Assembly: GCF_019801965.1 (NCBI RefSeq)
Contig: NZ_JAHVIA010000004.1
Location: 62,001 to 126,000, forward strand
Direction of reading: 5' to 3'
DNA from: Salipiger bermudensis
Lineage (GTDB): Bacteria > Pseudomonadota > Alphaproteobacteria > Rhodobacterales > Rhodobacteraceae
Length of the DNA stretch: 64,000 nucleotides
Shown here: piece by piece, positions 1 through 64,000 of the stretch
Numbering within the stretch: position 1 is the first letter of the stretch
Layout: the number at the start of each line of letters is the position of its first letter
Notes under the pieces: generated by a model
Told to the model about the DNA's origin: nothing
The model's input: only the letters and a program-made list of their open reading frames with translations
The model's database searches: none
Position numbers and translations under genes: made by a program

Positions 1-1
1 C

Positions 2-2332
2 CGCCGCCTGCGACAGCGCTTCGCGCCGGGCGGCTTCCTGCATTACGGGCAGGGCAAGTGGTATCCGGGCGAGACCCTGCCGCGCTGGACCTTTTCGCTC
101 TATTGGCGCCGCGACGGGCTGCCGATCTGGAAAAACGCCGATCTGGTCGCCAAGGAGACCGCCAAGGGTGCCAATGCCGAGCAGGCCGACCAGTTCATGT
201 CGGCCTTTGCCGAGAATCTCGGGCTCGAGGCCGATTACGTGCACCCGACCTTCGAGGATCCGGTCGAGTGGATCCTCAAGGAGGCGGACCTGCCGTCGAA
301 TGTGACCCCCGAGGACAGCAAGCTCAAGGATCCCGAGACCCGCGCCCGCATCGCCAAGGTGTTTTCGCGCGGGCTCGAGACGCCGGCGGGCTACGTGCTG
401 CCAATCCAGCGCTGGCAGTCCAAGGCCAGGCCCGCGACGCGCTGGCGCTCGGAGCACTGGAAGACCCGGCGCGGCCAGCTCTTCCTGATCCCCGGCGACA
501 GCCCGGTGGGCTTCCGCCTGCCGCTGGGCGCGCTGCCCTATATCGCGCCCTCGGCCTACCCCTATGTCTATCCCACCGACCCCTCGGTGCCGGTCAGCCC
601 GCTGCCCGATTTCCATGCCGAGCGCGAAGAGCAGCGCAAGGCGTTGATGGACGAGCTCGAGCGCATCGCCAATGAGGCGGCGAAAATCGCCGAGGAGGAG
701 GCCGCGCTCCTGCCCGAGGTGACCCCGGGCCACGAACAGCCGGTCTCCGAGGCGCGCGACGCCGGGCGGCGGCAGAAGATCATGGAGCAGGGCGTCGATC
801 CGGAGGGCGGGCAGGTGCGCACCGCCATCGCCATCGAACCGCGCGACGGGCGTCTGTGCCTGTTCATGCCGCCGGTCGAGACGCTGGAGGATTACCTCGA
901 GCTGCTGGCCACCGCGGAAGAGACCGCCGAGGAGCTCGGCCTGCCGATCCATATCGAGGGCTACACCCCGCCGCATGACAGCCGGATGAACGTCATCCGC
1001 GTGGCGCCCGATCCCGGCGTCATCGAGGTCAATATCCATCCCGCGCACAGCTGGGAGGATTGCAAGGAGATCACCGAGGCCGTCTACGAGGAGGCCCGCC
1101 AGAGCCGCCTCGGGGCCGACAAGTTCATGATCGACGGCAAGCACACCGGCACGGGCGGCGGCAACCACGTGGTCGTCGGCGGCGAGACGACGCTCGACAG
1201 CCCGTTCCTGCGCCGCCCCGACCTGATGCGCTCGCTGATCCTCTACTGGCTGCAGCATCCCTCGCTGAGCTACCTGTTCTCCGGCCTCTTCATCGGCCCG
1301 ACCTCGCAGGCCCCGCGCATCGACGAGGCGCGCCATGACAGCCTCTACGAGCTGGAAATCGCGCTGTCGCATTTCCCCGGCCCGGGGGAGGGCGAGCCGC
1401 CGCAGCCGTGGCTCACCGACCGGCTGCTGCGCAACATGCTGATCGACGTCACCGGCAACACCCACCGGGCCGAGATCTGCATCGACAAGCTGTTCTCGCC
1501 CGACGGCCCGACCGGGCGCCTCGGCCTCGTCGAGTTCCGCGGCTTCGAGATGCCGCCCGACGCCAAGATGAGCCTCGCCCAGCAGGTGCTGATCCGCGGC
1601 CTTCTGGCGCGGTTCTGGAAGGCGCCGGTGCAGGGCCGCCCGGTGCGCTGGGGCACCACGCTGCATGACCGCTTCATGCTGCCCTATTTCGTCTGGGAGG
1701 ATTTCCTCGAGGTGCTGCGCGACCTCAAGGGCCACGGCTTCGAGTTCCGCTCGGAGTGGTACGAGGCGCAGAAGGAGTTCCGCTTCCCCTTCGCCGGCGA
1801 GGTCGAGTACGAGGGCGTCCACCTGCAGCTCAACCAGGCGCTCGAGCCCTGGCACGTGCTGGGCGAGCGCGGCGCCATCGGCGGCACCGTGCGCTACACC
1901 GACAGCTCGGTCGAACGCATGCAGGTGCAGCTCACCGCGATGGACCCCGACCGCTACATCGTCACCTGCAACAAGCGGCCGGTGCCGCTGGCGGGGACCA
2001 AGGCGAGCGGCGTCAAGGTCGGGGGCGTGCGCTTCAAGGCGTGGCAGCCGGCAGAGGCGCTGCACCCGACGCTGCCGGTCAACGCACCGCTGGTGTTCGA
2101 CATTTTTGATACCTGGACGGGCCGGGCGCTGGGCGGCTGCACCTATCACGTCGCGCATCCCGGCGGGCGCAACTACGACACCTTCCCGGTCAACACCAAC
2201 GAGGCCGATGCGCGCCGTCTTGCGCGATTCGAGAAGATGGGCCATACCCCCGGCTCCTATTGGCCGGCACCCGAGCACCCGCATCCCGAGTTCCCGATGA
2301 CGCTCGATCTGCGCCGGATGCCCGGCCTCTGA
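2..2332 (+). CDS. DUF2126 / transglutaminase-family protein (5' end outside window)
   Basis: The reading frame is open from the first bases of the window, so the start and the N-terminal part are missing; about 776 residues are present. The visible part fits the large DUF2126 region found C-terminal to a transglutaminase-like domain in proteins of about 1,100 residues. Recognisable segments are a Gly/His-rich [12 protein letters not shown] stretch, the [23 protein letters not shown] segment in abbreviated form ([15 protein letters not shown]), and a [13 protein letters not shown] stretch. The function of DUF2126 is not established; the family is usually found with ATP-grasp/alpha-E and transglutaminase-like genes, which follow here on the same strand. 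It is probably a cytoplasmic component of a predicted peptide-bond forming or cleaving system. The stop codon lies 26 nt before the next start, so the genes are likely cotranscribed. Confidence 0.85.
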
Positions 2333-2358
2333 GCATCTTGCAGGATGGGGTGACCTCC

Positions 2359-4755
2359 ATGGCGCCGGACCAGATGACCCGGTTCCTTTCCGGCTACGCC
2401 CCGATCGAGGGCGTGGCCGACGAACTGAAACGCCCGGACGGCTCGATGCGTCCGGTGTGGACGCCGTTGATGCGCCATCTCGCCGGGCAAAGCACCGAGA
2501 CTCTGGCGCGCGCCTTTGCCCGCGGCGACCAGTACCTGCATGACACCGGCGTCTATTTCCGCCAGCACAACACGAGCGGGACAGGCACGGGCTCGACGGT
2601 GCGCGACTGGCCGCTGAGCCACGTGCCGGTGGTCATCGCCGAGACCGAATGGGCGGCGCTGGCCGATGGCATCGCGCAGCGCGCCGAGCTGCTCGAACGG
2701 GTGATGGCCGATCTCTACGGCCCCGGCGATCTGGTGCGCGACGGCTTCCTGCCCGCCGACCTGGTGGCGCAGAACCCGGAATGGCTGCGCCCGGTGGTGG
2801 GGATGACCCCGCGCTCGGGGCATTTCCTGCATTTCCTCGCCTTCGAGCTCGGACGCTCGCCCGACGGCAGCTGGTTCGTGCTGGGCGACCGCACGCAGGC
2901 GCCCTCCGGGGCGGGCTTCGCGCTGGAAAACCGCATGGCCTCGACGCGGATCTTCCACGACCTGTTCCAGAAGACCAATATCGAGCGCCTCGCCGGCTTC
3001 TTCCGCAGCTTCCGCGACGCCATGAACGGGCTGCGCGGCGAGAACGAGGGCAGGGTCGGCATCCTCACCCCGGGCCAGCACACCGACACCTATTACGAAC
3101 ACGCCTATATCGCCCGCTACCTCGGCTTCTCGCTGCTCGAATGCGAGGATCTCAAGGTGCAGGACGGCCGCCTCGCGGTGCGCACCATCAACGGCCCCGA
3201 GCCGGTCAGCGTGCTTTGGCGCCGGCTCGACTCGCGCTTCGCCGATCCGCTCGAGCTCGACGAGACCTCGGCGCTGGGCACGCCCGGCATGGTCGCGGCG
3301 CTGCGCGCGGGGGCAATGGACATGGTCAACTGCCTGGGGTCCGGCGTGCTCGAAAGCCGGGCGCTGATGGCCTTCCTGCCGCGCATCGCCCGCCACCTGA
3401 TGGGCGCGCCGCTGCGGCTGCCCAACATTGCCACCTGGTGGTGCGGCCAGCCCAACGAGCGGGCCTACGTGCAGGCCAATCTCGAGCGCATGATGATCGG
3501 CTCGGCGCAATCGACCAAGCTGCCCTTCGACATCGAGGCCAACACCGCGGTGGGCGGCAAGTTTCCCTGCGGCGCCGACGAGACCGTGTCGGAGTGGATC
3601 GACCGCGAGGGCGCGCGGCTGGTGGGGCAGGAGGCGGTGACGCTCTCGACCACGCCGGCGATGATCGACGGCAAGCTGGTGCCGCGCCCGATGGTGGTGC
3701 GGGTGTTTGCCGCGCGCACGCCGAGCGGCTGGGCTGTGATGCCCGGCGGCTATGCGCGGATCGGGCGCAGCGGCGATGCCACCGCGCTCGGGATGCAGGC
3801 CGGCGGCTCGGTGGCGGATGTGTGGATCATGGCCGACCAGCCGGTGGTCCAGGACACGTTGACCACCCGCGACAGCGGCCCGTTCCTGCGCCGTCTGCCG
3901 GGGCTCCTGCCGGCGCGGGCGGCGGACAACCTCTACTGGCTCGGGCGCTATGTCGAGCGCGCCGAGGGCGGCGTGCGGGTGCTGCGCGCCTACCACCTGC
4001 GGCTCGAGGAATACGGCCGCCGCACCGTGCCGCTGGTCGACAGCCTCGGCAAGTTTCTCGAGAGCTACGGCTTCGACACCGACGAGGCGGTGCCCGACGC
4101 GCTGCTGAGCCATCTCGACGCGGCGACGACCTGCGCCAGCAAGGTGCGCGACCGCTTCTCCACCGACGGCTGGAATGCGCTCAACGATCTCTCCGAGAGC
4201 GCCCGCGAGCTCGCCACCCGCGTCACCCCCGGCGACGATGCCGCCCGCGCCATGAGCGTGCTGCTGCGCAAAACGGCGGGCTTCTCGGGCCTGGTGCACG
4301 AAAACATGTTCCGCTTCCTCGGCTGGCGTTTCCTGTCGATCGGCCGGGCGCTGGAGCGGGCCGATCACATGGCCTCGGTGCTGTCGAGCTTCGCCGGCGG
4401 CAACGGCCTCGCCGGCGGGCTCGACGCCGCGGTCGAGATCGGCGACAGCGTGATGACCCACCGCCGGCGCTACTCGGTCGAGACCACGCGCGACACGGTG
4501 CTCGACATGCTGGCGCTCGACCGCGACAACCCGCGCTCGATCCTGTTCCAGGTCGACCGGGTGCGCGAGGAGGAGGCGCGGCTTGCCGAGCTTTCGGGCC
4601 TGACCCAGATGGGCGAGGCCGGGCGCAAGATCCTGCTGCTGCAGACCGCGCTCGCGGTGGCGACGCCCGAGCAGATCACCGCCCGCCAGCTCAGCCGCAC
4701 CCGGCGCGAGCTCGCCGCGATCTCGGAAGCGCTGACCGCGCAGTATTTGAGCTGA
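2359..4755 (+). CDS. Circularly permuted ATP-grasp / alpha-E fusion protein
   Basis: This 798-residue protein fuses a circularly permuted ATP-grasp domain (about residues 80-480, with the conserved stretches GDRTQAPSGAGFALENRM, ILTPGQHTDTYYEHAYIAR and TWWCGQPNERAYV) to an alpha-E (DUF403) helical domain that starts near residue 514 with RAADNLYWLGRYVERAEG. The ATP-grasp fold suggests an ATP-dependent carboxylate-amine or peptide ligase, but neither substrate nor product is known for this family. The ATG at 2359 was chosen over an upstream in-frame ATG at 2260 because the family N-terminus fits and the upstream one would run into the preceding gene; a GGATGGGG stretch provides a ribosome site. 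The stop overlaps the next start by one base (TGATG), which indicates translational coupling to the transglutaminase-like gene. Confidence 0.85.
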   Translation: MAPDQMTRFLSGYAPIEGVADELKRPDGSMRPVWTPLMRHLAGQSTETLARAFARGDQYLHDTGVYFRQHNTSGTGTGSTVRDWPLSHVPVVIAETEWAALADGIAQRAELLERVMADLYGPGDLVRDGFLPADLVAQNPEWLRPVVGMTPRSGHFLHFLAFELGRSPDGSWFVLGDRTQAPSGAGFALENRMASTRIFHDLFQKTNIERLAGFFRSFRDAMNGLRGENEGRVGILTPGQHTDTYYEHAYIARYLGFSLLECEDLKVQDGRLAVRTINGPEPVSVLWRRLDSRFADPLELDETSALGTPGMVAALRAGAMDMVNCLGSGVLESRALMAFLPRIARHLMGAPLRLPNIATWWCGQPNERAYVQANLERMMIGSAQSTKLPFDIEANTAVGGKFPCGADETVSEWIDREGARLVGQEAVTLSTTPAMIDGKLVPRPMVVRVFAARTPSGWAVMPGGYARIGRSGDATALGMQAGGSVADVWIMADQPVVQDTLTTRDSGPFLRRLPGLLPARAADNLYWLGRYVERAEGGVRVLRAYHLRLEEYGRRTVPLVDSLGKFLESYGFDTDEAVPDALLSHLDAATTCASKVRDRFSTDGWNALNDLSESARELATRVTPGDDAARAMSVLLRKTAGFSGLVHENMFRFLGWRFLSIGRALERADHMASVLSSFAGGNGLAGGLDAAVEIGDSVMTHRRRYSVETTRDTVLDMLALDRDNPRSILFQVDRVREEEARLAELSGLTQMGEAGRKILLLQTALAVATPEQITARQLSRTRRELAAISEALTAQYLS

Positions 4756-5639
4756 TGCCCATGAGCCAGACATACGACATCACGCTGCGCATCGTGTACG
4801 AGTACGAGAGCCCGGCGGCGGCGAGCCGGACGCTGCTGCGGATGTTGCCGCGCACCCTTCCGGAGCAGCAGCTTCTGGCCGGCATGGTGACCACCGACCC
4901 CGCCCCCGATCATCGCATCGACGATCACGATTTCTTCGGCAATCCCTGCACCGAGCTGGCGCATGAGCGCCGCCTCACGGATATCGATTTCCTGTTCAAG
5001 GGGCGGGTGCTGCGCCGCGAGCCGCCGCGCGGGCTCGACCTGTCCTGCGCGGTCGAGGACGTCCCGCGCGAGGTGGCGCAGATCCAGAGCATCGCGCCCG
5101 AGAGCCCGCATCATTTCCTCGGCGCTTCGCCACGGCTGCGGCGCGAGCCCGAGATCGCCGCCTTCGTGCGCGACTGCGTCACGCCGGGGCTCTCGGCGCT
5201 GGCGGCGGTCGACGCGGTGAGCGCGGCACTGCACGAGGCCTTCTCCTTCGATCCCGGCGCCACCGAGGTCTCGACCACGCCGATCGAGGCCTTCCGCGCC
5301 CGTCGCGGCGTCTGCCAGGACATCAGCCACGTGATGATCACCGGGCTGCGGGCGCTGGGCATCCCGGCGGGCTATGTCTCGGGCTTCCTGCGCACCATCC
5401 CGCCCGAGGGCGAGAAGCGCCTCGAGGGGGCCGACGCCATGCATGCCTGGGTGCGTGCCTGGTGCGGGGCGGAGACCGGCTGGGTCGAGTTCGACCCGAC
5501 CAATGCCATCCGCGCCGGCACCGATCACGTCACCGTCGCCATCGGACGAGACTATTCCGATGTCGCCCCGATCAAGGGATCGCTGCGCTCCTCGGGCTCG
5601 CACAAGACCACCCACCACGTCGACGTCGTGCCGGTCTGA
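4755..5639 (+). CDS. Transglutaminase-like cysteine peptidase-family protein
   Basis: A 294-residue protein with an N-terminal beta domain followed by a transglutaminase-like core. The papain-like triad is visible: Cys187 in RRGVCQDISHVM, His230 in DAMHAWVRAWCG and Asp247 in GWVEFDPTNA. No signal peptide is seen, so it is probably cytoplasmic. It forms the third member of the DUF2126 / ATP-grasp-alpha-E / transglutaminase gene set, and by its fold it would be a peptidase or acyl transferase acting on the product of the ATP-grasp partner; this is inference from gene neighbourhood and fold. The ATG at 4755 overlaps the preceding stop; an in-frame ATG at 4761 is an alternative start only two codons downstream. 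Confidence 0.85.
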   Translation: MPMSQTYDITLRIVYEYESPAAASRTLLRMLPRTLPEQQLLAGMVTTDPAPDHRIDDHDFFGNPCTELAHERRLTDIDFLFKGRVLRREPPRGLDLSCAVEDVPREVAQIQSIAPESPHHFLGASPRLRREPEIAAFVRDCVTPGLSALAAVDAVSAALHEAFSFDPGATEVSTTPIEAFRARRGVCQDISHVMITGLRALGIPAGYVSGFLRTIPPEGEKRLEGADAMHAWVRAWCGAETGWVEFDPTNAIRAGTDHVTVAIGRDYSDVAPIKGSLRSSGSHKTTHHVDVVPV

Positions 5640-5732
5640 ACACGTTTACCATTGCGTAAGCCATCTGGGTCTACTCTGCCCCGGCACCGCTCGCGACGGG
5701 CGGGGCGCCGTGGTGGCGTGGCAGCGCCTTGA

Positions 5733-5958
5733 CGGTGTGGCGCATCGGGGCGGTGTGGCGCATCGCGGCGGCGGCTTGATGGTCGAGCTGCGGCTTGCGC
5801 GTGAAACGGTGGCTTGTGGGCAAAGCGGCAGCTTGAGGATGAAGCGGCGGTTTGACGATGGAGCGGCGGCTCGAGCGTGAAGCGGATCGCGGCCGCTTGA
5901 CGGCACGGCGGAGAGTGGCGGCGGCTGGACGGTAAGGCGGACTGGACGGTAAGGCGGA
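5733..5958. repeat. Degenerate tandem repeat tract in intergenic region
   Basis: The 320-nt gap between the transglutaminase gene and the next gene holds no convincing gene. From 5733 it is built of short imperfect repeats: CGGTGTGGCGCATCG occurs twice with an 18-nt period (5733 and 5751); then come about six degenerate units of about 19 nt with the pattern GCGGC-N2-TTGA-N-GATGAA; and the tract ends with a perfect 17-nt tandem duplication, CTGGACGGTAAGGCGGA, at 5925-5941 and 5942-5958. The last copy runs directly up to the ATG at 5960 and its AAGGCGGA supplies the ribosome site. Open frames through the tract on either strand encode only low-complexity peptides. Confidence 0.8.
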
Positions 5959-5959
5959 T

Positions 5960-6949
5960 ATGAGACGGATCGACGACAAACTGGCCAAGATCACGGCGGG
6001 CGATTACAGCCGCCGCGATTTCCTCATCACCTTCGCCAAGGATGCCGACCTGCTGCGCGGCTGCTCGGCCACAGGCCGCGACGGGCTCAACCGGCCGCGC
6101 CCGCTGGCCGCCTACCGCGCCGATGTGAAGCGGGTCATCGAGAGCGATCTTGCCGATATCGTGCTGACATCGCTCTCCACCGCCGAGATGCTGGCGGAAA
6201 CCGGCGTCTATGCCCGCGCCAGCGCCACGCCCGCCGTGCGGCTCAATGATCCCACCGATACATGGCGGGTGCGCGGCGGCGCCTACCCGGCCTTTCCGGC
6301 GCTGCCGTTCCGCTCGTCGCGGCTCGACGCGGTCAAGCCGGTGTCCAATCTCGGGCTCTACGGCATGACCTTCTACAACGATCCGGTGCAGGATCATGCC
6401 ACGCTGACCGCCTATTCCGAGTTCCGCGATCTCGCCAGCCGGGTCGGCATCCGGCATTTCCTGCAGGTTTCTGACCCGGCCATCGAGATCGACACCGGCG
6501 ATGCCGATTACGCCGCCTACCGCAATGACATCATGATCCGCAGCCTTGCCGGAGTGGCGCGGCGCGAGCGGCCGATCTTCATCGAGGCCGAGTATCTCGG
6601 CCCCGCCGCCACGGAGGAGCTGGCGTCCTGGCATCCCTCGCGCATCGTCATCGGCATCACCGGCTGCCGCGGCGGCACCACCCGCGATTGTCTCGAGCGG
6701 CTGGCGCAGGCGGAGCGCTACGGGGCGCGGCTGGCGAATTTCAGCCGCGAGAGCTTCAACTGCGAGGATCCGGTGCTGATGCTGGTCGCGATGCGCCGGG
6801 TGATCCGCGACGGCATGTCTTCCTTCGAGGCGGCCCGCGCCTATCATGACGATCTGAAGGCGGCCGGGCTCAGGCCGAACCGCCCGCTGCAGGACGACAC
6901 CGAGCTGACCTGCCCGCTGCTGAAACAGCATGCCCTCGAAGCCGCCTGA
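5960..6949 (+). CDS. Protein of unknown function, possibly TIM-barrel aldolase-like
   Basis: A 329-residue soluble protein without signal peptide or membrane segments. I do not recognise a named family with confidence. The N-terminus (MRRIDDKLAKITAG...SRRDFLITFAKDAD) and the alternation of hydrophobic strands with acidic or basic helices (DIVLTSLSTAEML, LGLYGMTFYNDP, RRERPIFIEAEYLG, RIVIGITGCRGG) suggest a TIM-barrel protein, perhaps distantly related to class I aldolases. The conserved-looking Glu in FIEAEY and the Gly-rich ITGCRGGTTRD stretch could be ligand-binding, but this is a guess. The start ATG follows a ribosome site provided by a short tandem duplication. It is separated by about 75 nt from the permease gene downstream, and no functional link to it is evident. 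Confidence 0.6.
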   Translation: MRRIDDKLAKITAGDYSRRDFLITFAKDADLLRGCSATGRDGLNRPRPLAAYRADVKRVIESDLADIVLTSLSTAEMLAETGVYARASATPAVRLNDPTDTWRVRGGAYPAFPALPFRSSRLDAVKPVSNLGLYGMTFYNDPVQDHATLTAYSEFRDLASRVGIRHFLQVSDPAIEIDTGDADYAAYRNDIMIRSLAGVARRERPIFIEAEYLGPAATEELASWHPSRIVIGITGCRGGTTRDCLERLAQAERYGARLANFSRESFNCEDPVLMLVAMRRVIRDGMSSFEAARAYHDDLKAAGLRPNRPLQDDTELTCPLLKQHALEAA

Positions 6950-7023
6950 CGGCTTTGGCCTTTTCGCCGCCCCCGGTCCGGTGCATGACGGGCGCAGTGG
7001 CGCGGCGCAACGAAGGGCAGGCT

Positions 7024-7782
7024 TTGGAACAGACGGTGGCTTTCTGGATCGCGGCGGCGGTGGCAACGCTGTTTGTCGGCATGTCGAAGGGCGGTTTGCC
7101 GATGGTGGCGATGCTCGGGGTGCCGATCTTGTCGGTCTTCATCCCGCCGCCCGCGGCCGCCGGGCTGCTGCTGCCAATGTATATCCTCGCCGATATCTAC
7201 GCCGTCTGGCTGTTTCGCGGGTATTACTCGGCCCGCAACCTCAAGATTCTGATCCCCGCCGCCGCGATCGGGATCTTCGTCGCCTTCCTGTTGATCTCGC
7301 GCGTGCCGGTAGAGGCAACCAAGCTCGTGGTGGCGCTGATCGGGCTCGGCTATCTGGGCGATGCGCTGCGCAAGCGGCTCGCGGGCGACTTCGCCGCCCG
7401 CCCGGCGGATGTGCCGCGCGGGCTGTTCTGGGGCGCGCTGGCCGGTTTCACCAGCTATATCAGCCATGCCGGCGGGCCGCCGTTCCAGGCCTATACCCTG
7501 CCGCAGAAGATGCCGAAGATGATGTTTGCGGGCACCGCCACCATCACCTTCGCCTGCATCAACTGGATGAAGCTGCCGCCCTACATCCTCGCCGGGCAGC
7601 TCGACTGGCAGAGCCTGAAGCAGGTGGCGGTGCTGGCGCCGCTGGCGCTTTTCGGCGCCTGGACGGGCTATCGCCTGACCCGCTGGCTGCCCGAGCGCGC
7701 CTTCTTCGTGCTGGTCAACGTGGCGCTGGGGCTGCTCTGCCTCAAGCTGCTGGTCGAGGTCGGGCAGGCCTGGTGGCCCTGA
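7024..7782 (+). CDS. TauE/SafE-family sulfite/organosulfonate exporter-like permease
   Basis: A hydrophobic protein of about 252 residues with roughly seven to eight membrane segments and the family's features: a Gly/Lys/Gly motif just after the first helix (FVGMSKGGLPM) and a second related motif in the second half (SYISHAGGPPFQAY). Members of the TauE/SafE (DUF81) family are inner membrane permeases linked to export of sulfite, sulfoacetate or other small anions; the substrate cannot be told here. The TTG at 7024 is preferred because the first membrane helix starts a few codons later and GAAGGGCAGG lies just upstream; ATGs at 6985 and 6955 are in frame, but would add a hydrophilic, low-similarity leader. 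Confidence 0.8.
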   Translation: MEQTVAFWIAAAVATLFVGMSKGGLPMVAMLGVPILSVFIPPPAAAGLLLPMYILADIYAVWLFRGYYSARNLKILIPAAAIGIFVAFLLISRVPVEATKLVVALIGLGYLGDALRKRLAGDFAARPADVPRGLFWGALAGFTSYISHAGGPPFQAYTLPQKMPKMMFAGTATITFACINWMKLPPYILAGQLDWQSLKQVAVLAPLALFGAWTGYRLTRWLPERAFFVLVNVALGLLCLKLLVEVGQAWWP

Positions 7783-7853
7783 GCCGAGGATCGCGCCGGC
7801 CTTGAACCGGGGCCGCGCCGGGCGTACCTGTCGCGCGACAAGGAGGCCTGCCC

Positions 7854-8684
7854 ATGACAACGCCCGACTGGATCGCCGCCGAACTGAGGCAAAGCCGCCT
7901 GCGGATCTGGCAGATGGCTGCGGATGACACCGTGCTGGCGCAGACCGAGTGCATCGCCGAGGGCGGTGAGGATCTCGCGCGCACGCTCGGCCACGCGCTG
8001 CCCGGCCTCGCCGCGGGAACGCCCGTCGTGCTCAGCGGCGCAGCGCAGCTGCCCTTCGCCGCGGTGCCCTGCGCGCCGCCGAAGCTGGCGCAGGCGCAGC
8101 GCGACGGTGATCTGCAACGGTTGCCCGGCATCGCGCAGCAGCGCCCGGTCGATGTGCTCCAAGGCGAGGAGACCCGGGTCGCGGGCTTCCTCGCGCTCAA
8201 CCCGCGCTTCGACGGGGTGATCTGTCTGCCGGGCTCGCAGAGCCGTTGGGTGCATGTGAGCGCCGGCGAGATCGTCAGCTTCCGCAGCTTCCTGACCGGC
8301 ACGCTCTTCGAGCTGCTGGGCACGCCGGAGGCGCTGGAGGTCGAGGAGCCGGGCGCGTTCGACGAGGACGCGCTGCTGCAGGCGGCGGACCAGGCGATGG
8401 GCCGACCGGCGAATTTTGCCGGCGAGCTTGCGGTGATCCGCGCCGAGCGGCTGCTCAGCGGGCTTGCGCCGCGCCTTGCGGCGTCGCGCGCGATGGGGCT
8501 TCTGGTGGGCATGGAGCTTGCCGCGGCCAAGCCCTACTGGCTCGGCCAGAGCGTCGCCATTCTTGCTGAGGGCAACGCCGCGCAGCCCTACCGGCTGGCG
8601 CTCGAGGCGCAGGCGGTGCCGGTGGTGGTGGCCGACGGGGCGCGCATGGCGCTCGAGGGGCTGAAGGCCGCGCGCAAGGGCTGA
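7854..8684 (+). CDS. 2-dehydro-3-deoxygalactonokinase-family protein (divergent)
   Basis: A 276-residue member of the DgoK family, which phosphorylates 2-dehydro-3-deoxy-galactonate in the DeLey-Doudoroff galactose pathway. Hallmarks are QGEETRVAGFLAL, a modified ICLPGSQSRWVHV (family usually LPGTHSKWV) and SFLTGTLFELLG. The N-terminal phosphate-1 loop normally reading DWGTT-x-R is altered to DWIAAELRQSRLRIW, with the Gly-Thr pair gone, and the protein is somewhat shorter than the family's usual 300 residues. Catalytic competence is therefore doubtful. No DgoA aldolase or DgoD dehydratase gene lies next to it. The ATG follows an AAGGAGG ribosome site at normal spacing. Confidence 0.75.
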   Translation: MTTPDWIAAELRQSRLRIWQMAADDTVLAQTECIAEGGEDLARTLGHALPGLAAGTPVVLSGAAQLPFAAVPCAPPKLAQAQRDGDLQRLPGIAQQRPVDVLQGEETRVAGFLALNPRFDGVICLPGSQSRWVHVSAGEIVSFRSFLTGTLFELLGTPEALEVEEPGAFDEDALLQAADQAMGRPANFAGELAVIRAERLLSGLAPRLAASRAMGLLVGMELAAAKPYWLGQSVAILAEGNAAQPYRLALEAQAVPVVVADGARMALEGLKAARKG

Positions 8685-8764
8685 ACGGCGGCTGAGCGTA
8701 TGGCGGCGTCGGGCGCTTGGCGCTAGGCTGCGCGCAACACCGGGTATACACGAGGAGATCCCTG

Positions 8765-9253
8765 ATGTCGGACGAGGCCGAGATCCGCCCCGGAGAGACC
8801 ACGCTCGATCTGCCGCCCGCCGATGACGCGCGGCTGCGCTTCATCGGACGGATCCGCACGCCCTTCCAGACCCGCGACGATTGCCCTCGGCAGGGCGATC
8901 CCGAGGCCGGGCCGGACTGCCGCGTCGAGCTCGATCCGCGTCTCGAGCCGGCGCTTGAAGGCGTCGAGGGCAAGGGCTGGCTCGAGCTGCTCTACTGGCT
9001 CGACCGCTCGCGCCGCGACCTGCTGACCCAGCGCCCGCGCGGCAGCGACGGGCCGCGCGGCACCTTCAGCCTGCGCTCGCCACAGCGCCCGAACCCGATC
9101 GGCAGCTCGGTGGTGCGGCTTCTGCGCCGCGAGGGGCCGGTGCTGGTGGTACGCGGGCTCGACTGTCTCGACGGCACGCCGCTGCTCGACCTCAAGCCGG
9201 CGCGCTGCGACCAGGGGGTGAGGGCGCGGGCCGAGAACGGGCGGGACGGGTGA
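8765..9253 (+). CDS. tsaA: TrmO-family tRNA (N6-threonylcarbamoyl-A37) methyltransferase
   Basis: A 162-residue protein of the TrmO/TsaA (UPF0066) family. Known members methylate the N6 of t6A37 in certain tRNAs with S-adenosylmethionine. The signature SPQRPNPIGSSVVRL and the following GLDCLDGTPLLDLKP are clear, and the N-terminal FIGRIRTPF matches the conserved start of the beta-barrel domain. The C-terminus ends only about fifteen residues after TPLLDLKP and lacks the usual conserved tail, so this is a short version. The ATG at 8765 was chosen because GAGGAG lies at good spacing before it; an upstream in-frame ATG at 8717 lacks such a site. Confidence 0.85.
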   Translation: MSDEAEIRPGETTLDLPPADDARLRFIGRIRTPFQTRDDCPRQGDPEAGPDCRVELDPRLEPALEGVEGKGWLELLYWLDRSRRDLLTQRPRGSDGPRGTFSLRSPQRPNPIGSSVVRLLRREGPVLVVRGLDCLDGTPLLDLKPARCDQGVRARAENGRDG

Positions 9254-9431
9254 TTTTCTCGAAGCCCATTTTTCGGGCGCTTCTTGGAAATCTGCCTTTC
9301 GTGTGCGCATTTGGGCCGGGCGCGCTCCCTGCAAAGCGCGGCGCGGCGGGGCGCTTGCTTGCTCTTCCCGCAGGGTCTGCCAAGGGTGCCTGCCGCAGGA
9401 GGGCCGCGCCATACCATACGATCAGCCGGAT

Positions 9432-10247
9432 ATGACCGCGCCCGCCGCCAGTGCCGCGCAGCGCGCCAGAGGCAAGGCCCGGCTCGGCGCCCGGCTGCGC
9501 AACGGCCGCTCCGTGATCTCCGACCTGCACATGTCGGGCAGCTCCAAGCTGCTGTTTCCGCGCGCGAAAGACGCGCTGCAGGCGGTCTATCTCAACAGCT
9601 CGGGCGGGGTCACCGGGGGCGATGCGTTCGAGGTCGCGGCCGATGTCGCGCCCGGCGCGCACCTGGTGATGACCACGCAAGCCGCCGAGCGCGTCTACCG
9701 CGCGCTGCCCGCCGAGACCGGCCGGGTCGAGACCCGGCTGGGCCTCGCCCCCGGGGCGCGGCTCGACTGGCTGCCGCAAGAGACCATCCTCTTCGAGGGC
9801 GGGGCGCTCGACCGGCGGCTGAGCATCGACATGGCGGCGGACGCAAGGCTGACCGCCTGCGAGGCGCTGGTCTTCGGCCGTCACGCGATGGGCGAGGTGC
9901 TGCACGACCTGCGCCTGCGTGACCGCATCGACCTGCGCATCGATGGCCGTCTGGCCTTTGCCGACCGGCTGCACCTGCGCGGCGACGCCGCCGCCACGCT
10001 GGCGGATCCGGCGATTGGCAACGGCGCCGGCGCGGTTGCCACGGTGGTCCATGCTGCCCCCGGCGCGGCCACGATGCGTGACGCGCTGCGCGAGATGCTG
10101 CCGGTGTCGGCGGGCGTCTCGGCGCTCTCCGAGGAACTTCTGGTGATCCGTCTGGTTTCCGTTGACGGCTACACCCTGCGGGGCCACCTTGCCCCTGTCC
10201 TGCGTCGCCTGAGCGGCGCCGAACTTCCACGACCCTGGATGATCTGA
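9432..10247 (+). CDS. ureD: Urease accessory protein UreD
   Basis: A 271-residue UreD (UreH) protein, part of the UreDFG chaperone complex that loads nickel and carbon dioxide into apo-urease in the cytoplasm. Recognisable stretches are AVYLNSSGGVTGGD, the TTQAAERVYRA segment, and WLPQETILFEGGALDRR. It opens the urease cluster and ends three bases before ureA. The ATG at 9432 gives the usual family length; the frame is open further upstream and the nearest strong ribosome site (CAGGAGGG) lies about 30 nt before it, so the exact start is a little uncertain. Confidence 0.92.
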   Translation: MTAPAASAAQRARGKARLGARLRNGRSVISDLHMSGSSKLLFPRAKDALQAVYLNSSGGVTGGDAFEVAADVAPGAHLVMTTQAAERVYRALPAETGRVETRLGLAPGARLDWLPQETILFEGGALDRRLSIDMAADARLTACEALVFGRHAMGEVLHDLRLRDRIDLRIDGRLAFADRLHLRGDAAATLADPAIGNGAGAVATVVHAAPGAATMRDALREMLPVSAGVSALSEELLVIRLVSVDGYTLRGHLAPVLRRLSGAELPRPWMI

Positions 10248-10250
10248 CCC

Positions 10251-10553
10251 ATGCAATTGACCCCCCGCGAAAAGGACAAGCTGCTTGTCGCAATGGCCGC
10301 CGAGGTGGCGCGCAGACGCCTCTCCCGTGGCGTGAAGCTCAACTACCCGGAGGCGGTCGCGCTGATCACCGACGCGGTGGTCGAGGGCGCCCGCGATGGC
10401 CGCTCCGTGGCCGAGATGATGGAGGCCGGTGCGCAGGTCATCACCGCCGAGCAATGCATGGATGGCATCCCCGAGATGATCCACGAAGTGCAGGTCGAGG
10501 CCACCTTTCCCGACGGCACCAAGCTGGTCACCGTCCACAATCCGATCCGCTGA
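10251..10553 (+). CDS. ureA: Urease gamma subunit
   Basis: A 100-residue urease gamma subunit of standard length, with the conserved N-terminus [13 protein letters not shown], the segment [20 protein letters not shown] and the typical C-terminus [11 protein letters not shown]. It assembles with the beta and alpha subunits into the nickel urease that hydrolyses urea to ammonia and carbamate. It starts three bases after ureD and is followed by a small membrane-protein gene before ureB, rather than directly by ureB. Confidence 0.97.
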
Positions 10554-10577
10554 TCTCCCCTCAGAAGGACACGATAG

Positions 10578-10751
10578 ATGAAATACGCTCTCCCTCTCGC
10601 CCTTGTCGCCGGTCCGGCGCTGGCCCATTCCGGCGATGCGCCGCATGTGCACCCGCATGACGGGGCCTCGTGGCTGATCGTCGTGGCGCTGCTCGGCGTC
10701 GTGGCGGTGGGCGCACCGCTGGCGCTGGCGCGCCTCCGGGGCCGCAAATGA
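10578..10751 (+). CDS. Small His-rich membrane/exported protein inside urease cluster
   Basis: A 57-residue gene that is easy to miss. It has a good ribosome site (AGAAGGACACGATAG before the ATG) and its stop overlaps the ureB start (ATGA). The product has a signal-like N-terminus ([16 protein letters not shown]), a short segment with several histidines ([16 protein letters not shown]), one C-terminal membrane helix ([16 protein letters not shown]) and a basic tail. The His cluster would lie outside the cytoplasm if the helix anchors the C-terminus. A role in nickel binding or delivery near urease is a guess from context. Tight overlap with ureB argues that it is really translated. Confidence 0.75.
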
Positions 10752-11053
10752 TCCCGGGCGAGCTGATCCCCGCCGAGGGCGAGATTACCCTCAACGCCGA
10801 TCGCGATGCGATCACGCTGATGGTGGCGAACACGGGCGACCGTCCGGTGCAGGTCGGCTCGCATTACCATTTCGCCGAGACCAACCCGGCGCTCGATTTC
10901 GACCGCGACGCCGCGCGCGGCATGCGGCTCGACATTGCCGCCGGCACCGCCGTCCGCTTCGAGCCGGGCCAGCGCCGCGAGGTCAACCTGATCCCGATCT
11001 CCGGGGCCCGGAAGATCTATGGCTTCAACCAGAAGATCATGGGGGCGCTCTGA
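10748..11053 (+). CDS. ureB: Urease beta subunit
   Basis: A 101-residue urease beta subunit with the standard start [17 protein letters not shown], the [17 protein letters not shown] segment and the basic C-terminal [16 protein letters not shown]. The ATG at 10748 overlaps the stop of the small membrane-protein gene. Structural partner of ureA and ureC. In this cluster it is separated from ureC by about 1.8 kb that carries two small genes on this strand and a cytochrome gene on the other. Confidence 0.97.
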
Positions 11054-11054
11054 G

Positions 11055-11366
11055 ATGTTCAGCCAGATGCTGGAATGGCAGCGCAGCGCGCTGAAAGTCG
11101 CCTCGTTGGCGGCGGAGGCGCAGCAGGTGGTGGCCTACCGGACGCTCGGCATGGCCGGCCTGTGGTCGGTCGATCCGTCCGAGAGCATGCGCATGGTGAC
11201 CGAGAAGACCCCGGCGCTGATGCAGAGCTGGTGGGATGCCAGCCGCGCCGCGATGGGCGGGGCCGCGCCGGAGCGCGTGGTCATGGCCTGGGCCGGACCG
11301 CTGGAGCGCAAGGCGCGCTCCAACCGCAAGCGGCTCGCCAAGCGCGGGCCGAACCTGACCTTCTGA
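11055..11366 (+). CDS. Small phasin-like protein of urease cluster
   Basis: A 103-residue protein that starts one base after the ureB stop. It is helical, rich in Ala, Met and Trp, and ends in a basic tail (LERKARSNRKRLAKRG). The N-terminal amphipathic part (MFSQMLEWQRSALKVASLAAEAQQVVAYRT, abbreviated) resembles short phasin-like or so-called antifreeze-like proteins seen in Rhodobacterales genomes, but no function is proven for these. It is probably a real gene because of tight coupling to ureB. A link to urease biology is only contextual. Confidence 0.6.
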   Translation: MFSQMLEWQRSALKVASLAAEAQQVVAYRTLGMAGLWSVDPSESMRMVTEKTPALMQSWWDASRAAMGGAAPERVVMAWAGPLERKARSNRKRLAKRGPNLTF

Positions 11367-11397
11367 GCCGAGCCGCAACCACGAGGAGGATGCCTTG

Positions 11398-11793
11398 ATG
11401 CTGCCGATGCCGACCTACTGGGGATTTGCCGCCATGCAGATGGGCGTGCAGATGATGAGCCTGCAGATGCGCATGGCCCAAGCCGTCTACGAGGCCGGGG
11501 TGATGCAGCAGAAGGCATTCTGGGGCGTGCGCCCGCCGCTGGCCTCGGTGCTGCCGAGCATGGCGGCGATGCGGGGCCCGGTCAGCATGGGGATCTGCGG
11601 CCCGGTGGCCATCGCCGGTGGTGGCCGCCCGCTGCCGCGTCCGCGCGCCGGGCGCTCCAGCGCCGCGCTGAAGGCCGTGCCCAGCAGTGCCGAGGTCGCG
11701 CCCAAGACGCGCCGCCACCGTGCGCCCTCGACGCCGCCGGAGATGCCGGTGGCCGTCGCCGCCGAGGGCGGCGACGACAAGACCCCGGTCTGA
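11398..11793 (+). CDS. Met-rich small protein of unknown function
   Basis: A 131-residue protein whose first 40 residues are unusually rich in methionine and glutamine (MLPMPTYWGFAAMQMGVQMM, then SLQMRMAQ), followed by a Pro/Arg/Ala-rich low-complexity tail (residues about 75-131). The first part can form an amphipathic helix similar in style to the preceding gene's product, so the two may interact. A strong GAGGAGG site lies 7-8 nt before the ATG at 11398. I do not recognise a family. It is the last gene of the first urease transcript block before the oppositely oriented cytochrome gene. Confidence 0.55.
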   Translation: MLPMPTYWGFAAMQMGVQMMSLQMRMAQAVYEAGVMQQKAFWGVRPPLASVLPSMAAMRGPVSMGICGPVAIAGGGRPLPRPRAGRSSAALKAVPSSAEVAPKTRRHRAPSTPPEMPVAVAAEGGDDKTPV

Positions 11794-11891
11794 GACCGGA
11801 CCTGCCGATGACCCGCCGTCCGACCGCTCCCGTCAGGCCCGCGAGGGCGCCCGCGCGCCGCGCTGGCCCCGGCGTCGTGGCGGGTGTCGTG

Positions 11892-12737
11892 TCAGGCGTC
11901 GGGCAGCGGTGGCAGGCTGCGCAGGTAGAGGATCACCGCGTCGAGATCCTCGGGCGTGGTCTGCGCGAGGTAGCCATAGGGCATCGGCGGGAGCATCGGG
12001 CTGCCATCGGGGCGCTTGCCCTCGGTGATCATCGTCTTCAGCTCGGCATCGCTGTAGCCCGCCAGCCCGTCCTCGTGGCTGGTCAGGTTGGCGGCGGTCG
12101 AGGTGCCCCACGGGCCGTGGAACTCAAACCCGCCCTTGCCGAGATGCTCGGCGTCGAGCATCGGCCCCTGCGGGCTCATCGGCGAGTGGCACTCCATGCA
12201 ATGCATCACCGGCCCCGCCAGGTAGGCGCCGTATTCGACGGTGACCCCGCGCTCGGGCGCGCTGACGCTCTCGACGGGCGGGCCGTAGGCCGGGGGCAGG
12301 GGGATGGTGTACTCGGAGGCCGGGACCTCGTTCTCGAGCGGCTCGAGCGTGCGCAGGAAGGCCACCATGTCGGCGAGATCGTCGTCGTCGAGGCCGCGAT
12401 ACATGGCGAAGGGCATCGGTGGGCCGATCAGGCTGCCATCGGGGCGGATGCCCTCGCGGATCGCCCGCGCCAGCTCGGCATCGCTCCAGTCGGCGATCGC
12501 GCCGGCCGGTGTGATGTTGGGCGCGTAGGCGGTGAAGCCCGGGTTCTTGTCGACCAGCCGACCGGCCAGCTCCATCCCCGCCACCGGGCCGTCTGGCCCC
12601 ATCGGCGTATGACAATTGCCGCAGCCCGCCGGGCCGCGCACCAGATATTCGCCCCTTGCGAGGTCGGGTTCCGCCACCGCGCAGCCCGTCCAGGCTCCGA
12701 CGCATGCGGCCATCGCCGCCAGTCTGTTGAGAGTCAT
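11892..12737 (-). CDS. Diheme c-type cytochrome
   Basis: A 281-residue exported cytochrome with a signal peptide (MTLNRLAAMAACVGAWTGCAVA) and two heme-binding CXXCH sites, CGNCHTPMGPDG near residue 38 and CMECHSPMSPQG near residue 177. The two halves each carry a likely distal Met ligand in a PPMPFAMY / PPMPYGYL context, so the protein is an internal duplication. It would carry electrons in the periplasm, for example for a dehydrogenase. The start at 12737 has GGAGA six bases upstream; ATGs at 12749 and 12788 are in frame but less well placed. It lies on the opposite strand between ureB and ureC, breaking the usual urease operon. Confidence 0.88.
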   Translation of the reverse strand: MTLNRLAAMAACVGAWTGCAVAEPDLARGEYLVRGPAGCGNCHTPMGPDGPVAGMELAGRLVDKNPGFTAYAPNITPAGAIADWSDAELARAIREGIRPDGSLIGPPMPFAMYRGLDDDDLADMVAFLRTLEPLENEVPASEYTIPLPPAYGPPVESVSAPERGVTVEYGAYLAGPVMHCMECHSPMSPQGPMLDAEHLGKGGFEFHGPWGTSTAANLTSHEDGLAGYSDAELKTMITEGKRPDGSPMLPPMPYGYLAQTTPEDLDAVILYLRSLPPLPDA

Positions 12738-12887
12738 CGTGTTCTCCATCCCTGTCGTGCGCTGAGATTTTCCGCAGATAACGCGCACGTGATATCCACC
12801 TTAGCAGGCCACCCGAATTCGGCGAAGCGCCATGACGCGCGCCGCTTCGGGGCGGCGCCTGCCTGACAGCCGAGGAAAGACCCAGAC

Positions 12888-14636
<1,749 letters not shown>

Positions 14637-14659
14637 GGCAACGGGGTAGGGGGCTCGTC

Positions 14660-15244
14660 ATGAAGCTCTTTCTCCCCCTCCTCGCGCTGGCGCTGCCCAC
14701 CGCGGCGCCGGCGGTCTGTCCCACCGCCCGCGATCTCGACACCGGGATCCTGTTTCGCACCCTCGACGGCGATACCGAGCTGTTTCGCCGGGTCAGCGAC
14801 AACGTGGTGCAGTCGGTCTACACCAGCGGCAGCGAGGAAAGCCGGGTGCTGCTGGGGCAGGGGCTCTACGTGCTCGACAACGTAGCGCTGGTCGATGGCG
14901 AGGTGCTGCCCGACACGCAGGTGCAGTTCTCCTACCCGGTGCCGGTTGCCGAGATGCCGCTGCCGCAGCCCGAGGGCGGCTGGTCGGTCGATGTTACGGT
15001 CGAGGAGGCGGGCTATTCCGAGCCGGAGGAGCAGACCTATGCTTTTGGTCCGATGACCGAGATCGGCGTCGGCAATTGCACCTTCGACATGATTCCGGTG
15101 ATCCAGACCTACAGCCCCGACCCCTACGAGGTGACCGACTACGTGAACTGGCTTCCGGAACTCGGAGTGTCCTACCTGGTGCAGTCCAGCCATGCGCATG
15201 GCGAAGACCGGTACCGGTTCGTCAGCGTCGAAGCGGTGCGATAG
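14660..15244 (+). CDS. Exported protein of unknown function in urease cluster
   Basis: A 194-residue protein with a clear signal peptide (MKLFLPLLALALPTAAPAVC) followed by a mostly beta mature part. Two cysteines (residue 20 or so, and one in VGNCTFDMIPV near residue 140) could form a disulfide bond in the periplasm. No family is recognised. It begins 23 nt after ureC and is therefore likely cotranscribed with it. A role in urease is unproven. Confidence 0.7.
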   Translation: MKLFLPLLALALPTAAPAVCPTARDLDTGILFRTLDGDTELFRRVSDNVVQSVYTSGSEESRVLLGQGLYVLDNVALVDGEVLPDTQVQFSYPVPVAEMPLPQPEGGWSVDVTVEEAGYSEPEEQTYAFGPMTEIGVGNCTFDMIPVIQTYSPDPYEVTDYVNWLPELGVSYLVQSSHAHGEDRYRFVSVEAVR

Positions 15245-15400
15245 GCGGGAAACCAGTGGAAAGTTTAATATTGAACCATCTGCGACCTATGCACCTGCAG
15301 AAACCCGACAATGCAGATGCAGCATTTGAGAACTCGGACAGCATCGCTTACCTTGTTGGCAAGGGAGGGGACCTGATAACCAATAGGAAGGTTCCTACAA

Positions 15401-15619
15401 ATGGCATTCATGACCGCAAGCGAGCGCCACGCCGCCGCACCGTTCTTTACCCGTCTTCTGGCCTCGATCGGCAACGTGATCGTTGCGATGGGCGAAGCGA
15501 ACCCGCGCCTGCGCCGCATCGAGACGCTGCAGCGCCTGTCCGACGCCGAGCTGGCCGAGCGTGGCATCCGCCGCGAAGACATCGTGCGCCACGTGTTTCA
15601 CGACGTCTACTACCTCTGA
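15401..15619 (+). CDS. DUF1127 small protein
   Basis: A 72-residue basic protein with a C-terminal DUF1127 (YjiS-like) segment: LRRIETLQRLSDAELAERGI then RREDIVRHVFHD. Small DUF1127 proteins are common in Rhodobacterales and Rhizobiales; some have been tied to regulation through RNA binding, but no role can be assigned here. AGGAAGG lies at good spacing before the ATG. The 157-nt gap before it probably holds its own promoter, and a strong hairpin follows it, so it is likely a monocistronic unit inside the urease cluster. Confidence 0.8.
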   Translation: MAFMTASERHAAAPFFTRLLASIGNVIVAMGEANPRLRRIETLQRLSDAELAERGIRREDIVRHVFHDVYYL

Positions 15620-15667
15620 TCTCCGCCCGCGCCGCGCGCTTTGACGCGCGCGCCGGAGACATGCATC

Positions 15668-15713
15668 AAGGCCACGCGCCCGGGATCGTCCGGGCCGTGG
15701 CCTTCTTCGTTTC
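15668..15713 (+). terminator. Probable Rho-independent terminator after DUF1127 gene
   Basis: A GC-rich hairpin with arms AAGGCCACG and CGTGGCCTT around an inner GCCCGG/CCGGGC pair is followed by CTTCGTTT. The U-rich tail is weak but present. It would end the transcript of the DUF1127 gene before ureE. Confidence 0.7.
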
Positions 15714-15758
15714 CCGGCCCCGCCGCGCCGCCTTCAAGACCAAGACCAAGGACATGAC

Positions 15759-16346
15759 ATGACCCAGTTGCCCACCGCTCACGAGATCGCCCGCAAGGGC
15801 CACTGGGAGACCGCCTCGGACATCGTCACCCTGTCCTATGAAGACCGCTTCCTGCGCCGCAAGGTGCTGACCGCGGGCTCGGGCGCGGGCTTCCTCGTCG
15901 ATCTGGCGCATACCGAGAGCCTCGATCATGGCGATGCCTTCAAGCTCACCGACGGGCGCCTGATCGAGGTGCAGGCCGCCTCCGAGCCGCTGCTCGCGGT
16001 GAGCGGCGACGACCTGCCGCGCATCGCTTGGCATATCGGCAACCGCCACACGCCGTGCCAGATCGAGCCCGCGCGGCTGCTGATCCAGCGCGATCACGTG
16101 ATCCGCGACATGCTGCAGCGCATCGGTGCCACGGTGGCGGAGGTCGACGAGCCCTTCACCCCCGAGGGCGGCGCCTATGGCCACGGCCGCACCCACGGCC
16201 ACGACCATTCGCACAGCCATGGGCCGGATGCGCACGCGCACTCCCACGCGCATGGCCACCCCCACTCTCATTCTCATGACCATGGGCACAGCCATGACCA
16301 CGGGCATGATCACGGCCACCACCATCACCACGACCATGAGCACTGA
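15759..16346 (+). CDS. ureE: Urease accessory nickel metallochaperone UreE
   Basis: A 195-residue UreE. The core (residues 1-about 140) has the conserved peptide-binding and metal-binding parts, including AWHIGNRHTPCQIE and LLIQRDHVIRDML. The C-terminal tail of about 55 residues is extremely His-rich, with about 27 histidines (blocks such as HGHDHSHSHG and GHHHHHDHEH), and probably stores or buffers nickel. UreE delivers Ni(II) to the UreDFG-urease complex in the cytoplasm. Its 3' end overlaps the ureF start by 11 nt. Confidence 0.95.
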   Translation: MTQLPTAHEIARKGHWETASDIVTLSYEDRFLRRKVLTAGSGAGFLVDLAHTESLDHGDAFKLTDGRLIEVQAASEPLLAVSGDDLPRIAWHIGNRHTPCQIEPARLLIQRDHVIRDMLQRIGATVAEVDEPFTPEGGAYGHGRTHGHDHSHSHGPDAHAHSHAHGHPHSHSHDHGHSHDHGHDHGHHHHHDHEH

Positions 16347-16971
16347 CGCCGCGCTGACCCTGCACCAGCTGTTCTCGCCCGCCTTCCCGGTGGGCGCCTT
16401 CGCCTATTCGCACGGGCTCGAGACGGCGGTTCAGGCCGGGCAGGTGGGCGATGCCAGCGCCCTGCAGGGCTGGCTTGCGGCGGTGCTGCGCCACGGCGCC
16501 GGCTGGTCCGACGCGGTGCTGCTGGCGCAGGCGGCGCAGGGCGCGGACCCCGCGATGCTCTCGGAGCTGGGCCTCGCGCTCTCGCCCTCGGCGGAGCGAC
16601 GGCTCGAGACCGAGCAGCAGGGCCGGGCTTTCGCCGCCACCGTCTCGGATGTCTGGGGGCTGGAGATTCCGGCGGCACCTTACCCGGTGGCGGTCGGCCT
16701 TGCGGTGCGGGCGCTGGAGCTGCCCCTGACCGAGGCGCTCAGGCTTTACCTGCAGGCCTTCGCGTCGAACCTTGCGGGCGCCGGCGTGCGGCTGATCCCG
16801 CTGGGCCAGACCGACGGGCAGCGCGTGGTGCAGGCGCTGGCGCCGCTCTGCGCCGAGCTGGCGGCGCGCGCCCAGGGCGCCGGGCTCGACGATCTCGGCG
16901 GCTTCGCGCCGCTGGTTGACATCGCCAGCCAGCGCCATGACATGCTGTATTCCCGGCTTTTCAGATCGTAA
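16336..16971 (+). CDS. ureF: Urease accessory protein UreF
   Basis: A 211-residue all-helical UreF with the conserved N-terminal LFSPAFPVGAFAYSHGLE and the C-terminal DIASQRHDMLYSRLFRS. UreF bridges UreD and the GTPase UreG during urease activation. The ATG lies inside the end of ureE, so translation is coupled; ureG follows after nine bases. Confidence 0.95.
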   Translation: MSTDAALTLHQLFSPAFPVGAFAYSHGLETAVQAGQVGDASALQGWLAAVLRHGAGWSDAVLLAQAAQGADPAMLSELGLALSPSAERRLETEQQGRAFAATVSDVWGLEIPAAPYPVAVGLAVRALELPLTEALRLYLQAFASNLAGAGVRLIPLGQTDGQRVVQALAPLCAELAARAQGAGLDDLGGFAPLVDIASQRHDMLYSRLFRS

Positions 16972-16980
16972 CGGAGAGAG

Positions 16981-17616
16981 ATGATGGCATCCCCCAATGG
17001 ACCCCTGCGCGTCGGCCTCGGCGGCCCGGTCGGCGCCGGCAAGACCACGCTGACCGCGGCGCTGGCGCGTGCGCTGCGTGACCGGCTGTCGATGGCGGTG
17101 GTCACCAATGACATCTACACCCGCGAGGATGCCGAGGAGCTGATGCGCCAGCAGGTGCTGCCGCTCGACCGCATCAAGGGGGTGGAGACCGGCGGCTGCC
17201 CGCACACCGCGATCCGCGAGGATGCCTCGATCAACCTCGCCGCCATCGCCGAGCTCAATGAGACGCACCCGGATCTCGACCTGATCCTGATCGAGAGCGG
17301 CGGCGACAACCTCTCGGCCACCTTCTCGCCCGAGCTGGCCGACGTGACGATCTACGTGATCGACACCGCCGCCGGCGAGGAGATCCCGCGCAAGGGTGGA
17401 CCCGCGATCACCAGGTCGGACATCCTGGTGATCAACAAGACGGATCTGGCGCCTTATGTCGGTGCCTCGCTCGAGGTGATGGAGCGCGACGCTACCACGA
17501 TGCGCGCCGGGCGGCCCTTCGTCTTCGCCTCGCTGCGCCACGGCAAGGGCGTTGACGAGATCATCGCGCTCTTGGCGCGGATCGGGGGGCTGCCGCTGGT
17601 CGAGGCGGCGGAGTAA
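16981..17616 (+). CDS. ureG: Urease accessory GTPase UreG
   Basis: A 211-residue SIMIBI GTPase with P-loop [11 protein letters not shown], the metal-binding [13 protein letters not shown] motif (Cys-Pro-His), the ESGGDNL segment and the guanine-recognition [13 protein letters not shown] hydrolysis drives nickel transfer into urease. GGAGAGAG precedes the ATG, and a second ATG one codon later is also possible. It is the last gene of the urease cluster. Confidence 0.96.
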
Positions 17617-17664
17617 GGGGTAGACGAGCGGTCGAACGTGGCCTGCGCGGAGTCAAGGCCGAAG

Positions 17665-17811
17665 GCCGCCGCGCATCGCCGGACCGCCCGCACGGGCCGG
17701 CGATTTGGAAGGGCTGGGCACTCAGCTTCGAGGTCTTTCGGACTTGGCCCGGATAAATCGAGGGATTCCACAGTGGTTTCGCCGCCCCGCGGTCCGGCGA
17801 TGCGCGGCGGC
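17665..17811. repeat. Long inverted repeat (23-nt perfect arms) after ureG
   Basis: The arms at 17665-17687 and 17789-17811 are perfect reverse complements over 23 nt (the first begins GCCGCCGCGCATCGCC, the second ends GGCGATGCGCGGCGGC). They enclose about 101 nt without a gene. The unit could be a large hairpin in the convergent region between ureG and thyX, or a small inverted-repeat element of the MITE type. No clear target-site duplication is seen at its borders. Confidence 0.75.
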
Positions 17812-17851
17812 TCCGATCGTTTCGGGAAATGGCTTTGCAGCGGCGCCCCCA

Positions 17852-17874
17852 AGGGAAGGCCCTCAGCCTTCCCT
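17852..17874 (-). terminator. Hairpin at the thyX stop codon
   Basis: AGGGAAGGC and GCCTTCCCT form a perfect 9-bp stem around a five-base loop that contains part of the thyX stop codon. It is not followed by a run of U on the thyX transcript, so it may be a protective or Rho-assisted 3' end. Confidence 0.45.
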
Positions 17875-18777
17875 GTCGAGTACCGCCTTGAACTCGCGCC
17901 ATTCGCCCTTGGACATGCCCGAGCTTTCCTGCGTGACCTCTTCGCCCTTCAGCATCCGGCGCACGCAATCAAGCGCGGTCGAGGACATCTGCGCGCCGCC
18001 CATGCGGTAATCCTCGAACGCCTTGTAGGCGAAGGGCACCCAGTCGGCGACCATCTCGCAGATCGCCTCGGCATAGACCCGGATCTCGTATTGCGCGTGG
18101 CTGTCGGCGCGCAGGCGCAGGAAATGCAGCAGGTTGTGCAGATCCACCTTCCAGTACCACTGGGTGTAGGTGTTGGCGGGCAGGTTCATCCGCGCCAGCT
18201 CGCGCGCGAGGCCCTGCTGGTCCTCGGTCGAGATCATCTCTTCGTAGTGGTCGAAGGCGCGCATCGCGTCGTCGCGCAGGTAGCGCAGCACGCGGTCGGC
18301 CTCGGCGCCCTCGAGCGCTTCGCCGCGGCCCTGATTGTTGGTCACCGATTGCGCCGCCAGATGCTCGGGCGCGGGGATGTAGAACTCGCGGTCGAGGATC
18401 GAGTAGCGGGCCGAGTATTCGTTGACGTTGGCGGTGCGGTGGCGGATCCACTGCCGCGCCACGAAGATCGGCAGCTTCACGTGCAGCTTGATCTCGCACA
18501 TCTCGAACGGGGTCGAGTGCCAGTGCCGCATCAGGTAGCGGATCAGCCCCTCGTCATTGCTCACCGACTTGGTGCCGCGCCCGTAGGAGACCCGCGCCGC
18601 CTGGCAGATCGCCGCGTCGTCGCCCATGTAGTCGATGACCCGGACGAAGCCGTGATCGAGCACCGGCTTGGCGGTGTAGAGATGCGCCTCCATGCCGGCG
18701 GAGACGGCGCGCAGGGTGGGCTGCGTCTCGCTGCGCTGCGCGTCGATTTCGGCCTGCTGTTCCGGGCTGAGCGGCAT
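17863..18777 (-). CDS. thyX: Flavin-dependent thymidylate synthase
   Basis: A 304-residue ThyX, the FAD- and NADPH-using enzyme that methylates dUMP to dTMP with methylene-tetrahydrofolate. The signature [15 protein letters not shown] is intact, and the [12 protein letters not shown] and C-terminal [14 protein letters not shown] segments are typical. It is read toward ureG, convergent with the urease cluster, and shares a 227-nt divergent promoter region with gloA. Confidence 0.95.
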
Positions 18778-19004
18778 GGGGAATCCCTTCTTCGGTCTGC
18801 GAGTCGATAAGCCCCATATATGGCGGAAAGCTCGGTGGATGGAAACTATATAGGGTGGTGCTAGGCCAGTTTTTGGCCGGACGCGGCGCAGCCTCGCGGC
18901 GTCGATCAGCCGCTTTTGAAGCGGCAGGCAGAGCCTCGGCTCTCGACATATGCGCCACGCTCTCTACTCTCTGGTCAAGAACTGAATAGGAAGGAGCGTG
19001 CGCT

Positions 19005-19439
19005 ATGGGTATCAAGTACCTGCACACCATGGTCCGGGTGAAGGACCTCGACAAATCCATCGCATTCTACAAGCTGCTGGGGCTGGTCGAGCGCCGCCGC
19101 ACCGAGAGCGAGAAGGGCCGCTTCACGCTGGTCTTCCTGTGCCCGCCGGAGCAGGCGGACGGCACCGCCGACGTCGAGCTGACCTACAACTGGGATGGCG
19201 ACGACGGCCTGCCGTCGGATTCGCGCCATTTCGGCCATCTCGCCTACACGGTGCCGAACATCTACGAGATGTGCCAGACGCTGATGGACAATGGCGTGAC
19301 CATCAATCGCCCGCCACGAGACGGCCACATGGCCTTCGTGCGCTCGCCCGACAACGTCTCGATCGAGTTGCTGCAGCAGGGCGACGCGCTGGACCCGCAG
19401 GAGCCCTGGGCCAGCATGGAAAACACGGGCCATTGGTAA
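19005..19439 (+). CDS. gloA: Lactoylglutathione lyase (glyoxalase I)
   Basis: A 144-residue glyoxalase I of the vicinal-oxygen-chelate fold. It converts the methylglyoxal-glutathione hemithioacetal to S-lactoylglutathione. Likely metal ligands are the His in YLHTMVRVKD, the Glu in VELTYNW, the His in HFGHLAYTV and the Glu in VSIELLQQGD. AGGAAGGAG precedes the ATG. The 3' end overlaps the next gene by seven bases. Confidence 0.93.
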   Translation: MGIKYLHTMVRVKDLDKSIAFYKLLGLVERRRTESEKGRFTLVFLCPPEQADGTADVELTYNWDGDDGLPSDSRHFGHLAYTVPNIYEMCQTLMDNGVTINRPPRDGHMAFVRSPDNVSIELLQQGDALDPQEPWASMENTGHW

Positions 19440-20161
19440 GGTCGGCGGCCCTTCGTCTCGCGGCCGCGGCCGCTCTGGGGCTGACGCTCTGGACCGGCGC
19501 GGCCGCGGCGGAGGGCTGCCGACTGGCGCTTCTGCTGGCGCTCGATGTCTCCTCCTCGGTGGACGAGGAGGAGTATCGCCTGCAGAAGGAGGGGCTGGCC
19601 GCGGCGCTGGCCGACCCCGACATCGCGCGCTCGATCCTAGAAGGGGAGGGCCGCGTGGCGCTTGGCGTCTACGAGTGGAGCGGGCGGCGGCAATCCACCG
19701 TGGTGCTCGACTGGACGGTGATCGGCGACCAGCCGGCGCTCGATCAGGCCATCGGCCAGATCCTCGCCGCGCCGCGCAGCCACAATCGCTTCCCGACCGC
19801 GATGGGCTACGCCCTGGGCTACGGCTCGGCCATGCTCGACCGCGCGCCGGTCTGCCTGCGGCGGGTGATCGATGTCTCCGGTGATGGCATCACCAATGAC
19901 GGTTTCCGCCCGCAGCAGGCCTACCTGCACTTTCCCTTCGGCGACGTGACGGTGAACGGGCTGGCCGTGCTGGGCTCGGATCCGCGGGTGGTCGAGTATT
20001 TCCGCGGCGAGGTGGCGCATGGGCCGGGCGCCTTCGTCGAGGTGGCGCAGGGCTATGCCGATTTCCGCCGGGCGATGACGCTGAAGCTGTTCCGCGAACT
20101 CAACGACATGATCATCGGCGGGCTGGAGAGCCAGAGCGGCGACCGCCCGGAGCTGCGCTAG
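19433..20161 (+). CDS. DUF1194 (von Willebrand A-like) exported protein
   Basis: About 242 residues with a signal peptide (LRLAAAAALGLTLWTGAAAA) and a DUF1194 domain. It shows a VWA-like MIDAS start (LALDVSSSVDEEEY) and the later IDVSGDGITNDGF segment. Function unknown; the fold suggests a metal-dependent adhesion or protein interaction module in the periplasm. The only well-placed start is a TTG at 19433 that overlaps the end of gloA, since no in-frame ATG or GTG lies before the signal peptide. A weak start fits low-level coupled translation. Confidence 0.75.
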   Translation: MVRSAALRLAAAAALGLTLWTGAAAAEGCRLALLLALDVSSSVDEEEYRLQKEGLAAALADPDIARSILEGEGRVALGVYEWSGRRQSTVVLDWTVIGDQPALDQAIGQILAAPRSHNRFPTAMGYALGYGSAMLDRAPVCLRRVIDVSGDGITNDGFRPQQAYLHFPFGDVTVNGLAVLGSDPRVVEYFRGEVAHGPGAFVEVAQGYADFRRAMTLKLFRELNDMIIGGLESQSGDRPELR

Positions 20162-20236
20162 GCGAACGAGGTATCTGCGGGAACCGGGCAATGCGGATGC
20201 AGCCTTGACCCGCGCTGCGCCGGTGGATCGCGACGT

Positions 20237-20370
20237 CCGCCCGAGCTGCGGTCAGCGCCTTTGGCGTGCATCGAGCGGATCGCGAATCTCTGCCCGGGCT
20301 GTGGTCAGCGCCTTCAGCGTCGATCGAACGGACCCCGACCACTGCCTGAATGGCACTCAGCGCCTCTAGA
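20237..20370. repeat. Degenerate direct repeats, period about 53 nt
   Basis: The convergent gap between the DUF1194 gene and the MarR gene holds two and a half imperfect units of 52-53 nt. Each contains GTCAGCGCCT or CTCAGCGCCT (at 20251, 20304 and 20356), preceded by a GCCCGAGCTG-like stretch and, in the first two units, followed by an ATCGA-rich part. No gene is seen in them. Confidence 0.6.
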
Positions 20371-20422
20371 ATATATCGATACGCATCTGGGCCTCGCGCT
20401 GCGGCCGGAGCGGTGCCCGCCG

Positions 20423-20920
20423 CTAGTAGATATACCGGATCTGGTCGGTCCAGAACCGTTCCAGCCGGCGCAGCGAGGTGTTGATCTTGTCGAGCCCGTC
20501 GATATCGATGACGTTGCGCCCTTCGAGCCCATCTGAATGCCGCTCGAACAGGGTCTGCACCATGTCGCGGACCTCGCGTCCCTTGGCGGTCAGCCGGACC
20601 CGCACCGAGCGGCGATCAATCTCGCAGCGCTGGTGGTGCATGTAGCCCATCTCGACCAGCTTCTTGAGATTGTAGCTGACATTGCTGCCCTGGTAATAGC
20701 CACGCGATTTCAGCTCGCCCGCCGTCACCTCGTTATCGCCGATGTTGTAGAGCAGCAGCGCCTGAACCGCGTTGATATCGAGCAGGCCGGTGCGCTCGAA
20801 CTCGTCCTTTATGACATCGAGCAGAAGCCGGTGCAGCCGCTCCACGAGCGAGAGCGTCTCGAGATAGCCGGTCATGTAACCGCTGAACGGCTTCTTCCCC
20901 ATGGAGGCATGAATGCTCAT
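20423..20920 (-). CDS. MarR-family transcriptional regulator, LdtR-like
   Basis: A 165-residue winged-helix regulator. The recognition region GYYQGSNVSYNLKKLVEMGY and the wing CEIDRRSVRVRLTAKG strongly resemble the LdtR-type MarR proteins of alphaproteobacteria, which are linked to control of L,D-transpeptidase and stress genes; that specific assignment is from memory of the family and is moderate. The ATG at 20920 is preceded by GGAG; a GTG one codon earlier is also in frame. A 20-nt inverted repeat lies just upstream and may be its own operator. Confidence 0.85.
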   Translation of the reverse strand: MSIHASMGKKPFSGYMTGYLETLSLVERLHRLLLDVIKDEFERTGLLDINAVQALLLYNIGDNEVTAGELKSRGYYQGSNVSYNLKKLVEMGYMHHQRCEIDRRSVRVRLTAKGREVRDMVQTLFERHSDGLEGRNVIDIDGLDKINTSLRRLERFWTDQIRYIY

Positions 20921-20930
20921 CACCGTCTCC

Positions 20931-20950
20931 GCCTGTTCCTTGTGACAGGC
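20931..20950. promoter_or_regulatory. Candidate operator upstream of the MarR gene
   Basis: GCCTGT and ACAGGC form a perfect 6-bp inverted repeat with an 8-nt spacer, centred about 20 nt upstream of the start of the MarR gene and near its ribosome site. The size fits a MarR dimer site, suggesting autoregulation. Confidence 0.45.
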
Positions 20951-21016
20951 AGGTTTGGGGGAAAAACACCAACAATCGGTTAAATCACGCCAAAGACATG
21001 AAAAACCGTGCCGACC

Positions 21017-21277
21017 TCAGGGATTGCAGGCGACCTGCGAGATATCGTCAATCAGCGGCTTCAGCGTGGCGGGGGGCGGGAGCTGGCCCGAGACCCACTG
21101 GTAGAGATCCTGATCGTTCTCTTCGAGCAGCGCCTCGTAGGCGTCGAGCTGGGCCGCATCCATGCCGGCGAGCCTCGCATCGGCATAGCGCATCAGGATG
21201 ATGTCCATCTCCTTGATGCCACGGCGCATCGACCGCATGGTCAGCCTCTTCAGGCGGTTTTCCGGGGTCTCGGTCAT
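21017..21277 (-). CDS. sdhE: FAD assembly factor SdhE (succinate dehydrogenase assembly factor 2)
   Basis: An 86-residue protein of the SdhE/Sdh5 (DUF339) family, which helps covalent attachment of FAD to SdhA. The conserved RSMRRGIKEMDIIL motif (RGxxE) and the acidic YEALLEENDQDLYQW part are clear. AAGGAGG lies just before the ATG. The start overlaps the stop of the upstream XRE-type regulator gene (ATGA), so the two are cotranscribed. Confidence 0.93.
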   Translation of the reverse strand: MTETPENRLKRLTMRSMRRGIKEMDIILMRYADARLAGMDAAQLDAYEALLEENDQDLYQWVSGQLPPPATLKPLIDDISQVACNP

Positions 21278-21669
21278 GCGTCCTCCTTGAGCAGCTGGCG
21301 CAGGGTCTTTTCCAGGCGGCCGAGCCTGTCGCCGGCGGTCTGGATCTGGGTCTTGAGGGCGCGGATTTCCAGCAGAGCGTCGTTCACATCGGCGGGCAGG
21401 GCGGCCTCGGTCTCTTCCGGGCCCGATATGCCGTCGCCCTCGCCGGTGAGCAACCACATGATCGACACGTTGAGCAGCCCGGCCAGCATCTGCAGCTTGT
21501 TGGCGCGCGGCTCGGAGAGGTCGTTTTCCCAGCCATGCAGGGTCTTGAGCTTCACGCCGAGGCGGCGGGCCAGCTTCTCCTGCCCCATGCCGGCGGCCTC
21601 GCGGGCGGCGGCGATGCGGTCGCCGAAGGTGGCGGCGTCGGGGCCATACCAGTCGGTGGTGTCGTTCAT
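21274..21669 (-). CDS. XRE-family helix-turn-helix protein
   Basis: A 131-residue protein with an N-terminal helix-turn-helix of Cro/C1 type (residues about 14-70: GDRIAAAREAAGMGQEKLAR and LKTLHGWENDLSEPRANKL) and a C-terminal coiled-coil-like helix (ALLEIRALKTQIQTAGDRLG). Its target genes are unknown. It is coupled to sdhE by a four-base overlap and is divergent from the aminotransferase gene. Confidence 0.88.
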   Translation of the reverse strand: MNDTTDWYGPDAATFGDRIAAAREAAGMGQEKLARRLGVKLKTLHGWENDLSEPRANKLQMLAGLLNVSIMWLLTGEGDGISGPEETEAALPADVNDALLEIRALKTQIQTAGDRLGRLEKTLRQLLKEDA

Positions 21670-21725
21670 TCTGCGCTCCTCCCGGCCCCTTGGGCCGCTG
21701 ACCTTGCGGCGGATGCCGCTTGAAC

Positions 21726-21742
21726 GGGTGCGGGGCGCACCC
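21726..21742. promoter_or_regulatory. Candidate operator between XRE gene and aminotransferase gene
   Basis: GGGTGCG and CGCACCC are perfect 7-bp arms around a 3-nt centre, placed in the 108-nt divergent gap. It could be the site of the adjacent XRE regulator. Confidence 0.3.
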
Positions 21743-21756
21743 TATGACAGTCCTGA

Positions 21757-22980
<1,224 letters not shown>

Positions 22981-23034
22981 GGCGCTGGATCCGGCGCCGC
23001 TGGCCGGGGCTGTCACGAGGAGAGAGGAGGGGAC

Positions 23035-23436
23035 ATGTCAGGCGATCTTCCCGAGTATTATTTTCGCGTCCGCGACAACGGTGCGACGGTGTTCCGAGTC
23101 GACACCGAGAACCGCCAGCGCCGCATCGAGATGGACCAGATCGCCGTGGTCAACGTCAATCGCGGCGAGATCAAGCCACATGGCGACCGGGTGCTCAGCG
23201 ATTCCGACCTGAGCGCGATCCGGCGCTGGATGACCGACCGGCAGGCGCTGCTGGCGATGCGCGACATGGACGACATCCACCGCGCCATCGACGGGCTGAA
23301 CCTGACGACGCAATGGGCCCAGTCCAAGGCCAGCGACGCGCAGCTCGACGAGGTCACCGATGCGCTGCTGCTGGCGATGCACGATCTGCGGACGGTGCTG
23401 GTGCGCAAACGCGCGGACCGGTTGCTGAAGACCTGA
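23035..23436 (+). CDS. Conserved-looking hypothetical protein
   Basis: A 133-residue hydrophilic, mostly helical protein with no signal peptide or membrane segment. The N-terminal part (PEYYFRVRDNGATVFRVDTE) is beta-like and the rest is helical with many charged residues. No family is recognised. AGAGAGGAGGGG lies directly before the ATG, so expression is likely. Confidence 0.65.
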   Translation: MSGDLPEYYFRVRDNGATVFRVDTENRQRRIEMDQIAVVNVNRGEIKPHGDRVLSDSDLSAIRRWMTDRQALLAMRDMDDIHRAIDGLNLTTQWAQSKASDAQLDEVTDALLLAMHDLRTVLVRKRADRLLKT

Positions 23437-23447
23437 CGCGTTTCGAT

Positions 23448-23476
23448 AACAATCGCCTTTCTGCGGCGCGATTGTT
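23448..23476 (+). terminator. Hairpin after the hypothetical gene
   Basis: AACAATCGC and GCGATTGTT form a perfect 9-bp stem with an 11-nt loop about 12 nt after the stop codon. No run of T follows, so termination strength is uncertain. Confidence 0.5.
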
Positions 23477-23601
23477 CTCGCAGCCGGGCGGCCCGAGAGC
23501 AAACTGCCTTATTTTCGCCAAGATGTTTGACTCGCGGTCCGGCGCTGATACCCTGAATTCACGAGATTTTTTCCATCAATCCGGTTTCACGGGGGGACCA
23601 G

Positions 23602-23922
23602 ATGCGCGCCTTCACCTTTCTCGCCGTCGCCGCGGCGCTGACGATTTCCGCGTCGCAGGCGCTGGCCTGGGACGATGCCTACAAGGGCGATGCCACCGCC
23701 GATCCCAGCCGCCAGCCGCTGATCCAGGCCTACCCGGCGGCGAATTACTGCCCGGCGGGCAAGCAGCCGGTGATCGTGGGCGGGGTGATCTATTGCGGCG
23801 TGCCGACGGCAGGCACCTATTACGACCCGGTCTCCAGGCCGCGCGTGACTGTGGCGACGCAGAACAGCTACCTGCCGCGCGCCTATGCGCCCGAGGGTGA
23901 AAAGGGCGTGGTCAGCAACTGA
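23602..23922 (+). CDS. Small exported protein of unknown function
   Basis: A 106-residue protein with a clear signal peptide (MRAFTFLAVAAALTISASQALA) and a mature part with two cysteines (NYCPAGKQPV and VIYCGVPTAG) that could form a disulfide bond. Rich in Pro, Tyr and Gly. No family is recognised. An ACGGGGGGACCAG stretch precedes the ATG. Confidence 0.7.
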   Translation: MRAFTFLAVAAALTISASQALAWDDAYKGDATADPSRQPLIQAYPAANYCPAGKQPVIVGGVIYCGVPTAGTYYDPVSRPRVTVATQNSYLPRAYAPEGEKGVVSN

Positions 23923-23993
23923 CGCCGCGCCCCTTGGCAAATTCGGACAGGCCGCGTATATGCGCGGCCTGAACCATTTCCGGGGATCCGACC

Positions 23994-24785
23994 ATGCAGG
24001 GCAGTGCAAATCTCAACATCATGATCAAGGCGGCGCGCAAAGCGGGCCGGTCGCTGGTCAAGGATTTCCGCGAGGTCGAGAACCTGCAGGTCTCGATGAA
24101 GGGCGCCGGCGACTTCGTCAGCCGCGCCGACATCGCCTCCGAGAAGATCCTCAAGGAAGAGCTGCTGGGTGCGCGTCCGACCTATGGCTGGCTGGCCGAG
24201 GAGGGCGGTTCCCAGGATGGCGCCGACCCGACGCGGCGCTGGATCGTCGATCCGCTCGACGGCACCACCAACTTCCTGCACGGCCTGCCGCATTGGGGCG
24301 TGTCGATCGCCCTCGAGCACAAGGGCCAGATCGTTTCCGCCGTGGTCTATGACCCGGCCAAGGACGAGATGTTCTACGCCGAGAAGGGCAGCGGTGCCTG
24401 GCTCAACGACTCGCGCCGCCTGCGCGTGTCCGGCCGCTCGCGGATGATCGAGGCGATCTTCGCCACCGGCATTCCCTACGCCGCCAAGAACACCCTGCCG
24501 GCGACGCTGAAGGATTTCGCCAAGCTGATGCCGGAATGCGCCGGCGTGCGCCGCTGGGGCGCCGCCTCGCTGGATCTCGCCTATGTCGCTGCCGGCCGCT
24601 TCGACGGCTACTGGGAGCGCGAGCTGAAGCTCTGGGACATCGCCGCGGGCTATCTCATCGCGCTCGAGGCCGGCGCGCTGGTCGACGGCGTGCGCGAGGG
24701 GCAGGATCCACTGGAGAGCGGCTCCCTGCTCTGCGCAAACAATTCGATCTACGACAGCTTCGCCAAGATCATCCGCGAGGTCTGA
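23994..24785 (+). CDS. suhB: Inositol monophosphatase family protein (SuhB-like)
   Basis: A 263-residue member of the Mg-dependent inositol monophosphatase family. The metal sites are visible in WLAEEGG, WIVDPLDGTTNFLHG and LWDIAAGYLIALEAG. Substrates could be myo-inositol 1-phosphate or related phosphate esters. It has its own upstream region and is followed by a repeat array. The length is normal. Confidence 0.93.
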   Translation: MQGSANLNIMIKAARKAGRSLVKDFREVENLQVSMKGAGDFVSRADIASEKILKEELLGARPTYGWLAEEGGSQDGADPTRRWIVDPLDGTTNFLHGLPHWGVSIALEHKGQIVSAVVYDPAKDEMFYAEKGSGAWLNDSRRLRVSGRSRMIEAIFATGIPYAAKNTLPATLKDFAKLMPECAGVRRWGAASLDLAYVAAGRFDGYWERELKLWDIAAGYLIALEAGALVDGVREGQDPLESGSLLCANNSIYDSFAKIIREV

Positions 24786-24811
24786 CACGGCGCCCCTCAC
24801 GGCGCCCCTGT

Positions 24812-25110
24812 CTTCTCTACATCGCAAAATACTCCCGCCGGAGGCGTCCTCCGCCTGCGGCCGGGCGCAAAGCCACAATGGCGCACCGGCACACGCGACC
24901 ACCCATGGCCGCCCCGCGCCACGCCCAGCTCTTCTCTACGTCGCAAATACTCCCGCCGGAGGCGTACCGCGCCTGCGGCCGGGCGCAACGCCACGATGGC
25001 GCACCGGCATCCGCCACCACCCGAGGCCGCCCCGCGCCGCGCCCAGCTCTTCTCTACGTCGCAAATACTCCCGCCGGAGGCATCCCGGCCCTGCGGCCGG
25101 GCGCTACCGG
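24812..25110. repeat. Tandem repeat, about 119 nt, 2.5 copies
   Basis: The gap after suhB consists of two full units and a partial third. Each unit starts with CTTCTCTACGTCGCAAATAC (first copy with A for G and one extra A) at 24812, 24931 and 25049, followed by the inverted CTCCCGCCGGAGGC and CTGCGGCCGGGCGC. Units are about 118-119 nt and highly similar. The third copy runs into the stop of the convergent GFA gene. No gene lies in the tract. Confidence 0.85.
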
Positions 25111-25496
25111 TCGGAGGGGTGATTGACCCCGTCGGTCCAGGGGATGGGTTCGTGCTCGGCCGGGTTCACGCCCTCGATCGCGCCCATGTTGACGCCGTAC
25201 TGGTTCGGGTTCGAGCGCCGGCGGTGGTACATGTAGATGCCGCAGACCGAGCAGAAATGGTGCTGCGCCGTCATCGTGCCGAACTGGTAGAGCGTCAGCT
25301 TGTCGGCGCCCCTGACCACCTCGACGCCGTCGAGGGGGGCCGAGACCGCCGGGGCGCCGCGGCGGCGGCAGAAGGAGCAATCGCAGCGCCGGGCGCTGGC
25401 AAGCCCCTCGGAGAGCATGACGCGCAGCTCGACGGCGCCGCAATGGCAGGTGGCCTTCAAGGGGCCGATCATCGGGTCCTTCAATTCGTGGCTCAT
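25104..25496 (-). CDS. GFA-family zinc protein (glutathione-dependent formaldehyde-activating-like)
   Basis: A 130-residue protein of the GFA (CENP-V-like) fold with zinc cysteines in TCHCGAVELRV, RRCDCSFCRRRG and FCSVCGIYMY. Some family members bind formaldehyde-glutathione adducts, but many have unknown substrates. The ATG overlaps the stop of the rhomboid gene (ATGA), so both are in one transcript. Confidence 0.88.
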   Translation of the reverse strand: MSHELKDPMIGPLKATCHCGAVELRVMLSEGLASARRCDCSFCRRRGAPAVSAPLDGVEVVRGADKLTLYQFGTMTAQHHFCSVCGIYMYHRRRSNPNQYGVNMGAIEGVNPAEHEPIPWTDGVNHPSDR

Positions 25497-26236
25497 CGTC
25501 TGCGTCCTATCCTCGGAATGCGGGTGGTGTCGGTGTAGCGGCCCGCCGGGTGGGGCGGGTGGCCGTGGGTGCGGCTCCAGAAGGCCGGGCCGCCGCGGCG
25601 CAGCCAGGTGGGGGTGATCAGTGCCATGCCGGCCACGAAGCCGCCGAGATGAGCCCAGTAGGCGACGCCGGAGCCGTCGCCCGCCGGGCCGAAGCCGCCG
25701 AAGAGCTGCAGGGCGAACCACACGGCGAGCAGGATCCAGGCCGGCACCGGGATGATCTTGAAGATGATGATCAGGATGACGAGGATGTCGACCCGGGCCC
25801 TGGGAAACATCAGCAGGTAGGCGCCCATGACGCCGGCGATGGCGCCGGAGGCACCGACGGTGGGCACCGGTGAGAGCGGCGCCGAGAGATAATGCACCAG
25901 CGCCGCGATCAGGCCGGAGGCCAGGTAGAAGCCGAGATATTTCGCGTGGCCCAGTTCATCCTCGATATTGTCGCCGAAGATGAACAGGAACAGCATGTTG
26001 CCGGCCAGGTGGGCGAGCCCGCCATGCAGGAACATTGAGGTCAGCAGCCCGCTGAAGCCGTAGCCTTCGCTGACCAGCGCCGGGATCAGCGCCCAGTCGA
26101 CGAAGAAGGCGTTGAGCGCGCGCGGGTTCTGGAACAGCCCCCAATAGCTCACGAAGATGAGGATATTGGCCGCGATCAACGCGTAGGTGACATAGGGCGT
26201 GCGGCCCGACGGGTTGTGATCGCGGATCGGAAACAT
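25493..26236 (-). CDS. Rhomboid-family intramembrane serine protease
   Basis: A 247-residue membrane protein with six predicted helices. The catalytic Ser lies in VGASGAIAGVMGAY and the catalytic His in YWAHLGGFVAGM; the conserved FLHGGLAHLAGNMLFL segment is present. It cleaves membrane proteins within the bilayer; the substrates are unknown. The C-terminal 30 residues are hydrophilic, rich in Pro, His and Arg. Confidence 0.92.
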   Translation of the reverse strand: MFPIRDHNPSGRTPYVTYALIAANILIFVSYWGLFQNPRALNAFFVDWALIPALVSEGYGFSGLLTSMFLHGGLAHLAGNMLFLFIFGDNIEDELGHAKYLGFYLASGLIAALVHYLSAPLSPVPTVGASGAIAGVMGAYLLMFPRARVDILVILIIIFKIIPVPAWILLAVWFALQLFGGFGPAGDGSGVAYWAHLGGFVAGMALITPTWLRRGGPAFWSRTHGHPPHPAGRYTDTTRIPRIGRRR

Positions 26237-26289
26237 GGAAAGGAGCTTGGCGCGGAAGTGGCCCGCGTCAAGCTCTTACGGGGAGATCG

Positions 26290-26312
26290 GGGCGCGGCAG
26301 GGGGCCGCGCCC
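26290..26312 (-). terminator. Hairpin after putA
   Basis: GGGCGCGGC and GCCGCGCCC form a perfect 9-bp GC stem with a five-base loop, starting six nt after the putA stop codon on the minus strand. No U tract follows. Confidence 0.55.
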
Positions 26313-26317
26313 GCCGC

Positions 26318-29300
26318 TTACATGTTTCCGCCGAGCAGGGCCGCGTTGCCGCCCGACGCGGTGGTGTCGATGCAGACATGGCGCTCGGCGCGGGCGTGGC
26401 CGGTGTCGGGCAGGCCGGTGATCAGGCTCAGGATCGGCCCAGCGCGCCCGGCCAGCGCCGCGCGATAGGCGCGGGCCTGCGTCTCGTCGCCCCACCAGAT
26501 CGCCGCCGAGAAGCCTTTGAGCGCCGTCAGCGCATCGGGCGCCAGCTTGCCCTGCGCAGTGACCGCCACGCCGCCGCGCTTGCGCACCGCCTCGGCCTGC
26601 GCCGCGGCACAGTCGCTGCCCGGACCGAGGCAGAGCACCGGCGGGCGGGCGAAGCTGGTATACTGGTTGGCCTCGCCGGTCGGCCCCGGCAGTTCGGTGA
26701 GCTTCGAGGGCGCGCCGCGCCCGGCGCCGTCGATGGCCGCCGTCAGGCGCGCGGGCACCTCACCGGTCGACCAGTTGCCGGCAGGGACGGTCGGCGCGTG
26801 GTCGCGGAAGCGGTCGCAATAGAGCGGCCCGCCGGCCTTGGGGCCGGTGCCCGAAAGCCCCTCGCCGCCGAAGGGCTGGCTGCCCACGATGGCGCCGATC
26901 TGGTTGCGGTTGACGTAGAGGTTGCCGGCCTCGACGCGCTCGGTCACGTGCTGCACCCGGTCGTCGATGCGGGTCTGCAGGCCGAAGGTCAGCCCGTAGC
27001 CTGTGGCGTTGATCGCGTCGATCACCTCGTCGAGTTCGTCTGCCTTGAAGGTGGCGAGATGCAGCACCGGGCCGAAGATCTCGCGCTCGAGATCGCCGAT
27101 CCCGCCGACCCGGACCAGCGCCGGGCCGATGAAGTGGCCGGCGCGCGGCACGTCGATCTGCTTCATCAGCCGGCCCTCGGCGCGGGCGGCCTCGACATAG
27201 GCGTGGATGCCGTCATGGGCCTCGGCGTCGATCACCGGGCCGAGATCGGTGGAGAGATCCCACGGCAGGCCCGGGCGCAGCGCCTCCATGGCGCCCTCGA
27301 GCATCTCGGTGAAATGCGGCGCGATGTCCTCCTGCACGTAGAGGCAGCGCAGCGCCGAGCAGCGCTGGCCGGCGGATTGAAAGGCCGATTCGACGATCGC
27401 CCGCACCGCCTGCTCTGGGAGCGCGGTGCTGTCGACGATCATCGCGTTGAGCCCGCCGGTCTCGGCGATGAGCGGCGTGCCGGGGTCGAGGTTCTCGGCG
27501 ATCGAGCGGTGGATGATCTGCGCGGTCTCGGTCGAGCCGGTGAAGGCCACGCCCTTGACGCGGCTGTTCGAGGTCAGCGCGGCGCCCACATCGCCCGCAC
27601 CGGGCAGCAGTTGCAGCGCCTCGCGGGGCACGCCGGCCTCGTGCAGCAGCTGCACCGCGCGCCACGCGATCAGCGGGGTCTGCTCGGCGGGCTTGGCGAG
27701 CACCGCGTTGCCGGTGGCCAGCGCCGCGGCGATCTGGCCGGTGAAGATCGCCAGCGGGAAGTTCCACGGCGAGATGCAGGCAAAGACGCCGCGCGCAGGC
27801 GCTCCCTCGGCGCGCTCGGCGTAGTAGCGCAGGAAGTCGACCGCCTCGCGCAGCTCGGCCACCGCGTCGAGCTGGGTCTTGCCGGCTTCGCGGTGCAGCA
27901 GGGCGAAGATCTCGCCGTAATGCGCCTCGTAGAGATCGGCGGCCTTGAGCAGGGCGGCGGCCCGGTCGGAGGGGCTGGCCTGCCACGGCTGCGCGGCCTC
28001 GGCGGCGGCGGCGACGGTCTCGGGGCTGGCCCAGCTGATCTCGCCCACGTGATCGGACGGATCGGCCGGGTTCGGGACGGTGTCGGTCGCGCCCAGAGGC
28101 GCCTCGACGGCGGTGATCGGCCCGGCCTGCCACGGCGCGGAGCGGAACGGCGCGCGGGCGGCGTCGATCTCTGCCAGCGTCGGGCGGTGGGTCAGGTCAA
28201 AGCCCTTGGAGTTCTCGCGCTCGGGGTAGAAGAGCTCGGGGCCGCGGGCGAGGGGGCGCGTGTCATGCGCCTCGAACGGGTCGGCGGCGACGACCGCCGG
28301 CGGCACCTCCTCGTCGACGATCTGGTTGACGAAGGACGAGTTCGCCCCGTTCTCGAGCAGGCGGCGCACGAGATAGGCCAGCAGGTCGCGATGGGCGCCC
28401 ACGGGGGCGTAGATGCGGCAGCGGGTGCCGGCATCCGCCTTGACCAGCCCATGCAGCGTCTCGCCCATGCCGTGCAGGCGCTGGAACTCGAAGGCGCTCT
28501 TGTCATTGGCCATGTGCAGCACGGCAGCGACGGTGTGGGCATTGTGGGTCGCGAATTGCGGGTAGATGCGGTCGGCCATGCCCAAGAGCTTGCGGGCATT
28601 GGCGATGTAGGAGATGTCGGTGTTGGTCTTGGCGGTGAACACTGGGAAGCCCTCTAGCCCCATGACCTGCGCGCGCTTGATCTCGGTATCCCAGTAGGCG
28701 CCCTTGACCAGCCGCACCATGATGCGGCGGTCATGCGCCTCGGCCAGCGCGTAGAGCCAGTCGATGGTCTCGGCGGCGCGCAGCCCGTAGGCCTGCACCA
28801 CGACGCCGAACCCGTCCCAGCCGGCCAGCGTGGGCGAGGCGAAGGCGCGGCCAATCAGGTCGAGCGAGAGCGACAGGCGGTCGGCCTCCTCGGCGTCGAT
28901 GTTGAGACCGATGCCGGCTGCCTTGGCCTCTTCGCAGAGCCGCAGCAGGCGCGGCACCAGCACCTCCATCACCGCGTCGAACTGGCCTTCCTCGTAGCGC
29001 GCGAACAGCGCCGAGAGCTTGACCGAGATGCCGGGATTGTCGCGGATGTCTTTCGCCTTCGCGGCCTTGGCGATGGCTGCGATGGCCTTGGAATAGGCCT
29101 CGAGATAGCGCAGCGCGTCATCCTCGGTGCGGGCGGCCTCGCCGAGCATGTCGTAGCTGTATGTGTAGCCCTTGGCCTCCATGGCGCTGCCGCGCTTCAT
29201 TGCCTTCTCGATGGTTTCGCCCAGCACGAATTGCGCGCCCATCTCCTTCATGGCGCGGCCCACGGCGGTGCGGATCACCGGCTCGCCGAGGCGCTTGACG

Positions 29301-29746
29301 GCATTGCGCAGGTGGCCGGCGGGGCCGGGGCGCTGGGTCGGGTCGAGCACCTTGCCGGTGAGCATCAGCGCCCATGTCGAGGCGTTGACCAGCGGCGAGG
29401 TCGAGCGGCCCATGTGGCGGCCCCAGTCGGACGGCGCGATCTTGTCCTCGATCAGCGCGTCGATGGTCTCGGCATCGGGGACGCGCAGCAGCGCCTCGGC
29501 GAGGCACATCAGCGCGATGCCCTCGTCGGTCGAGAGGCCATACTCGGCGAGGAAGACCTCCATCATGCCGGGCTTGGTGCTGGCGCGGATCTCGGTCACG
29601 AGCCCTGCGGCGCGGTCGCCGATCTCGGCGCGGTCGGCGGGCGAGAGCGCCGCCTGCCGGCGCAGCTTCGCCACGGTCTCGGCCTCGTCGGCATAGGTGT
29701 TCTGGTCGATCAGATGGCGCAGATCGGGGGCAATGTCCTTGGGCAT
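26318..29746 (-). CDS. putA: Bifunctional proline dehydrogenase / L-glutamate semialdehyde dehydrogenase
   Basis: A 1142-residue PutA that oxidises proline to glutamate in two steps. The FAD proline dehydrogenase domain spans about residues 130-470 (GAYWDTEIKRAQ; YLVRRLLENGANSSFV with the proline-carboxylate Arg pair). The aldehyde dehydrogenase domain spans about 530-1010 (catalytic Glu in LIAETGGLNAM and Cys in SAGQRCSALRC; GGEGLSGTGPKAGGP). There is no N-terminal ribbon-helix-helix DNA-binding domain, so it does not repress itself. Control probably comes from the divergent Lrp-type gene upstream. Length is normal for an RHH-less PutA. Confidence 0.96.
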   Translation of the reverse strand: MPKDIAPDLRHLIDQNTYADEAETVAKLRRQAALSPADRAEIGDRAAGLVTEIRASTKPGMMEVFLAEYGLSTDEGIALMCLAEALLRVPDAETIDALIEDKIAPSDWGRHMGRSTSPLVNASTWALMLTGKVLDPTQRPGPAGHLRNAVKRLGEPVIRTAVGRAMKEMGAQFVLGETIEKAMKRGSAMEAKGYTYSYDMLGEAARTEDDALRYLEAYSKAIAAIAKAAKAKDIRDNPGISVKLSALFARYEEGQFDAVMEVLVPRLLRLCEEAKAAGIGLNIDAEEADRLSLSLDLIGRAFASPTLAGWDGFGVVVQAYGLRAAETIDWLYALAEAHDRRIMVRLVKGAYWDTEIKRAQVMGLEGFPVFTAKTNTDISYIANARKLLGMADRIYPQFATHNAHTVAAVLHMANDKSAFEFQRLHGMGETLHGLVKADAGTRCRIYAPVGAHRDLLAYLVRRLLENGANSSFVNQIVDEEVPPAVVAADPFEAHDTRPLARGPELFYPERENSKGFDLTHRPTLAEIDAARAPFRSAPWQAGPITAVEAPLGATDTVPNPADPSDHVGEISWASPETVAAAAEAAQPWQASPSDRAAALLKAADLYEAHYGEIFALLHREAGKTQLDAVAELREAVDFLRYYAERAEGAPARGVFACISPWNFPLAIFTGQIAAALATGNAVLAKPAEQTPLIAWRAVQLLHEAGVPREALQLLPGAGDVGAALTSNSRVKGVAFTGSTETAQIIHRSIAENLDPGTPLIAETGGLNAMIVDSTALPEQAVRAIVESAFQSAGQRCSALRCLYVQEDIAPHFTEMLEGAMEALRPGLPWDLSTDLGPVIDAEAHDGIHAYVEAARAEGRLMKQIDVPRAGHFIGPALVRVGGIGDLEREIFGPVLHLATFKADELDEVIDAINATGYGLTFGLQTRIDDRVQHVTERVEAGNLYVNRNQIGAIVGSQPFGGEGLSGTGPKAGGPLYCDRFRDHAPTVPAGNWSTGEVPARLTAAIDGAGRGAPSKLTELPGPTGEANQYTSFARPPVLCLGPGSDCAAAQAEAVRKRGGVAVTAQGKLAPDALTALKGFSAAIWWGDETQARAYRAALAGRAGPILSLITGLPDTGHARAERHVCIDTTASGGNAALLGGNM

Positions 29747-29810
29747 TCAGCGTCTCCGGTGATTTTTTCCACCATACAGTGGCGTGAGAAGTCCATTTGC
29801 CTTAAGAGCA

Positions 29811-29829
29811 GTTTTGCGCGCATCAAAAC
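29811..29829. promoter_or_regulatory. Candidate Lrp/PutR operator between putA and the regulator gene
   Basis: GTTTTG and CAAAAC form perfect 6-bp arms with a 7-nt spacer in the 106-nt divergent gap, about 65 nt from the putA start and 24 nt before the regulator start. Lrp-type proteins often bind such AT-rich dyads, which suits proline-dependent activation of putA and autoregulation. Confidence 0.45.
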
Positions 29830-29852
29830 GACCGAAAATTCCGGGAAACGCA

Positions 29853-30341
29853 ATGCAAGACGACTACGAAGAATACGACCGGTTCGACCGCGCGATTCTG
29901 ACCACCTTAGCAGCCGAGGGGCGAATCTCGATCACCGAGCTCGCCCGCCGCATCGGGCTGTCGAAAAGCCCCACCCAGGCGCGGCTGCGGCGGCTCGAGG
30001 AGCTGGGAGTGATCCGTGGCTACCGGGCGATCCTCGACCCGATCCGGCTGCGGCTCGACCACGTGGCCTTTGTCGAGGTGCGGATGCTCGACACGCGCGA
30101 GTCGTCGCTCGAGGCGTTCAACGCCGCCGTGGCGGCGATCCCCGAGATCGAGCAGGTGCACCTGATCGCGGGAAATTTTGATTACCTGCTGAAGGTGCGC
30201 ACAGCCGACATGCGCAGCTATCGCCGGGTGCTGGCGGAGAAGATCTCGACCCTGCCGCATGTCTCGACCACCTCGACCTATGTCGCCATGCAGGCGGTCA
30301 AGGAAGACGGTCTGGCGCGCCCGCCGGGGGCGAGCGCCTGA
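29853..30341 (+). CDS. putR: Lrp/AsnC-family regulator, probable PutR
   Basis: A 162-residue Lrp-type regulator with an N-terminal helix-turn-helix (DRAILTTLAAEGRISITELA, then RRIGLSKSPTQARL) and a C-terminal ligand-binding RAM/AsnC domain (HLIAGNFDYLLKVRT). It lies divergent to putA, the arrangement of PutR in other alphaproteobacteria, where it activates putA in the presence of proline. The ATG at 29853 was preferred over one at 29784, which would add an unrelated basic leader lying in the promoter. Confidence 0.9.
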   Translation: MQDDYEEYDRFDRAILTTLAAEGRISITELARRIGLSKSPTQARLRRLEELGVIRGYRAILDPIRLRLDHVAFVEVRMLDTRESSLEAFNAAVAAIPEIEQVHLIAGNFDYLLKVRTADMRSYRRVLAEKISTLPHVSTTSTYVAMQAVKEDGLARPPGASA

Positions 30342-30480
30342 GAGGCGCAATCGGGAAAAAAGAAAGCCGCTGCTGCCGGTATGGGAAGACCAGGCACGGT
30401 GCCGCCAAATCGGGCGATCACTGGCGGGAAGATCGTTGTCACTCGTCGCTCCGAGCGGTAGACGCTTCAGGGCGCGTCGT

Positions 30481-30565
30481 GCGGGCGTGGTGGAATGGTA
30501 GACACAAGCGACTTAAAATCGCTAGGGCCTAGCCCGTGCGGGTTCGAGTCCCGCCGCCCGCACCA
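30481..30565 (+). tRNA. tRNA-Leu (anticodon UAA)
   Basis: An 85-nt class II tRNA with encoded CCA. The acceptor arms GCGGGCG and CGCCCGC pair perfectly; the anticodon loop CTTAAAA lies between AGCGA and TCGCT (anticodon TAA); a long variable arm GGGC-CTA-GCCC and the T arm GCGGG-TTCGAGT-CCCGC follow. A small hairpin (CGCCG-CATC-CGGCG) right after the CCA could end transcription. Class II tRNA genes such as tRNA-Leu are frequent island integration sites, and an accessory polysaccharide locus starts directly downstream. Confidence 0.97.
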
Positions 30566-30578
30566 CGCCGCATCCGGC
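30536..30578 (+). repeat. Possible attachment site (left), 3' end of tRNA-Leu plus flank
   Basis: This 43-nt stretch matches 62821-62863 at 36 of 43 positions without gaps. It includes the T arm, the acceptor 3' strand, the CCA and 13 nt beyond (CGCCGCATCCGGC). The cluster of exact matches CCGCCCGCACC and CGCCGCATCCGGC is what an ancient att duplication would leave. Confidence 0.5.
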
Positions 30579-30692
30579 GGCGTCTCGGTGTCCTGATTCC
30601 TAGCCAAGACTGGCGCGTGTCGCGAGCGTCTCCGCCGCGTTTGCGCATGGCTGCAAGCGGAGCCTTGGCGGGGGCCGCCTGGCCGTTTGCGC

Positions 30693-31664
30693 TCAGGTTT
30701 CCATCTGGCTGGTCTGGCCGACGAACCAGTCATAGGTCGCGGCCAGCCCCGTCTCCAGATCGATCCGTGGCCGCCAGCCCATCGCCGCCAGAACCGACGT
30801 GTCGAGCAGCTTGCGCGGCGTGCCGTCCGGCTTGCTCGGGTCGGTCAGGATCCGGCCCTTGAAGCCGGTGACGCGGGCGATCATGCCAGCCAGCTCGCGG
30901 ATCGAGACATCTTCGCCGCTGCCGATATTGATGTGCGACAGGGTCGGGCGCGTGTTGAGCTTGTGGATGGTCGGCGGCAGGTCGAGCACGTGCAGCGCCG
31001 CGACGGCGAGGTCGTCGACATGCAGGAATTCGCGGCGCGGTGTGCCGGTGCCCCAGATCGTCACCTCCGAAGCCCCCGAGATCGCCGCCTCGTGGAAACG
31101 GCGCATGAGGGCGGGGATGACGTGCGAGTTCTCGGGATGGAAATTGTCGCCGGGGCCGTAGAGATTGCAGGGCATCACCGAGCGGTAGTCGCGGCCATAT
31201 TGCCGGTTGTAGCTCTCGCAGATCTTGATCGCGGCGATCTTGGCGATGGCGTAGGGCTCGTTGGTACGCTCGAGTGTGCCGGTGAGCAGCGCCGACTCGG
31301 GGATCGGCTGCGGCGCGATCCGGGGATAGATGCACGACGAGCCGCATTGCAGCAGGCGCCCGACATCGGTCATGTGCGCGGCATGGATCACGTTCGCCGC
31401 GATCATCAGGTTGTCGTAGATGAATTCGGCCGGGCGGGTGTCGTTGGCGAGGATGCCGCCGACCTTGGCCGCGGCAAGGATCACCATGTCGGGCTTCTCG
31501 CTCCGGAAGAAATCGTTCACCGCGATCTGGTCGCGCAGATCGAGCTCGTCATGGCTGCGGGTGATGAGCTCGACCTCCGGACCCTCGCGCCGCTGCGACA
31601 TGAGGGCCCGCACGATGGCCCGTCCGACCATGCCGCGATGACCGGCAACGAAGAGCCGCGTCAT
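30693..31664 (-). CDS. fcl: GDP-L-fucose synthase
   Basis: A 323-residue SDR enzyme that makes GDP-L-fucose from GDP-4-keto-6-deoxymannose by 3,5-epimerisation and NADPH reduction. The NADP motif [12 protein letters not shown], the [11 protein letters not shown] segment and the catalytic [10 protein letters not shown] (Tyr-x3-Lys) are clear. Its start overlaps the gmd stop (ATGA). Last gene of the gmd-fcl pair, at the left border of the polysaccharide region next to the tRNA gene. Confidence 0.95.
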
Positions 31665-32812
31665 CGTCCGATCCCTTTCCCGGCGAGGCCCGCACCCGCG
31701 TTGCGCGACAGCGCCAGCGAGGGCCCGATCTCGCGGAGCGTGGCCTCCCGGCCAGCCGCGGCATGATCTGCTTCGATCATCTCGGCGCAGAGCTGGCGCG
31801 CGCTCGTGCGGGGCCGCCAGCCGAGGCGCTGATGCGCGCGGCTCGGATCGCCGAGCAGGGTTTCGACCTCGGCGGGGCGGAAGTAGCGCGGGTCGACGCG
31901 CAGCACCACGTCGCCGACCGTGACGGCGGGCGCCGCGGCGCCGGTCACTGACACCACGCGCGCGATCTCGGTCGGGCCGGCCCCCTCGAAGGTCAGCTCA
32001 ATGCCCAGCTCGGCCGCCGACCAGGTCACGAAATCTCGCACCGAGTGCTGCTCGCCGGTGGCGATGACGAAGTCTTCGGGCCTGTCCTGCTGCAGCATCA
32101 GCCACTGCATCTCGACGTAGTCGCGGGCGTGGCCCCAGTCGCGCTTGGCGTCGAGATTGCCGAGGTAAAGACACTCCTCGAGCCCCATGGCGATGTTGGC
32201 CATGCCGCGGGTGATCTTGCGGGTCACGAAGGTCTCGCCCCGGCGGGGGGACTCGTGATTGAACAGGATGCCGTTGCAGGCGTAGAGCCCGTAGGCCTCG
32301 CGATAGTTCACCGTGATCCAGTAGGCGTAGAGCTTGGCCACCGCGTAGGGCGAACGCGGGTAGAAGGGCGTGGTTTCGCGCTGGGGGCTTTCCTGGACCA
32401 GGCCGTAGAGCTCGGAGGTCGAGGCCTGGTAGAACCGCGTCGTCTCGTGCAGCCCGAGGAAGCGGATCGCTTCAAGCAGGCGCAGCGTGCCGAGCGCGTC
32501 GATGTCGGCGGTGTATTCCGGTGCCTCGAAGCTGACGCCCACATGGCTCTGGGCGGCGAGGTTGTAGACCTCGTCGGGGCGGGTCTCGGCGAGGATGCGG
32601 GTCAGGTTCGAGCTGTCGGCGAGGTCGCCGTAGTGCAGCCGGAAGCGCGAGTCCTCGTGCGGATCCTCGTAAAGGTGGTCGACCCGCTGGGTGTTGAACT
32701 GCGAGGCCCGGCGCTTGATGCCGTGAACCTCGTAGCCCTTGGCCAGCAGGAACTCGGCAAGGTAGGATCCGTCCTGACCGGTGATGCCGGTGATCAATGC
32801 GCGTTTCGTCAT
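31661..32812 (-). CDS. gmd: GDP-mannose 4,6-dehydratase
   Basis: A 383-residue SDR enzyme that converts GDP-mannose to GDP-4-keto-6-deoxymannose. The NADP motif [16 protein letters not shown], the QASTSELYG segment and the catalytic [15 protein letters not shown] are typical. GGAGGAGAG precedes the ATG. It carries a C-terminal extension of about 30 residues beyond the usual end ([20 protein letters not shown]), which is not typical of the family. With fcl it supplies GDP-fucose. Confidence 0.95.
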
Positions 32813-32983
32813 GAAATCCTCTCCTCCGGGAAATGAAATGCGCCGCAATCGGCCGCGGCGGGGCACATGAAACTGAAGGCCAGCGGCAGCGGGCTGCCTG
32901 GCGGGCAGGGCAGGTCTCGGGGATGATCGAAGCCGGCCCCGGCGCAGCGCCGGGGCGCCCCCCGGGCCGAGCAAGATGCACGC

Positions 32984-35900
32984 TCAGAACAGCGCATCGC
33001 CGGTTTCCACGAAGGCATCGACCCAGTAGTTGGTGGCGTTGTAGCTCTGCGACGGGAACAGCCCGGTGCCGCCCGAGTTGAAGACGCCGTTGCCATTGGG
33101 ATCGGCGGCCGCCACGGCGCTGAGCTCGCCGTCGGCGCCGACCCAGTCGGTGGCGAAGAACTGGCTGCTCGCGACGTAGTTCTGCGTCGTGCCGTAGGAG
33201 GCGATGTAGGTGGTGTCGGCGAGGATCTCGACCGGGGTGTCGAGCGCCGCCACCTGCCAGCCGTCATGGCCGGGTGTGGAGGTGACGGACGCGCTTGCCA
33301 GAAGCGTGCCGCTGGCATCCCAGAGATTGAGCGTCCTTGTGTCGGTATCGCCCGCATCCTCGGTGCCGCGCCAGTAGCGCAGCCCGGTGACCTGGCCGCC
33401 GGTGTCCGAGGTGAACTTCACCCCGAGCTCGTAATCGGTGGGGTCGTTGGTGACGGTGAGCGCCGGGGCGTCGCCGGCGGTGAAGAGGGTGGAGACCCCT
33501 GCGCCGGTCTCGGGGGCCACGTCGTCCACGGTCACGGTGACCGCCAGCTCGGTGGCCGGGTTGTCGCCATCCGAGGCCGACAGGATCAGCTCGTAGCTGT
33601 TGTCGCCGTCGAGATCGGCCGGGGCCTCGAAGTCCGGGGCGCTGTTGAAGACCAGCGCGTTGCTGCCGTTCAGGCTGAAGAGCGCGGCGTCGTCGCCCCC
33701 GGAAATGGCGAAGACCAGCTCGTCGCCCTCGGGGTCGACCGCGGTGACCGTGGTCACGTAGGTCTGGTTCTCGGGCAGGGCGAAACTGCTGCCGCCCATG
33801 GTGAAGCTGGGGGCGTCGTTTGCGATCGGTTCCGACCAGAAGCCGACATCCACCCAGTAGTTCGAGTTGGCGTAGCTCTGGGTCGGGAACGCGCCGGTGC
33901 CGCCGGCCGCGTAGACCCCTGCGCTGGCCGGGCTGCCGAGAATGCCCGATGGCCCGGTATAGGCCGAGGCGAAGAAGTTCTGGTCGACCACGTAATTCTG
34001 CGTGGTGCCGTAGGAGACGGTATATTCCTGCCCGGCGGCGACCTGGACCGGCGTGTCGAGCACGCCGACCTGCCAGCCGCTCTGCCCGGCGGCCGAGGTG
34101 ACCGAGGTCGAGGCGATCAGCGCGCCGGTGTTATCCCAAAGATTGAGCACGCGGGTGTCGATGTCATCGGCGTCTGCCGCGCCGCGCCAGTAGCGCAGGC
34201 TGGTGATCTCTCCCGGCTGGGCTGTGGTGAAGCGGGTGCCGAGCTCGTAATCGGTCGGGTCGGAGACGATTTCGCTCACGGGCGCCGCGCCGCTGGCAAA
34301 GAGCGTCGATGCGAGGAAGTCGGTCTCGTTCGGATCGTCGGTCACCGTCACCGTCACCGACTGGGTCGTGGCGGTGTTGATCTGATCCAGGGCACCGAGC
34401 AGGAAGCTATAGACATTGTCTCCGTCGCTGTCGTCCGGCGCCTCGAAATCTGGCGGCTTGATGAAGCTGATCTTTCCGGTTGTGCCATCGATGCTGAACA
34501 GGGAGGCATCCGCCCCGCCCGCGATCGAGTAGAAGACCGGGTCGCCATCGATGTCGCTCGCCTCCGCGGTTGCGGCGAGGGGGCTGTTCTCGGTGACGCT
34601 GAACTCGGTGGGCGAGCTGAAGACCGGCGCGTCGTTCTGGATCTCGCCGGGCTCGAAGGTGACATCGACCCAGTAGCCGGTGCTCTGGTAGCTCTGCGTC
34701 GGCAGAATGTCTCCGCTCCCGGTGGCGAAGACCCCGCCGCTCGTCGCCGAGACGCTCATCAGGTCGAAGGGATCGGCATAGGAGTCGCCGAACTGGCCCA
34801 CCGTGCCAACGTAGTTGTCGGCGGTCTCGTAGGAGACGATGTAGGTCTGCCCCGCGAGCAGCTGGGCGGGGCTGTCGAGCGCGGCGGTCTGCCAGCCGCT
34901 CTCGTTGATCCCGGAGGTGAAGGTGACGGTGCCGAGCAGCACGCCATCGGAGGTCCAGAGCCGCCCGGTCCGCACATCGGTGTCGTCGGAATCGGTCGCC
35001 GCGCGGTAATAGTGCAGCTCGGTGACCAGACCGGCGGAGGAGGTGGTGAACTTCGTGCCGATCTGCAAGGCGCCGCCGGCGTCATACATGACCCCGTCAA
35101 ACACCGTCCACGGGTTGAACAGCGTCACCGCCTCGGGGGTTGTCGTCTCGACCAGTTCGCTGTTGAGGGTCGAGGTCACCGGCATGTTGAGGCTGTCATC
35201 GATCGCCCGGACGAGGATCTCGTAGCTTTGCACGGCGCTGGGCGCCCAGCTGTAGGACCAGTTGGTGGTGCCGGAGGCCACGCGCCAGGTGGTGCCGCCA
35301 TCGAAGGACAGCTCGACCACGGCCACCACGCCGTCATCGGTCAGCGGATCGCCGTCATCGTCGGTCGCGGTTCCGGTGAGCAGCACCGGCTGCCCGGCGG
35401 CCACCGTCTCCGGGAGGTCGTCGATGGTGGCGACGGCGGCGACGAAATCGTTCGACGCGCTGGCCCGCACCAGCCCCTGAGAGGCGAGGAACGCATCCGC
35501 GACGGCGGGCTGGATGCCCATGTCGGCAAACATGTTCACGGTGAACTGCTGGATCGCGAGGTTCTCGATGTTCGCGGTGTACGGCTCGTTGTCGTGGTTG
35601 TTGGTCAGGGCCCAGGTCCAGAACACGGTGCCGGCCCCGAAGACGAGTGCGCCGCTGTCGGCCCGGTAGAGCGACAGGTTGTGCGTCGCCACGCCCGGCT
35701 GCACGGTGTTGCCCTGATCGACGAGGATGCTGCTCCACGGGATCGTTGTGTCCGAGAGCTTGATCAGGCCGGAGGGCCGGTAATCATCCTCGGGCGAGGT
35801 GTTCCATTCGTAGCCGAGGATGCCGGGCGCGATGTCGAGCGCGCCGCCGTTGGCGATGTCGGTGTCGCGCCAGACCCGCAGCACCGAGTAGTCGGCGGGC

Positions 35901-37135
35901 ACGTCGAGCGCGCCGCCGAACTCGCCGGTGGCGTCCGGTCCGAAGAGCTGGCCGGTGAGCGAGTTCTCGGCGCAGTTGCACAGATCCGGCTGGCCCGAGA
36001 GCGTCGGCCGATCCTCTTCGCTGCCGGCCAGGGGGTTGCCGATGAAGCGGTCGTCGCGCCAGGTGCCGGTCCAGATGTCGGTCGGGTCGAGATCGTAATA
36101 ATCGTCGGGGCCGGCGGCGGGGTCCTGCACCGCCCAGGTCTCCTTGTAGCAGACCAGCGTGCGGTACTCCTGGCCATCGACGAAACTGGTCTCCCAGCGG
36201 GTCTTCCAGTAGACTTCATTGCCGCTCCAGAACAGCAGGTTGACGCCGTCGTCGCGGGCTTCCTCGACATTGTAGCGCTGCTCGCCCGACCAGTACTCGT
36301 CATGCCCGACCGAGAGGAAGGACTCGTACTTCTTGAGGTAGTCGGCCCCGAGCCTGTCGGTGTCGACGCCGCCCATGTAGCTGACATCGTAGCCGTTCAT
36401 CTCGAGCCAGTAGATCGCCGCGTACTCGGCGCCGAAGAGGTAATCCTGTGCCCCGGCGGCCGGGCCGCCCTGTTCGCCGTTGATGCCGCGGGTGATGAAG
36501 GGGCGGTTGTAGCTGACCGCGTAGGCGCGATCCTGCGCGAAGTCGCCGGCGCTATCGATGTCGGGATGGTCGATGGTGCCGCTCGAGTCGCCGTAGAAGT
36601 TGGCGCCGATCTCGCCATTGTTGCCGATCCAGCCGTTATAGGCGTGCCAGGTGGTGTCGGAGGTCTGCAGCACGATGTCGGCCGCGCGGTCGTCCTCGCG
36701 CACCACGAAGGGGATCTGGTTGACCGCGCCCTCGATCGGGTTGCCGGACTCGTCGAGCCGCTGGACCCGAGCCAGGTAGACCCCGGCGACCGCGTCCTCT
36801 GGAATCTCCCAGGTGTCGGTGACGCTCCAGTTGCCGGCATCGGCGGTGCCGGTGGTGGCGTCGAACATGGCATCGGGCTGCACCGTGCCGTTCGTGTTGG
36901 TCCACGAGGCCACCATGCGGGCGCCATCGCCGCCGTAATAGCCGAGCCGGAAGACCTCGACCATGTAGTCGCTGCCGGGGTCGTCGCTGATGTTGATCTT
37001 GAAATCCACATCGTTGCCGGCGTTGACGCTGAAGTCGGTCGTGTAGCCTTCGATCACGGTCGAATGCTCCACATCCCAATAGGATTGCGGCATGCGCCCG
37101 TCGGTGCGGGCGTTTTCCTCTACGATCTGGTTCAT
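32984..37135 (-). CDS. Large dimethylformamidase-like protein with three DUF4082 and two cadherin-like modules
   Basis: A 1383-residue acidic protein. Residues 1-about 555 resemble the large (beta) subunit of N,N-dimethylformamidase (for example RLGYYGGDGARMV, FLSVGHDEYWSGEQR, LLFWSGNEVYWKTRW). An Ig-like domain follows (about 562-660), then DUF4082 (about 672-825), a cadherin-like repeat (828-945), DUF4082 (945-1098), a second cadherin-like repeat (1100-1205) and a third DUF4082 to the end; each DUF4082 contains a QSY-x4-YWVD type motif. No Sec signal peptide is seen at the N-terminus (MNQIVEENARTDGRMPQSYW), so export by a type I system is possible. It lies in a fucose-containing polysaccharide locus; a cell-surface or matrix role is inferred. 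Whether the N-terminal domain is an active amidase is unknown. Confidence 0.85.
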   Translation of the reverse strand: MNQIVEENARTDGRMPQSYWDVEHSTVIEGYTTDFSVNAGNDVDFKINISDDPGSDYMVEVFRLGYYGGDGARMVASWTNTNGTVQPDAMFDATTGTADAGNWSVTDTWEIPEDAVAGVYLARVQRLDESGNPIEGAVNQIPFVVREDDRAADIVLQTSDTTWHAYNGWIGNNGEIGANFYGDSSGTIDHPDIDSAGDFAQDRAYAVSYNRPFITRGINGEQGGPAAGAQDYLFGAEYAAIYWLEMNGYDVSYMGGVDTDRLGADYLKKYESFLSVGHDEYWSGEQRYNVEEARDDGVNLLFWSGNEVYWKTRWETSFVDGQEYRTLVCYKETWAVQDPAAGPDDYYDLDPTDIWTGTWRDDRFIGNPLAGSEEDRPTLSGQPDLCNCAENSLTGQLFGPDATGEFGGALDVPADYSVLRVWRDTDIANGGALDIAPGILGYEWNTSPEDDYRPSGLIKLSDTTIPWSSILVDQGNTVQPGVATHNLSLYRADSGALVFGAGTVFWTWALTNNHDNEPYTANIENLAIQQFTVNMFADMGIQPAVADAFLASQGLVRASASNDFVAAVATIDDLPETVAAGQPVLLTGTATDDDGDPLTDDGVVAVVELSFDGGTTWRVASGTTNWSYSWAPSAVQSYEILVRAIDDSLNMPVTSTLNSELVETTTPEAVTLFNPWTVFDGVMYDAGGALQIGTKFTTSSAGLVTELHYYRAATDSDDTDVRTGRLWTSDGVLLGTVTFTSGINESGWQTAALDSPAQLLAGQTYIVSYETADNYVGTVGQFGDSYADPFDLMSVSATSGGVFATGSGDILPTQSYQSTGYWVDVTFEPGEIQNDAPVFSSPTEFSVTENSPLAATAEASDIDGDPVFYSIAGGADASLFSIDGTTGKISFIKPPDFEAPDDSDGDNVYSFLLGALDQINTATTQSVTVTVTDDPNETDFLASTLFASGAAPVSEIVSDPTDYELGTRFTTAQPGEITSLRYWRGAADADDIDTRVLNLWDNTGALIASTSVTSAAGQSGWQVGVLDTPVQVAAGQEYTVSYGTTQNYVVDQNFFASAYTGPSGILGSPASAGVYAAGGTGAFPTQSYANSNYWVDVGFWSEPIANDAPSFTMGGSSFALPENQTYVTTVTAVDPEGDELVFAISGGDDAALFSLNGSNALVFNSAPDFEAPADLDGDNSYELILSASDGDNPATELAVTVTVDDVAPETGAGVSTLFTAGDAPALTVTNDPTDYELGVKFTSDTGGQVTGLRYWRGTEDAGDTDTRTLNLWDASGTLLASASVTSTPGHDGWQVAALDTPVEILADTTYIASYGTTQNYVASSQFFATDWVGADGELSAVAAADPNGNGVFNSGGTGLFPSQSYNATNYWVDAFVETGDALF

Positions 37136-37198
37136 CTTCGGCTATGCCCCTGAAAAAAGACTTCTAAAAAATTCCGCGGTGCCTGATCCAAGCCGGTT

Positions 37199-38482
37199 TC
37201 AGGCGCTCGGACGCTGCTCTGCCCGCCCCTGTCCCTGGCGACGCAACGGAAAGGCCGGTCGCGAGGGCGGGCGCGGGCGCACGCGGCAGGCGTCGAGCGC
37301 CGCCACGATCGCGGCCCGGTTCATCTCGCCCGTGCCGATGAACACGATCTCCTGTCGACGGTCGCCATAGGGCGCCTGCCAGTGCGCCGCGATGCGCGCC
37401 CGCGCCTCGGGCTCCACCGGCCAGGCCGGCCGCGGCACCGAGGCCCACCAGCGGCCGGAGGTGCGGATCGTGCTGAGGCAGCCCGATAGGCTGATCTCCA
37501 TCACCTTCGCGGGCATCTGCGCGGCCCAGTAATGGCCCTTGGCGCGCAGCACGCCATTGAAGAGGCAGGGCGCGCCGCCGCCGAAGATGTGCTGGATGCG
37601 GGCGGCATCGAACGGCTCGCGAGCGCGGTAGACGAAGGACGTCAGGCCGTATTCCTCGGTCTCCGGGACGTGGTCGGCAAAGCCGTTGAGCTCCTTGAAC
37701 CACATCGGATGGCTGCGGGCGTGGCCGGGGCTGAACAAGCCCGTTCCGAGCAGCTCGGAGGGATCGACCTCCCCGAACTCCGTCTCGATCAGGCGGGCGT
37801 CGGGATTGAGCGCCCGGATGACCTGGCATGCCTTCGCGGTGCGCTCGGGCCCGGCCGTGCGCACCTTGTTGAGAACGATGATGTCGGCAAACTCGATCTG
37901 GTCGACCAGAAGCTCCACCAGCGTGCGCTCGTCCTCGTCGTCGCGCGCCTCGGTGCGGTCGCGCAGGAAGTCGCGGCTTTCGAAATTGGCCAGGAGGTTC
38001 GCGGCGTCGACCACCGTCACCATCGCATCGAGGCGGGTGATGTCGGCGAGGCTGGCGTGGCTCTCGTCGCAGTATTCGAAGGTCGCGGCCACCGGCAGCG
38101 GCTCCGAGATGCCGGTGGACTCGATCAGCAGGTAGTCGAACCTGCCGGCCTCGGCCAGGCCTCGCACCTCGACCAGCAGGTCATCCCTCAGGGTGCAGCA
38201 GATACACCCGTTGGTCAGCTCGACGAGCGTCTCCTCGGTGGCGCTCAGCCCGGCGCCGCCCGAACGGATCAGCTCGGCATCGATGTTCACCTCCGACATG
38301 TCGTTGACGATCACGGCGACCCGCATGCCGCCGCGATTGTTGAGGATCCGGTTGATCAATGTCGTCTTTCCGGCCCCGAGGAAGCCGGAGAAAACGGTTG
38401 TTGGCAGCCTCTTTTCCGCCGCGCCGGATCCTGCACTCACGGTCGCAGGCGCTCGGCTGGCGTGCGCGTCATCGGGCATCAT
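37199..38482 (-). CDS. CobW/COG0523-family GTPase (metallochaperone-like)
   Basis: A 427-residue G3E GTPase with P-loop SGFLGAGKTTLINR, the metal-binding NGCICCTLRDD (CXCC) and ESTGISEPLPV. The guanine-recognition motif reads NKVR rather than NKxD. A CobW C-terminal domain follows (about residues 285-395), then a basic Pro/Arg-rich tail. Members distribute zinc, cobalt or other metals in the cytoplasm; the target here is unknown. The ATG at 38482 (with a second ATG next to it) has GGAG upstream; the frame is open further up but without a suitable start. Its presence inside a polysaccharide locus is unusual. Confidence 0.88.
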   Translation of the reverse strand: MMPDDAHASRAPATVSAGSGAAEKRLPTTVFSGFLGAGKTTLINRILNNRGGMRVAVIVNDMSEVNIDAELIRSGGAGLSATEETLVELTNGCICCTLRDDLLVEVRGLAEAGRFDYLLIESTGISEPLPVAATFEYCDESHASLADITRLDAMVTVVDAANLLANFESRDFLRDRTEARDDEDERTLVELLVDQIEFADIIVLNKVRTAGPERTAKACQVIRALNPDARLIETEFGEVDPSELLGTGLFSPGHARSHPMWFKELNGFADHVPETEEYGLTSFVYRAREPFDAARIQHIFGGGAPCLFNGVLRAKGHYWAAQMPAKVMEISLSGCLSTIRTSGRWWASVPRPAWPVEPEARARIAAHWQAPYGDRRQEIVFIGTGEMNRAAIVAALDACRVRPRPPSRPAFPLRRQGQGRAEQRPSA

Positions 38483-38894
38483 CGGTCTCGTCCTCTTCTC
38501 CTTGTGGTGCCCAGCAGCCAGCCGCCTGCGTCGCCGAAATTGGCGGACAGGCCGGGCGGCGTTGTCCCTGAGGGTCACCACGACCCCTGCATTTCCCCGG
38601 TGAAGTCTGCGCGAACTCCCTGTGCGTCCGACGCCGACAGTCACGATCTTGCGGCGTCGTTGCTGTGCCGGACAACTCTCCTTGGGGGCAGCGCCGCTAG
38701 TCCTTTCGGCGCAGCGGGCGGCGGCGGTACGCCCTTTTGCCATCCGGTGCGGCCCCGGGAAGGCTTGCTCCGCACCGACAGCACGCGCCGTGCCGGAACA
38801 TCTGCCCGGCAAGAGAAGCACGGCCTCGAAGACGCGCGGGCGCAGCTCGGAACGGGACGGAGGAAGGCATGGGGGCATAGGGCGGCGGGCCCGC
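38483..38894. other. Intergenic region upstream of the CobW gene
   Basis: A 412-nt stretch between the stop of the Wzz gene and the start of the CobW gene, both on the minus strand. I see no credible gene. A short GC palindrome (GGCGGGCCCGCC) right after the Wzz stop could be a weak terminator. The rest probably holds the CobW promoter; no Zur-like AT-rich dyad is visible. Confidence 0.5.
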
Positions 38895-41045
38895 CTAGCC
38901 GGCGCTTTCGGACATCGAGAGCCGGTCGGTGAAGCCGTAGAGCCGGTGACGGCGCGGCTGGGCATCGACGATCAGCGAGAAGGCCTGGTGCACGCTGATC
39001 TTCGCCAGCAGACCCGCGCAAAGCTCGACCACCGTCCGGGGGGTTTGGCCCCAGCGCAAGACGAGGAGGATGTCGCCGCCATACCGCGCGATCTCCAGCG
39101 TGCCGGCGGCCAGCAGCGGCGGTGCGTCGATGATCGCGACCGCCTTGTCCGCGGCGCATTGCTCCGCCAGCGCGGTCAGTGTCAGCTCGATGTCGCCATT
39201 GGCCCGGTCGAGAAGGTCGCGAAGCTGCAGCCGGCGCAGCGGAGACCCGGGTGCGCTGTCGTCGCGGGATGCCGTGCGCTCGGCTGCCGCGGGCTTCGTC
39301 CGGCCACGGGCATTCACGAGCAGCACCGTCTCGCCTTGCGCGTCCAGTTCGCGGGCGATCCATTCGGCCACCGGGACCGTCATGTCCCGGGCTCGCGGCG
39401 CACTCACGGTCAGGACACCCGGCATACGGCCGCCATTCGCGCTCCTGAGCATGAGCAGCGCCTCGCGCACGTTCTCGGAAGCAGGGGCGTTGAAGATGTC
39501 GGGCTTGGCCCGGTCCCAGGCCTTCCATCTCGTCGCCGACCGGACCCGCGGCCACAGGCCCACCGGGACGAGGGAGGGCAGATGCGCAAGCTGTTCGTGG
39601 CTGCGCGTGCTGTTGTCGCGAAGCTCGAGCAGCGCCGCCAGCGTCAGGCCAAGCAGAAGCCCGGCGAACGCGGCGCCGATCAGCAGCAGCTTGCGCCGCG
39701 GGCCGGTCGGGTTGTGGGGGATGCGGGCGGGGGACAGGACCTCGAGGGAAACCGGTGTCAGGCGCGCCTGCGCCAGGATGAGCTGGCGCTTGTACTCGAG
39801 CGTGGCCAGCGATCTCTCCGATTCCCGCAGATCGTCGAGCTGCCGGTCGATGCGGTCTTCCTGCAAATGGCGGGCGGCGAGCAGGTTGCGGGTCTCGGCC
39901 AGGTCGCGGGCCAGCTCGGTCTCGCGCGCCTCCAGCGCGGTGTCCTGCAGCGCCACCGAGCGGTCATAGGCCATGAGACCGGCGGCCAGCTCTTCGCCAA
40001 GCGCCGAGATCTCCTGCTCCTTCCGGCGCAGCGCTTCGCTGTTCTTGCCGAAGGTCAGCATCATCCGGTTGAGGTCGCGTTGTTCGGTGATCCACTCTGA
40101 GCGCAGCGACGCCAGGTGCTCGGGCTCGGAGAGGGCGGTCATGTTGGGATCCGCGAGCGCCGCCTCGATCGAGAGCCGGATGGTCGCGATTTCCTCGCGT
40201 GCCTGCCGCAGGTCGGTGTGCCGGGCCGCGAGCGTCGAGAGGCGCAGCTCGGGAAGCTCTCCGTCTGCGCCCTTGGCCTTGTCCTCCGCGTCGAGGGTCT
40301 CTTCGATGCGGCTCCGCATCTGTGAGACGCGGTCGCGGTCGACGGAGATCCGGGTGTCCAGCCAGTCGGCGGCATCGCCGACCTCGCGCTGCCAGCGCGC
40401 TTCGCGCAGGGCCAGGTAGGTCTCGACCAGGGCCGGCGGCACCGCCGCCGCGAGCTCGGGATCGGCGGCCGAGAAGCCCACGGTGATGACATCGAGAATA
40501 CCCTGCCGCGAGACCGTCAGTGCCTTGTCGAAGGCCATGGCGACGTTGTCCTTCACGAATTCCTCGCTGGCGGTCGCATCCTCGGTTTCGTCGCTGCCGA
40601 GAAAGGCGGCGCGCAGCGTGGTGCGCAGGTCTTCGAGCAGCAGGTCCAGCTCAGTGGGCTCCTTCAACTCTTCATTGAACTCGGGAAGGCTTGCGAGGTC
40701 GAAGCGGGCGATGACCTGGCTGGTCACGTCCTTCGACAGCAGGCGCTCGATCTCGTCCTGCATCTCGATCCCGACCTCGCGCCCGTCGAGCCCCGCGGTC
40801 AGCGTCAGGGCCGGGGCCGGGGAGACGAGGATCCTGGTCTGGGCGTAGTAGGTCTTGGTGGTGCTCATGATGAGCGGCAGGGCCATGAGGATGAGGAGCA
40901 TGGTTACGCCGGAGATCAGCAGGGCGCGGCGGCGCAGCACGCGGGCCAGCGATGACCATGCCGCGCCGTCGACCGAGGCCTCTTCGCTCGGTGGCGGATC
41001 GAAGCGGAGCGCGGAGCCGCCGTGTCGCCGGTGCGTGGTGTTCAT
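38895..41045 (-). CDS. Wzz/GumC-type polysaccharide co-polymerase with degenerate kinase domain
   Basis: A 716-residue inner-membrane protein. It has a first membrane helix near residues 42-62 (LLISGVTMLLILMALPLIM), a long periplasmic coiled-coil part, a second helix near 455-477 (LLLIGAAFAGLLLGLTLAAL) and a C-terminal cytoplasmic domain shaped like a BY-kinase. The Walker A loop is missing (VLTVSAPRARDMTVP in its place), the A' motif reads VLLVNARGRT, and there is no Tyr-rich tail. It therefore likely sets chain length or bridges to export without kinase activity. Its start overlaps the stop of the upstream glycosyltransferase, so it is the last gene of a four-gene operon. Confidence 0.88.
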   Translation of the reverse strand: MNTTHRRHGGSALRFDPPPSEEASVDGAAWSSLARVLRRRALLISGVTMLLILMALPLIMSTTKTYYAQTRILVSPAPALTLTAGLDGREVGIEMQDEIERLLSKDVTSQVIARFDLASLPEFNEELKEPTELDLLLEDLRTTLRAAFLGSDETEDATASEEFVKDNVAMAFDKALTVSRQGILDVITVGFSAADPELAAAVPPALVETYLALREARWQREVGDAADWLDTRISVDRDRVSQMRSRIEETLDAEDKAKGADGELPELRLSTLAARHTDLRQAREEIATIRLSIEAALADPNMTALSEPEHLASLRSEWITEQRDLNRMMLTFGKNSEALRRKEQEISALGEELAAGLMAYDRSVALQDTALEARETELARDLAETRNLLAARHLQEDRIDRQLDDLRESERSLATLEYKRQLILAQARLTPVSLEVLSPARIPHNPTGPRRKLLLIGAAFAGLLLGLTLAALLELRDNSTRSHEQLAHLPSLVPVGLWPRVRSATRWKAWDRAKPDIFNAPASENVREALLMLRSANGGRMPGVLTVSAPRARDMTVPVAEWIARELDAQGETVLLVNARGRTKPAAAERTASRDDSAPGSPLRRLQLRDLLDRANGDIELTLTALAEQCAADKAVAIIDAPPLLAAGTLEIARYGGDILLVLRWGQTPRTVVELCAGLLAKISVHQAFSLIVDAQPRRHRLYGFTDRLSMSESAG

Positions 41046-42178
41046 GTCGACCGGGCCTCGGTCGCGGCGTCGTTGACCAGTTCGCCGAGGCTGGCCTCGA
41101 GGGCGGTCACGTAATCCGCCATGCCGAAGCGCGAAAGGTAGAGCTTGCGGCCGGCCTCGGCGAGCCGCTCGCGCAGCGCGTCGTCGTCGATGAGGCGTTT
41201 GAGCGCGCAGGCAAGGGCCTCGGCATCGCCGGGCGGGACGAGGAGACAGTTCTCTCCATCGATCAGGACTTCGCCATGCGCGCCGACCCTTGTGGTGATC
41301 ACCGCGAGCCCCGCGGCGAGCCCTTCGAGCACCGCCATCGCGAAGCCCTCCGCATGCGAGGGCAGCACGAGGATGTCCGCTTTCGAGCGCAGCTCACTGG
41401 CGGCCTCTGTCGAGACCCAGCCCGGCAGGTGGACATGATCCGAGAGGCCGAGCTGCGCCAGCTCGTCGCGATACTGCGTGACCATGCCGTCGCCGGCCAG
41501 CGTGGCGCACCAGCTGGCGTGGCGCAGGCCGGGACCCGAAAGCGCCTCGATCAGCTCCGGGACGCCCTTGCGGGGGCCCAGCCGACCGAGGAACAGGATG
41601 TTGGTCTGAGGGTGCACCCTGGCGATGCGGGGGCCCGGGTCGGGGACGCAGTTGCGCAGGATGGTGATGCTGGCGGTCGGCACCTCGAGGCTGCGCCACA
41701 CGGTGCCGAGGTCGCGCTGGCCGAGAACGAAGATCTGCTCGGCCTGCTGGAACATCGCGCGGATCATCTTCTGCTGCCATGGTGGCCGACGCTCGAAATC
41801 CTCCTCATAGGCGTAATCGTGCAAATGCAGCACGTAGGGTGCCCTGAGCAGCCGCGCCCAGCGTGAGAGCAGAAGCTTGCGCACGGTGCTGCCGCGACCC
41901 GCGATATGGAACTGCTGCAGCACGATCCGACCGCAGAACGCGTCTCCCGCGATCAGCCCGAAGGCGGCGAGGAACCGCAGAGGCGCGCGCGGGCTGCGCC
42001 ACGAGGTACCACGCGTGTCGACGACCTTGTGCTCGAAATCGCTGTCGGTGCCGGTGCCTTTGGCATCCAGCACGTAGCCGATCAGCCGCCCGATGCCGCC
42101 TCCGCTTTCCGTTCCCCCGGCGATGTGGTGACGCACGAGCGGCTTGGCGCAGGTGCGGGATCTCTCTCGGCCTTCCAT
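41042..42178 (-). CDS. GT4-family glycosyltransferase
   Basis: A 378-residue GT-B retaining glycosyltransferase. The C-terminal glycosyltransferase group 1 domain shows NILFLGRLGPRKGVPELIEA, VHLPGWVSTEAASELRSKAD and the E-x7-E type HAEGFAMAVLEGLAAG segment. Likely transfers a sugar to the lipid-linked repeat unit at the cytoplasmic face. GAGGA lies before the ATG at 42178. Ends overlapping the Wzz start by four bases, and sits 65 nt after the next glycosyltransferase. Confidence 0.88.
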   Translation of the reverse strand: MEGRERSRTCAKPLVRHHIAGGTESGGGIGRLIGYVLDAKGTGTDSDFEHKVVDTRGTSWRSPRAPLRFLAAFGLIAGDAFCGRIVLQQFHIAGRGSTVRKLLLSRWARLLRAPYVLHLHDYAYEEDFERRPPWQQKMIRAMFQQAEQIFVLGQRDLGTVWRSLEVPTASITILRNCVPDPGPRIARVHPQTNILFLGRLGPRKGVPELIEALSGPGLRHASWCATLAGDGMVTQYRDELAQLGLSDHVHLPGWVSTEAASELRSKADILVLPSHAEGFAMAVLEGLAAGLAVITTRVGAHGEVLIDGENCLLVPPGDAEALACALKRLIDDDALRERLAEAGRKLYLSRFGMADYVTALEASLGELVNDAATEARST

Positions 42179-42243
42179 CTGTCGTCCTCGGGTCTTGGGC
42201 GAACCGCGCGACGGACCCCTGTTTCCGCCTGCCTCCGCCAAAC

Positions 42244-43416
42244 TCATTTCGGATCGAGCCTGCGCTCGGGACAATGCGCGCCGTCGGTCTGCACGCTTAT
42301 CCTTTCGGCGTAGGGCGCGGCGGCATCGACCAATTCGGCGTAGAGCGCGACCGCCGCTGCTCCGATGGTGCGCGGCGCGTTGGCACCGCGCGACCAGTCC
42401 AGTGCATTGCGCGCCAGCCGCGCATGATCCTCGGGATGCGTCGCCAGATGAAGAAGCGCCTGCGCCAGCTCTGCCGGGGCGCGCGGAGGCACCACGAGGC
42501 CGATCCCGTTCGGCTCGACGGTGGCGCGAAGCTCTCCGACATCGGTCACCACGACAGGCTTGCCGAAACTGGCTGCCACGTGCAGCACGCCGCTCTGGGA
42601 GGCCTCGTCGTAGGGCAGAACCACTACGTCGGCCTCGCTGAACAGGCGCGCGACCTCGGGATCGTCGATGAAGCCCGAGCGGATATCGTAGCGCTCGGGC
42701 GCGCCCATCAGCGCGCGCAAACTCCAGGGATCGTCGCCGCGCCCGGCGATGGTGATCCGCAGCCCCGGCAGGCGCGGGCCCAATCGGGCCTCGGCGCGGA
42801 TCAGCGTCTCGAGCCCCTTGTAGGCGAAGATCCGGCCAAACAGCAGGATGTTGAAACCTTTCGGATCGGGCTTCTCGGCCATGCCTTCGCGCTGCGCCAA
42901 CTCGGCGTAGCGGCAGATCGCCGGATGCTGCAGTACATGCACCGCACTCGCGGGCTTTGCAAAGGTGTCGCAGGCGGCGGATCTCAGCGTCTGGCCGTGG
43001 ACGATCAGCTGATCGGACTGGCGCGCCACCAGCCGCGAGGCCCAGCCGGGAAGCCGCGCGGTATCGCGATCGCCGGGGTGGATGGTGACGTCGTGCACTG
43101 TGGTTACGACCGGGCGCCCGCGCCAGAAGGGCAGGGCGAGGTTCAACCATGGCGAGGTGTTGCTCAGCAGGTGCAGCACGTCGGGATCGAGCGCCTTCAG
43201 CCGCCGGCTCAGCCAGAACAGGAACGCCGGGTTGCGAAGGCTGCGGTTGCGCGGCCAGTCGACCAGCTCGAGCCTGACGCGCGGGTCGATCCACTCGCGC
43301 AGCGCCGCGTAGCGTGCCCGGGGCAGGATCGCGGTGGTCTCGGCATGGGGAGCGAGCCCATTGGCATAGGCAATGGTGTAATCCACCGGTTCGGAGTTGA
43401 GCAGAACGACCCTCAC
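42244..43416 (-). CDS. GT4-family glycosyltransferase
   Basis: A 390-residue GT-B glycosyltransferase with N-terminal NSEPVDYTIAYANGL and C-terminal features FNILLFGRIFAYKGLETLI, RSGFIDDPEVARLFSEAD and PYDEASQSGVLHVAASFG. Sugar specificity unknown. Start overlaps the stop of the GT2 gene upstream (ATGA). A cytoplasmic enzyme of repeat-unit assembly. Confidence 0.88.
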   Translation of the reverse strand: MRVVLLNSEPVDYTIAYANGLAPHAETTAILPRARYAALREWIDPRVRLELVDWPRNRSLRNPAFLFWLSRRLKALDPDVLHLLSNTSPWLNLALPFWRGRPVVTTVHDVTIHPGDRDTARLPGWASRLVARQSDQLIVHGQTLRSAACDTFAKPASAVHVLQHPAICRYAELAQREGMAEKPDPKGFNILLFGRIFAYKGLETLIRAEARLGPRLPGLRITIAGRGDDPWSLRALMGAPERYDIRSGFIDDPEVARLFSEADVVVLPYDEASQSGVLHVAASFGKPVVVTDVGELRATVEPNGIGLVVPPRAPAELAQALLHLATHPEDHARLARNALDWSRGANAPRTIGAAAVALYAELVDAAAPYAERISVQTDGAHCPERRLDPK

Positions 43417-44366
43417 TGCGTCCGAGTCCCGGCGGAGCTCGCGCTGCTGTCCTGCATGACGTCGGCCAGCGCACCCATTGTGTGCTTGACCCGGCGCAGC
43501 AGGTTGGGCTCTCCGGTATCCGCGAGCCCCCTGAAGGCCAGCGACATCAGTCCCGGCGCACCGATCTGGCCGAGCCGGGCGGCCGCGACCTGATAGGCGA
43601 AATTGTCCTCGATGCTCACCCGGATGTCGCGGCCGCGGGCGGCCAGCACCTCGTTGGTGACCTGGGCCGTGATCTCCCAGTGCGACATGCGCTTGCTGAG
43701 CATCGCCTGATCATCCTTCGCGCGGTACCAGGCGTTGTCGTGGATCCGGTAGCAGGCGAGCGGCTGCGGCAGCGCCACGACCGGCGTCAGGAACGGCAGC
43801 ACGCCGGTGAGCCAGGCATCGGCGGAGATCGCGAAATGCTTCGGTATGTTGCCGGCCTCGTCCCAGCACGACCTCCGGACCGCGAGGGAGGAGGTCATCG
43901 GGAAGGGCCAGCGCCCGCCGCTCTGCGCCAATCGCGGCGCGAGATCGCCACGGCAGAGGGTGCGCGGGATCGGGGCGAAGGCGTGGGAACCATCGGGGCG
44001 CGTCGGCTGCAGGCGATGGTACACCAGCCCGGCCTCGGGATTGGCGGCGAAGGCGTCGAGCACGGCGCGCAGCTTGCCCGGAAGGAACCAGTCATCGGCA
44101 TCGAGAAACGCCATGATCGGCGCCTGCGCGAGGGCGACGCCGGCATTGATGGCGCTGGCCTGCCCGCCATTGGCCTGGAAATGCGGCCGGATGCGTGCGC
44201 CGAGCGCCGAGATCACGCAATGCGAGCTGTCGGTCGAGCCGTCGTCGACGACGATGACCTCGGCGTTGACGTCCTGCTGTTCGAGGGCCGAGTTGATCGC
44301 GTCGGGCAGGTACTGGCCGTAATTGTAGTTGTTGATGATGACGCTGATCTCCGGGATGCCGCTCAT
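43413..44366 (-). CDS. GT2-family glycosyltransferase
   Basis: A 317-residue GT-A inverting transferase with the family start PEISVIINNYNYGQYLPDAI, EVIVVDDGSTDSS and the metal-binding FLDADDWFLPG (DAD). The ATG at 44366 fits the family start; the frame is open upstream but that part is low complexity. First gene of the minus-strand operon GT2-GT4-GT4-Wzz. Confidence 0.9.
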   Translation of the reverse strand: MSGIPEISVIINNYNYGQYLPDAINSALEQQDVNAEVIVVDDGSTDSSHCVISALGARIRPHFQANGGQASAINAGVALAQAPIMAFLDADDWFLPGKLRAVLDAFAANPEAGLVYHRLQPTRPDGSHAFAPIPRTLCRGDLAPRLAQSGGRWPFPMTSSLAVRRSCWDEAGNIPKHFAISADAWLTGVLPFLTPVVALPQPLACYRIHDNAWYRAKDDQAMLSKRMSHWEITAQVTNEVLAARGRDIRVSIEDNFAYQVAAARLGQIGAPGLMSLAFRGLADTGEPNLLRRVKHTMGALADVMQDSSASSAGTRTQ

Positions 44367-44791
44367 GATGCCGCCCCTGTCCCAAGATGCGTGAGGCCCG
44401 GCAGCCGTGCCTGCGCGGGGCACGCGGCAGGCGCCGCCCGGCAAGGCGTGGTCGAAACGGGGGGCAACGGTCCGCGGGCGGCATTGCGTCCGACGGAAGC
44501 GGCGACATCTGAAATGACTTTGATCATGATTTTCCGCTCGGCAAGAGAGCTGCCCGCGCAATTGCAGGCGAGTTTGAATGAAGGAAGGATCGCGTATCAG
44601 GGGGCCGCGAAGGAACTCATCCATTTGGCCATTCGGGGCCGGCGATCCGCCACGTGTTGACCAAAGGGCGAGGCCGGCAGCGTCATTTGGGGCAGGTCCG
44701 GGCCGATCGGCGGTCTTCCCGGTCGGGGCCGTCGCGCGTTTCATCTTCGCGAGGGCCCCGACCGGGCCCGGTCGACGAGGGCAAGGATCAG
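44367..44791. other. Divergent promoter region between GT2 operon and wzy-like gene
   Basis: A 425-nt gap. It must hold promoters for both directions. A frame of 48 codons (44514-44660) has no ribosome site and no recognisable product, so it is not called. A CATGATTTTCCGC part is locally AT-richer. No clear operator dyad is visible. Confidence 0.5.
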
Positions 44792-46081
44792 GTGAAGACA
44801 CGCAGATCGGGTATCGGGCGCAGCTTGCGCCGTCTCGAGTGGATCGGGGCAGGGGCCGCGCTCTTCGTGTTTTCAGGAGCGATCTTTCCGCTCATGGTCA
44901 GCGGCGCCGACGGCATGCTCGATCCGTCCGAGCGCGGGCGACTACGCTTGCTTAACCTCTTGGCCTATGCGGTGATCCTCGGACTTCTCGCGCTGCGCCC
45001 GGTGGCCTTCATCCGCGCGCTGACCCGCAACCTGCCGATGCTGGCGCTGGTCGCGCTGACCTTCGCGTCGACCTTCTGGTCGATCAGCCAGTCGGTGACC
45101 ATGCGGCGGGCCATCGGCCTGCTGCTCTCGATGGCGCTGGCCTATCTTCTCGCAACCCGTTTCACGCCCCGGCAGCAGATCCAGTTGATCGGAACGGTTC
45201 TCGGGGTTGCGACGGGGCTGAGCCTGCTGGCTGCGGGCGCCATGCCGGGCAAGGCCTTCCTCCCGGGTGAGAGCGAGCTGCGCGGCGTCTTCATCCACAA
45301 GAACGTGCTGGGCTGGATCGCGAGCTTCTGCGTCCTGATCGGCATCGTGGCGCAATCGGATGCCTCTCGGCGGATGCGGGTCGGTGGCCGGGTGCTGATC
45401 GTGACCGGCCTGGCGGCGACACTGGCGTCGGGATCGGCCACCGGGCTGCTTTCCGTGGTGACCGCCTTCGTCACCGTCGCCACCGTTCGGACGCTGGCGC
45501 GCAAGCGCGGCGCGGCGCGGCTGTTTGCGAAGATGGTGATCCTGCTGGCCTCCATCGCCGCGCTCTCGGCGTTGATCATCGGGCTGATTCCCCTACTCGA
45601 GTTCCTCGGCAAGGATGCAACGCTCACCGGCCGCGTGCCGCTGTGGGAACTGGTCGTGCCCGAGATCGAACGGCGCCCGGTGCTCGGTCACGGCTACGGC
45701 GCCTTCTGGTCGGAAGCCTCGCCCGCGGCATGGCGGATCTGGGAGGCCGAAGGGTGGCAGGCCCCGCATGCCCACGAGGGGTATCTGGATCTTCTGCTCG
45801 GGATCGGCGTCGTCGGGCTGGCGCTCTTCGCCGTGGTCGCGTGGTTGGCGATCGCGCGGGGCGTTCACCTGTGCTCGGTCGCGCCGGACGAGGGCTGGGC
45901 CTGGTGCGTCGCGGCGGTGGTCGGCGCCCTGGTGATGAACCTCTCCGAAAGTACGATCCTTATGCAGAACGACATCCTTTGGGTGCTGTTCTCGACCGCG
46001 GCGCTGACCATTTCCATGCGGCATGCCGAGCTGGTCCAGCCGCTGCCGCGCCACGTCCGGCTCGCCCACGCCGCGGTCTGA
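44792..46081 (+). CDS. O-antigen ligase / Wzy-like polysaccharide polymerase
   Basis: A 429-residue membrane protein with about ten helices and the Wzy_C (O-antigen ligase) signature in the large periplasmic loop: RGVFIHKNVLGWIASF, PVLGHGYGAFWSEAS and PHAHEGYLDLLLGIGVVG. In this context it is most likely the repeat-unit polymerase. The start is a GTG at 44792 with AAGGA four bases upstream; no ATG fits before the first helix. It heads the plus-strand half of the locus. Confidence 0.85.
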   Translation: MKTRRSGIGRSLRRLEWIGAGAALFVFSGAIFPLMVSGADGMLDPSERGRLRLLNLLAYAVILGLLALRPVAFIRALTRNLPMLALVALTFASTFWSISQSVTMRRAIGLLLSMALAYLLATRFTPRQQIQLIGTVLGVATGLSLLAAGAMPGKAFLPGESELRGVFIHKNVLGWIASFCVLIGIVAQSDASRRMRVGGRVLIVTGLAATLASGSATGLLSVVTAFVTVATVRTLARKRGAARLFAKMVILLASIAALSALIIGLIPLLEFLGKDATLTGRVPLWELVVPEIERRPVLGHGYGAFWSEASPAAWRIWEAEGWQAPHAHEGYLDLLLGIGVVGLALFAVVAWLAIARGVHLCSVAPDEGWAWCVAAVVGALVMNLSESTILMQNDILWVLFSTAALTISMRHAELVQPLPRHVRLAHAAV

Positions 46082-46387
46082 CGCGGCCCTCCGGCGGCGC
46101 AGGCCGGCCGATTCAGCGACACCACAGCCTTCACCGCGACTTGCAGGCCGACGAACGGGGAGGATTCGCGCCAGAGGCCAGCTGCCGTCGATCGCGAAGC
46201 CGGCCAAGCCGGCACGCGATGTCCCTTTGGTCAGGTCACGTGGCCATTCTGTCAACTACACGTGAAGGTGGCTGGGGCGTCACTCTCCCTGGGGTGGACA
46301 TTCAGGGCATACAGGGAGTGACAGGATGAGAGCCTTTTCTTTGACCCAACGCCGGGGACCCGTGACACGCGGGCTGCGGGCCGACCA
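46082..46387. other. Intergenic region upstream of the glycosylphosphotransferase gene
   Basis: This 306-nt gap holds a 7-bp inverted repeat TCACGTG/CACGTGA with a 16-nt spacer (46236-46265), an imperfect dyad around TCACTCTCCCTG and CAGGGAGTGA, and a 21-codon frame that overlaps the next start. These suggest a regulated promoter or leader rather than a gene. Confidence 0.45.
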
Positions 46388-46391
46388 ATGA
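46326..46391 (+). CDS. Possible 21-residue leader peptide
   Basis: A short frame (MRAFSLTQRRGPVTRGLRAD, then Q) with GGGAG upstream of its ATG and a stop that overlaps the ATG of the glycosylphosphotransferase gene (ATGA). This arrangement is typical of a coupled upstream frame. The peptide has no recognisable sequence. It could also be chance. Confidence 0.25.
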   Translation: MRAFSLTQRRGPVTRGLRADQ

Positions 46392-47770
46392 ACAAGGCAA
46401 TTTCCTCGGACGACCTCGATGTCGATCTCGAGCGCGTGATGGGCCGCACGCATCCGGACGAGACGGGCGAGCGGACCCGCGTGCTTGCCGGGCTGACGCT
46501 TCTCGGCTCGGATGGCGCCGCCCTGGCGCTTGTCGTGACGCTGGCCCATCTCGCCCAGAGCGCTGCCGGCGCCGACCCGATGCTGCCGCGCCTGCTGCTT
46601 TTCGCGGGGGGCATCCTCATCGGCCTCAAGGCGGCGCAATCGCTCTACCCGGGGTTCGGCCTGCATCCGGCAGCGCGGCTGCGGAAGCGCGGGCTGGCCT
46701 TTGCCGGGAGCGGTGCGATCGGCTCGATGGCGGCGCTCACCCTCATGGCGGTCGATGCCGCCACGCTCGTGGCGCTCTGGCTCGGGCTTGCGGGGGTGCT
46801 GGCCTGCCAGGCCGTGGCAGGCTTCTGGGTGCGCCGGCGTCTCATCGTCCGGGGCGCCTGGGGGCTTCCGGTCGGGCTCTGCGGAAATCCGGCGAAGGCC
46901 GCGGCCCTCGGCCGGTATCTCGGCGCGCATCCCGATCTGGGCCTGAGGCCGGTGGCGGAGGGAAAGCCCTGCCGCGTGCAGCTCTGGGCGGGTGACACCT
47001 TGCCCGACGGCGCCAAGCTGGCGGCCATGCGCGAGGCCCACGCCGAGGTCATCCTCGTGTCGGACCTGCCGCGCCTGCGCCTCTCGGGGGTCCATCCCTC
47101 GGATCACGGCGACCATATCGGGCTGCGGCTGGTGCCGCCACGGCACACGCCGCTTCGGGCCTCGGTCAAGCGTGGCTTCGATCTCGCCCTGACGCTTCCG
47201 CTGGTGGTGCTGACCGCGCCGGTGGTGCTGTTCGCGGCCGCCGCGATCAGGATGGTCGATCCCGGGCCGGCCTTCTACGTGCAGCAGCGTGAAGGCCAGG
47301 ACGGCAAGCCCATCGGCGTGCTGAAGCTGCGCACCATGTATCTCGATGCCGACCGCATGCTCGCGGAGCTGCTGGAGCGCGACCCCGAGGCCCGTGCCGA
47401 GTGGGAGAGCCATTTCAAGCTGCAGGACGACCCGCGGGTGCTGCCCGGGATCGGGACCTTCCTGCGGGTCAGCAGCCTCGACGAACTGCCGCAGCTGCTC
47501 AACATCCTGCGCGGCGACATGAGCCTCGTCGGGCCGCGACCTTTCCCGGCCTATCACCTTGCCGCCATGCCATCGGATTTCCGACACCGGCGCGCCAGCG
47601 TGGTGCCGGGGCTGACCGGGCTCTGGCAGATCTCCGAACGCAGCACCTCCGATCTCGAGGGGCAGCAGGAGCTCGACGAATTCTACATCGACGGACGCTC
47701 GTTCTGGGGCGACCTCGCAATCTTCCTCGGCACCTTCTGGGCGGTTCTCGACCGGCGCGGGGCCTACTGA
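46388..47770 (+). CDS. Polyprenyl-phosphate glycosyl-1-phosphate transferase (initiating enzyme)
   Basis: A 460-residue membrane enzyme of the WbaP/ExoY type that links the first sugar phosphate to undecaprenyl phosphate. N-terminal hydrophobic helices (about residues 35-160) are followed by a CoA-binding-like segment and the C-terminal catalytic domain: [47 protein letters not shown] and PRPFPAYH. All core motifs are intact. It starts repeat-unit synthesis for the polymer made in this locus. Confidence 0.93.
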
Positions 47771-47821
47771 ACGACATTTCCCCGGCTGATTTGCCTGCAA
47801 GACCTATTGGAGACGAAAGCT

Positions 47822-48889
47822 ATGAATATGCACGTGAACACAACCAAGCGAATTCTCGTAAGCGGCGGGTCGGGCTTCCTGGGGTCCTTCCTGTGCGAGA
47901 GCCTGCTCGCGGAAGGGCACGAGGTGCTCTGCGTCGACAACTTCCAGACCGGCTCGCGCCGCAACATTGAGCACCTGACGGGGCACCCCCGCATGGAGGT
48001 GATGCGGCACGACGTGACGGTGCCGCTCTACGTCGAGGTCGACGAAATCTGGAACCTCGCCTGCCCAGCCTCACCGGTGCACTACCAGTCGGACCCGGTG
48101 AAGACCGTCAAGACCAGCGTCATGGGGGCGATCAACCTGCTGGGACTGGCGCGGCGCACCAAGTCGCGGATCTTTCAGGCCTCGACGAGCGAGATCTATG
48201 GCGATCCCAAGGTGCACCCGCAGCCCGAGGGCTACTGGGGCAACGTGAACACCATCGGCCCGCGCTCGTGCTACGACGAGGGCAAGCGCTGCGCCGAGAC
48301 TCTGTTCTTCGATTACCACCGCCAGTACGGGGTCGATTTCCGCATGGCCCGGATCTTCAACACTTACGGTCCGCGGATGAGCGAGAACGACGGTCGCGTG
48401 GTGTCGAACTTCATCGTGCAGGCCCTCAGGGGCGAGGCGCTGACCCTTTACGGCGACGGATCGCAGACCCGCTCGTTCTGCTATGTCGACGACCTGATCG
48501 CCGGCTTCCGGGCGCTCATGGCCTCGGATCAGCCCGAGCCGGAGCCGGTCAACCTCGGCAACCCCGGCGAGTTCACCATCCGCGAACTGGCCGAGACGGT
48601 GATCGAGCTCACTGGATCGAGCACCAAGCTGGCCTTCCGCCCGCTGCCCGGAGACGACCCGACCCAGCGCAAGCCCGACATCTCGCGAGCCCGGGAGACG
48701 CTAAACTGGGAGCCGAAGATCGCCCTGCGCGAGGGCCTTCAGAGGACCATCGCCTATTTCGATGACCTGCTCTCGGGCCGCGGCCCGCAGGATCAGCGGG
48801 GCCTCATCAACGGCGTTGCGACGGAAGCGCCGGTCCCGATCGCGGGGTTGGCCCTGCGTGCGCAGAAAGAGGAACGTCGCCAGGTATGA
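47822..48889 (+). CDS. UDP-glucuronate decarboxylase (UDP-xylose synthase)
   Basis: A 355-residue SDR enzyme. [17 protein letters not shown] binds [45 protein letters not shown] and the catalytic [11 protein letters not shown] are diagnostic of UDP-xylose synthase. It converts UDP-glucuronate to UDP-xylose. The ATG at 47822 has GGAGA at good spacing; a TTG at 47807 is an alternative. The stop overlaps the next glycosyltransferase start. Confidence 0.92.
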
Positions 48890-50136
48890 GACTGCTTGTC
48901 CTGGCGCATCGTCTCGAGCTCGGTGGCACCCAACTCAACGCCATCGAGCTGGCAGCGCAACTGCAATACGCGCACGGGTTCGACGTCACCGTCCATGCCA
49001 CCGAAGGGCCGGCGTTGGCGCATCTCAGGGCCCGCGGCCTGCGCTACGTGCCGGCACCGGATGCGCGTTTCCACCCTTCGCCGGAGCGCATCCGGGCGTT
49101 GCGGGCGTTGGCGCGGGAACAGCAGCCGGACCTGATCCACGCCTGGGACTGGTGGCAGGGGCTCGAAGCCTATCTCGGGGCGCACCTGCCGCAGCGGACG
49201 CCGCTGATCATCACCGACATGATGATGGAGCTGACGCGGTGCATGCCCCGCCTGGTGCCGACCACCTTCGGTTTCGCGGGGCTGAAGGAACAGGCGGTGC
49301 GGGCGGGCTGGCGCGAGACCCACCTTCTCCTGCCGCCGATCGATACCGTGACCAACGCGCCGGGGGTGGTCGACGGCAAGGCATTCCGCCAGGGCCTCTC
49401 GATGCGGCGCAGCGAGCTGCTGCTGGTCTCCGTGTCGAGGCTTGCGGAGGTCATGAAGGCCGAACCGCTTGTCCGTGCGATCGCAGCGGTGCGCGAGCAT
49501 GGCGCGGCACTGCCGCTGAAGCTGGCGATCGTGGGGGACGGGCAGGCGCGGGGCCGGCTCGAAGCGCTGGCGGACGAGGCCAACCGGCATCTCGGGCGCG
49601 AGGCGATCGTGTTCACCGGCGCGATGGACGATCCTCGCCCGGCCTATGCGGCCGCCGACGTGGTGCTCGGGATGGGGGGCTCGGCGCTGCGGGGGCTCGC
49701 CTTTGCCAAGCCGGTGGTGGTGCTTGGCGAGCAGGGCTTCGCGCTAACCTTCGGGCCGGAGACCGCGGCCCGGTTCGAGCGCACCGGCATGTTCGGAAGT
49801 GGCGGCACGATATCGCTTGCCGAGGAGATCGGGGCGCTGGCCGGCAACGGCCCGCTGCGGCGCGAACTCGGGCGGTTCGGACGAAACTACGTGGTCGCGC
49901 ATCACGGGCTCGAGGCGCTCGCCGACGGCTTCGCGGCGCTGTGCCGGCGAGCCACCGAGACGCACCCGTCGCGGCTCGCGCAGGCGGGGGACGCGGCGCG
50001 CAGCGCCTTCTGGTACCTGCGCGAACGACGCTTTCGCGTGGCCTCGCGCGATGCCACGGCCGCCGAGAGCCGCGCCCGGCCGGGCGGCGGGCAAGGCGAT
50101 GTCGCCCCCAGGCTGGGACGTGCGCGACGCTCCTGA
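48886..50136 (+). CDS. GT4-family glycosyltransferase
   Basis: A 416-residue GT-B protein. [19 protein letters not shown] is typical of the N-terminal donor-independent half, and [34 protein letters not shown] and [20 protein letters not shown] belong to the glycosyltransferase group 1 domain. The usual acidic E-x7-E motif is replaced by [12 protein letters not shown], which may alter specificity. The last 60 residues are Arg-rich. Probably adds a sugar in repeat-unit synthesis. Confidence 0.85.
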
Positions 50137-50170
50137 GATCTTGTACATGCGTTCTTTCACAGGCTGACAA

Positions 50171-51619
50171 ATGGTCCGACGGTCGTTTTTCCTTTCCTTC
50201 GCAGACAAGTCCGTGGGGCTGGTGCTCGCGATCGCCACCATGGCCATCGTCTCGCGCCTGCTGACGCCGGCCGAGGTCGGCCTGTTCATGGTGGCCTCGA
50301 GCCTCGTCATCCTGATCGAGGCATTCCGGGATTTCGGCGTCGCCTCGTTTCTCATCCAGGAGCGCGAGCTGACGCCGGAGCTGACCCGTTCCGCGACCAC
50401 GCTGATCTCGGTGCTGTCGCTCGCGCTTGGGCTCGCAGTCGTGCTCATGGCCGGGCTTGCGGCGGCGGTCTACGAAATGCCGGATCTCGCGGCGCTGCTC
50501 CGCATCGCAGCGCTGGCCTTCCTGCTGGCGCCGATCAGCAATCCGCTGCTGGCTCTGATGAAGCGGGACATGGATTTCACCTCTGTGGCGCGGATCGGGA
50601 TCTCTGCCGCGGCGCTCAATTCCGCCACGACGATCGGGCTCGCCGCCGCCGGATTCGGGGCCTACAGCTTTGCCTGGGGGGCGGTGATGGGGGCGGTCGC
50701 ATTAAGCGTCGGTGCGCTGCTCTGCCGGCCAGAGTGGTGGATCTTCCGGCCGTGCTTGCGGCACTGGCGCCAGATCCTGCCCTTCGGCACCTGGACCACG
50801 GTGGTGACGGTCGTGGGCATGCTCTTCGATGCCATGCCGCGCCTGATCCTCGGCCGGGTGCTTGGCTTCGGCGCGGTCGGGCTGCTGTCGCGCGCGGTGT
50901 CGCTGACGCAGCTGCCCGAGAAGGTGCTGTTGAGCGCAGTGCCGCCGGTGGTGCTGCCGGCGCTTTCGGCGCAGGTGCGGCTCGGGGCGCCGATCTCGGC
51001 GCCGTACCTGCTGGGAATGTCGCTGATCACCGCGATTCAATGGCCGGCACTGCTGTGCCTCGCGCTGCTGGCCGATCCCATCGTGCGCCTGCTGCTGGGG
51101 CCGCAATGGCTCGAGGTGATCCCGCTGGTGCGGATCGTCGCGATCGCGGCGATGCTGCTGGCGCCGATCTACCTTGCCTTCTCGGTACTCGTTGCGCTCG
51201 GCCGGGTGCGCGACATGGCGCTGGTCAGCCTCGCCTCGCTGCCGGTCTCGGCGGCCGCGGTGCTGATCGCCGCGCCGCACGGGCTCGCCGCGGTCGCCTG
51301 GGCGCTGTTCCCGGCCAACGCGGCGAACGTGTTGCCGATGCTGGTGCTGGTGCGCCGCCATGTCGGGTTCCGGTGGCGCGATCTCGGTGCGACGGTGGCG
51401 AAAAGCGCCGCGGCGTCTCTCGGAGCCGCGGCGCTGCCGGCCGCCCTCGTGGTCTTCAACCCGGGCGAAATGTCGGTTTCGCTCTTCGCGCTTGCCTCGC
51501 TCGGGGCGCTGGCAGGGTGGGCCATCGCGCTGATCGCGACGGCGCACCCGCTGCGCGCCGAGGTCATGGCCGTGCTCGGCAGCCGGATCGCGGGGAGCCG
51601 GCTGGCGGCACGTCAGTAG
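50171..51619 (+). CDS. Lipopolysaccharide/oligosaccharide flippase (Wzx-like)
   Basis: A 482-residue membrane protein with about 12-14 helices, of the MOP/polysaccharide transporter superfamily (N-terminus FFLSFADKSVGLVLAIATMA; SRLLTPAEVGLFMVASSLV). It flips the lipid-linked repeat unit across the inner membrane. Its 3' end overlaps the convergent LuxR regulator gene by seven bases. Confidence 0.9.
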   Translation: MVRRSFFLSFADKSVGLVLAIATMAIVSRLLTPAEVGLFMVASSLVILIEAFRDFGVASFLIQERELTPELTRSATTLISVLSLALGLAVVLMAGLAAAVYEMPDLAALLRIAALAFLLAPISNPLLALMKRDMDFTSVARIGISAAALNSATTIGLAAAGFGAYSFAWGAVMGAVALSVGALLCRPEWWIFRPCLRHWRQILPFGTWTTVVTVVGMLFDAMPRLILGRVLGFGAVGLLSRAVSLTQLPEKVLLSAVPPVVLPALSAQVRLGAPISAPYLLGMSLITAIQWPALLCLALLADPIVRLLLGPQWLEVIPLVRIVAIAAMLLAPIYLAFSVLVALGRVRDMALVSLASLPVSAAAVLIAAPHGLAAVAWALFPANAANVLPMLVLVRRHVGFRWRDLGATVAKSAAASLGAAALPAALVVFNPGEMSVSLFALASLGALAGWAIALIATAHPLRAEVMAVLGSRIAGSRLAARQ

Positions 51620-52404
51620 AGATCGCCGGCCTCGTCGTCCGGCAGCACCTCGATCTCGGTGCTGCCATTGGCCAGCTCGTTGAGGCGGAAGGCGGCCTGG
51701 GTCCGGTTGGTCGCCTTCAGCTTTCGCATGATGTTGCGGATGTGCACCTTGACGGTGCTCTCCGCGAGATTGAGTTCATATGCGATGGTCTTGTTGGCAT
51801 CGCCGCGCTGCAGGGCGCGGGCGACGGCCAGTTGTCGCTCGGTGAAATACTGCTCCAGCCCGCGCGGCTTCTCGGTCCGATGCGAGAGTTGCTCGCGCAG
51901 GATCGCCATGCTGCTGCGTGGAATCACGACACTGTTCGAGGAGGGCGCACGGATTGCCTCGACCAGTTCCTTCACTCCGGTGGTCGGCGAAATATAGCTC
52001 GATGCACCGCAGTCGATGGCGTCGAGAACAGCCAGGCTGTCATCGCTGCGCGAGAGTACGATCACCTGGCGGCAATCCGCCTTGGAGATGAAGTCCTGAA
52101 GCGCGGACTTCACATCCGGATCCGAGATCGCGAGGTCACCGAGGTTGTAAAGAACGATCTCGCGGCTAGAGTTGTCGGAGCTGGTGCTTTCCCACAGAGA
52201 CGCAGATTGGAAGTGCCGAATGCGCGCGCCCGGAAAAATATGTTCCAGCATGGTACTTAGCACGTCCGTCTCGAATGAGCGGTCTGAAATTATTGATATC
52301 AGGTTCGGGCTTGATCGGTCCCGAGAGAAATCTTTATTGAATGGGGTAACACCATTTAATTGACCGGCTCTGTTTTGGCTTGTATTGAATTCCCTGTCGT
52401 TCAC
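51613..52404 (-). CDS. LuxR/NarL-type regulator with pseudo-receiver domain
   Basis: A 263-residue protein with an N-terminal receiver-like domain (about residues 34-155) and a C-terminal LuxR helix-turn-helix (about 190-250: FTERQLAVARALQRGDANKT, VKVHIRNIMRKLKATNR). The place of the phosphoacceptor Asp reads EIVLYNLGDL, and the usual Lys is replaced in SSYISPTTG, so phosphorylation is unlikely. The start chosen is GTG at 52404 with a perfect AGGAGGAG at five bases; another GTG at 52440 is possible. Convergent with the flippase and inside the polysaccharide region, it is the best local candidate for controlling polymer synthesis. Confidence 0.85.
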   Translation of the reverse strand: MNDREFNTSQNRAGQLNGVTPFNKDFSRDRSSPNLISIISDRSFETDVLSTMLEHIFPGARIRHFQSASLWESTSSDNSSREIVLYNLGDLAISDPDVKSALQDFISKADCRQVIVLSRSDDSLAVLDAIDCGASSYISPTTGVKELVEAIRAPSSNSVVIPRSSMAILREQLSHRTEKPRGLEQYFTERQLAVARALQRGDANKTIAYELNLAESTVKVHIRNIMRKLKATNRTQAAFRLNELANGSTEIEVLPDDEAGDLY

Positions 52405-52665
52405 AATTACTCCTCCTAAATACTGGCTAAACAAATTCACGTAGTATGTTACAATGCAAAAGTAGATTATTCGGACTTCGTGAGGAGCTCGCTCAATTTG
52501 CGCCGGGGCGCGTCATCAAGCTGTCGTTGACCTGGTAGAATGGTCTCCCCTGTGCGCGCCGGTTCTCCCGGCACACAGCTCCTCTACCAATATGTTAAGA
52601 TGGCGGATGCCCGCCTGTACAGAAGTTTTGTTAACGGTTCTTGTTAGTTCTGAGATTGAAATGTG
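52405..52665. promoter_or_regulatory. AT-rich divergent promoter region
   Basis: This 261-nt gap is markedly more AT-rich than its surroundings (for example ATGTTACAATGCAAAAG and TTTTGTTAACGGTTCTTG). It lies between the LuxR regulator and the acetyltransferase gene and should hold promoters for both. A hairpin with GCCGG/CCGGC arms is centred near 52565. A TTGACC hexamer at about 52528 could be a -35 box. Confidence 0.4.
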
Positions 52666-53301
52666 ATGAAAAATGCTGTCGTGCCGATCGGGCTGAGTGG
52701 CAACTGCGTCGAGATATTCGAGGCGCTTTCAGCTCGCTTCGAAGTGCCCGCCATCCTGGATGATAAGTATCCAAATGATACTTGGGGTCCCCTTGGTGTG
52801 CCAGTTCGCCGCCTCAATGCGGCCAAAGATTATCACAATGATACGCGATTTTTGATGATGATCGGGTCGCCGAAGAGCTTCAGGCAGCGCGCAGCAATCG
52901 TCGAACGTCTCGGGATGGACGCGTCGCGCTATGCCACTTTCAGGCATCCAAACTCGGCGGTTTCACGCCTATGTGAAACTGGAAGAGGGGTGATTTTTTT
53001 TGATGGAGTGCTCGTCACATCGAATGCGCATATCGAAGATCATGTTCAGATCCTGCCGCGGTCCATCATCCATCATGATGTCCGAATCGGGGCGTACTCT
53101 ATGATCGGCTCTGGGGTGGTTGTTTCTGGTGGTGTTCAGATTGGGTCCGGGTGTTACATTGCCAGCGGAAGTGTCATTAGAGACGGAATAAATATTGGAA
53201 ATGGGGCAATGGTCGGACTCGGATCCGTGGTCGTAAAAGATGTTCCCGAAGGCGCTATTGTGGCGGGAAATCCGGCCCGGGCAATCGGCGCGAAGCGGTA
53301 A
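52666..53301 (+). CDS. PglD/NeuD-type sugar acetyltransferase
   Basis: A 211-residue protein with an N-terminal PglD-like Rossmann part (VPIGLSGNCVEIFEALSARF; AILDDKYPNDT) and a C-terminal left-handed beta-helix of hexapeptide repeats (IIHHDVRIGAYSMIGSGVVV; NIGNGAMVGLGSVVVKDV). Such enzymes N- or O-acetylate nucleotide sugars with acetyl-CoA. Base composition is clearly more AT-rich than neighbours, a sign of separate acquisition. It is convergent with the DegT aminotransferase gene, a usual functional partner. ATG at 52666 is chosen; GTG at 52663 is possible. Confidence 0.85.
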   Translation: MKNAVVPIGLSGNCVEIFEALSARFEVPAILDDKYPNDTWGPLGVPVRRLNAAKDYHNDTRFLMMIGSPKSFRQRAAIVERLGMDASRYATFRHPNSAVSRLCETGRGVIFFDGVLVTSNAHIEDHVQILPRSIIHHDVRIGAYSMIGSGVVVSGGVQIGSGCYIASGSVIRDGINIGNGAMVGLGSVVVKDVPEGAIVAGNPARAIGAKR

Positions 53302-53318
53302 TGCCCGGGAGCCGTCTT

Positions 53319-54491
53319 CTACTGGGCCGCGGTCCGGTGGCAGGCGCCGACACTCTCGGCGATGCACTCGGCAAGCGCCTCAACCACGCGGTTCAGATCC
53401 TCTTCGCTCATCTGGGCGTAGAGCGGCAGCAGCATGGTGTGGTCCCGCGCCATTTCTGAATGCGGCAGGGGGAAGGCGAGGGGCAGGTCGGCCTGGGCGG
53501 CTTCCTGGTGCATGTTCATGATCCCGCGCCGCGTGGCGATGCCGCGATCGAGCATGCCCTGCATCACCTGCCGCTGGTCAATGTGGGTGTCGAGCCGCAC
53601 CGGGTAGCTTTGCCAGTTCGACCGCGCCCATGCCGGCTCGACCGGTGCCGTGACACCGTCGACCCGGGCGAGCGCGTGGGCATAGCAGGCGGCGAGCCTG
53701 CGCCGCGCCCGGATGATCCCCGGCAGCCGCTCGAGCTGCTTGCGGCCCACGGCGGCCTGGATGTCGGTCATCCGATAGTTGTAGCCGCGCACCGGGTAGG
53801 CTTCGAAGATGACCTTCGGGCTGCCGTGCCGCGCGGTGTCGGAGACCGACATGCCGTGCTGGCGCCAGAGCCGGAATTTTGCGTCGAGCTCGGGCTGATT
53901 GGTGGTCAGCATGCCGCCCTCGCCGGTGGTGATCACCTTCCGGGGGTGGAAGGAAAAGCAGACGACATCGCCGATCGGCGCGCCGACACGGGTCCATCGA
54001 TCGGTGTGGACGATCTCCGATCCGATGGCGCAGGCCGCGTCCTCGACGATGGACAGGCCATAGCTTTTCGCCAGCGGCACGATGGTGGCCAGATCACAGG
54101 GCATGCCCATCTGGTGCACCACGAGGATCGCGCGGGTGCGCGGCCCGATTGCCTCGGCCACGGCGGCGGGATCGATGTTGTAGCCGTCGGCCTCGATGTC
54201 GACGAAGACCGGCGTGGCACCGCATTGCCGGATCGCGTTGGCGCCGGCGATGAACGAATGGCTGACGGTGATGACCTCGTGGCCGGGGCCGACGCCGAGA
54301 CCCTGCAACGCCAGGTGCAGGGCCGTGGTGCAGTTCGACACCGCGCAGGCATGGCGGGCGCCGGTATAGCTGGCGAACTCTTTCTCGAAGGCCGCCACCT
54401 GCGGCCCTTGGGAGACCCATCCGCTGAGCACGGCCGCACTTGCCGCCTGGGCCTCCTCGTCGCCGAGGAGCGGTTTCGCGATCGGGATCAT
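53319..54491 (-). CDS. DegT/DnrJ/EryC1-family sugar aminotransferase
   Basis: A 390-residue PLP-dependent sugar aminotransferase. The PLP lysine lies in SFHPRKVITTGEGGML, and SNCTTALHLALQGLGVGPG and IVEDAACAIGSE are typical. It likely makes an amino sugar from a keto nucleotide sugar; together with the PglD-like acetyltransferase it could give an acetamido sugar. The ATG at 54491 overlaps the stop of the epimerase gene; GGAGG lies upstream. It is the last gene of a five-gene operon. Confidence 0.9.
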   Translation of the reverse strand: MIPIAKPLLGDEEAQAASAAVLSGWVSQGPQVAAFEKEFASYTGARHACAVSNCTTALHLALQGLGVGPGHEVITVSHSFIAGANAIRQCGATPVFVDIEADGYNIDPAAVAEAIGPRTRAILVVHQMGMPCDLATIVPLAKSYGLSIVEDAACAIGSEIVHTDRWTRVGAPIGDVVCFSFHPRKVITTGEGGMLTTNQPELDAKFRLWRQHGMSVSDTARHGSPKVIFEAYPVRGYNYRMTDIQAAVGRKQLERLPGIIRARRRLAACYAHALARVDGVTAPVEPAWARSNWQSYPVRLDTHIDQRQVMQGMLDRGIATRRGIMNMHQEAAQADLPLAFPLPHSEMARDHTMLLPLYAQMSEEDLNRVVEALAECIAESVGACHRTAAQ

Positions 54492-55489
54492 TGCGCCGCG
54501 ACCTCCGGGGCTTGCAGGGCGCGTTCGCTGCGCCACCACTCGATCAGGTGGGCCAGGCCCTCGCGCGGCGGAATCTGTGCGACGAAGCCAAGATCGCGCG
54601 ATGCGGCGGAACAGTCGGCCAGGCGCCGCGGCACCGGGTTGACCTTGCGCTCGGGGGCGTGGGTCGGGATCAGGTCGGGCCGTCCCATCCCCTCAGAGAT
54701 CAGCCGCGCGAGATCGAGCAGGGTGGTCTCGGTTTGCGAGCCGATGTTGTAGACGCGGTCGCTGGCCGTGCTCTTGGAGGCAAGGATGTTGGCCCGTGCT
54801 ACGTCGCGCACGTCGATCAAATCGAGCGTCTGCTGCCCGTCGCCGAACACGATCGGCGGCTGACCGTCCGCGAGGCGCTCCATCCAGCGCACCATGACCT
54901 CGGTGTATTTGCCGTGCAGGTCCATGCGCGCGCCGAAGACGTTGAAGTAGCGCAGCGCCACATAGTCGAGCCCGTACATGTCATTGAACGACCGCAGCAG
55001 ACCCTCGCCCATGCTCTTGGCCGCGCCGTAGAGGGTGCGGTTGCCGTAGGGCGGGTCGGATTCCGGGGTCGGGAAATGCGTGGCGTTGCCGTAGATCGAC
55101 GCGGAGGAGGCCATCACCACCTTCGAGACGTTGCGCTGCACGCAATCCTGAAGCAGGTCATAGGTGGCCTGCACCATGACCGACATCGCCTCGTCGGGCT
55201 CGCTGGCGCAATGGGTGATCCTGAGCGCCGCCTGGTGAAAGACCACGTCGCTCTCGTCGACGAGTGAGCGCATCAGCGCGCGGTCGCGGATGTCGCCGTT
55301 GATCAGGCGCACGCGCCCGGAGGGCAGGGCCCCGGCGAGGTTCTCGGGGCGGCCGCGGACCATGTTGTCGACGACCAGAACCTCCTCGACGTCCTCCTCC
55401 AGGAGCAGGTCGACAATGTGCGATCCGATGAAGCCGCTGCCGCCGGTGACGAGAACGCGAGCGCCGCTAAGGCTGTTTTGCGCGGTCAT
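54488..55489 (-). CDS. NAD-dependent epimerase/dehydratase (SDR, UDP-sugar epimerase-like)
   Basis: A 333-residue extended SDR: VLVTGGSGFIGSHIVDLLL binds NAD, and ASSASIYGNATHFPTPE with the catalytic TLYGAAKSMGEGL follow. LRYFNVFGARMDLHGKYTEV resembles UDP-glucose/UDP-GlcNAc(A) 4-epimerases of the WbpP/TviC type. Substrate not certain. Four-base overlaps at both ends place it in the middle of an operon for an amino sugar. Confidence 0.88.
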   Translation of the reverse strand: MTAQNSLSGARVLVTGGSGFIGSHIVDLLLEEDVEEVLVVDNMVRGRPENLAGALPSGRVRLINGDIRDRALMRSLVDESDVVFHQAALRITHCASEPDEAMSVMVQATYDLLQDCVQRNVSKVVMASSASIYGNATHFPTPESDPPYGNRTLYGAAKSMGEGLLRSFNDMYGLDYVALRYFNVFGARMDLHGKYTEVMVRWMERLADGQPPIVFGDGQQTLDLIDVRDVARANILASKSTASDRVYNIGSQTETTLLDLARLISEGMGRPDLIPTHAPERKVNPVPRRLADCSAASRDLGFVAQIPPREGLAHLIEWWRSERALQAPEVAAQ

Positions 55490-56613
55490 GCTGCCGCCTC
55501 CTTCTTGGACTTGACCTTGGGGGCGCTGAGCCGGTTCACCGTCTCCGCGACCTGCTCGACTTCGCCCTCGGTGAGTTCGGGGAAGATCGGCAGCGACAAC
55601 GTGAGGTTGGCATAGGCCTCGGCGATCGGGAAACTGCCCGGGCCCTTGGACAGGTTGGCGTAGGCCGGCTGGAAATGGACCGGGCGCGGGTAGTGGATAT
55701 TGGTCGCGATGCCCTCGGCCTCGAGCTGCTTGCGCAGCTTGTTCCGCTTGTCGGCCTTGATGGCGTAGACGTGGTAGACGTGATCGCCATCCTCGGACGG
55801 TGCGGGCCGCGCGACGTCCTCCGACAGCAGCGCGTCATAGGCCTTTGCGACGCGGCGGCGCCCGCCGTTCCAGTCGTCGAGATGCTTGAGCTTCACCCCC
55901 AAAACCGCGCCCTGGATCGCTTCCATGCGATAGTTGTAGCCCTGCATGACATGCACCGAGCGCTCGAACTGGCCCCAGTCGCGCAGCGCGCGGAGCTTGG
56001 CGGCGAAGTCGGAGTCGTTGGTGGTGACCGCGCCGCCTTCGCCCGCGGCGCCGAGGTTCTTGCCGGGGTAGAAGCTGAAGCAGCCGGCGGTGCCGAAGGC
56101 ACCGGCGCGGACGCCGTCGCGGGTCGCCCCGTGGGCCTGCGCGGCATCCTCGATGAGGGTGACGCGGTTGGTCTCGGCGATGTGCCGCAGGGTGGTCATG
56201 TCCGCGAGCCGGCCGTGGAAGTGCACCGGCAGGATGGCCTTGGTGCGCGGCGTGATCGCGGCGGCGCATTTGATCGGGTCCATGGTCATGGTGTCGGGGC
56301 TGACATCGACGAAGACCGGTTTCGCGCCGCAGTAGAGGATCGCCGCGACCGTCGCCACGAAGGTTGTCGGCACGGTGATCACCTCGTCGCCCATGCCGAC
56401 GCCGGCGGCGAGCAGGGCGAGATGCAGCGCGGAGGTGCCGCTGTTGACGGCGACCGCGTGACGGGTGCCGCAATAGCGCGCGAAGTCCTCCTCGAAGCGC
56501 TCCACATGCGCGCCGAGAACATAGTGGCTGCTGCGCAGCGCCGACAGCACCGCCGCTTCGACATCCTCGCCGATGGCTGCGTATTGCCGCTTGAGATCGA
56601 GAAAGGGGATCAT
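55486..56613 (-). CDS. DegT-family aminotransferase, WbpE-like
   Basis: A 375-residue PLP sugar aminotransferase with NSGTSALHLALLAAGVGMGD, LIEDAAQAHGA and the PLP lysine in SFYPGKNLGAAGEGG. Sequence style and neighbours (an oxidoreductase and an acetyltransferase directly upstream) fit WbpE, which aminates the 3-keto form of UDP-GlcNAcA. Overlaps both neighbours by four bases. Confidence 0.9.
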   Translation of the reverse strand: MIPFLDLKRQYAAIGEDVEAAVLSALRSSHYVLGAHVERFEEDFARYCGTRHAVAVNSGTSALHLALLAAGVGMGDEVITVPTTFVATVAAILYCGAKPVFVDVSPDTMTMDPIKCAAAITPRTKAILPVHFHGRLADMTTLRHIAETNRVTLIEDAAQAHGATRDGVRAGAFGTAGCFSFYPGKNLGAAGEGGAVTTNDSDFAAKLRALRDWGQFERSVHVMQGYNYRMEAIQGAVLGVKLKHLDDWNGGRRRVAKAYDALLSEDVARPAPSEDGDHVYHVYAIKADKRNKLRKQLEAEGIATNIHYPRPVHFQPAYANLSKGPGSFPIAEAYANLTLSLPIFPELTEGEVEQVAETVNRLSAPKVKSKKEAAA

Positions 56614-57629
56614 GAGGCTTCCTTCAGGGTGACGAGATCAACGGGGTGGCCGCGCAGGCGGCAGGAGCGGGAGGCGGCGGCCAGCATCTCGACGACGCGA
56701 AGCCCGCCGAGCCCGTCGGTGAGCGGGGCGGTCCCGCTTTCGATGGCGCGGGCGAATTCCTGCAATTCGGTCTGCAACGCCTCCTTGGAGGACAGCGCGG
56801 GAGCGTACATGTCGCCGATCCGGTAGGACACGAGGTGCTCGTAGGGCTTGTCGTTGCTGGTGGCGCCGCGGTCGTAGATCTTGATCTTCTCGCTGGTCTG
56901 CATGTCGTCGTAGACCACCATCTTGCGGCTGCCGCCGATCAGGGTCTGACGGATCTTAACCGGGGCCAGCCAGTTCACGTTGAGATTGGCCATCATGCCG
57001 CCATCGTAATGGATCGTCAGGTGGGCCATGTTCTCGGGGCTGCCCGCGACGAAGCTCGCGGCACAGGCGGAGATCGCCACCGGCGCCTGTCCGAACAGGT
57101 GATCCATGATCGCGAAATCATGCACCGCGAGATCCCAGATCACGTTCACGTCGCGCTGAAACAGGCCGAGGTTCACGCGGGTGGAGTCGTAGTAGTAGAG
57201 ATCGCCGAGCTCGCCCTGCTGCACGAGCTCCGAGACCTGCCGGATCGCGGGCGTGTAGACGAAGGTGTGGTCGACCATCAGCGTGAGATTGCGCCGCGCG
57301 GCCTCTTCCACGAGTTCGTGCGCCTGGGCGACGGTCTCGGTCATCGGCTTTTCGACGAGCACGTGCTTGCCCGCCTTCAGCGCCGCCATCGCGAGGGCGA
57401 AATGGGTGTGCACCGGAGTCGCGATCAGTACCGCGTCGACGGTCTTGTCGCTGAGCATTTGGTCGACATCCGAGACCAGCTTGGCGGCAGGGTGGCGCAG
57501 TGCGGCGCGCTGACGGGCCTGCGGGGAGGGGTCGGCGATGACCTGAACGCTGGCGACGCCGCTCTCGGCGGCCGCGCGGGCAAGGTTGGGGCCCCAGTAG
57601 CCGTAACCGATGATACCGACGCCGATCAT
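56610..57629 (-). CDS. Gfo/Idh/MocA-family oxidoreductase, WbpB-like
   Basis: A 339-residue NAD(P)-dependent sugar oxidoreductase. VGIIGYGYWGPNLARAA is the Rossmann motif, and VLVEKPMTETVAQAHEL carries the EKP motif. Next to WbpE- and WbpD-like genes it probably oxidises the C3 of a UDP-N-acetylhexosaminuronate (WbpB role). The ATG at 57629 overlaps the stop of the acetyltransferase gene. Confidence 0.88.
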   Translation of the reverse strand: MIGVGIIGYGYWGPNLARAAAESGVASVQVIADPSPQARQRAALRHPAAKLVSDVDQMLSDKTVDAVLIATPVHTHFALAMAALKAGKHVLVEKPMTETVAQAHELVEEAARRNLTLMVDHTFVYTPAIRQVSELVQQGELGDLYYYDSTRVNLGLFQRDVNVIWDLAVHDFAIMDHLFGQAPVAISACAASFVAGSPENMAHLTIHYDGGMMANLNVNWLAPVKIRQTLIGGSRKMVVYDDMQTSEKIKIYDRGATSNDKPYEHLVSYRIGDMYAPALSSKEALQTELQEFARAIESGTAPLTDGLGGLRVVEMLAAASRSCRLRGHPVDLVTLKEAS

Positions 57630-58144
57630 GTCCGTGCCCCCGCGGCAAGAAGCCCGTGAGTCTCGGCCGCGGGGGCGCTGCGGGTGTCGCCGACCACCGA
57701 GGCCGGTACGCCGCTGACGATGGCGTAGTCGGGAACATCGCGTGTCACCACCGCCCCGGCGCCGATCAGCGCGTGGCGGCCGATGCGCAGCCCGGGCAGG
57801 ATCGTTGCGTTGGAGCCGATCGAGGCACCGTGCTCGACCACCACCGCTTCGCACTGCCAGTCGTCGCCGCCCTTCAGCGTGCCGTCGGGGTTGGTGCTTG
57901 CCGGGTAGCGGTCATTGGTGAACATGACGCCGTGGCCGATGAAGACCTCGTCTTCGAGGGTGACGCCCTCGCAGATGAAGCTGTGCGAGGAGATCTTGCA
58001 GCGCGCGCCCACGACGCAGCCGGCCTGGATCTCGACGAAGGCGCCGATGCGGCTCTCCGCGCCGATCTCGCACCCGTAGAGGTTGACGAGTGTCGGCTGA
58101 AAGATGCGCACATCGGTCGCTATAGTGCAATTTTCTATGGCCAT
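57626..58144 (-). CDS. Hexapeptide-repeat acyltransferase, WbpD-like
   Basis: A 172-residue left-handed beta-helix acetyltransferase (CTIATDVRIFQPTLVNLYGC; GAFVEIQAGCVVGARCKISS; FTNDRYPAS). It matches WbpD-type UDP-sugar N-acetyltransferases that acetylate the 3-amino group. The ATG at 58144 fits the family start; an in-frame start at 58255 would add an unrelated basic leader. First gene of the operon wbpD-like, wbpB-like, wbpE-like, epimerase, DegT. Confidence 0.87.
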   Translation of the reverse strand: MAIENCTIATDVRIFQPTLVNLYGCEIGAESRIGAFVEIQAGCVVGARCKISSHSFICEGVTLEDEVFIGHGVMFTNDRYPASTNPDGTLKGGDDWQCEAVVVEHGASIGSNATILPGLRIGRHALIGAGAVVTRDVPDYAIVSGVPASVVGDTRSAPAAETHGLLAAGART

Positions 58145-58335
58145 TCCTGAGTCACCCCGTTTCCTGTCGGACCTCGATTCAGCTCGAAGCTTGTGTGAAA
58201 AGAGTGTCCGCGGAAGGGGATGCAGGAAATCGTCCGAACGGAGGTGGGCGTTCATCCAATGGAATAATCAGGCGGTGCCAAGCTTGCCATTCGCGCAAAT
58301 GGAGCGACTTTGGGCGGCCCGGGCAGGGCCGGGGT

Positions 58336-58365
58336 CGGTTCTGGCAGCCGTGGCCGCCAGAACCG
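58336..58365 (-). terminator. Strong hairpin after the beta-helix protein gene
   Basis: CGGTTCTGGC and GCCAGAACCG form a perfect 10-bp stem, with an inner GCC/GGC extension and a tiny loop. It starts eight nt after the stop codon of the minus-strand gene. A second short hairpin (CCTGCTC/GAGCAGG) covers the end of the coding region. No U tract follows. Confidence 0.6.
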
Positions 58366-58372
58366 GTCCTGC

Positions 58373-61336
58373 TCAGAGCAGGCTTTCGTCTGCGGAGGCG
58401 GTGCTTTCGATCAGGCCGATCTCGAAGCCGGCATAGCCCGCGATCTCCTTCGCATGCGCGGTCTCCATGTCTCGCGACTGCTCCTCTGTGATGCAGAGGA
58501 AGGCCCTGTCGGGCTCAAGATCCATGGTTTGCAGCGTCGCCGTGTTGCTGCCGTTGGTGGTCTGCATCTCCGCGAGGAAGACGAACTCGTCAGAGCCGAA
58601 TTCGCCATCGAAAGCGATCTCGGTCGGGCGCGACGAGAGGGCGGCGGTTGAGACCGCTGCGACCGAGCCGGACGAGGGGCTGCCGCCTGCCTCGATGGCG
58701 ATCCAGTCGAAGGACTGGGCCTCGATCTTGGCCGGCTTGTCTTCCTGCGAGAAGAACCGCGCTCTGAACCCGCTTTCGTCGATGCTGCGCAGCCGATCGG
58801 TGATGGCGATGGCGTTGGTCTCGCCAATCGCCTGGCCGAACACCACTGGGGCCTCGCCGAAGGCGCCCGTGTCAAAGGCGATGCGCTCGTAGCTGTCGCC
58901 GATCATGGCGTCGCCCGCCGAGATCGTGCGCCCATCGGCAAGCGTGTGCGTCCCGCTTTCGACCGCCAGCCAGTTGAGGGTCTCGGCGGCGTGGGTGCCG
59001 TCGAGATAGTCCCACTCGTCGATCTGGTACTCGAAACCGGTGTCGCTGACGTTGCGCACCCGGATGCTGTAGGGCTCGGGATCGTTGGCCGTGCCGCCGC
59101 CCATCACCACCGTGGGATCGTCGAGCGCCTCGGTGAAGGTGACGCGGTGCCACTGATCCGGCCCGTCCTGAGCGCTGGAGACCACGCCCGCCTCGCCGAT
59201 CACGTCCTGCGGCTCCGAGCCGGGTTCGGCGGGGGGCTCCGCCGATGCCTCTTCGGTCTCGAGGACGAGATCCACCCAGTAGTTCGAGCTCTTGTAGCTC
59301 TGGTCGGGGAAGGTGCTCTGGCCGGTGCCATAGGCGTAGACGCCGGCATCGGCCTCGACGCTGATCGGCCCGAAATCCTGGGCGGTCTCGAAGTGATCCT
59401 CGCTGACCGAGTATCCCCCCGAGGGCGCGTTGTAGGAAACGGTGTAGCTCTCGCCTGCGGACAGCGCGACCGGCTTGTCGAACGAGATCGTCTGCCAGCC
59501 CGCCTCGGTGACGACGGCATCGGCCCGCGCGATCGACTCGCCGCTTGCAGACCACAGATTGATGGTCTGCGGCCCGGTATTGCCCGGCGCGACATGGATG
59601 CGCAGCGCCTGAAGCGATGCATCTTCGTCGGCCGAGAAGCGCAGCCCGAGCGTCACCGCCCAGGTGTCGGGGTCGTTCTGGATCTCTGGTACGGCGCTGT
59701 CATCCCAGATCTGGAACAGATCGCCATCGTCCGCCGGACGCGACGGCCGGCTCGGGGTCTCGGGCTCGACCGGGGTCTCCGTGGCCGGTGCTTCGGCGGC
59801 CTCGACCGTCACCGAGACGGTGGCGGTGTCGGTGCCGCCCTGACCGTCGGAAACGGTGTAGCGGAACTGGCCGGTGCCGGAGAAACCACTCGCCGGCGTG
59901 AACAGGATGGTGTCCGCCGTCGGCCGCGATACGGTCCCGTTCTGCGCGCCGCCGACCGAGGCCAGCGTCAGCGCATCGCCGTCTGCGTCACGGTCATTCG
60001 CGAGAATATCGGCCACCCGGATCGACACGCTCTCATCCTCGGAGGTGGAGAAGCCGCTGTCGTCCGTTGCCGCTGGGGCGCTGTTCTCAGGTTCGGGCTC
60101 CGGCTCGGGCTCAGGTTCGGGCTCGGGTGTCGGCGGCGGCGTCGTGTCCGAGGCGCCGCTCTCGTAGGCGCCGAGATCGACGATCCCTCGTTCCCGGAGG
60201 TTGCCGAACAGGTCGGTCGGCGACAGGCCATAGTCATCGGTTCCCGCGTCGATCGCGGGGGAATCGCTGGCGAGGCGGAAGTCTCCCGGCGCATCCACGA
60301 AGCGCGGATCCACTCCGAGCATGTTGCCGTTCGCGGCCGAGGGGGCCGCGTTGTTGCCATCGGTGCGCACCGACGCGGCGCCCGCGATTCCGTTGAAGGT
60401 GAGGTTGTTGGCCCAGATGACATTTTCGTTGACGTAGCCACCGTAAGACGTGCTGTCGATCGCGGTGTTGTCGGAGTTGATCGACGGGTCGGCCACGGCG
60501 ATGTTGTTGACGAAGGTGTTGTCGCTCGACTGCGAGTTGCTGATCTCGCCACGCCAGGTGCCGGTGTTCAGCAGGTCCTGGTTGTTGTGCCAGGCTGTGT
60601 TGCCGCGCACCGTGACGTTGTCGCTCCAGACCACCTGGATGCCCTTGCCGCCGTTCTGGTAGACGAGGTTGTTCTCGACCAGGGTGGGGAAGGTGTAGCT
60701 GGGGTAGCCGGAGGCCTGCGTGCTCTGGAAATCATCGATAATGATGCCGTTGCCGTCAGTGTGCTGGCCGGAATAGGTCACGTTGTCGTAGGAGACATTG
60801 TCGCGCACGATGGTCCGGAAGCCGGGTGTCGTGGTGTCGCCCGAGACATTGCGGTTCTCGTAGATCGAGATTCCCGAGAACCAGCCGTCGGACGCGTTCG
60901 AATAGGTCGTGTTCCCCTCGACCAGAATGAACTCCGAGTAGTTGAACTGGATGCCCGACTCGCCGCTGCCGTGGATCGTATTGTCGAGCACCTCGATGTG
61001 ATGCACGCTGTTCGCCTCGATGCCATCCCCTGGCGCATCGGCGATTTCGAAGCCCGAAACAGTGACGTAATTGGCGTTGATGCTGATCCCGTTCCACGCG
61101 CTCTGCGGTGGGTCGAGCAAAACGCTGCCCGGCTGTTCCGCGCGCAGCACGACATTCGCGCTGCTATCACCGCCGGTGTTCACGTTCAGAGCTTCCTGAT
61201 ACGTCCCCGCGCGTACCACGACCTCGTCTCCCGGGCGCAATCCGGCATCGAGTGCGTGCTGGATCGTCCGGAAGGGGGTTGCGGAGCTCCCGTCCGCGTT
61301 GTCGCTTCCCGTTGGGGAAACATAATAGAGCGTCAT
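58373..61336 (-). CDS. Parallel beta-helix protein with DUF4082 module
   Basis: About 987 residues. Residues 1-400 form a right-handed parallel beta-helix (start LYYVSPTGSDNADGSSATPF; many EVLDNTIHGSGESGIQFNYS-type turns; end SPAIDAGTDDYGLSPTDLFG), as in polysaccharide lyases or epimerases. A Pro-Glu linker follows (PEPEPEPEPEPEPE, about 405-420), then a cadherin-like domain (420-510), DUF4082 (540-690), and a C-terminal beta domain (700-987) with WDYLDGTHAAETLNWLAVES, seen in large secreted marine proteins. No Sec signal at this start, so type I export is possible. GGAGG lies about 12 nt before the ATG. The frame is open for 432 nt upstream, to an ATG at 61768. Confidence 0.82.
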   Translation of the reverse strand: MTLYYVSPTGSDNADGSSATPFRTIQHALDAGLRPGDEVVVRAGTYQEALNVNTGGDSSANVVLRAEQPGSVLLDPPQSAWNGISINANYVTVSGFEIADAPGDGIEANSVHHIEVLDNTIHGSGESGIQFNYSEFILVEGNTTYSNASDGWFSGISIYENRNVSGDTTTPGFRTIVRDNVSYDNVTYSGQHTDGNGIIIDDFQSTQASGYPSYTFPTLVENNLVYQNGGKGIQVVWSDNVTVRGNTAWHNNQDLLNTGTWRGEISNSQSSDNTFVNNIAVADPSINSDNTAIDSTSYGGYVNENVIWANNLTFNGIAGAASVRTDGNNAAPSAANGNMLGVDPRFVDAPGDFRLASDSPAIDAGTDDYGLSPTDLFGNLRERGIVDLGAYESGASDTTPPPTPEPEPEPEPEPEPENSAPAATDDSGFSTSEDESVSIRVADILANDRDADGDALTLASVGGAQNGTVSRPTADTILFTPASGFSGTGQFRYTVSDGQGGTDTATVSVTVEAAEAPATETPVEPETPSRPSRPADDGDLFQIWDDSAVPEIQNDPDTWAVTLGLRFSADEDASLQALRIHVAPGNTGPQTINLWSASGESIARADAVVTEAGWQTISFDKPVALSAGESYTVSYNAPSGGYSVSEDHFETAQDFGPISVEADAGVYAYGTGQSTFPDQSYKSSNYWVDLVLETEEASAEPPAEPGSEPQDVIGEAGVVSSAQDGPDQWHRVTFTEALDDPTVVMGGGTANDPEPYSIRVRNVSDTGFEYQIDEWDYLDGTHAAETLNWLAVESGTHTLADGRTISAGDAMIGDSYERIAFDTGAFGEAPVVFGQAIGETNAIAITDRLRSIDESGFRARFFSQEDKPAKIEAQSFDWIAIEAGGSPSSGSVAAVSTAALSSRPTEIAFDGEFGSDEFVFLAEMQTTNGSNTATLQTMDLEPDRAFLCITEEQSRDMETAHAKEIAGYAGFEIGLIESTASADESLL

Positions 61337-61760
61337 TTGGTTCTTGCCTCCAATCAGTCTTCTATCGTCGGAGTGGTCGACGATACTGAAAGCAAATATC
61401 CTCCTGATCTTTGTCGGCACATGGAGCGCAAGGGGGGGCGCGACCCATGCTGGCGGCGATTTGCCGATGCCGGTTTTCGTCACGCCGCCGTCTGCTAGGA
61501 GGTCTCCGTTTATTCTCGTTTTATCGTATATATTTAAGTGAGCTTCTGGCGCTGCGTCCGGGGCCGCTGACAGCATTGTGCAGCCCAGCGAAACGATCGT
61601 CAGAAGGGCGCCGAATAGGACGATAAGGTACCGGATTGAAACGCCTTTCCGGTGATGGTCGTGCCGTGCGCGTGGATCGGCAATGAACCGCTGCCGAGCG
61701 CCTGCTCGACAGCCTGCCAATCTCCAGATGGCCCTTTTGCCCTGTTGCGAGCGTTCCCGC
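61337..61760. other. Region upstream of the beta-helix gene with in-frame hydrophobic segment
   Basis: A 424-nt stretch on the minus-strand side of the beta-helix start. The same frame stays open up to an ATG at 61768 that overlaps the WecG-type gene, and encodes a basic leader and one membrane-helix-like stretch (SIRYLIVLFGALLTIVSLGC). Part of it (61390-61560) is AT-richer than the surroundings. It may be an N-terminal anchor, or a promoter region with a fortuitous open frame. Confidence 0.4.
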
Positions 61761-62576
61761 TCAGCCATTCACCGACCGGTTGGGCACCGGAAAACGCCGC
61801 AGGCCGCTTCTCTGGAGGGCGAGCAGCCAGAGATAGCTCGGCACGATGCGACCGTAGCGACGCCAGAGCCTCCTGGGCTCCACGGCGAGCCTGAACAGCC
61901 ATTCGAGACCGGCGCGCTGCATCCATCCCGGGGCCTGGCGGGTGTTGCCTGCGTGGAAGTCGAAGGCCGCGCCGACGCCGATCAGCAGCGGCGCCTCGAG
62001 CCTGTCGCGCACGCGGGCCATCCAGAGCTCCTGCTTGGGAGCGCCAAGGCCGACCCAGACGATATCGGGGTTCGCTGCGTTGATACGGCGCAGGTCCTCG
62101 GCTTCCTCCTCGGTGCTCAGCGCGCGAAACGGCGGGGCGTGCGTGCCGACGATCGTTGCCTGCGCGAACTTCGCCCCGAGCTTCGACTCGAGCGTCGCGA
62201 GCGTGGCGGGGGTCGCGCCGTAGAGGTAGTGCCGCAGCCCCGGCTCCTCGAACATCGCCAGCATCAGGTCGGGCCCGTAGACGCGCCCGGCGCCTTGGAA
62301 TCCCCTGCGGCGGAGTTCCCAGACAAGAGGCATGCCGTCAGGCGTCACGAGGAGCGCCTGGTTGATCGCGGCGCGAAGCGCGCCGTCACTCTGGCTGTCG
62401 ACCACGCCGTGGGCGCCACAGACACAGACATAGCCCCGTTCGTCCCGGGCGATGGCCTGGGTGAGGCGGTTCACGGCGGTTGCAAGATTCAGCGCCGACA
62501 CCTTGATCCCGAGGAGGCTGATCTCACTCGTGGTGACGGGGGGCAACGCGATCGCTGCCGTATCGGGCTGAGGCAT
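61761..62576 (-). CDS. WecG/TagA/CpsF-family glycosyltransferase
   Basis: A 271-residue GT26 transferase. Diagnostic segments are VCVCGAHGVVDSQ, LVTPDGMPLVWELRRRGF, RVYGPDLML, YLYGATPATLATLESKL and the C-terminal WVGLGAPKQELWMAR. Members add ManNAc, ManNAcA or related sugars to lipid-linked intermediates. The ATG at 62576 has AAGGA upstream; the longer frame to 62675 gives a low-complexity leader. It lies near the right border of the polysaccharide region. Confidence 0.92.
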   Translation of the reverse strand: MPQPDTAAIALPPVTTSEISLLGIKVSALNLATAVNRLTQAIARDERGYVCVCGAHGVVDSQSDGALRAAINQALLVTPDGMPLVWELRRRGFQGAGRVYGPDLMLAMFEEPGLRHYLYGATPATLATLESKLGAKFAQATIVGTHAPPFRALSTEEEAEDLRRINAANPDIVWVGLGAPKQELWMARVRDRLEAPLLIGVGAAFDFHAGNTRQAPGWMQRAGLEWLFRLAVEPRRLWRRYGRIVPSYLWLLALQRSGLRRFPVPNRSVNG

Positions 62577-62923
62577 GTGAAACGTCCTTCTCGGGGCTTT
62601 GCCGGGATGTTCCGACGAGCTTGGAGAAGGGGCGTTCACAGGAGAAGGTGACCTTTCGGACAGGGAGGACACCAATAGGGGGAATTTCGGGCTGGCCTTT
62701 CACCTATTATCGGGTCGGGCAGGTGTTCGGTCCGCGTCTGGACTGAGCGCGGAGCGGGCGCGATTCCCGATCGATCGACCGGTCGCAAGTTGACCGAGCG
62801 CATCGGCGGAGGCGCCTTTGGTGCGGGTCAGACTCTATCCGCCCGCACCTCGCCGCATCCGGCATTGGTCCGTGAGTGGTGGTCGTTTGGCCGGTCCGGC
62901 GTATCCTGGTGACGCCGTGTGGA
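62577..62923. other. Intergenic region at the right border of the polysaccharide locus
   Basis: A 347-nt gap without a gene. It contains the promoter side of the WecG-type gene and, at 62821-62863, the partial copy of the tRNA-Leu 3' end. No integrase fragment is visible. Confidence 0.6.
62821..62863 (+). repeat. Possible attachment site (right), degenerate copy of tRNA-Leu 3' end
   Basis: This stretch (GTGCGGGTCAGACTCTATCC, then GCCCGCACC, T, CGCCGCATCCGGC) aligns without gaps to 30536-30578, 36 of 43 identical. The mismatches cluster in the T loop and the adjoining 3' side of the T stem; the acceptor strand and 13 nt of 3' flank are almost intact, but the second half of the post-tRNA hairpin is missing. 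It has no tRNA body upstream, so it is a fragment. Confidence 0.55.
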
Positions 62924-63085
62924 TCAGGCCACCTCTGGCTCGTCGGCCGGGGCGGGCTGTTTCTTTGCATCAAGCTTCTGTTGCAGCTTTTCGAGATCCG
63001 AGGCCCCCTTGCCCTGAGGAGCAGCGGCATTGACCTTGTGTTCCACCATGAGTTGAGCGCGAAGGTGTTGGAAGACGTTGAGCAT
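62924..63085 (-). CDS. Small hypothetical protein
   Basis: A 53-residue hydrophilic protein (MLNVFQHLRAQLMVEHKVNA; Lys/Gln-rich middle LEKLQQKLDAKKQ; acidic end). GGAAAGGA lies six bases before the ATG at 63085. No family recognised. It sits just outside the putative island border and could be a small conserved or a spurious gene. Confidence 0.5.
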   Translation of the reverse strand: MLNVFQHLRAQLMVEHKVNAAAPQGKGASDLEKLQQKLDAKKQPAPADEPEVA

Positions 63086-63473
63086 CGGCGGTCCTTTCCG
63101 TCGTAACAAAGATGCCCGGCGAGCGGCGGTTCAACCTTGGGCCTGCGGATCTTCCGCTGGAAGAGACTTGGGTTTCGGGTCCTGAGACGCTTCGGGCTTG
63201 GCGTCTCCTGATGGTCTTGCCGTCACTCCAAGATATAGAAATGCAGGGTCGTATTTCAATGCCTAGACCTGTAGATAAGTCTCAGTTTTTGTTGGATTTT
63301 CAGAGTTCTAACATGCATCTGAAACACGGTTTGAATATTGTTAAGATTTATCAGGACGTTAACAATGTTTGGGTTCAGGCTGCAGGCCGCAAAAAAGTCG
63401 CGGGCCGGAGCGTGTTTGCGCTCGCGGCCCCGGCCGGGTCTCGGTTTTCGCGATTTGAGAGGGGCAGCCGGCC
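63086..63473. other. Intergenic region with AT-rich part and a dyad
   Basis: A 388-nt gap with no credible gene. The middle (about 63230-63375) is clearly AT-rich. It contains the inverted repeat ATTGTTAA / TTAACAAT with a 14-nt loop (63337-63366), which could be a regulatory site or RNA hairpin. The right part is GC-rich and approaches the stop of the convergent-side gene. Confidence 0.5.
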
Positions 63474-64000
63474 TCAGCGCGGCGGCAGGTCGAGCGGCGC
63501 CTCGGCCATTTCGGCCGCCACGCGATCATCAATCGGCGTGTCATAGGTCATCAGCAGGTAACCCAGCACGGAATAGAAGCCGACCGTCGCGATCAGGTCG
63601 ATCACCGCGTGCCGTCCGATCGCCTCGGCCAGTTCGCGTTCCTGTTCGGGGGCCAGCTTCTTGTCGTCGATCAGGGCGTCGACGGCGCGGGTGATGAGCC
63701 CGTCCTCGCCCTCGGGCGTGCCGCCGATGGCTTTGATGCGGGCATCGCTGAAGCCGAGCTGGCGGGCCCGCGAGACGTGGTGCGCCCATTCATAGGGCGA
63801 GCCCAGCCGGTAGCCGGCACGCAGGATCACCACCTCCGAGCGCTCGAGCCCCAGCGCGGTGTCGCGCACGATGTGCTGGCGCAGCGGTGCCCAGGCGCGC
63901 AACAGCTCCGGATGATGCGCCATCGTGCGGTAGACGTTGAGCGCGCCGGCGAAGCCATCGCGCAGGTCGGCGATCTCCTCGGGCCAATCGGCATCGGAGA
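63474..64000 (-). CDS. Carboxymuconolactone decarboxylase-family protein (5' end outside window)
   Basis: The frame is open to the end of the window, so the N-terminus is missing; about 174 residues are seen. The AhpD-like fold is suggested by GALNVYRTMAHHPELLRAW, RSEVVILRAGYRLGSPYEW then AHHVSRARQLG and a later RHAVIDLIATVGFYSVLGYL. The usual Cys-x2-Cys redox motif is not present (GSPYEWAHH in its place), so it is probably not a peroxidase partner but a non-redox member. Substrate unknown. Confidence 0.82.
   Translation of the reverse strand, partial: SDADWPEEIADLRDGFAGALNVYRTMAHHPELLRAWAPLRQHIVRDTALGLERSEVVILRAGYRLGSPYEWAHHVSRARQLGFSDARIKAIGGTPEGEDGLITRAVDALIDDKKLAPEQERELAEAIGRHAVIDLIATVGFYSVLGYLLMTYDTPIDDRVAAEMAEAPLDLPPR

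Follow-up and report, generated by a model that had tools for sequence, protein, structure and literature searches.

Known tRNA-associated islands and prophages of the tyrosine-integrase type are bounded by a whole tRNA on one side and by a repeat of its 3′ end on the other, and their content varies between relatives. In Roseobacter, surface-polysaccharide genes are also borne by so-called 'biofilm plasmids'. A locus resembling both is present in the stretch of 64,000 nucleotides of Salipiger bermudensis DNA analysed here (referred to as the window). As in the former, an intact tRNA-Leu(TAA) marks one end of the locus and a copy of its 3′ end the other, the content varies between relatives, and the same tRNA hosts inserts with an integrase or exact repeats in other Salipiger genomes (G006, G010 and G018). 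Unlike these systems, however, the island in the window is without an integrase, its right-hand repeat copy is degenerate, the repeat runs on for 13 nt beyond the CCA, and an exact empty site is lacking. With the 'biofilm plasmids', compared by description only, it shares surface-polysaccharide genes as movable cargo, whereas the module is chromosomal and located at a tRNA. An earlier note on this DNA had described the layout and read it as a tRNA-integrated genomic island that lost its integrase; the layout is right, and this reading of its origin very probably is as well. The island is of an ordinary, known kind, and its cargo is unusually portable.

The tRNA-Leu(TAA) is the sole tRNA that ARAGORN found in the window. 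The boundaries of the island are the following:

30481-30565, + strand: intact tRNA-Leu(TAA) (ARAGORN)
30536-30578, + strand: left repeat copy, comprising T arm, acceptor 3′ strand, CCA and 13-nt flank (36/43 to the right copy)
62821-62863, + strand: right repeat copy, a degenerate attR-like tRNA 3′ end (sequence matches)
62864-64000, no strand: right flank common to the nearest relative (G019), with a CMD gene, running on to ca. 64141 (sequence comparison with G019)

The left copy is the 3′ end of the tRNA itself, which is whole at that end of the island, and its claimed similarity to 62821-62863 was confirmed as a gap-free match with 36 of 43 identities. The T loop and the 3′ strand of the T stem contain six of the seven mismatches, and the copies agree at 24 of their final 25 positions, which cover the acceptor 3′ strand, the CCA and the 13-base flank. 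Upstream of 62821 no similarity was found, with 706 of 1000 shuffles scoring equally well, so the repeat stops short of the anticodon arm. BLAST of the 30460-30640 region against the whole genome (4.83 Mb, 32 contigs) yielded four matches, being the query itself, the right copy (84%, E 5e-6) and two matches at 73-74% that span 88-97 bases of tRNA body and are taken to be putative other tRNA genes. The 24-mer CGCCCGCACCNCGCCGCATCCGGC, which forms the core of the repeat, occurs exactly at the two copies only in the whole genome, so that the 43-nt sequence is not a common one; allowing three mismatches revealed one further genomic place, and a control with the reversed pattern at the same tolerance had 0 hits on the forward strand and 2 on the reverse strand. 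Both strands of 338 kb of the genome, made up of the window, the DNA to its right and 13 other stretches, were also scanned without gaps (676,166 positions); the next best 43-base segment there reached 28/43 (mean 13.0, SD 3.0). Chance was ruled out as the source of the repeat on the basis of this genome-wide E value, unique 24-mer and next best score.

The interval between the tRNA and the right copy measures ca. 32 kb. Its 21-gene module, whose outermost ORFs leave gaps of 127 bp at the tRNA and 145 bp at the right copy, both free of mobility genes, comprises:

30693-31664, - strand: GDP-L-fucose synthase-type epimerase (Pfam; plasmid orthologue annotated fcl)
31661-32974, - strand: GDP-mannose 4,6-dehydratase (Pfam; plasmid orthologue annotated gmd)
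32984-37135, - strand: giant modular protein 1, with DMFA2_C, cadherin and three DUF4082 stretches (Pfam)
37199-38965, - strand: CobW-type GTPase ORF (homology begins near residue 172-186)
38895-41045, - strand: Wzz-type chain-length protein (Pfam)
41042-43474, - strand: group-1 glycosyltransferase ORF (Pfam)
43413-44801, - strand: family-2 glycosyltransferase, start over-extended (Pfam)
44654-46081, + strand: Wzy (Pfam)
46388-47770, + strand: WbaP-type initiating transferase (Pfam)
47807-48889, + strand: epimerase (Pfam)
48886-50136, + strand: glycosyltransferase (Pfam)
50171-51619, + strand: Wzx flippase (Pfam)
51613-52440, - strand: LuxR-family regulator (Pfam GerE)
52663-53301, + strand: hexapeptide acyltransferase, EpsM-like (Pfam; annotation of plasmid orthologue)
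53319-58255, - strand: amino-sugar block, with two DegT aminotransferases, an epimerase/dehydratase, a Gfo/Idh/MocA oxidoreductase and a hexapeptide acetyltransferase (Pfam)
58373-61768, - strand: giant modular protein 2, with beta-helix, cadherin-like and DUF4082 stretches (Pfam)
61761-62675, - strand: WecG/TagA-type glycosyltransferase, the final module gene (Pfam)

All 21 genes were polysaccharide or accessory genes by Pfam, in line with the earlier claim that everything between the copies is accessory. Giant modular protein 1 also resembles, if weakly, an acylase with a solved structure (8huy). The genes found by Pfam include Wzx, Wzy, a Wzz-type protein and an initiating transferase, as is required of a Wzx/Wzy-dependent locus. 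Judged from its gene content, the module is predicted to encode a Wzx/Wzy-type pathway, and the polymer made would be an extracellular polysaccharide with fucose and an amino sugar.

The surroundings of tRNA-Leu(TAA) were taken in a genus sample of 20 Salipiger genomes, that of the window included, with at least 3.3 kb of upstream DNA and 14.9-16.5 kb of downstream DNA for 17 of the 19 relatives; the contig ended after 993 bases downstream in G002 and 71 bases in G014. PutA and Lrp genes precede the tRNA in 19 of the 20 genomes and were not found within 3.5 kb upstream in G017. The first 25 bases past the CCA are alike at no more than 13 positions between genomes, except for the G014/G015 pair (22/25). 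A gapped match between the window and G012 runs ca. 23 bases past the CCA, suggesting that the left flank in the window may in part be native. Further downstream, a gene labelled DUF212 (a name given without a Pfam test) and/or an acetyl-CoA hydrolase-type gene served as markers of the shared backbone, which was found in 11/20 genomes at a distance from the tRNA varying from 0.13 to ca. 51 kb. Specifically, this distance was 131 bp in G004, 1.6 kb in Salipiger mucosus (G008), 2.6-4.6 kb in five genomes (G005, G009, G011, G015 and G016), 11.8 kb in G019, ca. 20.6 kb in G010, 33.6 kb in the window genome (from the adjoining stretch L044) and ca. 51 kb in G006. Eight of the 20 stand outside this count because of contig ends (G002, G014) or because the markers were rearranged or out of reach (G001, G003, G012, G013, G017, G018).

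Downstream of the tRNA, the DNA of the 19 relatives, the short stretches of G002 and G014 included, gave no match to any of the 21 module proteins (E up to 1e-10). The objection that relatives might carry the same locus at the same place therefore fails, with no module gene there in the 17 relatives having 14.9-16.5 kb of sequence, and relatives that agree in their flanks differ in whether they have the island. The empty junction that had been predicted, in which sequence left of 30578 joins sequence right of 62863, was seen in its exact form in none of the relatives; G004 comes close to it as a near-empty site, but without an equivalent of 62864-64141 at that place. In G007 an AsnC-type gene lies 233 bp past the tRNA. 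This genome was ruled out as an empty site because a remnant of a malonyl-CoA decarboxylase gene (119 nt, 71%, E 1e-11 to G019) persists next to the tRNA, indicating that a stretch was later deleted.

A second exact, same-strand copy of the tRNA 3′ end was found downstream by pattern search in 2 of the 20 genomes. The repeat of G006 consists of 54 identical bases ending at the CCA, 48.6 kb away, and bounds a prophage-like insert. In this insert a tyrosine integrase gene (PF00589, E 5e-10) reads toward the tRNA from ca. 0.1 kb away, and a phage terminase (gpA) is encoded 14 kb in; the backbone follows 2.5 kb past the repeat copy. The repeat of G010 consists of 58 identical bases ending at the CCA, 19.5 kb away, and its insert carries restriction-modification-type genes (an N6/N4 DNA methylase and a ResIII protein), with the acetyl-CoA hydrolase-type gene 1.1 kb past the repeat copy; the local query set revealed no integrase in this insert. 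While both of these repeats stop exactly at the CCA, that of the window runs 13 nt past it. In G018, too, an integrase gene (PF00589, E 3.5e-14) occupies this position beside the tRNA. It was not counted as a third repeat-bounded insert, as its far repeat, a 16-base tRNA-end copy 48.3 kb on, is unconvincing and no backbone marker appeared in the next 28 kb. In all likelihood, tRNA-Leu(TAA) is an integration hot spot in Salipiger. Titles and abstract starts in an open-access library yielded nothing, with the terms used, on either the hot spot or the island.

The nearest relative, G019, is 91% identical to the window in the left flank and 90% in the right flank. Synteny between them ends at 30566 and restarts at 62844, inside the right copy, with different DNA between. 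The insert of G019 consists of 10.5 kb of other DNA that ends in the same right-hand repeat, and encodes a DUF4214/RTX-type protein and a large serine recombinase (both by Pfam), together with two ORFs that, by their sequence, are putative IS110 transposases. Its right copy, ACCACGCCGCATCCGGC, has 17 bases identical to the left copy of the window, suggesting that the CCA with the 13-nt flank probably represents the ancestral 3′ end of the tRNA locus. To the right, the conserved backbone begins at ca. 64142 (L044:3643), just past the window end. The 1.3-kb CMD stretch before it is absent beside the tRNA in G004, which has a CMD relative on another contig, so the inserted stretch may have been assembled in more than one step. 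The claim that both flanks look like housekeeping DNA thus holds for the left one, given the PutA and Lrp genes, and partly for the right one, where the CMD stretch precedes the backbone.

A genome-wide PF00589 search gave 10 matches, and no tyrosine integrase in or near the interval; the only match on this contig (673-1128) scores below the family cut-off and lies ca. 91 kb away. Neither a recombinase domain (Pfam) nor a serine recombinase match was found among the 21 module proteins. GC content was 0.669 inside the interval, 0.686 in the left flank and 0.676 in 13 background stretches. Two local exceptions stand out: GC is 0.57 in the LuxR gene and 0.54 in the acyltransferase gene, and the final 4-kb piece of the window, which is shorter than the others, has a tetranucleotide distance of 0.255 against a background 95th percentile of 0.204. 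Composition is otherwise mostly ordinary in both GC and tetranucleotides, and the suggested comparison of GC inside and outside gave no clear foreign signal. We therefore dropped it as proof of a foreign origin.

The unique repeat, the breaks in G019 synteny at the two copies, the variable distance between tRNA and backbone, the exact-repeat inserts of G006 and G010, the tyrosine integrases beside this tRNA in G006 and G018, and the colinear modules at another place in S. mucosus and on a plasmid (see below) together support a tRNA-integrated island. Speaking against it are the missing integrase, the mostly ordinary composition, the degenerate right copy with its 13 nt past the CCA, the lack of an exact empty site, the CMD stretch that G004 does not have beside the tRNA, the unconvincing far repeat of G018 and the eight genomes outside the count. 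We put the probability that the module itself entered by one site-specific integration at roughly 0.6. An element with the exopolysaccharide module would have recombined with the 3′ end of tRNA-Leu(TAA), leaving the tRNA whole as the left copy. The displaced tRNA 3′ end and its 13-nt flank would have become the right copy, which degenerated when selection no longer acted on it. Subsequent loss of the integrase, which we infer from its absence, would have fixed the module; the order of these events is likewise a proposed one. The equal 13-nt flank on both copies of the window fits a single crossover. That the right copy merely resembles the tRNA by chance or through hairpin formation, and that the locus arrived by unrelated recombination, is highly improbable. 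The GC-rich, hairpin-capable sequence with its 36/43 matches and clustered mismatches would allow it, but the E value, the uniqueness of the 24-mer and the distance to the next best segment all argue against it, and the right copy sits exactly at the G019 synteny breakpoint.

A possible, though rather less probable, course is that an older integration, common to G019, left the right copy behind as a relic, and that the module was inserted afterwards between this relic and the tRNA, through homologous exchange, an IS element or a recombinase supplied in trans. G019 indeed has the same right copy and right flank around a different insert, with its serine recombinase and two IS110-like ORFs, and the module comes within 127 and 145 bp of the boundaries with no mobility genes between. 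However, the left copy of the window retains the 13-nt flank of the right copy, whereas the left side of G019 is without this flank. We consider it very unlikely that the ancestor of the genus already had the module at this place and that it later disappeared from the relatives, with the right copy marking something else. Its conserved enzyme genes are as similar to those of S. mucosus in DNA (78-81%) as the flanking core DNA is (80%), yet S. mucosus carries the module at a different place, the 17 relatives with enough downstream sequence have no module gene beside this tRNA, and giant protein 1 occurs in full length in only 2 of the 20 genomes (that of the window and S. mucosus).

The S. mucosus locus lies on contig C1 of strain DSM 16094 (NZ_KE557273.1), where the relative of giant protein 1 is 68% identical, and has all 21 genes in the same order and orientation. 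It differs from the window in its place, with no tRNA in 50 kb around the module. The flanking core figure covers 7.6 kb of alignment, and the module figure refers to the conserved enzyme blocks, the variable genes being lower; these identities neither prove nor exclude transfer. The right-hand neighbours of the S. mucosus locus (a met-type ABC transporter) are found on contig C9 of the window genome, with no module genes in the 18 kb looked at near them, and no DNA in that genome matches the left-hand neighbours over their full length. The S. mucosus place was therefore rejected as the ancestral site. Wzy above 40% identity was found in 3/20 genomes, being the window's, S. mucosus and G011; the latter has a related but rearranged polysaccharide locus on contig C3, with its tRNA-Leu on C1. 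The exopolysaccharide of S. mucosus is described as containing glucose, mannose, galactose and 13.4% fucose (PMC2953402). This fucose fits the fcl and gmd genes, and the shared gene set suggests that the present strain may make a similar polymer. A tRNA-Arg-bounded module in Jannaschia (L099) was also considered and set aside, as no second tRNA copy occurred in 25 kb.

The same 21 genes are colinear on pLA6_003 (CP031588.1), a 178-kb plasmid of strain La 6, which is Marinibacterium anthonyi (PMC5934484), with aligned pieces 46-83% identical. Unlike in the window, the module is extrachromosomal there and close to parAB-like and replication genes. Of the window genes, 15/21 are closer to the plasmid than to S. 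mucosus, 5 show the reverse and 1 is tied, in a comparison of module genes (without Marinibacterium core genes) in which aligned lengths differ and many differences are small. This suggests, without proving, movement of the module between genera. With colinear counterparts in S. mucosus and on the plasmid, the polysaccharide module of the present tRNA-Leu island would be a portable one. In Salipiger, a single tRNA serves as the dock for this surface-polysaccharide pathway as well as for a prophage-like element and for restriction-type genes, and a plasmid of another genus bears the same 21 genes, which would provide a concrete case of whole polysaccharide pathways moving between replicons in marine Rhodobacterales. 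A more speculative and doubtful extension is that the module is a mobile unit of roseobacter-type bacteria which, lacking mobility genes itself, travels among plasmids, chromosomal sites and tRNA attachment sites with the help of recombinases from phages or islands at the same tRNA. The tRNA-Leu(TAA) would then be a common dock at which surface-polysaccharide, phage and defence cargo swap.

Both colinear relatives carry two genes beyond the shared 21, namely an EpsE-like gene flanked by those for the family-2 glycosyltransferase and Wzy, plus a methyltransferase gene adjoining WecG. Neither this export gene (Wza/EpsE type) nor the methyltransferase was found in the window by tblastn (E up to 1e-5), hinting that the locus may depend on another exporter or may be decaying. 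Contig C10 of the same genome holds another polysaccharide locus with an EpsE relative (27%).

Two genes, one for an EpsE-like polysaccharide export protein and one for a methyltransferase, are present at the corresponding points in both colinear relatives (the Salipiger mucosus DSM 16094 locus and the Marinibacterium anthonyi La 6 plasmid pLA6_003) but were not found in the window locus. The positions concerned, with L092, L093 and L238 denoting DNA stretches compared with the window, are:

Window 44367-44819 and about 61761-61768: points of the missing EpsE-like and methyltransferase genes
L092:696-1835; L093:520-1173; L238:22453-23739 and 40479-41159: EpsE-like and methyltransferase genes in the colinear relatives

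The genome from which the window comes also carries a second polysaccharide locus, on contig 10 (G000:C10, about 53-63 kb; stretches L239 and L240), where a separate set of matches (25-34%) to Wzy, Wzx, Wzz-type and EpsE-like proteins was found.

Within the window locus, a single 810-aa ORF (41042-43474) matched two separate glycosyltransferase genes of pLA6_003, and its GC3 of 0.67 was below that of most neighbours. This ORF is perhaps a gene fusion.

The gene for giant protein 1 adjoins that for the CobW-type GTPase (window 32984-38965), and a CobW relative lay at most 6 kb away in 16 of the 80 relatives of giant protein 1 examined. The amidohydrolase-like domain of giant protein 1 weakly matched N-acetyl-(R)-beta-phenylalanine acylase (8huy; E 7e-6). 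Our guess is that the pair comprises a metal-dependent enzyme and a metal chaperone dedicated to it. S. mucosus additionally contains pieces of a second giant-protein-1 gene (G008:C16:57134-58555), one of them with an in-frame stop.

Related loci also occur beside other tRNAs. In Jannaschia faecimaris (L099:2043-2221), a related amino-sugar block and giants begin about 100 bp past the 3′ end of tRNA-Arg(CCT), and no second copy of this tRNA end was found in 25 kb of the locus. In Cereibacter johrii (L102:1570-1735), tRNA-Arg(CCG) adjoins a WbaP/epimerase/giant-protein-1 locus, which lies on the 5′ side of the tRNA. Finally, in another Salipiger genome (G009:C113:762-1450), an integrase match is located <200 bp from a tRNA-like stretch that matches the window tRNA-Leu at 73%; this may be another tRNA used for integration in Salipiger.
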